DNA of 48,786 nt from Actinomycetota bacterium (lineage in GTDB: Bacteria > Actinomycetota > Actinomycetes > Nanopelagicales > Nanopelagicaceae), in assembly GCA_947489605.1 (NCBI GenBank), contig CANLEG010000003.1, positions 1 through 48,786 of the forward strand, in the 5' to 3' direction. The notes below the pieces were generated by a model. That model saw only the letters and a program-made list of their open reading frames with translations, ran no database searches and was not told the origin of the DNA. The stretch's first letter is position 1; every line of letters starts with the position of its first letter. The position numbers and the translations under genes are program-made. Positions 1 to 48,786 of this stretch are shown here, one piece after another.

Positions 1-117
1 AGAAGTGAGACATCTCGATCAGCAGAATTTTCGGAATTCTTTCGTGATCTTGCCCGCTACCGCGGCATCAAGGCTCTTACTCCTTTGCAACTTAAGGTTG
101 ATCCATTTGTGATTTAG
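1..117 (+). CDS. priA: C-terminal fragment of a protein, probably primosomal protein N' (PriA)
   Basis: Frame 1 is open from the window edge to TAG at 115-117 (...ALTPLQLKVDPFVI*). The end pattern and position upstream of def-fmt fit actinobacterial priA. Confidence 0.5.
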   Translation, partial: RSETSRSAEFSEFFRDLARYRGIKALTPLQLKVDPFVI

Positions 118-151
118 GTAATTTACAGAGGTTTGGAATAGAATTGAGCCT

Positions 152-712
152 GTGTCTGTTCAAGAAATAAGGTTATTCGGCGATCCAGTGCTTGCTACTC
201 CTGCGAGCCCAGTTATAACTTTCGATAAAGAACTTCGAAATCTAGTTAAAGATTTAACGGAAACTATGTTGGATGCTCCTGGTGCCGGCCTAGCCGCACC
301 TCAGATAGGTGTTTCTCTGCAAGTATTTGTGTGGAACATCGAAGAGAGTGATGGACACTTAATCAATCCGACTCTGAACTTATCAGCGGAAATGCAAGAC
401 GGTGAAGAGGGTTGTTTGAGTTTCCCAGGTTTAGTTTATGAAACACCACGTGCCTTTCGCGCAGTCGCTAAAGGATTCAATATGCACGGCGAACCCGTAA
501 CCATTGAAGGAAGCGAACTTTTAGCTCGAGTATTTCAACATGAGACCGACCACTTAAATGGAATTGTATTCATAGATCGCTTGCTAGTTGAGGAGCGTAA
601 AATTGCGATGTCGGATATTAGAAATTCGGAATGGTTTGGGAACGCATCAGCAATGGGTCATACGCCAATCGTACGAATTAGCCCGCATCAAACGAATGGA
701 CTGGCACTTTAG
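152..712 (+). CDS. def: Peptide deformylase
   Basis: GAGLAAPQIG, EGCLSFP and HETDHLNG motifs; GTG start. Confidence 0.97.
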   Translation: MSVQEIRLFGDPVLATPASPVITFDKELRNLVKDLTETMLDAPGAGLAAPQIGVSLQVFVWNIEESDGHLINPTLNLSAEMQDGEEGCLSFPGLVYETPRAFRAVAKGFNMHGEPVTIEGSELLARVFQHETDHLNGIVFIDRLLVEERKIAMSDIRNSEWFGNASAMGHTPIVRISPHQTNGLAL

Positions 713-1630
713 ATGCAATTATCGATAGCTAGTTCCTCACTTGTAGCAATCCCTATCGTCGAAGCTATTCTGGCGAGCGAACACACCTTAGGATCGATTA
801 TCACCAACCCTGATAAACCAACGGGGCGAGGCAAGAAGATTGAAGCGAACGAATTGGCGCAATGGGCCGAAGAAAAAGGTCTCGAGATTTCTAAACCTGC
901 CGACACTTCAGAACTGAACCGACACTTACTTTCATCGCAACCACAATTAATTATTACCTGCGCATACGGCAGGTTGATTCCAGTCGAGCTTCTGCACGGA
1001 CCAAGATTTGGATGGGTTAATTTGCACTTCTCTATTCTGCCAAAATTGCGGGGCGCAGCTCCAGTGCAGTGGGCAATTCTCAATGGCGAAACTACAACTG
1101 GTTACACGATATTTAAATTGGATAAAGGAATGGATACTGGTCCGGTCTACGTATCCAAGGAAGTGAATATCAACGAAAGTGATACAACACCGATCCTCTT
1201 GGAAAAGTTAGCAGTGTTGGCTATTCCTGATGTACTCGATTTGATTTCAAAAATTGGTAGGACGAAGGCAACGCCGCAACCCCTTTCAGGCGCAACTTTT
1301 GCTCCAAAAATTTCAAAAGAAATGGCTCGCATTGATTGGAAAAATCCAACTGAAACAATCCTGCGTCAGGACCGCGCACTTTCGGATAACCCAGGAATCT
1401 GGAGCAATTTCAACGGTGAACGGATTTCTATCTTCAACTTAAAGGAAGTTATTGTCGCTAATGGACTTGAATCTCCGGGAGATATTGAATTCGTAGGCGA
1501 GCAACTATTGGTAAGAACTTCGGACAGTGTTGTTGAGATAGGGGAGGTAACTCCTGCAGGTAAGAAACGTATGAGCGGTGCCGATTTTGCCCGGGGCGCA
1601 AGGTTGACCGTGGGTTCCAAGTTTGAGTAG
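713..1630 (+). CDS. fmt: Methionyl-tRNA formyltransferase
   Basis: NLHFSILPKLRGAAPVQWAILNGE motif; directly follows def. Confidence 0.97.
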   Translation: MQLSIASSSLVAIPIVEAILASEHTLGSIITNPDKPTGRGKKIEANELAQWAEEKGLEISKPADTSELNRHLLSSQPQLIITCAYGRLIPVELLHGPRFGWVNLHFSILPKLRGAAPVQWAILNGETTTGYTIFKLDKGMDTGPVYVSKEVNINESDTTPILLEKLAVLAIPDVLDLISKIGRTKATPQPLSGATFAPKISKEMARIDWKNPTETILRQDRALSDNPGIWSNFNGERISIFNLKEVIVANGLESPGDIEFVGEQLLVRTSDSVVEIGEVTPAGKKRMSGADFARGARLTVGSKFE

Positions 1631-2978
1631 TAAACCTTTCGGAAAGCCAAAACCAGGGGCGGCAAGATTAGTTGCATACGATTTGGTCAGTCAGGTTAAT
1701 AGAGGTGGCGCATTTGCAAATTTACGGCTACCAGAACTACTAGATAATTCAAACCTAGATCTACGCGACAGGTCATTTGTTACCGAGCTTGCATATGGCA
1801 CATTGCGAATGCAAGGCAAGCATGATTATGCAATTTCAAAGAAAGCTGATCGACCTATCGAAGAGTTAGATGAAAAGATTGTGGATCTGCTTCGAATTGG
1901 CATTCATCAAATATTTGAAATGCGGGTTTCTGTTCACGCGGCCGTAGGAGAAACTGTTGAAGTAGCTAGAGCTGTAGCGGGTGAATCAAAGGCTACGTAT
2001 ATAAATGCAGTTCTTCGATCGATTTCAGCTGATCTAGATATCTACAATGATTTGGAATCTAACGCGAATATTTCAGATCTTGAAAAACTTTCAATTCTTT
2101 ACTCCCACCCGATTTGGATTATCACTGCATATTATGATCAACTTAAAGACTGGGATGCGGTAACCGATTTGCTTCGACAAAATAACATCCCCGTAGCCCC
2201 ACATATAGTTTCTTGGCCTGGCAAGTCAACGGTATCTGAAATTCTAGAAACCGGGGGAGAGAAACTTGCAATTGGGACTTACTCGGTGATGTCCAACCAT
2301 TTGCCAAACGAATATCCTGCTATCAAAGACAAGCGAGCTGGAATTCAAGACATGGGATCGCAATTAGTCTCGGAAATATTTTTTGCTACAAAGAACAATG
2401 CTCCGCAAAAATGGCTCGACCTTTGTGCTGGCCCTGGTGGAAAAGCAGCTCTGCTACATAACTTATTGCAGGTTGAGAAACCGAACGATGGATTTCTTGC
2501 AAATGAACCAACACTGCATCGTGCCGAACTAGTAGCAAGAGTCGTTCCAAAAAATAAGATTGTCTCTTTCGATGGCCGAGATGTTGCTAGTTTCAAAGAA
2601 ACTTATGATCGAATCCTCATAGATGCGCCTTGCTCTGGCCTTGGAGCCCTACGTCGCCGACCGGAAGCTAGATGGCGCAGGAGTATTAACGATCTTAAGG
2701 AACTTCTTCCCTTGCAACGTGAATTGATCGACGCGGCTTATCAAATGTTAAACCCTGGAGGCATCATTGGGTTTGTAACTTGTTCGCCGTTATTGGCTGA
2801 GACGAAGAGTCAGGTGTTAGACGCAAAGTTCCGCCACAAGGACTTGAGCATTCTAGATATCTCAAAATTTTCACCCTCTGGGCAGACCGGCGTCAGTGAA
2901 GATGGAACCATGCAGTTATGGACACATTTAGATGGTTCTGATTCGATGTTCATGGCGTTGCTTCAAAAATCTGCATAG
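1623..2978 (+). CDS. rsmB: 16S rRNA (cytosine-C5) methyltransferase, RsmB/Sun family
   Basis: NusB-like N-terminus, LCAGPGGKAALL and DAPCSGLGALRRRPEARWRR motifs; overlaps the fmt end. Confidence 0.95.
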   Translation: MSSKPFGKPKPGAARLVAYDLVSQVNRGGAFANLRLPELLDNSNLDLRDRSFVTELAYGTLRMQGKHDYAISKKADRPIEELDEKIVDLLRIGIHQIFEMRVSVHAAVGETVEVARAVAGESKATYINAVLRSISADLDIYNDLESNANISDLEKLSILYSHPIWIITAYYDQLKDWDAVTDLLRQNNIPVAPHIVSWPGKSTVSEILETGGEKLAIGTYSVMSNHLPNEYPAIKDKRAGIQDMGSQLVSEIFFATKNNAPQKWLDLCAGPGGKAALLHNLLQVEKPNDGFLANEPTLHRAELVARVVPKNKIVSFDGRDVASFKETYDRILIDAPCSGLGALRRRPEARWRRSINDLKELLPLQRELIDAAYQMLNPGGIIGFVTCSPLLAETKSQVLDAKFRHKDLSILDISKFSPSGQTGVSEDGTMQLWTHLDGSDSMFMALLQKSA

Positions 2979-3025
2979 TAAATGAAATAGAATCTAATCA
3001 ACGTATTTGACTGGGGGATTGCAAA

Positions 3026-3697
3026 GTGATTCGAATCTGCCCAAGTATTTTGAATGCAGACCGCAGCAATCTGGGTTCAGAGATTTCTAGAATTGCCAAG
3101 CAATCCGATCTTCTCCACCTCGATGTGATGGACAATGTTTTTGTCCCTAATCAGACCTTCACACTCGCTGAAAGTCAGAAAATTATTGCCGAATCAGCGC
3201 TGCCAGTCGATACACATTTGATGATTGCAGATCCCGATGAACAAGCGCATTTGTACGCGAAGGCAGGTTCAAAAAGCGTGACTTTTCATTTTGAGGCGAG
3301 TAAGGCACCAGGTGCCACAATCGCAAGGATTGCAACCGATGGGGCAAGAGTTGGTGTCGCTCTAAAGCCAACAACGCCATTTCACGTGATTGCGCCGTTT
3401 TTGGAAGATATCGACATGTTGTTGATCATGACAGTGGAGCCAGGATTCGGTGGCCAGAGCTTTATGACCGATATGTTGCCAAAGATTCAAGAGGCCCGAA
3501 CCGAAATTGATGCACATCACTTTGGCAAGATCTGGCTACAAGTTGATGGTGGAATCTCATTGGAGACAATCGCTCTGGCGCGATCTGCAGGGGCAGACAC
3601 TTTCGTTGCAGGAAGCGCAGTATTTAAAGCAGATATTCCAGGTGTAATGGTTGATCAATTACGGGCGTTAGCTGAAAATACCAAACCTAGTCAGTGA
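3026..3697 (+). CDS. rpe: Ribulose-phosphate 3-epimerase
   Basis: ICPSILNAD, LHLDVMDN, TVEPGFGGQSF and LQVDGGI motifs. Confidence 0.97.
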   Translation: MIRICPSILNADRSNLGSEISRIAKQSDLLHLDVMDNVFVPNQTFTLAESQKIIAESALPVDTHLMIADPDEQAHLYAKAGSKSVTFHFEASKAPGATIARIATDGARVGVALKPTTPFHVIAPFLEDIDMLLIMTVEPGFGGQSFMTDMLPKIQEARTEIDAHHFGKIWLQVDGGISLETIALARSAGADTFVAGSAVFKADIPGVMVDQLRALAENTKPSQ

Positions 3698-3718
3698 TAT
3701 TTAGGTTAAAATTCACCA

Positions 3719-3982
3719 ATGAAGAACTTCGAATCGTTATGGCTGGAATTAAATCAATTGGCACTTTCTAAGCCAGAAGGTTCGTCCACGGTTCGAGAAC
3801 TTGAATTGGGCGTTCACGCCATTGGAAAGAAGATCATCGAAGAAGCAGGAGAAGTTTGGATAGCTGCTGAATACCAGAGTGATTCAGAGTTAGCTCTCGA
3901 AATTAGTCAATTGCTTTACCACCTACAAGTTCTAATGATTGCTCGTAACATCAAATTAGACGACGTCTATAAGAATCTATAG
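3719..3982 (+). CDS. hisE: Phosphoribosyl-ATP pyrophosphatase
   Basis: [19 protein letters not shown] motif; adjacent to hisG. Confidence 0.95.
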
Positions 3983-3994
3983 TTAGGAAAACAA

Positions 3995-4843
3995 TTGACT
4001 TTAAAGATTGCAGTACCAAATAAGGGCTCGTTAGCTGAAAGTTCTGCGCTAATGTTAAAGGAAGCGGGTTATAGACAACGCAATGATCTACGGGATTTAG
4101 TATTTATTGATCCTGAGAATCAAGTGGAGTTCTATTATCTACGTCCCAGGGATATTGCGGTCTATGTCGGAAGCGGCGAACTTGAGGCAGGAATTACCGG
4201 GCGAGATTTACTTTTAGATTCTGGTGCACCTGCGAGTGAAGTCCTACCGCTAGATTTTGGGCGAAGTACATTTCGTTTTGCGGGTCCTGGTGAGAAGAAA
4301 TTTACCGAAAAAGATCTTGCTGGTAAGCGAATAGCCACTGCATATCCAGGTCTCTTAGAAAGCTTCCTTGACTCTAAAAATTTAAAGGCCACTATCGTTA
4401 AATTGGACGGCGCAGTAGAAAGTTCCATCCGCCTTGGCGTTGCTGATGTTATTGCGGATGTTGTATCAACTGGGGGAACGCTTAGAGCGGCAGGATTGAG
4501 TATTTTCGGAGAAGTTCTTTTAGAAAGTGAAGCCATTCTGGTAACTAGAAACGGAAAAACCATCTCGCCGGCGATTGAAACATTGATCCGTAGATTAAAT
4601 GGCGTAGTGATTGCGCGTCAGTATGTGTTGGTTGATTACGACGTAGAAAATGTAAATTTGGAGAAAGCTTGTGCACTAACTCCAGGTATTGAATCGCCGA
4701 CCATCTCACCACTGCAGAAGAGTGGTTGGAATGCAGTGCGAGCTATGGTTAAACGCTCCGAGATAAATCGTATTATGGATGAACTGTGGCAAGTTGGAGC
4801 ACGTGGAATTTTAGTAACTGATATTCACGCCTGTCGTCTTTAA
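3995..4843 (+). CDS. hisG: ATP phosphoribosyltransferase (long form)
   Basis: LKIAVPNKGSLAE start, ITGRDLLLDSG, C-terminal regulatory domain. Confidence 0.96.
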   Translation: MTLKIAVPNKGSLAESSALMLKEAGYRQRNDLRDLVFIDPENQVEFYYLRPRDIAVYVGSGELEAGITGRDLLLDSGAPASEVLPLDFGRSTFRFAGPGEKKFTEKDLAGKRIATAYPGLLESFLDSKNLKATIVKLDGAVESSIRLGVADVIADVVSTGGTLRAAGLSIFGEVLLESEAILVTRNGKTISPAIETLIRRLNGVVIARQYVLVDYDVENVNLEKACALTPGIESPTISPLQKSGWNAVRAMVKRSEINRIMDELWQVGARGILVTDIHACRL

Positions 4844-4845
4844 AC

Positions 4846-6060
4846 TTAGTTGATTCGGTCTGCGCTCTCTATTTCACCACGGGTTATTCCCATTAGATAA
4901 AGAACTGAATCCAAATATGGTGAATTAATTGAACTATCTGCAGCTGCCCGAACTGCAGGCTTAGCGTTGAAGGCTATGCCCAATCCTGCAATTTCTAACA
5001 TTCCTAGATCGTTGGCACCATCACCGATAGCAATTGTTTGGGCTAAGCCAACACCCTCTTTATCGGCGAAATCTCGCAGCGCATTCGCTTTTGCGTCTCG
5101 ATCAATTATTGCACCGGTTATTGCACCGGTAAGTTTTCCATCTTTGATTTCGAGTTTGTTAGCACGGTAGTAATCGATGTTCAGCTCGTTTAGCAATGGT
5201 TCGATAACATCCAAAAATCCACCAGAAACAACACCTACTTTATGACCAAGGCGATGGAGAGTGCGGATTAAAGTACGCGCACCTGGAGTGAGAGTTATTT
5301 CGTCCTTGACCTCGTTTAGAATTGCGATATCAGCCCCTGCCAATAAAGCTACGCGCTCTTTCAGGGATGTGCTGAAATCAATTTCACCGCGCATCGCGCG
5401 ATCTGTAATTGCTACAACTTTAGCTCCAACACCAAATTTCGCGGCAATTAGGTCAATCACTTCTTCTTGAATGAGCGTGGAATCCATGTCCAGAAGAACA
5501 ATGCGTTTGGCACGTCGAGTAAGTCCACTTTGCTCCACAGCGATATCTATTCCGTTTGCTTGCGCGATTTCGGCAAGTTCTCGTTGGATTATCTTTAGAT
5601 CGCCTTCATCCAAACTTAAGGAGACTTCAAACTCAATTGCCGTGAGTGGATAAGACGCCGTGCGATGAATTCGATCTATATTTCCACCTCGAGCTGCAAT
5701 TTTCGCAGCTAGGGCGCCGATGCCCGCAGGGCGTAAATTTTGCGAGAGCGCCACAATATGTAAATTTGCATTTGAATTTTCGTTTTTGGCTTGATCTGTG
5801 AAATCTATAGCGAGATCTAACCCGAGTCTTTTAGTTGTATCCAGTAAATCTGATTCGATCGCAGCGGCATGAGCAGGATCCAGTGAGATCAGAGTTGTCA
5901 GGATTAATCGCCCACGAATGAGAACCTGTTCGATATCTAAAATCGTTACTGCGAATGGTTCAAGGGTGGCAAACAAAGCCTGCGTAACCCCAGGCGCATC
6001 AACGCCTGAAATTAGAATTAACCCAGTGTGTTCTAGCTTCTCAAACTTATCTTGACTCAC
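4846..6060 (-). CDS. serB: Phosphoserine phosphatase with N-terminal ACT domains
   Basis: HAD motif VLLDMDSTLIQEEVIDLIA, VVSGGF, IGDGANDLGML. Confidence 0.95.
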   Translation of the reverse strand: MSQDKFEKLEHTGLILISGVDAPGVTQALFATLEPFAVTILDIEQVLIRGRLILTTLISLDPAHAAAIESDLLDTTKRLGLDLAIDFTDQAKNENSNANLHIVALSQNLRPAGIGALAAKIAARGGNIDRIHRTASYPLTAIEFEVSLSLDEGDLKIIQRELAEIAQANGIDIAVEQSGLTRRAKRIVLLDMDSTLIQEEVIDLIAAKFGVGAKVVAITDRAMRGEIDFSTSLKERVALLAGADIAILNEVKDEITLTPGARTLIRTLHRLGHKVGVVSGGFLDVIEPLLNELNIDYYRANKLEIKDGKLTGAITGAIIDRDAKANALRDFADKEGVGLAQTIAIGDGANDLGMLEIAGLGIAFNAKPAVRAAADSSINSPYLDSVLYLMGITRGEIESADRIN

Positions 6061-6119
6061 TCGCCTAGATTAGCGGTTTGTAGCGTTAAGCCGCGTCGCT
6101 TACAGGTATCTTTACGCCT

Positions 6120-6905
6120 GTGATTCCAGTTCTGCACCTAAAAAATGTTTCGGTTGTTCGCGAGGGCAAAACAATTTTAGGCCCTCTCGATTGGGCAGTT
6201 AACGAGAACGAACGGTGGGTAATTCTGGGACCAAATGGTGCTGGTAAATCAACTCTTTTCTCACTTTGCTCGAGTCAGATTCACCCTACAAGTGGTTCAG
6301 TAGAAATTCTTGGCGCAAGGCTTGGTGCTGTTGATGTTTTTGAACTCCGTCCTCGAATTGGATTTATGGGTTCGACGCTTTTAAATTTGTTTCCAGAAGA
6401 TGAAAAAGTAATCGACATAGTTTTAACAGCGGCTTACGCAATGTTAGGTAGATGGAATGAGAATTACGAGCTTTGGGATGAATCTAGGGCGCAGGGTTTA
6501 CTCACAACACTTGGCGTTCGAGAGTTGGCGAATAGAAAGTTCTTTACCCTTAGTGAGGGCGAAAAGAAGCGAACACTAATCGCACGAGCGCTCATGGCCG
6601 ATCCAGAAATCTTATTGCTCGATGAACCAGCTTCTGGGTTAGATTTAGGAGGGCGTGAGGATTTGTTGACGAGATTTGACTTGCTCGCAAAGGATCCAAA
6701 CGCGCCTGCGACTCTGATGATTACGCATCACATAGAAGAGATTCCGGCAGGGTCGACTCATGCACTACTTTTGAAATCAGGTGCGATAGTTGCAACTGGT
6801 GAAATTGCTACGGTTATAACCTCAGAGAATTTGAGCAGTGCTTACGATATGTCTATAAGCGTAACAATGCAGAATAATCGATATTCGGCAAACGCACTTA
6901 ATTAG
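6120..6905 (+). CDS. ABC transporter ATP-binding protein, stand-alone
   Basis: Walker A LGPNGAGKSTL, signature LSEGEKKRTLIARAL, Walker B ILLLDEPASGLD; no adjacent permease. Confidence 0.93.
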   Translation: MIPVLHLKNVSVVREGKTILGPLDWAVNENERWVILGPNGAGKSTLFSLCSSQIHPTSGSVEILGARLGAVDVFELRPRIGFMGSTLLNLFPEDEKVIDIVLTAAYAMLGRWNENYELWDESRAQGLLTTLGVRELANRKFFTLSEGEKKRTLIARALMADPEILLLDEPASGLDLGGREDLLTRFDLLAKDPNAPATLMITHHIEEIPAGSTHALLLKSGAIVATGEIATVITSENLSSAYDMSISVTMQNNRYSANALN

Positions 6906-7535
6906 ATGCTTTTCGAACTTCTACCGAAGCAATGGCAAGAGGCGCTTCCTTCTTCGAAACAGATACTAAATGAAATAGAGCTATCAGGGAGATATATTCC
7001 CGAGAGCTCAAAAATATTTGCAGCATTTAATCTTCCAATAGCCCAGATAAAGATCTGCATTATTGGTCAAGATCCCTATCCAAACCCAGAGCACGCTATG
7101 GGATTGTCATTTAGTATTCCAAATTCAATTACGAAATTTCCTCCAACGCTCCGGAATATTTTGAAGGAGGTCGAGTCTGATATTGGCTCGGTAATTGAGA
7201 GCGGCGATTTAACTAAATGGCAGAGTAACGGCGTAATGCTTCTGAATAGAGTGCTAACAACCACACCAAACATTAGCGCCGGTCATAAAAATATCGGTTG
7301 GCAGAAATTTACCGACGAAGTTGTCCGATATCTGGGGGAACGGCCAATCGTTTTCATTCTTTGGGGAAATAGCGCAGCCGAACTGGCAAAATTCATCCCG
7401 AAGAGCAATTTAATTCAGAGCGTTCATCCAAGTCCGCTATCTGCTTATCGTGGATTTTTTGGTTCCAAGCCGTTCTCTCGTAGTAACGAGAAGCTCCGCA
7501 AATTAGGAATTACTGAGATGGTCTGGAAAATCTAG
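6906..7535 (+). CDS. ung: Uracil-DNA glycosylase
   Basis: IGQDPYPNPEHAMGLSF and VHPSPLSAYRGFFGSKPFS motifs. Confidence 0.97.
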   Translation: MLFELLPKQWQEALPSSKQILNEIELSGRYIPESSKIFAAFNLPIAQIKICIIGQDPYPNPEHAMGLSFSIPNSITKFPPTLRNILKEVESDIGSVIESGDLTKWQSNGVMLLNRVLTTTPNISAGHKNIGWQKFTDEVVRYLGERPIVFILWGNSAAELAKFIPKSNLIQSVHPSPLSAYRGFFGSKPFSRSNEKLRKLGITEMVWKI

Positions 7536-8199
7536 TGACAATGTTCAAGCTAGTCGCGATCGAATTTCCGATGAACAGCGCAAACATTGCGGTGCCGATT
7601 CCAACAGAACCACCTAAGAGAGCACCAATGATTAAAATAGTAACTTCGATGGAGAGTCGAACTCGTGCGATTCTGATGCCTGTCTTATTGTGGATTGAAG
7701 TCATCAAACCATCGCGGGGACCAGGTCCTAGGCCGCAAGTTATATAAAGAGCAGATCCCATACCAACTAGGCCGATTCCGATTAGAACGTAAAGCATCTG
7801 CACCAGGATATTCATCTCGATTTTTGGAATGTGGTCAACTCCAACCTGGATAAAGACTGCAATTAACGCGATGTTTGCGAGTGTGCCAAAACCTGGACGC
7901 TCTTTCAGCGGTATCCAAAGTAGTAGAACTGCAATGCTCGTAATTGCTGTTGCTTCACCGACTGACAACGGAGTGCGCAAAGAAAGTCCCTGCGCAAAAA
8001 CTGACCAAGGGGAGTTGCCGATTGTTGACTGAATCAAGAGCGCGTCACCGATACCAAATATTGCGAGACCGAAAAACAAGATTGGTAAGTTTTTTAGATT
8101 CACTGACCAGCGCGAGGTCGCGGTCCAAGGGGTTTTGGGAATAGTTCTATGCGGCTTAAGAAATCGACCAATTTCCGCTAAATAGGTTGGCAATTTCAC
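7510..8199 (-). CDS. YczE/YitT-like multi-pass membrane protein
   Basis: Hydrophobic segments, GIGDALLIQSTIGNSPWSVFAQG and CGLGPGPRDGLMTSI; GTG start; 26-nt convergent overlap with ung. Confidence 0.8.
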   Translation of the reverse strand: MKLPTYLAEIGRFLKPHRTIPKTPWTATSRWSVNLKNLPILFFGLAIFGIGDALLIQSTIGNSPWSVFAQGLSLRTPLSVGEATAITSIAVLLLWIPLKERPGFGTLANIALIAVFIQVGVDHIPKIEMNILVQMLYVLIGIGLVGMGSALYITCGLGPGPRDGLMTSIHNKTGIRIARVRLSIEVTILIIGALLGGSVGIGTAMFALFIGNSIATSLNIVTRFSRPSQ

Positions 8200-8261
8200 T
8201 GTTAGAGTCTACCGATTCGACCGGAGGTTTGGGCAATGCATGTAGGGTATTTAGGATCGGT

Positions 8262-9005
8262 ATGACTGTAGGTTTCGTTGGACTTGGAACAACTATAAAT
8301 GTTCTAGCTATTCTTCTAGGTTCTGGCTTGGGCATTCTTGTCGGAGCCAAATTTCGAGAGAAAACTCGCGATCTAATTATTACTGCTCTTGGGTTTGTAA
8401 CACTTCTTGCGGCAGCAGATGCGATCAAAGAATTATGGAACGCAGGCTTCGCATCCGAGTTACCAAAAGGTTGGCCGATTCTGGTGATATTAGCTGCCCT
8501 GCTTATTGGTGCACTTATTGGTAACGCATTAGATATTGAAAGTCGCTTGGAAGTAATGGGCGTGAAAATTAAAGGAAGATTTGATCCGAATGGTTCAAGT
8601 CCCTTTGTTGATGGATTTGTATCCGCATCACTTCTCTTTGTCATTGGGCCGATGGCAATTCTTGGCTCGATCAGTGATGGAATGGGAACTGGAATTGATC
8701 AGCTTGTATTGAAAAGTATTCTCGATGGGGTGACATCTATAGCTTTCGCAGCCTCACTTGGCTGGGGTGTTGCGGTTTCGGCTCTACCAGTTGGAATTTA
8801 TCAATTCGCTTGGACTGGTGTCGGACTTTTTCTCGGTGCAGTTCTTCCGGAGTATCAAGTTTTGGCCATGACTGCCACTGGAGGAATTCTTTTGCTGGGG
8901 ATTTCATTTAGATTATTGAAGATAAAGCAAGTGCCGGTCGGAAATCTTTTGCCGGCACTATTTGTTGCCCCACTAGTTGCCGGACTTCTACATATTTTTA
9001 AGTAG
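8262..9005 (+). CDS. DUF554-family membrane protein
   Basis: GLGTTINVLAILLGSGLGILVG..., SLLFVIGPMAILGSISDG. ORF-track start at 8187 moved to ATG 8262, which has a TAGGAT box upstream. Confidence 0.85.
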   Translation: MTVGFVGLGTTINVLAILLGSGLGILVGAKFREKTRDLIITALGFVTLLAAADAIKELWNAGFASELPKGWPILVILAALLIGALIGNALDIESRLEVMGVKIKGRFDPNGSSPFVDGFVSASLLFVIGPMAILGSISDGMGTGIDQLVLKSILDGVTSIAFAASLGWGVAVSALPVGIYQFAWTGVGLFLGAVLPEYQVLAMTATGGILLLGISFRLLKIKQVPVGNLLPALFVAPLVAGLLHIFK

Positions 9006-9010
9006 TTCTT

Positions 9011-10051
9011 TTAGAATTTCTTGGTATCGATTACGAAGCGATATTTCACATCACTCTTTACTGTGCGTTCGTATGCTTCATTTATATAACCAGGTTCGAT
9101 CACTTCCACTTCACTCAAAATATTGTGTTTGCCACAGAAATCCAGCATCTCCTGAGTTTCGGCAATACCGCCAATCATGGAACCAGAGATAGAGCGGCGT
9201 TGGCCAAGAAGTGATGGCGTATTAATCTCGTAAGGTTTCCCTGGCAATCCGATTAAAACCAGAGTTCCATCCAACTGCAATAAGTCCACGAATGGTGTCA
9301 AGTCCATGTCAGCAGAGACGGTATTTAGAATTAGGTCAAAATCTTTTGGAAGCTTGGCTAAAGTGTCGAGATCTTTAGTAACGACGAAATCATCAGCGCC
9401 CATTGCTCGAGCATCTTTCTCTTTTGAAGGTGAGTGTGAAAAGACTGTTGTGTGCGCTCCTAAGGCTGCAGAAAACTTTAGGCCCATATGTCCAAGACCG
9501 CCGAGGCCAATGACGCCGACTTTTTTACCTTTTCCTGCGCCCCAGTTCTTCAGTGGAGAATACAAAGTTATTCCAGCGCAAAGTAGTGGCGCGACGCCAG
9601 CCATATCAAGATTGCTAGGAATTTTTACGGCGTAATCTTGGTCGACAACAAAGTTATCGCTATATCCACCTTGTGCAACAGTCTTACCGTCACGTTCGTA
9701 ACCGTTGTAAGTTCCAGTCATTCCTTGCGTGCAATATTGTTCGAGACCAGCTTTGCATGAAGAACACTCGCGACATGAATCGATAAATACACCGACCCCA
9801 ATGCGATCTCCGACTTTAAATTTAGTTACAGCGCTTCCGATTGCAGAAACAACGCCAGCAATTTCGTGACCTGGAACCATAGGAAATATTGCAGGACCCC
9901 ATTCTTCACGTGCCTGGTGAATATCTGAATGGCAGATGCCGGCGTACTCAATGGCTACTGCAACATCTGCAGGACGCAGTTCTCGTCTAGTAAAAGTAAA
10001 TGGGACGAGTGGTTTTGAAGCCTCTAATACTGCGTAACCTTTTGATTGCAT
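9011..10051 (-). CDS. Zinc-dependent NAD(P)-dependent alcohol dehydrogenase, cinnamyl-alcohol-dehydrogenase-like
   Basis: CHSDIHQAREEWG, PGHEIAGVV, GVFIDSCRECSSCKAGLEQYC and GLGGLGHMGLKF motifs. Confidence 0.94.
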   Translation of the reverse strand: MQSKGYAVLEASKPLVPFTFTRRELRPADVAVAIEYAGICHSDIHQAREEWGPAIFPMVPGHEIAGVVSAIGSAVTKFKVGDRIGVGVFIDSCRECSSCKAGLEQYCTQGMTGTYNGYERDGKTVAQGGYSDNFVVDQDYAVKIPSNLDMAGVAPLLCAGITLYSPLKNWGAGKGKKVGVIGLGGLGHMGLKFSAALGAHTTVFSHSPSKEKDARAMGADDFVVTKDLDTLAKLPKDFDLILNTVSADMDLTPFVDLLQLDGTLVLIGLPGKPYEINTPSLLGQRRSISGSMIGGIAETQEMLDFCGKHNILSEVEVIEPGYINEAYERTVKSDVKYRFVIDTKKF

Positions 10052-10106
10052 TTTTCTCCTTGTTTTTATTGAGTTGTTATTGATAGATAAATTGATTGAC
10101 CAGTTG

Positions 10107-10190
10107 TGTCCGAGAGGGGACTTGAACCCCTAATCCCTTGCGGGAACTAACACCTCAAGCTAGCGCGTCTGCCAATTCCGCCACCCGGAC
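10107..10190 (-). tRNA. tRNA-Leu (anticodon GAG)
   Basis: Reverse complement GTCCGGGTGGCGGAATTGGCAGACGCGCTAGCTTGAGGTGTTAG...GGTTCAAGTCCCCTCTCGGACA; 7-bp acceptor stem, long variable arm, T-loop GTTCAAGTC. Confidence 0.95.
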
Positions 10191-10227
10191 AGGTGAAAAA
10201 TCAGTAATTTGTGGCGCAAGGATACCA

Positions 10228-11592
10228 ATGGCGCCCGCTTCATCACAATTACGGCAAGATAGGAGTGTGCCCAACATTAATAACGAAATTGATTTAGACC
10301 TCCTTGAAAAGGAATGCATTTCAATCTGCCAAGAAATGATTCGAATTCCAAGCGTCAATCATGGTGATGGTGTGGGAGATGAGCGAGCCATCGCTGACTA
10401 TGTAGCCCTTAAATTAAAAGAAGTCGGCATAGAAAGCGAGTTGATTGTCACAGGCGAAAATCGTGTAAATGTCGTAGCCCGAATCCCAGGAGTAGATCAA
10501 ACTCGACCTGGCTTGGTGGTGCATGGACATTTAGATGTTGTTCCTGTGAACGCCGAGGATTGGTCTGTTGATCCTTTTGGCGGAGTTATCAAAGATGGTT
10601 ATTTATGGGGTCGTGGCGCAGTTGATATGAAAGATATGGATGCAATGATTATTGCAACTGTTCGAGCATGGAAACGCGCAAATTATCAACCACCTAGAAA
10701 CATACTTCTTGTTTTCTTCGCTGATGAAGAGGCGGGTAGTGAATTTGGGTCTAGGTACTTAGTTGCGAATCGACCTGAGATATTTAAGGGATACACCGAA
10801 GCTATTTCTGAGGTCGGTGGATTTTCGGTAACAATCACGGGCGGACATCGACTTTATTTCATCGAAGGTGCCCAAAAAGGAATTAATTGGTTGCAGCTCA
10901 AAGCAAAGGGCGAAGCTGGGCACGGTTCATTTATTAATCCGAAAAACGCAGTAACGAAACTTGCTGCAGCCGTAGCTCGGATAGGTGCATACGAGTGGCC
11001 TCAGGTTGAAACTAAAACCGGTAAGAAATTCTGGTCAAAAATTGCGGAATTAACCGGAGATAAATACGATCCTTCAGATACTCGTCCGCTTTTGAAGCAC
11101 ATCGGGGGAGCCGCACGAATGTTAGGTGCGACGATTCAGAACACTGCAAATCCAACTATGTTGAACGCTGGTTATAAAGCAAATGTGATTCCACAGCATG
11201 CAACCGCAGTCGTAGATGGCAGATTCCTTCCAGGTTACGAAACCGAACTTATGGATACCGTAAAGCGTCTTGCTGGAGACGAAATCGAAATTGAAATCTT
11301 GGTTCGCGATAAAGCGCTAGAAGTTGATTTTGAGGGTCCTTTGGTAGATGCAATGAAAGCAGCGATCGCTAAATTCGATCCGGAAGGAATACCTGTTCCT
11401 TATCTGATGAGTGGCGGAACGGATAACAAGGCGCTATCTGATTTAGGAATTGTTGGTTTTGGGTTTAGTCCAGTTAAGTTGCCACCAGATTTGGATTTTT
11501 TTGCGCTTTTTCATGGCGTTGATGAGCGAATTCCGATTGACGGATTGAAATTTGGCGTTAAAGTTTTAAACGAATTCCTACAAAACAGTTAA
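10228..11592 (+). CDS. M20-family metallopeptidase (dipeptidase/deacylase)
   Basis: VVHGHLDVVPV, WGRGAVDMKDMDA, FADEEAGSEFG, LMSGGTDNKAL. The ORF-track start at 10138 runs antisense through the tRNA, so ATG 10228 or GTG 10267 is more likely. Confidence 0.9.
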   Translation: MAPASSQLRQDRSVPNINNEIDLDLLEKECISICQEMIRIPSVNHGDGVGDERAIADYVALKLKEVGIESELIVTGENRVNVVARIPGVDQTRPGLVVHGHLDVVPVNAEDWSVDPFGGVIKDGYLWGRGAVDMKDMDAMIIATVRAWKRANYQPPRNILLVFFADEEAGSEFGSRYLVANRPEIFKGYTEAISEVGGFSVTITGGHRLYFIEGAQKGINWLQLKAKGEAGHGSFINPKNAVTKLAAAVARIGAYEWPQVETKTGKKFWSKIAELTGDKYDPSDTRPLLKHIGGAARMLGATIQNTANPTMLNAGYKANVIPQHATAVVDGRFLPGYETELMDTVKRLAGDEIEIEILVRDKALEVDFEGPLVDAMKAAIAKFDPEGIPVPYLMSGGTDNKALSDLGIVGFGFSPVKLPPDLDFFALFHGVDERIPIDGLKFGVKVLNEFLQNS

Positions 11593-12543
11593 TTAGATTG
11601 TGGCGGATATTTCGTCAAGCGCTGCACGCACTTGATCCGGCAGTGATATCTCTTCAACAGTGAGAATTCCACGCAGTTGGGCGGCAGTTCTTGCGCCAAC
11701 GATGGCGCTAGTTATTCCAAAACCTTCACGAACCCAAGCCAGCGCAACTTCAAGCGGGGAATAACCAAGTCCATCACTTGCAACACAAACTGCGTCAACA
11801 ATCTTGCGGCAACGTTCATCAAGATAAGGTGCAATGAAGCCGCTGAAGTGCGGGCTTGCACCTCGTGAATCAGAGGGTGAACCATTCCGATATTTTCCAG
11901 TCAATACGCCGCGACCTATCGGAGACCAGGCTAGGACACCGATATTCATTTCAATGCTGGCAGGTATTACTTCGTTTTCGATATCTCGATTCAAAAGTGA
12001 ATACTCATTTTGCGTGGAAATTATTGGCGCTTTTCCAAATATTGGATTTTGAAGTGTTGCGGCTCTGGTTAATTGCCAACCAGAAAAATTGGAAACTCCG
12101 ACATAGCGAACGCGACCCGAAGAAACCGCTTGATCAATAGCTGAGAGCGTTTCTTCCAAGGGAACCATTGGATCCCAAGTATGTATTTGCCATAAGTCGA
12201 TGTAGTCAACCCCTAGCCTTGAAAGTGATTTATCTAGATCAGTTAAAAGGTTGCTCCGAGAATTATTCACACTACGTTCGCCGGAGTGAAAGGAAATGCC
12301 GGCCTTTGTCGCAATGATTAAATCTTCTCGCTTAGCAAGAGATCCGATAAATCCGCCAATAACTCGCTCGCTATCGCCATCGCCATACATTGCGGCAGTA
12401 TCAATTAAATTTCCGCCGGCATCCAAGAAGGTTTTTAGTTGATCCGCGGCTTCGTGCTCATCGGTATCTCGGCCCCAAGTCATCGTTCCCAGAGCCAGCC
12501 TAGAAACGCGTAGCCCTGAATTTCCGAGAGTGCGCTTTTCCAT
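11593..12543 (-). CDS. Aldo/keto reductase
   Basis: LRVSRLALGTMTWG, DTAAMYGDGDSE, GVSNFSGWQL, LAWSPIGRGVLTGKY. Confidence 0.95.
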   Translation of the reverse strand: MEKRTLGNSGLRVSRLALGTMTWGRDTDEHEAADQLKTFLDAGGNLIDTAAMYGDGDSERVIGGFIGSLAKREDLIIATKAGISFHSGERSVNNSRSNLLTDLDKSLSRLGVDYIDLWQIHTWDPMVPLEETLSAIDQAVSSGRVRYVGVSNFSGWQLTRAATLQNPIFGKAPIISTQNEYSLLNRDIENEVIPASIEMNIGVLAWSPIGRGVLTGKYRNGSPSDSRGASPHFSGFIAPYLDERCRKIVDAVCVASDGLGYSPLEVALAWVREGFGITSAIVGARTAAQLRGILTVEEISLPDQVRAALDEISATI

Positions 12544-12592
12544 GTCGCCACCCTAGCAAGACCATCGCTAATTAATCGGTAACCTTGGCTTT

Positions 12593-13273
12593 ATGCGAGT
12601 CCAAAAGCCAGCAACTATTTACCTATTGCGACACGGTCATTCAACTGCAAATGCGAGGTCGATACTTGCTGGTCGTGACGCGAGTGTTTCGTTATCGCCA
12701 CGGGGAATAGAGCAGGCACAAGCTGTCATGCAAGAGTTAGGCGAGAGAAAATTCGCGAAAATATACAGCAGTCCGATGCCTAGATGTTTAGAAACTCTCC
12801 GCCCACTTGCTAGTAAATCAAAGTTAAAGATAGAAAAAGACGATGGCTTAATCGAAATGGAGTATGGGGATTGGTCCGGTAAAAAATTACTTTTGCTCTC
12901 GCGTAAGAAAATGTGGAGTGAGATTCAGGCTCGTCCAAGTTTGGTGAGATTTCCAAATGGTGAAAGTTTCTTAGAAATGCAAGGAAGGGCGCTAGAAAGT
13001 GTTAAATCATTAGCGATTCCAGGTGCAGAAATTTTAGTTTGTTCCCATGGCGATGTTATTAAGGCGATTGTTGCTGGCTTAGTTGGGCTTCATCTAGATA
13101 ACTTCCAACGATTAACTATTGATCCAGCTTCAATAACCGTAATCGATTTGTTTGCGGAAACCGCGCAAATTCGCCTGATGAATAGCACCGTCCATCTAAA
13201 GGAACCAAAGGGCTTAAGCACTGGATCATCTAAATTGAACTTAGGTGGCGGTAGTGGGACTAAAAGTAAATGA
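12593..13273 (+). CDS. Histidine phosphatase family protein (MSMEG_4193-like)
   Basis: LLRHGHSTANA RHG motif, SPMPRCLETL, CSHGDVIKAIVA; upstream of DUF3090. Confidence 0.92.
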   Translation: MRVQKPATIYLLRHGHSTANARSILAGRDASVSLSPRGIEQAQAVMQELGERKFAKIYSSPMPRCLETLRPLASKSKLKIEKDDGLIEMEYGDWSGKKLLLLSRKKMWSEIQARPSLVRFPNGESFLEMQGRALESVKSLAIPGAEILVCSHGDVIKAIVAGLVGLHLDNFQRLTIDPASITVIDLFAETAQIRLMNSTVHLKEPKGLSTGSSKLNLGGGSGTKSK

Positions 13274-13839
13274 GTGAGCGCATAATTTTCAATCACGAAG
13301 AAGCTACACGGTTCATAGTTGGGACAATCGGCATTCCAGGAGAGCGAGCCTTCTTTATCCAAGTCAATTCAGTGTTTGGAAGAACAACGGTAGCGGTAGA
13401 AAAATCTCAAGTGGTTGCACTAGAGGAGCGGTTGCGCGAATTAATTACCGAGGTTCGTCGAAGTAAGTTAGCAAGTTTGGATGAACTGGAGCTCGCTGCA
13501 ACTATCGATAACGCTGAGCTTGAATTTCCGATTGATGAGGAATTTAGAGCCGGCGTCATGGGTATTTCGTGGGATCCAGATGCTCAGAGAGTGTGTATCG
13601 AAATTCAATCAATTGCAGATGGTGAATTCACTGAACTCATATCTGGCGATGAAGATTTAGCCGATGTCGAAGATCCGCCAGATTTGCTCCGATTAACCGT
13701 TCGTCTCAATCAAATACGAGGATTCTGTAATCGCGCAGCGGTTGTTGTGCAAAGTGGCAGACAAACTTGTTTATTCTGCGGCCTACCAATTGATACAACA
13801 GGGCACTTATGTCCGAGGTCTAATGGCTACCGTCGATAA
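13270..13839 (+). CDS. DUF3090 family protein
   Basis: GTIGIPGERAFFIQV, C-terminal CLFCGLPIDTTGHLCPRSNG (Cys/His zinc-ribbon-like); conserved context. Confidence 0.9.
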   Translation: MSERIIFNHEEATRFIVGTIGIPGERAFFIQVNSVFGRTTVAVEKSQVVALEERLRELITEVRRSKLASLDELELAATIDNAELEFPIDEEFRAGVMGISWDPDAQRVCIEIQSIADGEFTELISGDEDLADVEDPPDLLRLTVRLNQIRGFCNRAAVVVQSGRQTCLFCGLPIDTTGHLCPRSNGYRR

Positions 13840-14509
13840 TGTTTTAGAAACCGGCGAACTCGAAGTTCTTGGTCGGCTAGTTGATGCGTCGAATGCATCA
13901 CTTCTCTGTCAGTTACCAAATGGTTCGCAAGTTATTTATAAGCCGATTGCAGGGGAGCGTCCCTTGTGGGATTTTCCAGATGGTAATTTGGCGTCAAGAG
14001 AAGTTGCCGCATTTTATGTTAGTGAAATTGGTGATTTTAAAGTTGTCCCACCAACAGTTATGCGAGAAGGTCCATTTGGATTAGGTGCAGTGCAAGAATG
14101 GGTAACAACGGCAGCGGATCTCGATGTGATTGAAATTGCGCAGAGTCCAAATGAACAAATCAGGAACCTAGCGCTTTTCGACATCATCATTAACAATGCT
14201 GATCGCAAATTTGGGCATATTTTGGTGACACCTGATAACGCGATTTTCGGTTGCGATCATGGAGTTAGCTTCCATCACGAAAACAAGTTGAGAACAGTAA
14301 TCTGGCAATTCGCTGATTTAAAGCTGACGAGTGAAGAGATAGAGAAGATTGAACTCTTACTTTCTAAATTGGATACAGCCCACTTGGGTAAGTACTTGAG
14401 TGAATTGGAAGTATCTGCACTGTTTGACCGAGCCAATTTGCTCTTGGAAACAAAGAAGTTTGCAGTACCAAACCCAAATTGGCCGGCAGTACCCTGGCCA
14501 CCATATTAA
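13823..14509 (+). CDS. SCO1664-family protein (PI3/4-kinase-like fold)
   Basis: MATVDNVLETGELEVLGRLVDASNASLL..., VIYKPIAGERPLWDFPDG, NNADRKFGHIL, FGCDHGVSFH. ATG 13823 fits the family start better than the ORF-track start. Confidence 0.87.
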   Translation: MATVDNVLETGELEVLGRLVDASNASLLCQLPNGSQVIYKPIAGERPLWDFPDGNLASREVAAFYVSEIGDFKVVPPTVMREGPFGLGAVQEWVTTAADLDVIEIAQSPNEQIRNLALFDIIINNADRKFGHILVTPDNAIFGCDHGVSFHHENKLRTVIWQFADLKLTSEEIEKIELLLSKLDTAHLGKYLSELEVSALFDRANLLLETKKFAVPNPNWPAVPWPPY

Positions 14510-14542
14510 GATTTTGTTCGCGTTCTAATCTAAGATAAGCAA

Positions 14543-15784
14543 GTGAATATTTGGCCGGAGTTAGAAGTTCCTAGAACGCAACGACCGTTGCCGAAACTTA
14601 AGTTGGCCTACACGTCAGGGAACGCTGATCTTGAAGTTCATTCTGACCAGTTCAAATTGTACGTTTGTGGAATTACCCCGTACGACGCTACCCACCTGGG
14701 ACATGCGGCTACATATCTAACTTTCGACTTGATAAATCGTTATCTCGAGTTAACTGGCACATCGGTTAATTTTGTTGAGAACATCACCGATGTCGATGAC
14801 CCCCTCTTCGAACGCGCAAAGCGCGATAATCAATCTTGGGCACAACTTGGCGAATCTCAGGTTGCACTTTTCACCAGTGATATGACAGCACTTCGAATAT
14901 TGCCTCCTGCGAACTACGTCGCTGTAACTGAAGCCATGGATTCAATTATCTTTGCTATCGAAAATTTAGTAGATAAGAGATTTACTTATGAGCTAGCCGG
15001 AAATATTTACTTCCGCATCGAACCGTTTCTAGATGAGTTAAGCATCTCCATAGATGAAGCGCTGAAAATTTTCGCCGAACGAGGCGGCGATCCAAAACTA
15101 CCTGGAAAAGAAAATGCTTTAGACCCAATTCTTTGGGTCGGCAATAAGGACGGTGAGCCGGGTTGGGATTCAAAAATGGGGTTCGGCAGACCAGGTTGGC
15201 ACATCGAATGCTCGGTCATTGCACTAGAAAATCTAATCGGAAAAGATTATTTGAATTCAAAAAGTCGATTGACTCACGGAATTGATTTACAGGGTGGCGG
15301 TTCTGATTTAATTTTTCCTCATCACTTTATGAGTGCCGCTATCGCGAAAGCGCTATGTGGCTTCGATTTCGCTAGAGGTTATTTGCATGCGGGCATGGTG
15401 GGACTTGATGGCGAGAAGATGAGTAAGAGCAAAGGCAACTTAGTTTTGATTTCCGAATTGTTGAAGTCGGGATATGACCCGATGGTTATTAGACATGCGC
15501 TCCTGAGTCAAGGTTATGCGGAAGATAGAATGTGGCACCTTGAAACTTTGCTTAAGTCGCAAGAACGAGTTGTAAAGTTGCGGTCGGCGCTGGCAAGAAT
15601 CGAAGTTGCACCGACCGATAAGGTCATAGATTCTGTTGCAGAACATATTGCAAACAATTTGGATTCATCATCCGCACTTGAGGTATTGGATCAGTGGGCA
15701 CTTGATACTGAAAATGGGGCGATAGGTGGCTCGGTCGGTGAGTTATCAAGGTTTATTGATGCAGCTCTGGGCTTAGCGCTTTAA
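14543..15784 (+). CDS. mshC: Cysteine:1-D-myo-inositol 2-amino-2-deoxy-alpha-D-glucopyranoside ligase (mycothiol biosynthesis)
   Basis: CysRS-like YVCGITPYDATHLGHA, VENITDVDDPL, GRPGWHIECS, KMSKSKGN; GTG start. Confidence 0.95.
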   Translation: MNIWPELEVPRTQRPLPKLKLAYTSGNADLEVHSDQFKLYVCGITPYDATHLGHAATYLTFDLINRYLELTGTSVNFVENITDVDDPLFERAKRDNQSWAQLGESQVALFTSDMTALRILPPANYVAVTEAMDSIIFAIENLVDKRFTYELAGNIYFRIEPFLDELSISIDEALKIFAERGGDPKLPGKENALDPILWVGNKDGEPGWDSKMGFGRPGWHIECSVIALENLIGKDYLNSKSRLTHGIDLQGGGSDLIFPHHFMSAAIAKALCGFDFARGYLHAGMVGLDGEKMSKSKGNLVLISELLKSGYDPMVIRHALLSQGYAEDRMWHLETLLKSQERVVKLRSALARIEVAPTDKVIDSVAEHIANNLDSSSALEVLDQWALDTENGAIGGSVGELSRFIDAALGLAL

Positions 15785-15800
15785 GGTAACCTTCTCCTAA

Positions 15801-18800
15801 ATGAAAACTTCTTCCTCCCTGCGCAAGGCTATGCAGGAACGTGTAATCATCGCCGATGGCGCAATGGGAACGATGTTGCAGGATGCAAATCCAACTTTAG
15901 AGGATTTTCAGGGTCTCGAGGGATGTAATGAAATCCTTAATGTTTCAAAGCCAGAATTGGTGAAGTCAGTCCACCGCAAGTATTTTGAAGTTGGCGTTGA
16001 TGCAATCGAAACAAATACTTTCGGCGCAAACTGGGCGAATCTCGCCGAATACGATATTGAAGATCGCATTTATGAATTGGCATACGCAGGTGGGAAACTT
16101 GCAAAAGAAGTCGCGAATGAATTTTCAACAGAGAGCAAGCCTCGTTGGGTTTTAGGTTCGTTGGGACCAGGAACAAAATTGCCAACTCTAGGACATGTTG
16201 AATATGTGAAATTAAAGGAAGCTTACTTCACTGCCTCAAAAGGCTTAGTAGATAGCGGCGTAGATGCGCTATTAATTGAAACTACGCAAGATCTTCTCCA
16301 AGCGAAGGCAGCTGTAAATGGCGCACGTGAAGCAATTGATAAAGCTGATCGCGATATTGTTTTGATTGTTCAAGTGACGGTCGAAGCAACCGGAACAATG
16401 CTTTTAGGTTCGGAAATAGGAGCAGCGCTAAACGCGCTGGAACCATTGCAAATAGATCTAATTGGCTTGAACTGCGCGACTGGGCCGGCAGAAATGAGTG
16501 AACACTTGCGTGTTTTAGCTAAGAATAGTTCAGTTGCAATTTCGGTAATGCCAAATGCGGGACTTCCGCAACTTGGACCAAATGGGGCTTCGTATCCACT
16601 AGGACCCGATGAATTAGCCGAGTACTTGAATGATTTCGTAAATTCATATGGATTGACGCTAGTCGGAGGTTGCTGCGGCACGACACCTGCACACATGAAA
16701 GCTGTCGTAGCAAAACTCGATGGACATAAAATAGTTTCTCGCAACGTTGCTAGAGAAATTGGAGCGTCTTCGCTCTATCAGTTCGTTCCGTTCCGCCAAG
16801 ATTTGGCCTACATGGCGATAGGTGAACGTGCGAATGCAAATGGCTCAAGAGCATTTAGAGATGCACTTCTAATTGAAGATTGGCAGAGTTGTATTGAAAT
16901 CGCGCGAGACCAAATTCGCGATGGTGCACACATGCTGGATCTCTCTGTTGATTACGTCGGTCGAGACGGCGTAGCAGATATGCGCGAATTAGCGTCCAGG
17001 CTTGCAACTAGTTCAACGCTACCGATAGTTCTAGATTCCACCGAACCTGCAGTTCTGAAAGCAGGACTTGAACATCTTGGCGGTAGATCTGTTATTAACT
17101 CCGTCAATTACGAAGATGGTGATGGACCAACATCTAGATTTGCGAAAATTATGCCGCTTGTAAAAGAGCATGGGGCAGCAGTAGTTGCGTTAACAATTGA
17201 TGAAACTGGCCAAGCACGTACTCAAGAGTGGAAAGTGAAGGTTGCATCTCGATTAATCGAAGATCTCAAAAACAACTGGGGAATGCTTACAAGTGATATT
17301 TTGATCGACTGCTTAACATTTCCTATCGCTACTGGACAGGAAGAAACCAGGCGCGATGGAATTGAAACACTAAATGCGATTGCCGAATTAAAGGCCAAGT
17401 ACCCAGAGGTTCAAACAACTTTGGGCGTATCAAATGTTTCGTTCGGTTTGAATCCGGCGGCACGAATCGTTTTGAACTCAGTCTTTCTATTCGAGGCAGT
17501 GAAAGTCGGACTCGATTCTGCAATTGTCCATCCCTCCAAAATTACCCCTATTTCTCGCATCGAACCAAAGGCGATGGAAGTTGCGATGGATTTGATTTAT
17601 GACCGTAGAACTTACGACGCTGATGGCAACACGATTTATGATCCATTATCAATTTTTCTTGAACTTTTCGATGGTGTGGAAAGTAAGTCCACAAAGGTAA
17701 CGCGCGCTGCCGAGCTCGCTGCACTGCCATTGATCGAAAGGTTAGAGCGCAGAATAATTGATGGGGAAAAAGTTGGACTAGAAGCCGATCTGCAAGAAGC
17801 GATGGCAACTGGGATGAAACCACTCGCAATCATCAATGAGCATTTATTGACGGGTATGAAAACTGTTGGTGAACTATTCGGTAGTGGTCAGATGCAATTG
17901 CCTTTCGTGCTGCAGTCTGCGGAAGTTATGAAGACAGCCGTTGCCCTTTTGGAACCACATATGGAGAAGAGTGATGATGCCGGTAAGGGGAAAATACTTC
18001 TTGCAACCGTAAAAGGCGACGTCCATGATATTGGTAAAAATTTAGTTGACATTATTCTTTCAAATAATGGATACACAACTGTAAATATCGGAATCAAACA
18101 GACCGTGAATCAGATAATTGATGCGGCGACCGAGTCCGAAGTTGATGTCATCGGTATGTCAGGCCTTCTAGTTAAATCAACCGTAATTATGAAAGAGAAT
18201 TTAGAAGAACTATCCAGTCGCGGACTTGCCGAGAAGTGGCCAATTATTCTTGGCGGTGCTGCGCTAACTCGAAGTTTCGTAGAGCAGGATCTGGCAGGAG
18301 CTTTTGATGGAACTGTTCGATATGCAAAGGACGCTTTTGAAGGCTTGAGTCTTATGGATTCAATGATGGCAATTAGACGTGGCGATACTTCAGTTACATT
18401 GCCACCACTTAGGGAGCGCAAAACTCCAAATACCCGCGCGAATCGGGAACCGAATTTAGATACCAAGCGCAGTGATGTTGAAACTTCTAACCAACTTCCG
18501 CAGCCACCTTTTTATGGTTCGCGAATTGTGAAGGGTATTCCGCTTGCGTCATATCTCGGCGCTCTTGATGAACGTGCACTATTCGTTGGACAATGGGGAT
18601 TGCAAGGCAAACGTGGCGAGTATGAAGAGATGGTTGAGAATGAAGGTCGCCCAAGATTGCGGTCATTACTGAATGATGTGCAATCAAATGGCTGGTTGAA
18701 TGCAGCAGTTGTTTATGGATATTTTCCTTGTTATAGCGAAGGCAACGATTTAGTAATCCTTCATCATGAAGGACCGAACAAAGGCAGCGAACGAACTCGC

Positions 18801-19289
18801 TTTACTTTCCCACGGCAAACCCGCGATCGTAGATTGTGTTTAAGTGATTTTTTCCGAAGTAAAGAGAGTGGTGAAATCGATACTGTCGCTTTCCATGTTG
18901 TAACAATGGGTCAGAGCGTTAGTGATGCAACCGCAAAACTATTTGCGGCCAACGAGTATCGTGAATATTTAGAACTTCATGGCCTCTCAGTTCAACTAAC
19001 CGAAGCCCTAGCCGAGCATTGGCATAGCCGGATCCGTGAAGAATTGGGTTTCGCCAAAGAAGATGCGACCGATATCGCCGCTATTTTGGATCAGGGCTAT
19101 AGAGGATCTCGGTACTCTTTTGGATATCCAGCATGTCCAGATTTGGAACAACAACGTCAACTTTGCGAATTGCTGGAACCTGAACGCATTGGAGTGGAAT
19201 TAAGCGAAGAGTTCCAGTTACATCCGGAGCAATCCACATCTGCGATTATTGTTCATCATCCAGAAGCCAAGTATTTCAATGCGAATTAG
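15801..19289 (+). CDS. metH: Cobalamin-dependent methionine synthase
   Basis: ADGAMGTMLQ, GGCCGTTPAHM, B12-binding KGDVHDIGKNLV, C-terminal activation domain (GYPACPDLEQQ). Confidence 0.97.
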   Translation: MKTSSSLRKAMQERVIIADGAMGTMLQDANPTLEDFQGLEGCNEILNVSKPELVKSVHRKYFEVGVDAIETNTFGANWANLAEYDIEDRIYELAYAGGKLAKEVANEFSTESKPRWVLGSLGPGTKLPTLGHVEYVKLKEAYFTASKGLVDSGVDALLIETTQDLLQAKAAVNGAREAIDKADRDIVLIVQVTVEATGTMLLGSEIGAALNALEPLQIDLIGLNCATGPAEMSEHLRVLAKNSSVAISVMPNAGLPQLGPNGASYPLGPDELAEYLNDFVNSYGLTLVGGCCGTTPAHMKAVVAKLDGHKIVSRNVAREIGASSLYQFVPFRQDLAYMAIGERANANGSRAFRDALLIEDWQSCIEIARDQIRDGAHMLDLSVDYVGRDGVADMRELASRLATSSTLPIVLDSTEPAVLKAGLEHLGGRSVINSVNYEDGDGPTSRFAKIMPLVKEHGAAVVALTIDETGQARTQEWKVKVASRLIEDLKNNWGMLTSDILIDCLTFPIATGQEETRRDGIETLNAIAELKAKYPEVQTTLGVSNVSFGLNPAARIVLNSVFLFEAVKVGLDSAIVHPSKITPISRIEPKAMEVAMDLIYDRRTYDADGNTIYDPLSIFLELFDGVESKSTKVTRAAELAALPLIERLERRIIDGEKVGLEADLQEAMATGMKPLAIINEHLLTGMKTVGELFGSGQMQLPFVLQSAEVMKTAVALLEPHMEKSDDAGKGKILLATVKGDVHDIGKNLVDIILSNNGYTTVNIGIKQTVNQIIDAATESEVDVIGMSGLLVKSTVIMKENLEELSSRGLAEKWPIILGGAALTRSFVEQDLAGAFDGTVRYAKDAFEGLSLMDSMMAIRRGDTSVTLPPLRERKTPNTRANREPNLDTKRSDVETSNQLPQPPFYGSRIVKGIPLASYLGALDERALFVGQWGLQGKRGEYEEMVENEGRPRLRSLLNDVQSNGWLNAAVVYGYFPCYSEGNDLVILHHEGPNKGSERTRFTFPRQTRDRRLCLSDFFRSKESGEIDTVAFHVVTMGQSVSDATAKLFAANEYREYLELHGLSVQLTEALAEHWHSRIREELGFAKEDATDIAAILDQGYRGSRYSFGYPACPDLEQQRQLCELLEPERIGVELSEEFQLHPEQSTSAIIVHHPEAKYFNAN

Positions 19290-19307
19290 CCGAGAGTTGT
19301 AGCGAAA

Positions 19308-20156
19308 ATGTCAGAGTTTAAAGTAGGGGATCGGGTGCAATTAACCGATGCCAAGGGAAAGATGCACACTATAACCTTGCAATTAAATCAAGAGTGGCAC
19401 ACACATAACGGATGGCTTGTGCACAATGAAGTAGTCGGACTTCCTGAAGGAAGCGTTGTAGAAACGACTGGTGGTCTGAAATTCTTAGCCTTTAAGCCTT
19501 TGTTAGCGGATTACGTTCTCGCAATGCCACGTGGTGCAACAATTGTTTACCCGAAAGATGCCGCAATGATCCTTGGATTAGCAGATATAGCTCCAGGTGT
19601 GAGCGTTTTAGAAGCTGGAGTTGGTTCCGGAGCCCTGTCTATCTCGTTGCTTCGAGCAGTTGGAAGTAGTGGAACAGTTGATTCATTCGAAAAACGAGAA
19701 GAATTTGCAACGATTGCAACTAAAAATGTAAATCAATATTTTGGCGAAAACCCTTCCAATTGGAATTTGGAATTGGGCGCGGTTCAAGATTTCGAGCATG
19801 TAAAACAATACGATCGAGTGGTTCTAGATATGTTGGCGCCATGGGAATGTATCGATATGGCAAGCAAAGTTCTGGTTCCTGGGGGAGTATTCATTGCTTA
19901 CGTTGCAACAACAACTCAACTTTCACAGACTGCGGAAGCAATAAAGGCGTCTGCATGTTTTACGGAACCCGAAAGCAGTGAAACGATTGTTCGCGGTTGG
20001 CATCATGAGGGACTTGCGGTTCGACCACAACATAGAATGATTGCGCATACTGCATTCTTAATCATGGCAAGAAGGTTAGCGCCGAATACCATAGCGCCAG
20101 CAAGACGCCGCCGCCCATCTAAGGGTGCTTACGGAACTAATGAAATTGAAAGTTAA
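19308..20156 (+). CDS. trmI: tRNA (adenine-N1)-methyltransferase, m1A58
   Basis: YPKDAAMILGLADIAPGVSVLEAGVGSGALS; actinobacterial TrmI context. Confidence 0.94.
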   Translation: MSEFKVGDRVQLTDAKGKMHTITLQLNQEWHTHNGWLVHNEVVGLPEGSVVETTGGLKFLAFKPLLADYVLAMPRGATIVYPKDAAMILGLADIAPGVSVLEAGVGSGALSISLLRAVGSSGTVDSFEKREEFATIATKNVNQYFGENPSNWNLELGAVQDFEHVKQYDRVVLDMLAPWECIDMASKVLVPGGVFIAYVATTTQLSQTAEAIKASACFTEPESSETIVRGWHHEGLAVRPQHRMIAHTAFLIMARRLAPNTIAPARRRRPSKGAYGTNEIES

Positions 20157-20160
20157 GTAA

Positions 20161-20724
20161 CTACTGAACGCCAATTAGATCTACAACGAAAGCCAAGGTC
20201 TCATTGGGTCCAATTGGTCCACTACCAGTAGCGCCATATGCAAGTTCAGGTGGAATAACTAGGAGGCGCCTTCCGCCAACTTTCATTCCTGGGATACCTT
20301 GCTGCCAACCAGGAATTACTCCGCCTAGTGTGAAATCAAAAGATTGAGATTTCCAAGAAGATTGCAGAACTTCACCAGTGCTCCAGGAAATTAATTGGTA
20401 ATGAGCGGTTAGCGTCGAAGAAACAAGAGCAACTTCACCGGTGCCGACAATTATGTCTCGAGAGACAAGTGTTGTTGGTGCATCACCTTCAGGTTTACCG
20501 ACAGTAGGTTCCATCCCGGCATTTGCTGAAACTGAAATGTATTCGCGACCTGTGTTTGCCATGTCTTGCTCCTCATTACTAGGGTTACTTGAATTATCTG
20601 AAGATTCTGATTTAGGCGATCCACCATCTAGTGAGCAAGCAGTTAATGATGCGCTCAGCGATAAGACTCCCAGGACTAGAAACCCTTTTTTGAAGCTACC
20701 TATGTCTAATTTTAAGCGGTCCAT
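20161..20724 (-). CDS. FKBP-type peptidyl-prolyl cis-trans isomerase, predicted lipoprotein
   Basis: GGVIPGWQQGIPGMKVGGRRLLVIPPELAYG; signal peptide with lipobox-like LTAC. Confidence 0.93.
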   Translation of the reverse strand: MDRLKLDIGSFKKGFLVLGVLSLSASLTACSLDGGSPKSESSDNSSNPSNEEQDMANTGREYISVSANAGMEPTVGKPEGDAPTTLVSRDIIVGTGEVALVSSTLTAHYQLISWSTGEVLQSSWKSQSFDFTLGGVIPGWQQGIPGMKVGGRRLLVIPPELAYGATGSGPIGPNETLAFVVDLIGVQ

Positions 20725-20814
20725 GTTTCTCCAGATTCTAGTTTGATGCTCTATTGCAATTTTGATGCCTGTGTCAGCAATGCGCGAAGGTTACCAAACC
20801 ACTAGGGTTTTCGT

Positions 20815-21750
20815 GTGTCAGATCGAAAAACAGAGCGGCTAATCAATCTCACTTTGGCCTTGCTCGCGACTAAGAGGTATCTCAAGAAGTCTGAAATCTT
20901 GGCAAATGTTTTCGGCTATGAAGGAACCCAAGAGGCTAAAGAGCGGATGTTTGAACGGGATAAGGATGATCTGCGTTCCTTGGGTATTGAAATTGAAGTG
21001 GGGGATTTGGATCCATTTTTCGAAGATGAACCAGGATATAAAATTCCACAGAAATCTTATGAGCTAAACGTTCCCAATCTAACAGGGCGTGAATTGGCGC
21101 TGATTTCCATAGCAGCAAATTTTTGGAACGATTCAGTTCTGGCACCAAATGCCCAATCGGGAATTCGCAAACTTCAGTCACTCGGAATACCTGCAACCTT
21201 AGATTTTGAGTTTCGGATGAAGTATCGTTTTGAGAATCCAACTTTTGTTTTAGAGCAATTGACTAAGGCTATTGGTCAGAAATCTCGCGTTTCATTTGAT
21301 TACGATTCAACCTCCTTAAAAGAGCGGCATCTAGAACCTTATCGAATCGTTTTCTGGAATGGCTATTGGTATCTAATTGGCATGGATTTAGATAGAGCCG
21401 CAGTCAGACTCTTTAAATTGTCTCGTTTTCTAGGCGAATTAACCCTGTCTAAGAAGAAAAATGAATTTGAAATTCCACTTGATTTTAACGTTGCAGATCA
21501 TCTCCCTAAGGTTAATGTGGAAATAGTGAAAAGTGCAACGATAAGAATTCGAAAAGAAGCAGGAATCTTGTTGCGCAATCGCGGACAGTTAATTTCTGAG
21601 GAGAATGATTTTGGTACTTACGAAATCGCATATGAGAATGAGGTCACGTTTTTACGCGAATTGATTTGGCATGGCGTAAATGTTCAGATTGTTGAACCAG
21701 CAGAATTAAAGAGCGCTTTATTGGATCTTCTGAATGGAGTGCTGAAATGA
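20815..21750 (+). CDS. pafB: WYL-domain transcriptional regulator PafB
   Basis: HTH-WYL layout; precedes pafC-tatA-tatC; GTG start. Confidence 0.9.
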   Translation: MSDRKTERLINLTLALLATKRYLKKSEILANVFGYEGTQEAKERMFERDKDDLRSLGIEIEVGDLDPFFEDEPGYKIPQKSYELNVPNLTGRELALISIAANFWNDSVLAPNAQSGIRKLQSLGIPATLDFEFRMKYRFENPTFVLEQLTKAIGQKSRVSFDYDSTSLKERHLEPYRIVFWNGYWYLIGMDLDRAAVRLFKLSRFLGELTLSKKKNEFEIPLDFNVADHLPKVNVEIVKSATIRIRKEAGILLRNRGQLISEENDFGTYEIAYENEVTFLRELIWHGVNVQIVEPAELKSALLDLLNGVLK

Positions 21751-22661
21751 GCGAATCAGCGCTTGACAGAACGGCTCGTGCTCTTGATTTGGTTCCATAT
21801 TTATTGGAGCACCAAGGAATCTCAATACCAGAATTGGCAGAAGCTTTTGGGGTATCTGAAAAGCAGATAAATGATGACCTCGTACTCATACACATGTGTG
21901 GCCTACCTGGATACACTCCTTTGGAATTGATAGACATGTTCTACGAAGATGGTTACGTAACCGTGTCCGACCCACAAAGTTTCAAAAAGCCGAGAAGTAT
22001 GAACAAGATCGAGATGACTTCGCTTCTAGTTTCACTTGATTTGTTGAAATCGCTAAGAACGGATGATGTTGCAAAGGAAATCGAGGCGCTAAAGATCAAA
22101 CTGCAAGAAAATATGCGGTTCGAAAATCCTTTTGTTGTCGTTCAGAATATGGAAAATACTGAAATGGTGGAAGCAATTGAGCGAGCAATTGCAAAGTCAA
22201 CTTTGCTAAGAATTAATTATGCAAGTGGTACAAAAGATAAAACTTCAGTTCGCGATATTTTACCGATAGAGATTTATGTAGCAAACGGTTCTACTTACTT
22301 AAATGCCTGGTGCCAAAGTTCTAAGGGAGATCGCACATTTAGGTTAGACCGGATTTTGAGCTACGAAATTATTGAAGGATCTGTCGTCAACGAAACTAGA
22401 GAGTCGAGCGTCCAAGCTGTGGACTCCTTACCGATTGAACTTCTGGTTTCAAAGTCCGCACGGAATTTCATTGAGGATAATCGCGCAATCATTGGACACA
22501 TACAAGAAGGTGAACAGCTGCGGATTGAACTCAACCCAATCGACCGAGAGTGGCTAGTCAGAACCATTCTCGGATTTGGTGGTCAGATAGAGGTGAGCAA
22601 ACCCAAGGAATTAGCCTTAGAAGTTGTCTCTCGAGCACGCGCAATTAAGGAGTCCTACTGA
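21747..22661 (+). CDS. pafC: WYL-domain transcriptional regulator PafC
   Basis: LDLVPYLLEHQGISIPELAEAFGVSEKQI, WYL region (YLNAWCQSSKGDRTFRLDRI). Confidence 0.9.
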   Translation: MSESALDRTARALDLVPYLLEHQGISIPELAEAFGVSEKQINDDLVLIHMCGLPGYTPLELIDMFYEDGYVTVSDPQSFKKPRSMNKIEMTSLLVSLDLLKSLRTDDVAKEIEALKIKLQENMRFENPFVVVQNMENTEMVEAIERAIAKSTLLRINYASGTKDKTSVRDILPIEIYVANGSTYLNAWCQSSKGDRTFRLDRILSYEIIEGSVVNETRESSVQAVDSLPIELLVSKSARNFIEDNRAIIGHIQEGEQLRIELNPIDREWLVRTILGFGGQIEVSKPKELALEVVSRARAIKESY

Positions 22662-22756
22662 AGCTAGTGGCAGGTCGCTCATTTTTTGGAAAAAAGAACT
22701 AGAATCGGGAATTAGGAAATTGCATTATTTACTAACTATTTGAAGCGGGGGAGAAA

Positions 22757-22933
22757 ATGCTACGCGGACTTCAAGGATGGCATTTGATTATCGTTGTGGT
22801 TGTTTTCGTTCTTCTTTTTGGGGCGAAGAAGCTCCCAGAATCAGCCAAATCAATCGCCAAGTCACTGAAGATTTTTAAGACTGAGATGAAAGATGGCGAG
22901 AATAAGGGCGACACCACAAAGTCTGATTCTTAA
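22757..22933 (+). CDS. tatA: Sec-independent translocase subunit TatA (58 aa)
   Basis: [44 protein letters not shown]...; missing from the supplied ORF track because it is short; followed by tatC. Confidence 0.95.
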
Positions 22934-22939
22934 AGTTCT

Positions 22940-23713
22940 GTGAAGGATCAATCAGCGAAGGCAATGTCTTTGCTTGCCCACCTAAACGAACTACGTTCTA
23001 GGCTTTTTAAATCGGCGATTGGAATCACCTTAGCAAGTGGAGTCGGCTGGGTCTTCTACGAAAAAATCATTAGCAGACTTACTGCGCCTATCTGCGATTT
23101 ACAGAGCGCAGTGGATGCGGGGGAGAACGACTGTGGCGTTCTTTACATCAACGGTGTTCTCGGTCCGATAGATTTAAAAATTAAGATATCGATAATGCTC
23201 GGTATTTTGCTGGCATCACCTCTTTGGCTTTATCAATTGTGGGCTTTTATTTCGCCGGGATTGCATAAGAAAGAGCGTAGAAATTCTATTTTGTTCGTCC
23301 TTTTTGCTGTTCCCTTCTTCGCTGTTGGCGTTTATGCGGGATACCTAGTGCTTCCTATCGCTATAGATGTACTTTTAAGTTTTACACCATCATCTCTAGC
23401 AAACTTGGTTAGATTTGATGATTACCTAACATTCGTTACGCAGTTAATCTTTGTCTTTGGAATCGCCTTCGAACTCCCAGTTTTTCTAGTGTCGTTAAAC
23501 CTCGCTCACATACTTAGCGGAAAAGCAATTCTTTCACCGTGGCGATACGCAATCTTCGGCATCACATTATTTTCAGCTATCGCCACACCGACCGGTGATC
23601 CGATTACCTTGTTTTTCTTAGCAGTTCCGCTCGTAATTCTTTATCTAATGGCCGGTGGAATCGCACTATTGGTTGATAAGTCGCGACGAAGACGTTCCGA
23701 TAAGAATGCCTAA
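22940..23713 (+). CDS. tatC: Sec-independent translocase subunit TatC
   Basis: LAHLNELRSRLFKS, FELPVFLVSLN, ATPTGDPITLFFLAVPL. Confidence 0.97.
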   Translation: MKDQSAKAMSLLAHLNELRSRLFKSAIGITLASGVGWVFYEKIISRLTAPICDLQSAVDAGENDCGVLYINGVLGPIDLKIKISIMLGILLASPLWLYQLWAFISPGLHKKERRNSILFVLFAVPFFAVGVYAGYLVLPIAIDVLLSFTPSSLANLVRFDDYLTFVTQLIFVFGIAFELPVFLVSLNLAHILSGKAILSPWRYAIFGITLFSAIATPTGDPITLFFLAVPLVILYLMAGGIALLVDKSRRRRSDKNA

Positions 23714-23737
23714 CTTGTATGCGCAAATCTCAATAGT

Positions 23738-26116
23738 ATGACAACTCCAGCCGAACGTTTTGCACTGGCGAAAACCAGGGGACAATTTAGTGAAACGAAT
23801 ACATTTGTCGAACGTTATCCATTTAGCATGGACAACTTTCAAATCCAAGGTTGCCAAGCTTTAGAAAGTGGAAAATCGGTTCTGGTTGCTGCACCTACTG
23901 GAGCCGGTAAAACAATCGTTGGAGAGTTTGCGGCTTATCTCGCTATTAAAACTGGCAAGAAATGTTTTTATACAACCCCGATCAAAGCGCTTTCAAATCA
24001 GAAGTTTCAGGATTTATCAGCCATGTTTGGTGAGTCAAATGTAGGACTTCTAACTGGCGACACAAGCATTAATTCTGAAGCACCAATAGTAATTATGACA
24101 ACAGAAGTCTTAAGAAATATGATCTATTCTGCCTCTAAAACTCTTACAGATCTTCGCTACGTTGTTATGGATGAAGTTCATTACCTAGCCGATAGGTTCC
24201 GCGGTGCGGTTTGGGAAGAAATTTTGATTCATCTGCCCGAAAGTATTCAAGTAGCTGCGCTGTCGGCAACAGTTTCTAACGCAGAAGAGTTTGGCGATTG
24301 GTTACAAACTGTTCGCGGGGAAATGAAAGTTATTGTTAGTGAAGTTCGCCCAGTACCGCTCTATCAACACGTGTTATTTGGCAATCGCTTATTGGATCTG
24401 TTTACAGCCAACACAAAAGTCAACCCAGAGATATTGCGCTTAGAGAAAGAATCTCTTAGAAGTGTCCGTTCCAAATATTCCGGTGGTGGTGGCAAAAAGA
24501 ATTGGCGTGATAACTCGCAAATCACGCCCACAATTAAAGCTCTTGGTAGGGCAGAAGTTATAGAAAAATTAGATCGCGAAGGTTTGCTCCCAGCTATTAC
24601 GTTTATCTTCTCCAGAGCACAGTGTGATAGCGCAGTTCGGCAATGTCTTGCGGCGGGACTACGACTTACCAATGCAGAAGAAAGATCCGAAATACGACAA
24701 GTAATCGCTGACAAGACAAGAACTTTGCCCGAAGATGATTTAGTGGTGCTCGGGTTTCACGAGTGGGTAGATTCGCTGGAACGAGGAGTTGCCTCTCACC
24801 ATGCTGGATTATTGCCGGCATTCAAAGAGTGCGTAGAAGAACTATTTCAACGCGGTTTGATTAAGGCGGTTTTCGCAACTGAAACTCTTGCTCTTGGAAT
24901 CAATATGCCAGCGAAGACCGTCGTACTTGAAAAGTTAACTAAGTGGAACGGTGAATCGCATGTGTCGGTGACACCGGGGGAATATACGCAGCTAACTGGA
25001 CGAGCTGGTCGAAGAGGAATCGATATTGAAGGCAACGCGGTAATCCTTTGGAATAAAGATATTGATAGCGCATCTGCTGCTGGCTTAGCATCAACTCGAA
25101 CTTATCCATTGAAAAGCTCGTTTAAACCAACTTACAACATGACCATAAATCTCATTTCGCAGTTTGGAGCCGATCGCGCACGGACTTCATTGGAATCTTC
25201 GTTCGCTCAGTTTCAAGCAGATAAGGCTGTTGTCGGTCTCGCTCGACAGATAAAGAAGAATAAGGACGCAATTGCTGAATTGGAGTTAGAAATTGATTGC
25301 CACTTGGGAGATTTTGTTGAGTACGCACAAATTCGATTCGAAATTAAGGAGTTGGAACGCGGCATTGGAACCAAGAAGCGCAAAGCGAGAGAATTTGAAG
25401 AAGAAAAGATCCTTGATGCGCGTAAGGCGCTTCGCAATCATCCTTGCCACGGATGCAATGATCGCGAAACACATGCCAGAATTGCAGAACGAGCAGATAG
25501 ATTGCGTCGAGAGAGCGCTGGGTTAAATACCCGGGTCGCCAACAGAACTCACGTTATCGCTAGACGCTTTGATTTGATCAAAATTATGCTGGAGAAATTC
25601 GGTTATCTGACGAATGATGCAATCACGCCAAGTGGAAAATTGCTTTCGAAAATATATGGTGAAACTGATCTGTTAATCGCTGAGATGATAAGACGAGAAT
25701 CTTTCGGCCAATTAACTCCTTCCGAACTCGTCTCGATTGTTTCAGTTTTCGTGCACGAGAGCCGCAAAGAGAGCCCCCCAAAACTGCCGAGAGGCGCAGT
25801 CGAAGATGTGCTCTCTGATTTGATTAAAACTTGGATAGAAATAAATGATCTTGAGACTGAATTAGGACTAGAACCAATACGTGAACCAGATGCAGGTTTT
25901 TGTTGGGCTTCATACCGTTGGGCGAGTGGTCATTCGTTAAGCTCGATTCTTCGCGGTACAGATTTAACTGTGGGCGATTTTGTTCGATCTATGAAACAGA
26001 TCATAGATTTACTAAGACAGATTGCCATCGCATCCCCTCATCTCTCTCCAATCACTTCAGAAGCATTAGCTCGTATTGATCGTGGCGTAATTGCATATGC
26101 TGGAGCTGTCGTATGA
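23738..26116 (+). CDS. helY: DEAD/DEAH-box (Ski2/Mtr4-like) RNA helicase
   Basis: AAPTGAGKTIVGEFA, DEVHYLAD, ALSATVSN, QLTGRAGRRGID; follows tatC. Confidence 0.95.
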   Translation: MTTPAERFALAKTRGQFSETNTFVERYPFSMDNFQIQGCQALESGKSVLVAAPTGAGKTIVGEFAAYLAIKTGKKCFYTTPIKALSNQKFQDLSAMFGESNVGLLTGDTSINSEAPIVIMTTEVLRNMIYSASKTLTDLRYVVMDEVHYLADRFRGAVWEEILIHLPESIQVAALSATVSNAEEFGDWLQTVRGEMKVIVSEVRPVPLYQHVLFGNRLLDLFTANTKVNPEILRLEKESLRSVRSKYSGGGGKKNWRDNSQITPTIKALGRAEVIEKLDREGLLPAITFIFSRAQCDSAVRQCLAAGLRLTNAEERSEIRQVIADKTRTLPEDDLVVLGFHEWVDSLERGVASHHAGLLPAFKECVEELFQRGLIKAVFATETLALGINMPAKTVVLEKLTKWNGESHVSVTPGEYTQLTGRAGRRGIDIEGNAVILWNKDIDSASAAGLASTRTYPLKSSFKPTYNMTINLISQFGADRARTSLESSFAQFQADKAVVGLARQIKKNKDAIAELELEIDCHLGDFVEYAQIRFEIKELERGIGTKKRKAREFEEEKILDARKALRNHPCHGCNDRETHARIAERADRLRRESAGLNTRVANRTHVIARRFDLIKIMLEKFGYLTNDAITPSGKLLSKIYGETDLLIAEMIRRESFGQLTPSELVSIVSVFVHESRKESPPKLPRGAVEDVLSDLIKTWIEINDLETELGLEPIREPDAGFCWASYRWASGHSLSSILRGTDLTVGDFVRSMKQIIDLLRQIAIASPHLSPITSEALARIDRGVIAYAGAVV

Positions 26117-27015
26117 CGCTGATGCTTTTAGATAGCGCGTCGCTCTGGTATCGCGCATATTTCGGAATGCCAGATACATTGCTTTCGCCAAGCGGTGAAC
26201 CCGTCAACGCGATTCGTGGTTATCTCGATATGACATCCAAATTAATCAGCATCTATAAACCGAATCGGTTGGTGGCATGCATCGAAGGGGATTGGCGACC
26301 AAGTTGGCGTGTTGATCTCTTTCCGGAATATAAAGCGAATCGATTAGATGTCGAAGGCGAAGAAGAAGAAGAGCCGGACACCTTGGGCCCTCAGATTCCA
26401 ATTTTGCTGGATTTATTAGAGGCGTTTGGGATTCCACTTGTGGGCGTCGATGATTACGAGGCGGATGACGTTATGGCTTCATATGCGGTTACGGAACCAG
26501 GTCCAACGAAAATAGTCACAGGAGATCGAGACTTATTTCAACTTGTTGATGACAAACGTAAAATTGCGGTTGTCTATCTCGCTAAAGGTATTACCAATCA
26601 CGACCATGTTGATATCAAATGGATCGCAAATAAATATGACATCCCGGGGGAGAGGTATGCACTCTTCGCCATGATCAGAGGAGATGCGTCCGATGGTTTG
26701 CCTGGAATTAGAGGTATTGGTGAGAAAGGTGCCGCAATTATTGCCAAGCAATTCACAAGTTTGCCAGAAGTAATGAAAGCAGCAGAGAAAGATGACGAAC
26801 GTTTGACACCAAATGCCCGAAAGAAACTTTTGGAATCTGCTGAATACGCAAAAATTGCTCCGAAATTGGTTCATTGTGCGTTAGATGTTCCATTGCCTAA
26901 ATTGGATCTTCGCATGCCAAAACGTCCTGTTAATCTAGATGGAATTTATCAGTACCAAAAAGATTACGGCTTAGGTGCCAGCATAGATCGCTTAATTTCA
27001 GCTTTGAATTGGTAA
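26113..27015 (+). CDS. 5'-3' exonuclease (PolI N-terminal-like)
   Basis: DYEADDVMAS, VTGDRDLFQLV, GLPGIRGIGEKGAA. Confidence 0.94.
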   Translation: MTLMLLDSASLWYRAYFGMPDTLLSPSGEPVNAIRGYLDMTSKLISIYKPNRLVACIEGDWRPSWRVDLFPEYKANRLDVEGEEEEEPDTLGPQIPILLDLLEAFGIPLVGVDDYEADDVMASYAVTEPGPTKIVTGDRDLFQLVDDKRKIAVVYLAKGITNHDHVDIKWIANKYDIPGERYALFAMIRGDASDGLPGIRGIGEKGAAIIAKQFTSLPEVMKAAEKDDERLTPNARKKLLESAEYAKIAPKLVHCALDVPLPKLDLRMPKRPVNLDGIYQYQKDYGLGASIDRLISALNW

Positions 27016-27020
27016 CAAAT

Positions 27021-27761
27021 ATGTCGACTCAAGTTTTAATAATTCTTCCTACATTTAATGAAGCGCTAAGTATTCAACAGCATTTATCGACGATTGATAA
27101 ACTCCGTAAAGATCTAGAGACAAATTATTCCATTTCAATCTTGCAAATCGATGATTCTTCTCCGGATGGAACTGCAAAAATCGCTTTGGATATGAATTTG
27201 GCGAATTTTTCACAATTAATTAATCCGAAAAAGTTGGGCCTTGGTCCTGCATATTTAGCTGGATTTAATTGGGGATTGCAACGCGACTTCGATTATTTTG
27301 TTGAAATGGATTCTGATGGCAGCCATTTACCGGCACAATTGGTTGAATTATTAGCAGAATCATCCAAGCATGATCTAGTTATAGGAACACGCTGGATGAC
27401 TGGAGGCAGAATTGAGAATTGGTCGACATTTCGCAGAATACTTTCAAAATTCGGAACAATTTATGCAGCAACTCTTTTAAGGCTTCCAATTAAGGATCTC
27501 ACTAGTGGCTATCGCGTTCTTAGCCGCAACTTCATAGAGTCATTGGATTTAGATTCGATTACAAATAAGGGTTATGGATTCCAGATTGAAATTGCATTGC
27601 AAGCCTATGTGAACGGATTTTCGGTAGGTGAAGTACCAATTACTTTTGTAGAACGAAGCGCAGGGAAGTCCAAAATGAGCGCTGCAATAGCCTTTGAGGC
27701 CCTGATATTCGTAACAAGGACAGGAATCAAGCGTCTGGCTTCGGGTATATATCGCCGATAA
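27021..27761 (+). CDS. Polyprenol-phosphate mannosyltransferase/GT2 family
   Basis: ILPTFNEA, IDDSSPDGT, MDSDGSHLPAQL, DLTSGYRVLSR. ATG 27021 preferred. Confidence 0.92.
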   Translation: MSTQVLIILPTFNEALSIQQHLSTIDKLRKDLETNYSISILQIDDSSPDGTAKIALDMNLANFSQLINPKKLGLGPAYLAGFNWGLQRDFDYFVEMDSDGSHLPAQLVELLAESSKHDLVIGTRWMTGGRIENWSTFRRILSKFGTIYAATLLRLPIKDLTSGYRVLSRNFIESLDLDSITNKGYGFQIEIALQAYVNGFSVGEVPITFVERSAGKSKMSAAIAFEALIFVTRTGIKRLASGIYRR

Positions 27762-27778
27762 TCTACATTATGTCAGAA
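27751..27778 (+). promoter_or_regulatory. dif: Putative dif site (XerCD recombination site / replication terminus)
   Basis: ATCGCCGATAA-TCTACA-TTATGTCAGAA: two 11-bp arms and a 6-bp spacer. Matches 18/28 positions of E. coli dif (GGTGCGCATAATGTATATTATGTTAAAT). Coincides with the coding-strand flip. Confidence 0.88.
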
Positions 27779-30660
27779 TAAAAGAACCTGTTCTTATTAA
27801 TCGCAAGCTCCGATATCGGCAAACACGAACAAACTAAGTTCCTATCCCCGTAAACGCCATCTATTCGCCCTACTGTCGGCCAGTATTTACCAATCGCGCC
27901 CATTTCAGTATTTAAACCAGATGGAAATGCCGCAACCTCACGAGAATATTTACGAGCCCATACAGAACGTAACAAATCAGCACTTGTATGCGGCGCAAAT
28001 CTCAGAGGTGAATCTTCGATAGTTAATTCACCGGCTTCAATATCGGCTATTTCCGCTCTGATTGAGACCATAGCGCTAATAAATCGTTCCAGTTCCCTTA
28101 AGTCTTCAGATTCAGTTGGCTCAATCATCAACGTTCCTGCTACTGGAAAACTAACGGTTGGGGCATGGAATCCATGATCCATTAATCGTTTTGCAACATC
28201 ATCAACTGTAACGCCTGTATTTTTAGTAATAGTTCTCAAGTCGATGATGCATTCGTGTGCGATATAGCCGTTGGCTCCGCGATAGAGAACCGGGAAATGT
28301 GGGTCTAACTTCGCTGCCAAGTAATTAGCAGACAAGATAGCGACTTGAGTTGCTTTTGTTAGGCCATCTCCCCCCATCATTCGAATATAACTCCAAGAAA
28401 TTGGCAGGATGCTTGCCGAGCCGAAAGGAGCGGAACTAACTGGTCCTGGGCCCGTTACTGGTCCACATGAATCGTCTAGTGGATGATTAGGAAGATATGC
28501 GGCCAGATGCGACTTGCAAATTACTGGACCAACACCCGGACCACCTCCGCCATGTGGAATACAAAAAGTTTTATGTAAATTTAAATGTGAAACATCTGCC
28601 CCGAATTTGCCAGGTTTAGCCAGACCCACCAGCGCATTTAAATTCGCACCATCAACATAAACCTGTCCCCCAGCGTCATGAACTAATCCACAGATCTCAC
28701 TAATCGCTGATTCGAAAACTCCATGTGTTGATGGATATGTAACCATCAGTGCCGCTAGTTGACCTTCATACTCTGCAATCTTCGCCTTTATGTCATCGAC
28801 ACTAACGTTTCCTTGTTCATCACACGCTATTACGACAACTGACATTCCTGCCATGACCGCACTTGCCGCATTAGTGCCGTGCGCACTTGAAGGGATTAAA
28901 CAAATCTTTCGATGTTGTTCGCCTTTGGCATCCAGATAATTGCGGATCGCCAACAACCCCGCGAACTCCCCTTGTGACCCAGCATTGGGCTGAAGCGAAA
29001 CTGCGTCATATCCAGTTATCTCAATCAACCAATTCGAAAGTTGGTCGATTAGCTTACGAATTCCAACACTCTGTTCTTTCGGTGCAAATGGATGAAGGTT
29101 TGAGAATTCAGGCCACGTAACAGGGATCATTTCTGTGGTCGCATTGAGCTTCATTGTGCAAGAACCAAGAGGAATCATGGTTCGGTCCAATGCTAAATCC
29201 CGATCTGCAAGATTGCGTAAATATCTCAACATTGCAGTTTCAGAATGGTATGAATTAAAAACTGGGTGCTCAAGGAATCCACTACTTCGCGCAAAGCTCT
29301 TTGCCACTTGGGCAATCGCATCCTTTTTCAATGAAACCTTAAGAATTGAAGCGATCGCATCTAAATCTTGTGCTGTGAAAGTTTCATCAAAGGTCAAACC
29401 AATTACTGATTGACTTTTTATACGAACGTTATAACCTGATTTGAGAAATAATTGCGCCACGGCTTCTGCATTAATTTCACTAATCAGGAACGTATCAAAT
29501 ATCTCACCTTCAGAAACTGAAAAACCAGATGCAAGAAGTGAATCACGAACTGAATGCGCACTTGCCCGAATCTTTTTGGCAATCTCTTGCAAGCCCTTAG
29601 GTCCGTGCCACATTGCATAAAACGCTGACATGACTGCAAGTAATACTTGCGCTGTGCAAATATTAGACGTTGCCTTATCGCGACGAATGTGTTGCTCTCT
29701 CGTTTGTAACGCTAGACGAAGTGCTGGATTTTGATGCGAATCTAAACTTTGACCAACAAGTCTTCCCGGTAATGAACGCTCGAGACCATTTCGAACTGCC
29801 ATGAAACCGGCATGCGGTCCCCCAAATCCCATTGGGACACCGAACCGCTGTGCTGAACCAATTGCGATGTCCGCTCCAACTTCTTGTGGCGTTCTGTAAA
29901 GAGTTAGTGCCATTAGATCTGCAGCAACAACCGCTAACGCAGACTTCGCGTGAATTTCTGCAATCAATTCAGCCAAATCCACAATCTCGCCATCGCTGGA
30001 AATCTGCGCAAAAACAGCGCCAAAGACCGGCAATTTAATTGTTTCAAGATCTTTTAGCGTTGGATTGATTTCTATAACTTCAATATTTAGTGGCGTTGCT
30101 CTTGTTGCAATTACCGCTCGAATCTGTGGGTGCAAACCTTTATCAACTAGAAATACAGCTTCGTCAGCGCCTTGCCATACTCTTCGAGCAAGCGTCATAG
30201 ATTCCGCTGCAGCAGTAGCTTCATCCAACATCGATGCATTTGCAACGTGTAACCCAGTTAGATCTGTAATGACCGTTTGAAAAGAAAAGATTGCTTCCAA
30301 TCGGCCTTGACTTATTTCAGGTTGGTAAGGCGTATAAGCCGTATACCAAGATGGATTCTCTAAAACATTGCGCAGGATGACTGGCGGTGTGATTGTTCCG
30401 TAATAACCCAAACCTATTAAAGATTTGACCACTTTGTTCTCAGAGGCAAGCTCACGCAATTCTGCTATTGCCGCAACTTCCGAAACCGCTTCAGGAAGAC
30501 TCTTAGAAATGTTTTCTGTTAGTGCAATGTTTGCAGGAACGACTTTGGCAATAAAGTCGGTGAGCTTTTTTTCATTTAATTCTTGCAACATGAAGTTGAT
30601 CTGCGCTTGATCCGGCCCAATGTGCCTGTCAGCGAAATCTAAACGAACCGAACTCATCAA
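27763..30660 (-). CDS. gcvP: Aminomethyl-transferring glycine dehydrogenase (P protein)
   Basis: [32 protein letters not shown]. Confidence 0.98.
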
Positions 30661-30714
30661 AGCACTCCCCTAAAGTTATGGAGTATTAACTCCTAATCCT
30701 TGGGGAAGGATAAA

Positions 30715-31248
30715 TTAAGCTAATTTACGTTTTCTACGATCAGAAAGTTCGTCACTAGCTGCGGCAATTGTAGAACCACCCACAACACTTTCTCCAGTTG
30801 AAACATTCTCTCCTTGAAGTGTCGCTAGCGAACCTTCAACCTCGCTCCAAACTTTACCGATTGCAATCCCGAAGACGCCTTGGCCACCTTGTAGTAGATC
30901 AACAATCTCATCAGCACTGGCACATTCATAAATTGTCGCCCCGTCGCTCATTAAAGTCATACGCTCTAAATCTTGAACGCCACGGGAACGTAAGTGTTCG
31001 ACCGCAGAGCGAATGTTTTGTAGAGAGACTCCAGTATCAAGTAAACGTTTAACAATCTTCAATACCAATATGTCGCGAAACCCGTATAAACGCTGTGAAC
31101 CAGATCCACTCGCACCCTGAACACTCGGTTCAACAAGGCCAGTTCTTGCCCAGTAATCCAATTGACGATAAGTAATTCCGGCTGCCGTGCAGGCAGTTGC
31201 TCCGCGGTAACCTATTTCAGGTGCCGAAGGATCAGTCACTTGTGACAT
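30715..31248 (-). CDS. MerR-family transcriptional regulator
   Basis: EIGYRGATACTAAGITYRQLDYWARTGLVEPS. ORF-track start moved to ATG 31248. Confidence 0.88.
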   Translation of the reverse strand: MSQVTDPSAPEIGYRGATACTAAGITYRQLDYWARTGLVEPSVQGASGSGSQRLYGFRDILVLKIVKRLLDTGVSLQNIRSAVEHLRSRGVQDLERMTLMSDGATIYECASADEIVDLLQGGQGVFGIAIGKVWSEVEGSLATLQGENVSTGESVVGGSTIAAASDELSDRRKRKLA

Positions 31249-31340
31249 TTGAAACTCACTTCTATGGGGGAAGATCCTTATCGGATTTAAGAGAAGATTA
31301 GTTCTGAAGGTGCCTTTGGGCAACGACCGACACGCAAAAC

Positions 31341-31359
31341 CCTAAAGTTTCCCTTTAGG
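31341..31359 (-). terminator. Possible intrinsic terminator or operator dyad
   Basis: Perfect inverted repeat CCTAAAG-TTTCC-CTTTAGG downstream of the DUF151 gene; a short T-run follows on the minus strand. Confidence 0.45.
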
Positions 31360-31376
31360 TTTAGTCAATGAAGCCT

Positions 31377-31850
31377 TTACCCCAGGAAGTCCTCTGGGTT
31401 TATCTGGTCTAAGAACTCCCGGAAGGCTTCAACCTGATCGTCAGCTTGGTCGGGAATCTCTATTCCCGCCGCCACAAAAAGCTCTTCAGTTGCATATATC
31501 GAAGCGCCACTCCTAAGTGCCAAAGCGATTGCGTCGCTAGGTCTTGCGGAAACCTGATTCCCACCAGTTAAAACAATATCGGCGTAAAAAACACCATCTT
31601 TGAGGTGCGTTAAATTCACTGCTTCCACTTTTGCGCCCAAGTCGGAAATGATTGACTTCATCAAATCATGAGTAAGCGGTCTTGGTGGTGTTAGACCTTG
31701 CTGAGCGAAGGCAATTGCAGTCGCCTCAGTGGCCCCTACCCAAATCGGCAAATACCTGATGCCGCTAACTTCCTTTAACAAAACTATTGGTTGGTTCGAA
31801 GGCATCTCAACCCGAACCCCAACAACATCAACTAGATGCAACGATTCCAC
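31377..31850 (-). CDS. Bifunctional nuclease family protein (DUF151)
   Basis: LPIWVGATEATAIAFA, HDLMKSII, RPSDAIALALR. Confidence 0.93.
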   Translation of the reverse strand: MESLHLVDVVGVRVEMPSNQPIVLLKEVSGIRYLPIWVGATEATAIAFAQQGLTPPRPLTHDLMKSIISDLGAKVEAVNLTHLKDGVFYADIVLTGGNQVSARPSDAIALALRSGASIYATEELFVAAGIEIPDQADDQVEAFREFLDQINPEDFLG

Positions 31851-31866
31851 TTTTTAATACTAGTAA

Positions 31867-32583
31867 CTAAGACTTGCTGCGGTGTAAACCAGATGCAACC
31901 AGTGCGGCGTGAAGTCTGATTGATAGCGAAGCTAATTCACGTTGGACTTCTTCCGCCCTTGCTTGGGCTTCTGTACCTTTTTGACGCAATAACGGAGTTA
32001 TCACTTGTTCAACAAGTCCCACTTCGCGATCTGCGGCGGTCTTGAAGCTTCGAAGGTGTCGGGCTTCAATTCCAAACGATGACATTTCAGCTACTGCTCT
32101 TGCCACCGCAAGTGCATCTGCGTCGTAGTAGCGACCTTTAATTTCAATCAATCCAAATGATTCGATCTGTGTCAGCTGTGCCTCTAGTAAACCAGAGGAT
32201 TCAAGAAGCTCTTCTTTCGAAAGGCGGAGTTGGCTATCGTGAACGAAATTCGATGGTGCAAATTCCCCGTCGACGGTCGCCAATCTTGGCGCCGCTGGTG
32301 AACCAGGCGAAAGCGAAGGAGTTAGCCCTCTATCCAGGGCATCTAGATTCTCTTTGATTACTCGAAGTGGCAAGTATTGATCGCGTTGCGCGGCTAGTAC
32401 ATAGCGCAATCTTTCGAGATCGATATTTGTAAATTTACGATATCCAGACGGCGTGCGTTGGGGTTCTATGAGTCCTTCGGATTCTAAGAAGCGAATTTTT
32501 GAGATTGTTATATCTGAAAATTCAGTCCGCAACTTGCTTAGAACTTCGCCAATGCTTAAATAAGCACGCGCTGGAACGCTCAT
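31867..32583 (-). CDS. ftsR: MerR-family cell-division regulator FtsR-like
   Basis: LSIGEVLSKLRTEFSDITISKIRFLESEGLIEPQRTPSGYRKF; adjacent to the FHA protein and gcvH. Confidence 0.88.
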   Translation of the reverse strand: MSVPARAYLSIGEVLSKLRTEFSDITISKIRFLESEGLIEPQRTPSGYRKFTNIDLERLRYVLAAQRDQYLPLRVIKENLDALDRGLTPSLSPGSPAAPRLATVDGEFAPSNFVHDSQLRLSKEELLESSGLLEAQLTQIESFGLIEIKGRYYDADALAVARAVAEMSSFGIEARHLRSFKTAADREVGLVEQVITPLLRQKGTEAQARAEEVQRELASLSIRLHAALVASGLHRSKS

Positions 32584-32595
32584 ATTCTCCCCTTA

Positions 32596-33090
32596 TTAGA
32601 TTTCATTTGTTCTCAGCCCGGTTACTGGGCGAAAGAAAGTTAACCGATATTTACCAACTTGCACTTCATCACCATGGTTTAGGGAAGTTTTAGCCTTGGA
32701 GATTGCATTTACATATGTTCCATTTAAGCTCTTTAAATCTTCTATTTCGAAAGTTGTGTTTGTCCCATTCTTTTTTCTCAGAATTTGGCAGTGCTTACGC
32801 GAAACCGTAACGTCATCTAGAAATATCTCGCTTGCAGAATCTCTGCCTACTGTTACGCAGTCGATATCTAGAAGAAAGCGCGCACCTTTTCCTGGTCCCG
32901 CTAATGAAATGAGCATTCCACAGTCATTTGGCAGGTCCTTCAAAACATTGAATTCTTCAGAACTGAGTGAATCAATTAGCGATTGCTCTGACACAAAATC
33001 TGGAACTGATCTCAGCGATGCAATATTGAGAGTGCTTGTTAGGTCAGGAATATTTGAATTTTTTTCGTCGCGATCGGGCGGCTTTGTCAT
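32596..33090 (-). CDS. garA: FHA-domain protein, GarA/OdhI-like
   Basis: FHA motif GRDSASEIFLDDVTVSRKHCQI...LKSLNGTYVN. Start moved to ATG 33090 after a G-rich Shine-Dalgarno. Confidence 0.9.
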   Translation of the reverse strand: MTKPPDRDEKNSNIPDLTSTLNIASLRSVPDFVSEQSLIDSLSSEEFNVLKDLPNDCGMLISLAGPGKGARFLLDIDCVTVGRDSASEIFLDDVTVSRKHCQILRKKNGTNTTFEIEDLKSLNGTYVNAISKAKTSLNHGDEVQVGKYRLTFFRPVTGLRTNEI

Positions 33091-33163
33091 AATCCCCCCA
33101 TCCCTAACCCTCAAACCTTGAGGTTCAACTAAAGGCTGACACTATTCGGAGTTCGCGGGTGGG

Positions 33164-33544
33164 TCAAGCGGTGAGGTTTGCGTAATCTCCAGAACTTAAG
33201 AGTTGATGAACTTCCCCAGCGACTTCAATTTCCGCTATCCAACCAATCCCATAGGGATCTGAGTTGATTCCTTCAGGCGCATTATCAAGAGCCGAATTAA
33301 TTGCGGAGATCTTTCCAGTTAAGGGCGAATAAATTTCGGAGACGCTTTTAGTTGATTCGATTTCCCCACAGACATTACCTGCAACAACTTCCTGACCAAT
33401 TTTTGGAAGTTGTATGTACACGATGTCACCAAGAGCTTCTTGCGCAAAGTCTGTAATTCCAATTCGATAAACCTTCCCCGCTGCAGTTGCGGCCACCCAT
33501 TCGTGTTCCTTTGTGTATTGCAATTCTTGTGGAATAAGTGACAT
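33164..33544 (-). CDS. gcvH: Glycine cleavage system H protein
   Basis: YTKEHEWV, CGEIESTKSVSEIYSPLTG lipoyl motif. Confidence 0.97.
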   Translation of the reverse strand: MSLIPQELQYTKEHEWVAATAAGKVYRIGITDFAQEALGDIVYIQLPKIGQEVVAGNVCGEIESTKSVSEIYSPLTGKISAINSALDNAPEGINSDPYGIGWIAEIEVAGEVHQLLSSGDYANLTA

Positions 33545-33580
33545 TCAATCTCCTGTTGAACTAGAAATGATTTCTGACTT

Positions 33581-34141
33581 TTAAATTTCTCTGAACTCTT
33601 GAAATGCAACGTATGTATATTGCAAAGCGGTGACCAAATATAGGCCCAAGCCCCAAATTGCGAAACCCCAACCTCCGATGAAGAAGACCTGGCCAATTCC
33701 AGAATCCCCAGCAACTAATAGAAAAGGAAATGCGTAGAGGAGATTAAAGGTCGCAGTTTTGCCAAGAAAGCTAACTTCAAATACCCCTGTCCCCCGACGT
33801 CGCTTGATTGCGAGGATAAGGGCCAACCAAAGATCCCGACCGATTAATAAAAGTAACATCCAAAGTGGAACCACATCTTTTATAACTAGTGCAATGACCG
33901 TAGCGGCTATGTATGCACGATCAATTGCAGGATCCAACATCGCGCCAAGAGCAGATTCCTGATTTAATGCACGAGCTAATTTGCCATCTACATAATCTGA
34001 GATTGCTCCAACTGTGAGAATAACCAGAGCCAACAGAACATTGTCCCAAGAGATATATGCCAGAAGAAAGAAAGGAATCGCAAGAGCTCTGATTCCGGTT
34101 ATCCCATTTGGGATAGTAAGAATTTCCTTACGGCTAAACAA
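33581..34141 (-). CDS. CDP-alcohol phosphatidyltransferase family protein
   Basis: DYVDGKLARALNQESALGAMLDPAIDR fits D-x2-DG-x2-AR-x8-G-x3-D-x3-D. Confidence 0.92.
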   Translation of the reverse strand: MFSRKEILTIPNGITGIRALAIPFFLLAYISWDNVLLALVILTVGAISDYVDGKLARALNQESALGAMLDPAIDRAYIAATVIALVIKDVVPLWMLLLLIGRDLWLALILAIKRRRGTGVFEVSFLGKTATFNLLYAFPFLLVAGDSGIGQVFFIGGWGFAIWGLGLYLVTALQYTYVAFQEFREI

Positions 34142-34142
34142 C

Positions 34143-36107
34143 TTAATCCCGCTCTTTTACCTTGACGACAACTTCTACTGGCGTACCTGGGAAACCAAAT
34201 TCTTCACGTAATCTGCGTTCAATGAAGCGACGATAAGCAGTTTCTACGAATTCTGTAGCGAAGACCACGAATTTTGGCGGACAGATAGCGGCTTGGGTTG
34301 CGAAACGAATCTTCGGTTGCTTTCCACTTCTTACAGGTGGTGGCGTAGCCCCGATGAGTGCGCCTAAGAAAGAGTTAAGTTTGCTTGTCGGAATCCGCTT
34401 TTCCCAACTTGATATCGCAGTTCGAAGTGCAGGCGCTAGACGATCTCGATGCCATCCAGTTTTAGCAGACACATTCACCCGTTGCGCCCACGGGAAGCGT
34501 TCTAGGTTTCGCTCTAACTCTTTATCTAATTGCAACTGTCGCTCTTCATCAACTAAATCCCATTTATTCATAACGATTACTAATCCCCGGCCCGCTTCTT
34601 CAACCATACTTACGATTCGCAGGTCTTGTTCAGTTAATGGGACGGAAGCATCAAGAACAACTACCGCAACTTCAGCTCTTTCGAGGGCTGTAGCAGTTCG
34701 CAGTGAAGCGTAATAATCGGTTCCACTATCTTGACGTGCTCGTTTGCGAATTCCTGCGGTGTCGATAAAACGCCAAGTTGATCCACCAATTTCAATTAGT
34801 TCATCCACTGGATCTCGGGTAGTTCCTGCTGCATCATCAACGATAACCCGGGATTCACCAGCGAGAATATTCAACAAACTTGATTTACCAACGTTTGGTC
34901 TTCCAACCAGAGCGATTCTACGAAATCCATCATCAGCCTTCTCGGAACCTATCTCGGGTAACTCTTTAACGAGGTAATCCAATAGATCTCCGCTACCTCT
35001 TCCGTGCAGTGCAGAAACAAATCTTGGTTCGCCGAATCCTAAGTTCCATAATGCGTGTGCATCTGCTTCTTCTGTAGGACCATCAACTTTATTCGCAGCG
35101 ACGATTACTTTCTTCTTAGATTTGCGAAGCAAATTAACTAGCGATTCATCTTCGTCTAACGCGCCAACTTGTGCGTCGATAACAAATAAAACTATGTCGG
35201 ACTCTGCAATCGCAGCTTCGGAGCCCGCGGTTATCTTTTCTGAAATACCTTCGGGCGCTACTTCCCAACCACCGGTATCTATAAGAATGAATCTTCGACC
35301 ATTCCATTCAGCTTCGTACTTAACACGGTCTCGTGTTACACCCGGGGTGTCTTCCACAATCGCTTCTCTGCGGCCGATAATTCGATTAACAAGAGTAGAT
35401 TTTCCAACATTCGGTCTGCCAATAACTGCAACTTTAGGCAGCCCCAATAAGTTTTTACGGGTCAGCCATTCCCAAATTACTTCAACCACTTCTTTCAAAT
35501 CTAATTCAGTTGAATCAAGTTCCAGCGCGTCGTCAGCTGGACGCAACGGCGAAATCTTTCTCGTTGAATCTAATAGATCCCGGGAACTTAAAGATTGTCC
35601 AACATCTACTGGTTTATCTGCATTTATCTCTTCGGCTTCGCGTCGAACAGTTCTAGCTTGCAAGTCCGCATACAGAAATACTTTTAGATCAGCGTCTGGT
35701 GCAACAACCGTGCCGATATCTCGACCTTCGACAACAATGCCATTCTCGCTTTTTGCAATAATTGATTGCTGCATGTCTACTAGGAATGCGCGCAGTTCAG
35801 CGATTTGGCTTATCTGACTAACGTTGTCAGTGATTCGCGCGCCACGTATTTCATCCGTAACTTCAGTTTCACCACAAAATATTTTTGGATCTTTTGGATC
35901 TGCGGAAAATACAATCGGACTCTTCTTAATCGCCGCGATTATTTCCCAACCCTCGGTAACGCCCGCTTTCAACGCAATCCACGTAGCTGCCCGATATAAA
36001 GCACCGGTGTCTAAATAATTCCAATTTGCCCGAATTGCGATTGCTTTTGAAGTGCTTGATTTTCCCGAACCACTAGGACCGTCTATCGCAACAACTATTC
36101 CGGCCAT
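34143..36107 (-). CDS. Bifunctional cytidylate kinase / GTPase Der
   Basis: N-terminus [17 protein letters not shown] (Cmk); C-terminal tandem G domains [13 protein letters not shown] and [12 protein letters not shown] (Der/EngA). Confidence 0.95.
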
Positions 36108-36174
36108 GTGCGAACCTTACCGCCTTAAAATCGACCGAAAAACTCTTATAAATAACTTGTTTTAGCAACAGTTG

Positions 36175-37248
36175 TTAATTTTTGCGAGGACTGTGCGCTA
36201 AGAATCCCTTTGAAACTAGATGCTTCTGTAATTTTTCAGCGTCAGAAGCTGAAAGTGCAAGAGTTATTAAACCCACCTCTTGACCCGGGCTATGTTCCAT
36301 AGATAAATCTTCAACGTTTACTTCTATCGCGGCGCATTCGTTGAAAATACGAGCCAAACCACCGGGCTTGTCATCTATAACAATTGGCACAAAGGTGTAA
36401 TCCCGTTTCGCTGATCCATGCTTGCCTGGAATTTTGGCGCGACCCGCTCTGCCCTCGTTAAAGAAATCGATAATTGCATTGCGATCCCCTGACGAAATGG
36501 CCTGATTCAGAGACGAAAGTCGACTTATTACTTCAGAGATTTTAGGACTTATCTCTTTAGAATTTGCGAGGAGTAAACTGCTCCAAAGTTCTGGCTCCGA
36601 ATCAGCTAAACGCGAGACGTCTCTCAAACCTTGGCCTGCCAGATTGAGGTGCTCGGCTGATTCATCCTTCAGACTCCCACCCAGCGCTGAACTTAAAATT
36701 TGGGGCAAATGAGAAATGGCTGCCACAACTGAATCGTGAGTACCAGAATCCAATTCATAAATTGTTGAACCGAGGGCACCCCCAAGATCCTGAGCCGCTT
36801 TGAGCGCCTTCGCACTCGATAACTTTGTTGGAGAAACTATCCAAGCTCGGGATTCAAAGAGATCTGACCGAGCACTTTGGGGTCCTGAGGTTTCTCTTCC
36901 CGCCATAGGATGAACGGAGGCGAAGTTGCCTGCGAGCTCCGGAAAAGAATTGACTTCAAGTAAAAGATTAGACTTCACACCACTAACTTCTATAAATAGA
37001 GCTGCAGGGTTGTTGGAAAATTCGTGTTTTGCGATGTCAAAAATTGTTTCAGGTGGAGTCGCAATGATTACTAAGGCTGGATTTCCCCCCTCTTTGCTCG
37101 ACTCCCCTACCAAGTCAGTGGCCAAACGAAGATTCATTTCATTCGTGTCCGCCAAAATCAAACCGATTCCTAATTCCTTCAAGCGCAGAGCAATTGAAGT
37201 TCCAATTAGGCCGCAACCTATGATTTTGACTGGACCGCTTAAGCTCAT
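36175..37248 (-). CDS. tyrA: Prephenate dehydrogenase with C-terminal ACT-like domain
   Basis: IIGCGLIGTSIALRLKELG, HPMAGRETSGPQSA, AISHLPQ. Confidence 0.93.
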   Translation of the reverse strand: MSLSGPVKIIGCGLIGTSIALRLKELGIGLILADTNEMNLRLATDLVGESSKEGGNPALVIIATPPETIFDIAKHEFSNNPAALFIEVSGVKSNLLLEVNSFPELAGNFASVHPMAGRETSGPQSARSDLFESRAWIVSPTKLSSAKALKAAQDLGGALGSTIYELDSGTHDSVVAAISHLPQILSSALGGSLKDESAEHLNLAGQGLRDVSRLADSEPELWSSLLLANSKEISPKISEVISRLSSLNQAISSGDRNAIIDFFNEGRAGRAKIPGKHGSAKRDYTFVPIVIDDKPGGLARIFNECAAIEVNVEDLSMEHSPGQEVGLITLALSASDAEKLQKHLVSKGFLAHSPRKN

Positions 37249-37640
37249 TATTTACGCTCAGATCCGGAAGTGTTTTTAGCTCCCAAATCCGGTCTAAGAA
37301 CGGCAGCTCCACGTAAGTATTTGTGAGTAGCTTCTTGTTTCGAGCGGCTGGATTGAGCGTGAATCAATATTCTGACAGTTCTTGGCAGAGCTCCGTCTAT
37401 ATCGATCTCTTGAGCACAGAGCAGCGGCACATCCGTAAAACCCATCGACCGGATCCCAACTGCTGGAAATTCACATTTTAAGTCGGGAGTGGCGGTAAGC
37501 AATATGGAAATGAGGTCGTCTTCAACTAGCTCGTTAGAGGAAATAAGTTCGCCCATAAGTTCAATTACGGCCTCGCGCATTTCCGTGGCATCGTCAGCAA
37601 GCAGCTGAGTCGCACCTCTAAACCCCCGAACAGATTTCAT
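37248..37640 (-). CDS. aroH: Chorismate mutase, AroH class
   Basis: VRGFRGATQLLADDATEMREAVIELM; TAATG overlap with tyrA. Confidence 0.94.
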   Translation of the reverse strand: MKSVRGFRGATQLLADDATEMREAVIELMGELISSNELVEDDLISILLTATPDLKCEFPAVGIRSMGFTDVPLLCAQEIDIDGALPRTVRILIHAQSSRSKQEATHKYLRGAAVLRPDLGAKNTSGSERK

Positions 37641-37680
37641 TGGCCAAGACTACCTTGCCGAGCCCAAAACACGGTTCTAG

Positions 37681-37880
37681 ATAAAACGTTTTGCATATTA
37701 GAAGTTTTATCGATAAATATTGTTTTACAAATATCGACATAAGAAATGAGCCCATAACCTTATCCTCATGAATAACCATTTATCGATATTTAAACAAAAA
37801 AATCAGCATCGTAAAATCGTTTTAGCGATATTAAATCGCTCTTATGATACCGACAAATTGATAAATGTTTAATTGCAAAT
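37681..37880. repeat. AT-rich intergenic region with multiple dyads
   Basis: TATCGATA at 37709 and 37781; AGCGAT-ATTAA-ATCGCT at 37824-37840; ATGAG...ATAA-CC-TTAT...CTCAT at 37746-37769. Confidence 0.7.
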
Positions 37881-37885
37881 TGGAT

Positions 37886-38620
37886 TTATAGATTTAACTT
37901 TAAAGCTTTAAATAGGTTTTCCAATTCAACCGAGTTCAAGGAGCGCCATCTGCCTTCCTTGGTGTCCCCCATTGATATCGGACCGAAATCAGTTCTGATT
38001 AAGCGAAGAACTTCGATTTCAAGAAACTCGAACATCCGCCGGATTATATGAAAACGACCTTCATGGATTGAGACCTCAACCCACCGATGCTTGGGGTTGA
38101 TCTCTCGAATTACCTTGACCTCAAGTGCCCGGGCCATGCCATCTTCCAGGAGAACACCTTTTAGGAGTTGCTCAATATTCTCCTTTGAAAAAGGACCCTC
38201 GATCTCCAGAAGGTACTTCTTGATCATTCCATAGCTAGGATGCGTAGCTCGGTGCGTAAAGGCTCCGTCGTTGGTTAGAAGGATTAGCCCCTCGCTATCT
38301 TTATCCAATCGACCAACGTGAAAAAGTCTCTCATTTCGCGTTTTAAAGTAGTCCCCCAGATTTGAACGTCCATCAGGGTCGGACATAGTGGAAATAACTC
38401 CTCTAGGTTTATAAAACGCTAGATAAGTTTTAGTCTTCGATTGCTTTATTGCTTCACCGTCAACCTCAACTTTAGAGATTTCTGGGTCAAATTTCGTTCC
38501 TAATTCGAAGATCTGCGAACCGTCCACGCTAACCCTGCCTTCTAGAATCATCGCTTCACTTGCGCGACGACTGGCAATTCCGGCATCAGCTAATATTTTC
38601 TGGAGACGTACAAGTGCCAT
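37886..38620 (-). CDS. rluB: 23S rRNA pseudouridine synthase, RluB/RsuA family
   Basis: RLQKILADAGIASRRASEAMI, HVGRLDKDSEGLILLTNDG. Confidence 0.94.
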   Translation of the reverse strand: MALVRLQKILADAGIASRRASEAMILEGRVSVDGSQIFELGTKFDPEISKVEVDGEAIKQSKTKTYLAFYKPRGVISTMSDPDGRSNLGDYFKTRNERLFHVGRLDKDSEGLILLTNDGAFTHRATHPSYGMIKKYLLEIEGPFSKENIEQLLKGVLLEDGMARALEVKVIREINPKHRWVEVSIHEGRFHIIRRMFEFLEIEVLRLIRTDFGPISMGDTKEGRWRSLNSVELENLFKALKLNL

Positions 38621-38717
38621 TTTAACCCTCGTTTCAACTGCTTCAACAGCGTGGAATAGGTAAGTGCGCCCAGATTACGGCAATTTACTGGTTGCTCATA
38701 ATCAGCCAAACGGGTGA

Positions 38718-39275
38718 TCAATCTGTAAGGCTAGAAAGAACCTCATCTAGAGCGTCTACATCAGGCAGGAATGGCGCCAGTGCTGGCAAATCCGACACTT
38801 GGTTTAGCCCTAATTTTTCTAGGAAGAAAGAGGTTGTGGAGTAGAGAATTGCACCCGTTTCGTGCTCAATCCCGGTCTCTTCAACTAGTCCACGAGTAAC
38901 TAGAGTCTTCATAACAGCTTCAACATTTACGCCTCGGATAGCTGAGACTCGGGCTCTAGAGACCGGCTGACGATATGCAATCACGGCCAAGGTTTCAAGT
39001 GCTGCTTGAGTTAGACGGGATTGCTGCCCATCTAGAACGAATTTTTCGACTACCGGAGCCAGGTCTGGATGGCTATAAAAGCGCCATCCCCCAGAAACCT
39101 GACGTAATTCAAACCCTCGTCCACTGGCTTCGTACTCCCTGGCGAGTGAATTCAGGGTTTCTACAACAGTTTCTGTAGGAGTCTCGGTGATCTGTGCCAA
39201 AATTATCTCCGACACGGGTTCATCGACCACCATAAGTATGGCCTCAAGCGATCTATTGAGTTCAAGATTAGACAT
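38718..39275 (-). CDS. scpB: Segregation and condensation protein B
   Basis: LEAILMVVDEPVSE, TQAALETLAVIAYRQPVSRARVSAIRGVN. Start moved to ATG 39275, overlapping the scpA stop. Confidence 0.94.
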   Translation of the reverse strand: MSNLELNRSLEAILMVVDEPVSEIILAQITETPTETVVETLNSLAREYEASGRGFELRQVSGGWRFYSHPDLAPVVEKFVLDGQQSRLTQAALETLAVIAYRQPVSRARVSAIRGVNVEAVMKTLVTRGLVEETGIEHETGAILYSTTSFFLEKLGLNQVSDLPALAPFLPDVDALDEVLSSLTD

Positions 39276-40146
39276 TTGACTCTCCATTTGTATTATCTTC
39301 GGATTGAACAAGTGGTATATCGAATTCATCGCTCACTTCAATTTGACCTTCTGCGCTTCCAGTCCAGGTAATTGCTAGCTCGCCAAGCGCAATAACCTGT
39401 TCAAACCTAACCACACCCTCGCGGTAGAGTTCCAGCACGGCTAAGAAGCGAGCCACAACTACGAGAGTTGAGGTTGCGTCGCTGATTAAATGCCTAAATG
39501 TGCTTTTTCCCGTACGCCGCAATTCATCTACGATCTTGACGGCCTCCTCGGCCACGCTTACGAGCGGGCTGTGAATGTGGTCTATCCCGACGCTTGGTGT
39601 TATTTTCGGCGATAAAACCCTTTGAGCGATGGCAGCAAACCTCTCGGGCCCTACTCCGATCAGAACTTCGGGCAGCAGACTTGAAAAATGGGCTTCAAGT
39701 GCAACTACACGGGCAAAACTCTTCTCCTCGCGGGCCAGGCGATCATTGAAGATCGCGGCTATGGCCTTGAAGGCGCGATATTGCAGAAGTCTGGCAAAAA
39801 GTAGGTCCCTGGCTTCAAGAAGAGCAAGGTCTCCCTCGTCCTCAACCTCGCCCGACGGCAGGAGCCTGGCCGCTTTTAGATCAAGAAGAGTTGCAGCAAC
39901 AACCAAGAACTCGGTTGTCTGCTCCAAATCCCAACCGTCCTCGGAGCCTTCCAGCGCCCGGATATAAGCGATGAAATCATCTGTGACAACCCCTAGGGCA
40001 ACCTCTGTGACATCCATTTTATGGCGAGAAATAAGCTGAAGGAGTAAATCGAATGGTCCATCAAAGTTAGATAAGTGAACCGAGAACCCAGGTGCGGCAA
40101 TTTTTCCTTCATCCGCCTCGATTGGATTTATTTGAAGCTCACTCAT
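39268..40146 (-). CDS. scpA: Segregation and condensation protein A
   Basis: FDGPFDLLLQLISRHKMDVTEVAL. Start moved to ATG 40146. Confidence 0.95.
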   Translation of the reverse strand: MSELQINPIEADEGKIAAPGFSVHLSNFDGPFDLLLQLISRHKMDVTEVALGVVTDDFIAYIRALEGSEDGWDLEQTTEFLVVAATLLDLKAARLLPSGEVEDEGDLALLEARDLLFARLLQYRAFKAIAAIFNDRLAREEKSFARVVALEAHFSSLLPEVLIGVGPERFAAIAQRVLSPKITPSVGIDHIHSPLVSVAEEAVKIVDELRRTGKSTFRHLISDATSTLVVVARFLAVLELYREGVVRFEQVIALGELAITWTGSAEGQIEVSDEFDIPLVQSEDNTNGESNV

Positions 40147-40205
40147 TGCGCAAAGGTAATGCAATTACGCTTGCGCGCCCAATCGCACCGCCGTAGAGTC
40201 CGCGC

Positions 40206-41126
40206 ATGGCAAAAAGCAATTCGAAGGTTTCTCGCTTAGGAACTAAATCGACAAATCGGGAAGAAGAATTTTCCGCAACTTCGAGTGTTCTAGGCAAGAA
40301 AATGGTCGAGTTCCCTGCGATTAAAAATCCGCCTGTTGCGGGACCCGCACGAGTTATATCCGTAGTCAACCAAAAGGGCGGCGTAGGCAAAACAACAACC
40401 ACTATTAACTTGGGTGCTGCGTTGGCTGAACTTGGACGCAGAGTTCTATTAATCGATTTCGATTCGCAAGCGAGTATGACTACAGGTTTGGGAATTAAGC
40501 CACTTCAAATTAAAGAGCAGTACGGCTCGATCTGGTATCTACTAAATGATTCAAGTGCAAATATCTCTGAATTCATTTTGAAATCAAATGTTCCAGGTCT
40601 GGATTTTATTCGCGGACATAAAGATTTAGCAGCTGCAGATGCAGCATTTGTTTCTGAATTAGCTAAGGAACATAAATTAAGGAAACTTTTAGAACCCGTT
40701 CTAGATGAATATGACGACATTCTTATCGATTGCTCGCCATCACTTGGAACGCTCACGATCAATGCTTTAACTGCCTCTGATGGCGTTTTAATCCCAATGG
40801 AATGTGAATATTTCGCAGTACTAGGTCTTGGTTTAGTTCGCGAAACAATAGACAAAGTGCGCACTAATACCAATCCGCAATTACAGATTGATGGCATCCT
40901 CGCAACTATGTTTGAACGTAAAACCGCCCACTCTCGCGAAGTTCTGGAATTAATTTACAAAGAATTCCCAGATGACTTGCTAGATACGATCATCGCAAGA
41001 ACCGTGCGCTTCTCTGAATCGACCGTCAAAGGTGAACCAATAACAACATATGCAAGTAGTTCAACCGGAGCTGTTTCATATCGCAGACTAGCCCGTGAAT
41101 TAATTTACCGAGGAGGAGCAAAATGA
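40206..41126 (+). CDS. parA: ParA-family ATPase (Soj-like)
   Basis: VVNQKGGVGKTTTTINLGAALAELGRRVLLIDFDSQAS, IDCSPSLGTLTINAL. Confidence 0.95.
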   Translation: MAKSNSKVSRLGTKSTNREEEFSATSSVLGKKMVEFPAIKNPPVAGPARVISVVNQKGGVGKTTTTINLGAALAELGRRVLLIDFDSQASMTTGLGIKPLQIKEQYGSIWYLLNDSSANISEFILKSNVPGLDFIRGHKDLAAADAAFVSELAKEHKLRKLLEPVLDEYDDILIDCSPSLGTLTINALTASDGVLIPMECEYFAVLGLGLVRETIDKVRTNTNPQLQIDGILATMFERKTAHSREVLELIYKEFPDDLLDTIIARTVRFSESTVKGEPITTYASSSTGAVSYRRLARELIYRGGAK

Positions 41127-41515
41127 GTAGAAGAGTAAGCCTGCCTGGAGCCGATGAACTGTTCCGCCAGACAACAACGTTGAGCGCTGTCCCATCACAA
41201 ACTCCTACTCCAATAGAAGACGTTCCTACTGCGCCTATCACAGGTAAAAAGTCGGTTCGTACGACTCCTCGTCGCAGAGTTAACTCATTTGATAAATCTC
41301 CAAGTGGCCGTGAAAGACATGATGAAAAAATAACTGTGTATCTTTCGCCCGAAGAACTTTATGATCTTGAACAAGCTAGATTGGCTCTGCGTGGAGATTT
41401 AGGACTTGCGGTTGATCGCGGTCGCATCGTTCGTGAATCTTTAGCAATTATCATTGCTGATCTTGAAACTAAAGGCGACCAAAGCATTATTGCTCGCCGG
41501 CTTCGTGGAAAGTAA
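41123..41515 (+). CDS. Hypothetical basic protein downstream of parA
   Basis: Pro/Thr/Arg-rich N-terminus and a C-terminal HDEKITVYLSPEELYDLEQARLALRG... segment resembling ribbon-helix-helix proteins; 4-nt overlap with parA. Confidence 0.75.
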   Translation: MSRRVSLPGADELFRQTTTLSAVPSQTPTPIEDVPTAPITGKKSVRTTPRRRVNSFDKSPSGRERHDEKITVYLSPEELYDLEQARLALRGDLGLAVDRGRIVRESLAIIIADLETKGDQSIIARRLRGK

Positions 41516-41534
41516 GCCGTAAATAACTTAAGCT

Positions 41535-44091
<2,557 letters not shown>

Positions 44092-45849
44092 CTAACCTAT
44101 CATTTCCGACCTACTCATTGCGACCATATCGAGCAGTTCGCCAGCGTGTTCTTGTGCTGTTTTTGAATCTTCCTGCCCAGAGAGCAATCTCGCGATTTCC
44201 TTTCGGCGGTCTGCGCCCGAAACTTCCAAGATATTACTTTGAGTCACAGAACCACTCTCATTCTTGGAAACCACAAAATGATTGTCGGCCCAACTTGCAA
44301 CCTGAGCCAAGTGCGTAACAACGATAACTTGTGAATTCTGCGCGAGAAGCGCCAACCTTTTGCCAACTTCGATAGCTGCCTTGCCGCCAACTCCTGCATC
44401 TACTTCATCAAAAATATATGTCCCCACTGGGGAATTCTTAGCCAATACAACTTCAATGGAGAGCATTACTCGAGAGAGTTCGCCGCCACTCGCGGCTTTT
44501 GATAATGGTAAAAGTTTTCCATCGGTATGACTGGTGAACAAAAACAAAACCTCATCTAACCCTGTTGCCGAAAAGTTTTCAGGCTTCGAGCCATCTGATG
44601 TAGTTACTTGAACCGAAATCTTGGCATTTGGCATTGCCAAGAGCACCATCTCTGAAGTGATTGCAGTAGAGAGTTTCTTAGCCACACTAAATCTTGAAGC
44701 AGATAGATTCAATCCCAATTCTTGCAATTTCCCAAAACAGGCAAGACTTTCATCTCTGAGCTCAGCAAGTTTCGAATCTCCACCTTGCAAATCCTCCAAA
44801 CGTGAACTTGCTTCATCTCCCGCTATTAGAAGATTCTCATAGGCACTTTCACGATCACTACCTTCACCATATTTTTTCAATAAACCATTAAGTTCACTTT
44901 TTCGGTTCTGCAAGTAATCAAATCTTGCTGGGTCTGCGCCAAGTCCAGCAAGGTAGCGCTCTAGATCCGAGCTATTTTCAGCAAATTCATAAATTAATTC
45001 CGAATATTTCTCAATCAGAGAATCGAGTTCTGAATCTTTTCCTTTGAGATTTTCAAGAATCTTTTTCGTTAGACCTAATGCAGCCGTCGGCGATTCATCT
45101 TCTCCGGAGATAATTCCTAGGGCCTGAATAAGACCGGCATTTAACTCTTCAACAGCTCCTAACTTAGTAATCTCATTTTCTATTTGATCAAGCTCGCCCT
45201 TCTTTGGTGCTATCTTCGCAAAATCGTCAACGAACCCAGTTAATTTTGCAATCTCAAAATCACGGACCTTGAGTTGACTTGTCAGATCCGCTACCCGTTT
45301 GCGAATTAAATTAAATTCAATAAATTTATCTGAATATTTGGCAGCCGAATCTTGATAATCGCCGTAGGAATCTAGAAGGTTCAATTGCACCGCAGGCTTG
45401 CTTAACCTCGCCGAACTGGATTGCGCGTGAATCTCAACCAATTCTTGAGCTAATTCAGATACTTGAGAAGTGGTTGTTACGGCCCCACCGAGCGAAATTT
45501 TTGACTTACCTTGGTTTGTTACGCTGCGATTGATAATTACATCACCGTCTTCGACGAAACCTCCAGCTTCTTCAACGATTGTTTGCAACGTATCTCCGAT
45601 ATTAAATTTTCCACTCACAACTAATCTCTCGTCACCTGACCTAACAAAATCCGCGTCAGACTTTGATCCCAAAATTAGATTTAGGGCGGTTAGCACCATT
45701 GTTTTTCCGGCACCCGTTTCACCCGTAATTACGGTTAAGCCATCTTTGAAATCTACCTCTGCCGAATCTATGACTCCAAGGCTACGTATTGTTAATTCAC
45801 GCAGTGCGCTCTTCTGTAAAACTTTTTTCAAGAACTCTCTCCGCGCCAA
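44092..45849 (-). CDS. recN: DNA repair protein RecN
   Basis: VITGETGAGKTMVLTAL, ASGGELSRVMLSIE, FDEVDAGVGGKAA. Confidence 0.96.
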   Translation of the reverse strand: MARREFLKKVLQKSALRELTIRSLGVIDSAEVDFKDGLTVITGETGAGKTMVLTALNLILGSKSDADFVRSGDERLVVSGKFNIGDTLQTIVEEAGGFVEDGDVIINRSVTNQGKSKISLGGAVTTTSQVSELAQELVEIHAQSSSARLSKPAVQLNLLDSYGDYQDSAAKYSDKFIEFNLIRKRVADLTSQLKVRDFEIAKLTGFVDDFAKIAPKKGELDQIENEITKLGAVEELNAGLIQALGIISGEDESPTAALGLTKKILENLKGKDSELDSLIEKYSELIYEFAENSSDLERYLAGLGADPARFDYLQNRKSELNGLLKKYGEGSDRESAYENLLIAGDEASSRLEDLQGGDSKLAELRDESLACFGKLQELGLNLSASRFSVAKKLSTAITSEMVLLAMPNAKISVQVTTSDGSKPENFSATGLDEVLFLFTSHTDGKLLPLSKAASGGELSRVMLSIEVVLAKNSPVGTYIFDEVDAGVGGKAAIEVGKRLALLAQNSQVIVVTHLAQVASWADNHFVVSKNESGSVTQSNILEVSGADRRKEIARLLSGQEDSKTAQEHAGELLDMVAMSRSEMIG

Positions 45850-46679
45850 CCTTCAATAGGTAGCTTGAACTTTGCAACTAATCGGTCGGTGAAATTTCCA
45901 GCATTGACATAGGCAAGTTGAATCTTTGCTTTTTCTTTGGTTATAACTATTCGGTCGCTGAGTTGAATTTCCTCTTGACGGAGCCCATCAGCGGAAATCT
46001 GCGCATCATTTGAAAGCACATCAATAACAATTTCACACTCAGGTGATACAACCATGGGTCTAGAAAAAAGCGCGTGAGCAGCTAACGGCAACAGAACTAG
46101 CGCACTCACTTCTGGCCAAACAACTGGGCCACCCGCTGAAAAAGCGTAGGCCGTTGATCCAGTTGGTGTCGCGCAAATAACTCCGTCGCAACCCCACTTA
46201 GAAAGTGGCCTACCATCTATTTGCACAAAGAGTTCGAGCATTCGGGTTGAACTTCTTTCAACAACGACTTCATTTAAAGCCCAGCCTTGCGAGATTACAG
46301 AACCATTTCGAATAATTTCATATTTCAGAGTCAGTCGGGGCTCTCGATGGATAGAACCACTATCAACAGCTTTAACGATTTCTGCAATTGATGGCTCAGA
46401 TATCTCAGCGAGGAAACCAACATTTCCTAAGTTGATTCCGATGATTGGAACTTCATGACCTTTTACAATCTCGGCAGCTCTGAGAATCGTTCCATCTCCA
46501 CCAAGAACGATGACCGCTGAGATATCGGAGATTTCAGCAATTGCCTTACTTCCAGCCAACAGATCTGGATGATTCGAAACTACTTCAATATCTTTCTTTA
46601 AAAACTCCGCTGCTAAATTATTTGCAAATTTGATTGCCGCAGGCCGAGTTGGATGGACCACTAACGCTATTTTTTTCAT
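45828..46679 (-). CDS. nadK: NAD kinase
   Basis: VLGGDGTILRAAE, INLGNVGFLAE, TPTGSTAYAFSAGGP. Start moved to ATG 46679. Confidence 0.96.
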   Translation of the reverse strand: MKKIALVVHPTRPAAIKFANNLAAEFLKKDIEVVSNHPDLLAGSKAIAEISDISAVIVLGGDGTILRAAEIVKGHEVPIIGINLGNVGFLAEISEPSIAEIVKAVDSGSIHREPRLTLKYEIIRNGSVISQGWALNEVVVERSSTRMLELFVQIDGRPLSKWGCDGVICATPTGSTAYAFSAGGPVVWPEVSALVLLPLAAHALFSRPMVVSPECEIVIDVLSNDAQISADGLRQEEIQLSDRIVITKEKAKIQLAYVNAGNFTDRLVAKFKLPIEGWRGESS

Positions 46680-47464
46680 TGTGGCCCTTTCGCTATTGCT
46701 AAATCTAAAGCAGATTCCACTAATTCCGATGCCCCACGCTTTAGCCACAAGAAATACTCCACATTTCCCGATGGACCCGGTAGCGGACTCGCTATAACTC
46801 CGTTACAACCTAGTCCCATGTCATATGCGCAGTCAGCCACTTCCATAACCGCATTTTTTCGCAGCGCGCTATCTCTTACGACTCCCCCAGCGCCCAATTT
46901 TTCACGTCCTACTTCAAATTGAGGTTTTACCATCACAAGAAAATCAGCACTAGTTCTAGATACCGACACGAGCGCTGGTAAAACTAAAGTTAAAGAAATA
47001 AACGATAAATCTGCAACAACTAGATCCACAGGTTCGCCAACTTGCTCAATCGTTAAGTGCCGAACATTGGTGCGATCTAAAATCGTTACGCGAGGATCGT
47101 TTCTCAGCTCCCATGCCAATTGTCCATATCCGACATCAACTGCCACGACAGATTGGACATCACGTTTCAAAAGTACATCCGTGAATCCTCCGGTAGAAGC
47201 ACCCGCATCCAGAGCTCTTTTTCCACTTACAACAATTTCTGGAAATGCATCCAGCGCTCCTGCAAGCTTATGACCACCGCGTGAAACAAAATCATCTCTG
47301 TTTCCTTGGATGGTTATAGACGTTTCGGCATCTACTTGAGTTGCCGGCTTCGAGGCCGGAATTCCAATAACCAAAACCGAACGAGATTCGATTAAATCTG
47401 CAGCATGATCCCTAGAACGCGCCAATCCACGTCTCACCAATTCTGCATCTAATCTGGTTTTCAT
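46676..47464 (-). CDS. tlyA: TlyA-family rRNA methyltransferase
   Basis: RLDAELVRRGLARSRDHAADLI, ALDAGASTGGFTDVLL, MVKPQFEVG. Confidence 0.95.
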   Translation of the reverse strand: MKTRLDAELVRRGLARSRDHAADLIESRSVLVIGIPASKPATQVDAETSITIQGNRDDFVSRGGHKLAGALDAFPEIVVSGKRALDAGASTGGFTDVLLKRDVQSVVAVDVGYGQLAWELRNDPRVTILDRTNVRHLTIEQVGEPVDLVVADLSFISLTLVLPALVSVSRTSADFLVMVKPQFEVGREKLGAGGVVRDSALRKNAVMEVADCAYDMGLGCNGVIASPLPGPSGNVEYFLWLKRGASELVESALDLAIAKGPQ

Positions 47465-47472
47465 TAAACTAT

Positions 47473-47625
47473 TTAGAGCCCATCAATTTCAGATAATACT
47501 TTGTTCAACTCCGTATGGATCTCTTCAAATTCCACGGAATGAGTATCTAAAGGCTTAGCGCTTATTTCGGATATTCTGGTTTTAATTGCCGAAATCTCTA
47601 GATTTGAGTCAGGAATTTTTTCCAT
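47473..47625 (-). CDS. Small hypothetical protein (50 aa)
   Basis: ATG to TAA on the minus strand: MEKIPDSNLEISAIKTRISEISAKPLDTHSVEFEEIHTELNKVLSEIDGL. Fills the gap in the tlyA cluster; absent from the ORF track. Confidence 0.65.
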   Translation of the reverse strand: MEKIPDSNLEISAIKTRISEISAKPLDTHSVEFEEIHTELNKVLSEIDGL

Positions 47626-47943
47626 TTACTTCCCACCTTTCTTGATAACAGATTTAGCCTTCGCTTTTCTTGGCGCAGACTTCTTCGCAACAACTTTCTT
47701 CGCAATTTTTGCGCGACCTTCCAATTCGGATATCCGTTTAGCGAGAATATCCAAATCTGAAATCTTAACGAAGCCCATTCGACTAACAGTCTCTTCGATC
47801 TGCTTCTCTATTTTCTCCTTGGCAATCTCGCCGTTTTCAACTACCCAGGAGCGCACAGACTTCGCTATTTCAGCCGCAGTTGCTTCGTTCTTGCCAAGGG
47901 TTGCCAAGTATTTTTTTAGCACGGAATTCAAATCGGAAGCCAT
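47626..47943 (-). CDS. Hypothetical protein, coiled/phasin-like with Lys/Ala-rich C-terminal tail
   Basis: 105 aa, tail KIAKKVVAKKSAPRKAKAKSVIKKGGK; cotranscribed arrangement with tlyA. Confidence 0.7.
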   Translation of the reverse strand: MASDLNSVLKKYLATLGKNEATAAEIAKSVRSWVVENGEIAKEKIEKQIEETVSRMGFVKISDLDILAKRISELEGRAKIAKKVVAKKSAPRKAKAKSVIKKGGK

Positions 47944-47956
47944 GACCTAACCGTAT

Positions 47957-48352
47957 CTAAAGTCGAACCACATCGCTCGCTTCTACCTGCCAGCGGCTTG
48001 CAAGACCCGTTGGTGCTCGCCAAAATCTTCTACGAACAGAGCCTGTAATCTCCACCCAGCTATCGACTTTGAGCGTTAGGGCTGCGCGTCGGGCCTTTGC
48101 AGACCAGGCAGCAATATCTAGGGCATCTACTTCTTTTTTCAAACCCCTCGAATGTTTACGCCCGATAACAAGCCTGAACTCGACAACTTTATCTCCACTT
48201 GGCAAAACTTTTTCCACTGCCAAACTAGTTACACGTCCAACTAAAAATACTTCATTAACTGGCTCGTATTCAATTGGTAGAACCTCTTTATCCTTTTTCG
48301 ACTTTACTTTATCCGCAACTTTGATTTGTTTTTTTGGCAAAATATTCGACAT
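47957..48352 (-). CDS. Single-stranded DNA-binding protein (OB fold)
   Basis: NEVFLVGRVTS...KVVEFRLVIGRKHS...DALDIAAWSAKARRAALTLKVDSWVEITGSVRRRFWR. Confidence 0.85.
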   Translation of the reverse strand: MSNILPKKQIKVADKVKSKKDKEVLPIEYEPVNEVFLVGRVTSLAVEKVLPSGDKVVEFRLVIGRKHSRGLKKEVDALDIAAWSAKARRAALTLKVDSWVEITGSVRRRFWRAPTGLASRWQVEASDVVRL

Positions 48353-48488
48353 TGCAACCTAACTGGTTATTTTATTCCTTAAAGATTTTCTAAGATTGGA
48401 AATCATGCACTTCTCGAGAAGGATAAATATTCCGAAACAGATTCTCTGTGAATTAAAGAGAACTGTGGTTAATGTTTAATACTTATCC

Positions 48489-48536
48489 AAAAAAAAAGAG
48501 CCATTTCCAAAACCGAAGTAATGGAATAGCTCTTTT
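48489..48536 (-). terminator. Intrinsic terminator of the rRNA operon
   Basis: AAAAGAGC (48494-48501) pairs with GCTCTTTT (48529-48536); TTCG in the loop on the minus strand; 9-T run on the minus strand; just 3' of 5S. Confidence 0.85.
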
Positions 48537-48545
48537 TATAATGAT

Positions 48546-48664
48546 GTCCGGCGGCGATCTACTCTCCCACAAGGTCCCCCTTGCAGTACCATCGACGCTG
48601 AGAGGCTTAGCTTCCGGGTTCGGAATGGGACCGGGCGTTTCCCTCTCGCTATGGCCGCCGAAAC
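48546..48664 (-). rRNA. rrf: 5S ribosomal RNA
   Basis: Reverse complement GTTTCGGCGGCCATAGCGAGAGGGAAACGCCCGGTCCCATTCCGAACCCGGAAGCTAAGCC...GGGAGAGTAGATCGCCGCCGGAC. Confidence 0.96.
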
Positions 48665-48786
48665 TCTATTGAGTTATCAGTCAGTTGCATTTCTACAAAA
48701 ATTAAAATCCCAAAGGATCTAACTTATTAGAAATATAACAGTTCCCGACCGTAGCTCGGGAACCACACAGTGAACGCGATGCATTT

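Follow-up and report, generated by a model that had tools for sequence, protein, structure and literature searches.

The window, meaning the whole analysed stretch of 48,786 nucleotides from a member of the Nanopelagicaceae, carries a dif site (the Xer recombination site, ATCGCCGATAATCTACATTATGTCA) with a single mismatch to the actinobacterial dif query pattern, for which zero matches were expected by chance. This site is kept in 24 of 27 congeners and in all 113 near-complete genomes of the family, and the GC-skew switch of the window coincides with it, the cumulative skew reaching its maximum at 27744. The dif site is genuine. The genome to which the window belongs (G000) is an 852 kb draft of 44 contigs, 58.55% complete and with a GC content of ~44%; its relatives range from 1.1 to 2.2 Mb, and the closed relative G044 comprises 1,161,863 bp. 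The GC content, the single 5S gene, the size of the relatives and the actinobacterial dif are consistent with the acI/Nanopelagicales, for which low GC content and single rRNA operons have been described (PMC5301498).

Two features of the surrounding gene order were recorded. The sole 5S rRNA gene of the window, transcribed towards dif, lies 20–25 kb from it, as it does in seven closed relatives (G044, G045, G046, G065, G069, G109 and G034), with an eighth, G119, having its sole copy ~67 kb from dif. Ribosomal RNA genes are usually found near the origin; here, the sole 5S gene presumably marks a sole rRNA operon at the terminus instead. On the left of dif, a trmI-like gene is followed only by an FKBP-like gene and then by pafB/pafC-like WYL regulators, with no proteasome or pup genes between the trmI-like and pafB/pafC-like genes, which is where these genes usually sit in Actinobacteria.

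Both sides of dif are populated with a G-rich motif, the polarity of which flips at dif (Table 1). GGGGGA points towards dif at 24 sites and away at one, with 11 sites on the plus strand and none on the minus strand to the left, and 13 on the minus strand and one on the plus strand to the right. GGGGAG and its purine-preceded form RGGGGAG are each found at a ratio of 16:0 (toward:away), the octamer CTGGGGGA at 9:0, and GGGGA, at 56:5, is the most skewed pentamer of the window. Together, GGGGGA and GGGGAG make up 31 distinct dif-ward sites and one exception. The initial annotation had reported the GGGGGA sites, including the plus-strand exception, and the nine CTGGGGGA octamers, and all were recovered with the polarity it described, save that the TCCCCC sites to the right of dif each start one base below the C-run starts it gave; GGGGAG was absent from its motif list. 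The GGGGGA within the 5S gene is probably constrained by the RNA rather than by polarity.

Table 1. Motif sites, dif and neighbouring features of the window, with loci from related contigs
Feature	Position	Strand	Orientation or remark
RGGGGAG	1540..1546	+	toward dif
GGGGGAG (GGGGGA + GGGGAG)	2253..2259	+	toward dif
CTGGGGGA	3011..3018	+	toward dif
CTGGGGGA	4470..4477	+	toward dif
CTGGGGGA	7332..7339	+	toward dif
RGGGGAG	8008..8014	+	toward dif
GGGGGAG	11104..11110	+	toward dif
RGGGGAG	13951..13957	+	toward dif
trmI-like, FKBP-like and pafB/pafC-like genes	19308..22661		
CTGGGGGAG	19879..19887	+	toward dif; includes published octamer TGGGGGAG
GGGGGA	21000..21005	+	toward dif
GGGGGAG	22747..22753	+	toward dif; between pafC-like and tatC genes
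GGGGGAG	23119..23125	+	toward dif
GGGGGA	24976..24981	+	toward dif
GGGGGAG	26646..26652	+	toward dif
dif	27751..27775	+	motif polarity flips
GGGGGAG	28368..28374	-	toward dif
CTGGGGGA	28666..28673	-	toward dif
RGGGGAG	28966..28972	-	toward dif
GGGGGA	29818..29823	-	toward dif
RGGGGAG	30665..30671	-	toward dif
GGGGGA	31266..31271	+	away from dif; sole exception
RGGGGAG	32587..32593	-	toward dif
GGGGGA	33093..33098	-	toward dif
GGGGGA	33790..33795	-	toward dif
GGGGGA	37084..37089	-	toward dif
RGGGGAG	37102..37108	-	toward dif
GGGGGA	37965..37970	-	toward dif
CTGGGGGA	38352..38359	-	toward dif
CTGGGGGA	39087..39094	-	toward dif
GGGGGAG	41660..41666	-	toward dif
CTGGGGGA	43742..43749	-	toward dif
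CTGGGGGAG	46882..46890	-	toward dif; includes published octamer TGGGGGAG
5S rRNA gene	48546..48662	-	sole 5S copy
GGGGGA	48575..48580	-	within 5S rRNA gene
Facing CTGGGGGA pair, ~627 bp apart	G000:C26:2278 / 2906	+ / -	
Facing CTGGGGGA pair, ~627 bp apart	G005:C7:3422 / 4048	+ / -	
Small RecB-like PDDEXK_1	G109:C1:637453-638181		
Small RecB-like PDDEXK_1	G065:C1:657149		
Small RecB-like PDDEXK_1	G069:C1:645872		
Small RecB-like PDDEXK_1	G034:C1:1050709		
Small RecB-like PDDEXK_1	G119:C2:492927		

Dinucleotide-preserving shuffles of the window gave, on both strands, a mean of 12.2 GGGGGA (sd 3.6), and a mean of 0.69 CTGGGGGA with a largest count of 3. Markov models of orders 2–4, fitted on the dif-ward strand and thereby including the GC skew, predicted 0.4–1.1 copies of CTGGGGGA against the nine observed, and 12–24 of GGGGAG/GGGGGA against 40 observed towards dif. 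As these expectations fall short even with the skew built in, chance is excluded.

Terminus gradient and form of the motif

The gradient was followed over full length in G044 and G000. In G044, with the arms pooled, GGGGAG stands at 0.57 per 10 kb and a skew of 15:7 near the origin, and reaches 4.80 per 10 kb and 24:0 near dif. In the draft genome, contigs were oriented and their distances from dif assigned by shared gene order with G044 (475 reciprocal best hits), independently of the motif; the combined density of the two hexamers climbs ~4.5-fold towards dif, from 1.64 per 10 kb to 7.29, and their skew from 28:10 to 54:1. The polarity inverts at dif in two further genomes as in the window: in G034, (T/C)GGGGGAG is found exclusively on the plus strand from 220,276 to 1,061,043 and on the minus strand from 1,063,395, switching within 2.4 kb of the dif at 1,062,105, and in G046 the dif at 623,326 lies inside the interval of the switch, 618,892 to 633,235.

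Genome-scale motif counts drew on 690 kb of the 852 kb making up G000, on G044 in full, and on the 200 kb to either side of the G109 dif. When 3,912 hexamers of G044 were scored for terminus-ward skew and terminus gradient, taking the GC-skew minimum as the origin, GGGGAG ranked first and GGGGGA second, and the best pentamer was again GGGGA. Splitting GGGGA by its neighbouring bases identified RGGGGAG as the sharpest form: the dif flanks of ten congeners and the window together hold 139 copies towards dif and none away, from AGGGGAG (72:0) and GGGGGAG (67:0), and ratios of 83:3 were found in G000, 99:9 in G044 (55:2 within 150 kb of dif), and 104:1 in G109 within 200 kb of dif. The family-wide core is GGGGA, with a purine before and a G after. 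In the congeners, 24–45% of sites are shared at ~74% identity and density is similar, a pattern that is no more than suggestive of site turnover.

The initial annotation had placed the core in CTGGGGGA, a proposal that was rejected, as this octamer ranks top for skew in the window only, stands at 9:1 in G044 with no gradient, and accounts for just 19 of ~213 motif matches in G000, nine of these 19 oriented copies falling in the window. CTGGGGGA is a local, minor subset of the RGGGGAG/GGGGGA motif. A facing pair of CTGGGGGA recurs in two congeners (G000 and G005; Table 1) and therefore represents one conserved locus that is an exception to the polarity rule.

Nor does the claim of novelty hold. 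Octamers with a GGGGGA core pointing to dif are already published for Actinobacteria as architecture imparting sequences (AIMS), of the forms G(A/T/C)GGGGGA and (T/C)GGGGGAG (Hendrickson & Lawrence 2006, as relayed in the Corynebacterium papers PMC2830990 and PMC3164646), with 856 leading-strand against 61 lagging-strand copies counted in C. aurimucosum. In G109, the top two octamers by skew in the 200 kb to either side of dif, CGGGGGAG (32:0) and TGGGGGAG (29:0), recovered the published (T/C)GGGGGAG without prior input, and this form is found at 40:0 in G000, 23:1 in G044 and 61:0 in the same part of G109.

The other option that had been put forward, a Chi-like hotspot of recombination recognised by the helicase-nuclease AdnAB, would share with the motif the character of a strand-biased, G-rich octamer, and an adjacent pair of proteins consistent with AdnA and AdnB (~1,070–1,095 aa, with PDDEXK_1) is encoded in G000 and in each of the ten relatives examined. 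However, a gradient towards the terminus is not expected for Chi; AdnAB is not known to have an established Chi site, and the E. coli Chi, GCTGGTGG, stands at 59:30 in G044. A density and strand bias that both climb towards the terminus are precisely what distinguishes AIMS from chi (PMC5993296), and the steep gradient seen here fits AIMS/KOPS, making a Chi-like role very unlikely. Separately, a small RecB-like PDDEXK_1 protein (~260–310 aa) is encoded ~9–12 kb from dif in genera g5, g9 and g10 (Table 1); in G044–G046 and G000, the PDDEXK_1 matches were the two AdnAB-like proteins only, with no small RecB-like protein.

Selection beyond gene orientation, codon usage and G-richness

Replication and transcription run the same way for 70–84% of genes, and the leading strand is rich in G, so the polarity might have no function and simply reflect gene orientation, codon usage and this G-richness; in the leading genes of G044, taken genome-wide, the 169 matches do equal the 171 expected when synonymous codons are shuffled within each gene. 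Within 150 kb of dif, these genes contain 86 against 57.8 expected. Lagging genes reverse the codon expectation, with 48 matches towards dif (expected 16.6; z +7.9) and 9 away (expected 33.1; z -4.4) in G000, and 42 towards (expected 15.2; z +6.9) and 13 away (expected 53.5; z -5.3) in G044, so the motif is raised against coding tendency. Genes were mechanical ORF calls, which add noise and should favour neither polarity.

GGGAGG, GGAGGG, GAGGGG and AGGGGG, which reorder the same bases, show no comparable toward-dif excess in the lagging genes of G000 or G044. Intergenic matches in G000 stand at 32:3, and contigs almost without GC skew are still fully polar, such as C6 (skew -0.012; GGGGGA 0/8, GGGGAG 0/7). 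The codon shuffles and lagging-gene counts speak against a gene-orientation or codon artefact, and the composition-matched permutations against G-richness alone; both were rejected, and the by-product explanation is very unlikely. Neither gene orientation nor codon usage nor G-richness accounts for the motif polarity, which is selected. The refuting checks that the initial annotation set for itself leave the signal in place, and the terminus-pointing, KOPS-like motif family it proposed therefore stands as a real selected motif of a known actinobacterial kind, here extended to the family and refined, and not as the discovery of a new signal.

FtsK-gamma as the candidate reader, and known polar signals

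The KOPS of E. coli are read by FtsK-gamma, which steers the pump to dif (PMC2680272, PMC5357621), with N1296, R1300 and E1303 taking part in the reading (PMC2533119). The gamma domain (PF09397) is encoded in contig C14 of G000 (E 1.6e-25) and was present in all the genomes examined from the family and the phylum. In the sampled helices (G000:C14, loci L102–L116 and L157–L186), the recognition helix reads GFAKAGRLMD in the family, as opposed to GYNRAARIIE or GYNRAARMIE in solved FtsK gamma structures, such that N1296, R1300 and E1303 align with Ala, Arg and Asp. The position of E. coli Asn1296 is occupied by Ala in 15 of 15 family members and by Ala, Ser or Thr in 30 of 30 phylum members, never by Asn. 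This change would fit, as a correlation, a changed word in which N is fixed as G and the 3' GGG is dispensable.

Which protein reads the motif does not follow from polarity by itself, and the definition of AIMS is silent on it, many polar octamers elsewhere having no known reader (PMC5993296). The motif might accordingly guide some other terminus factor, such as an SMC unloader, a fork trap or a nucleoid protein; against this, the polarity switches at dif, the target of FtsK/Xer, FtsK-gamma is universal in the genomes tested, and the G-rich word resembles KOPS, and we regard another factor as unlikely. The polarity, the terminus gradient, the independence from codons and gene strand, the switch at dif and the presence of FtsK-gamma are all observed. 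It is likely that the window matches are copies of the actinobacterial AIMS, best written RGGGGAG/GGGGGA, read by FtsK-gamma and orienting its translocation. Selection holds the motif on the dif-ward strand, more densely near dif. Septal FtsK, through its winged-helix gamma domain, is most likely the reader; FtsK would load on it in one orientation, pump towards dif, and there activate XerCD, allowing dimer resolution and the completion of segregation.

Rather more tentatively, it is somewhat more likely than not that RGGGGAG is the working KOPS of Actinobacteria, read by an FtsK-gamma helix in which Ala/Ser/Thr replaces Asn1296, in a phylum-wide joint change of word and reader. A literature search found no test of FtsK-gamma recognition of the AIMS motif for any actinobacterium. 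The alignment offers a residue-level hypothesis for how actinobacterial FtsK may read another word than its E. coli counterpart, one that laboratory species such as Corynebacterium glutamicum or Mycobacterium smegmatis would allow to be examined. It is also apparent that strong selection maintains the actinobacterial terminus-pointing word, now sharpened to RGGGGAG, in genomes that are small, streamlined and low in GC.

Among known systems, the SRS octamer of Bacillus SpoIIIE/SftA, GAGAAGGG, is likewise a leading-strand word that sends an FtsK-family pump to dif (PMC5357621), and has no polarity in G044 (10:10). KOPS (GGGNAGGG; E. coli, V. cholerae) has in common with the motif a G-rich polar word, a switch at dif and an FtsK with a gamma domain, and GGGGAG equals its first six bases with N as G; however, the 3' GGG is not needed here, N other than G is barely polar (GGG[ACT]AG 290:221 against RGGGGAG 83:3 in G000), and the full consensus is rare and weakly polar (13:3 in G000, 18:9 in G044). 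The actinobacterial AIMS share the GGGGGA(G) core, the leading-strand excess, the terminus-ward rise in both abundance and bias (the three marks set out in PMC5993296), and the phylum. They differ in that the hosts here are streamlined genomes of low GC content (40–49%), and in that AGGGGAG is as polar as GGGGGAG in the genus of the window, which makes RGGGGAG a better description of the signal than either published octamer form.
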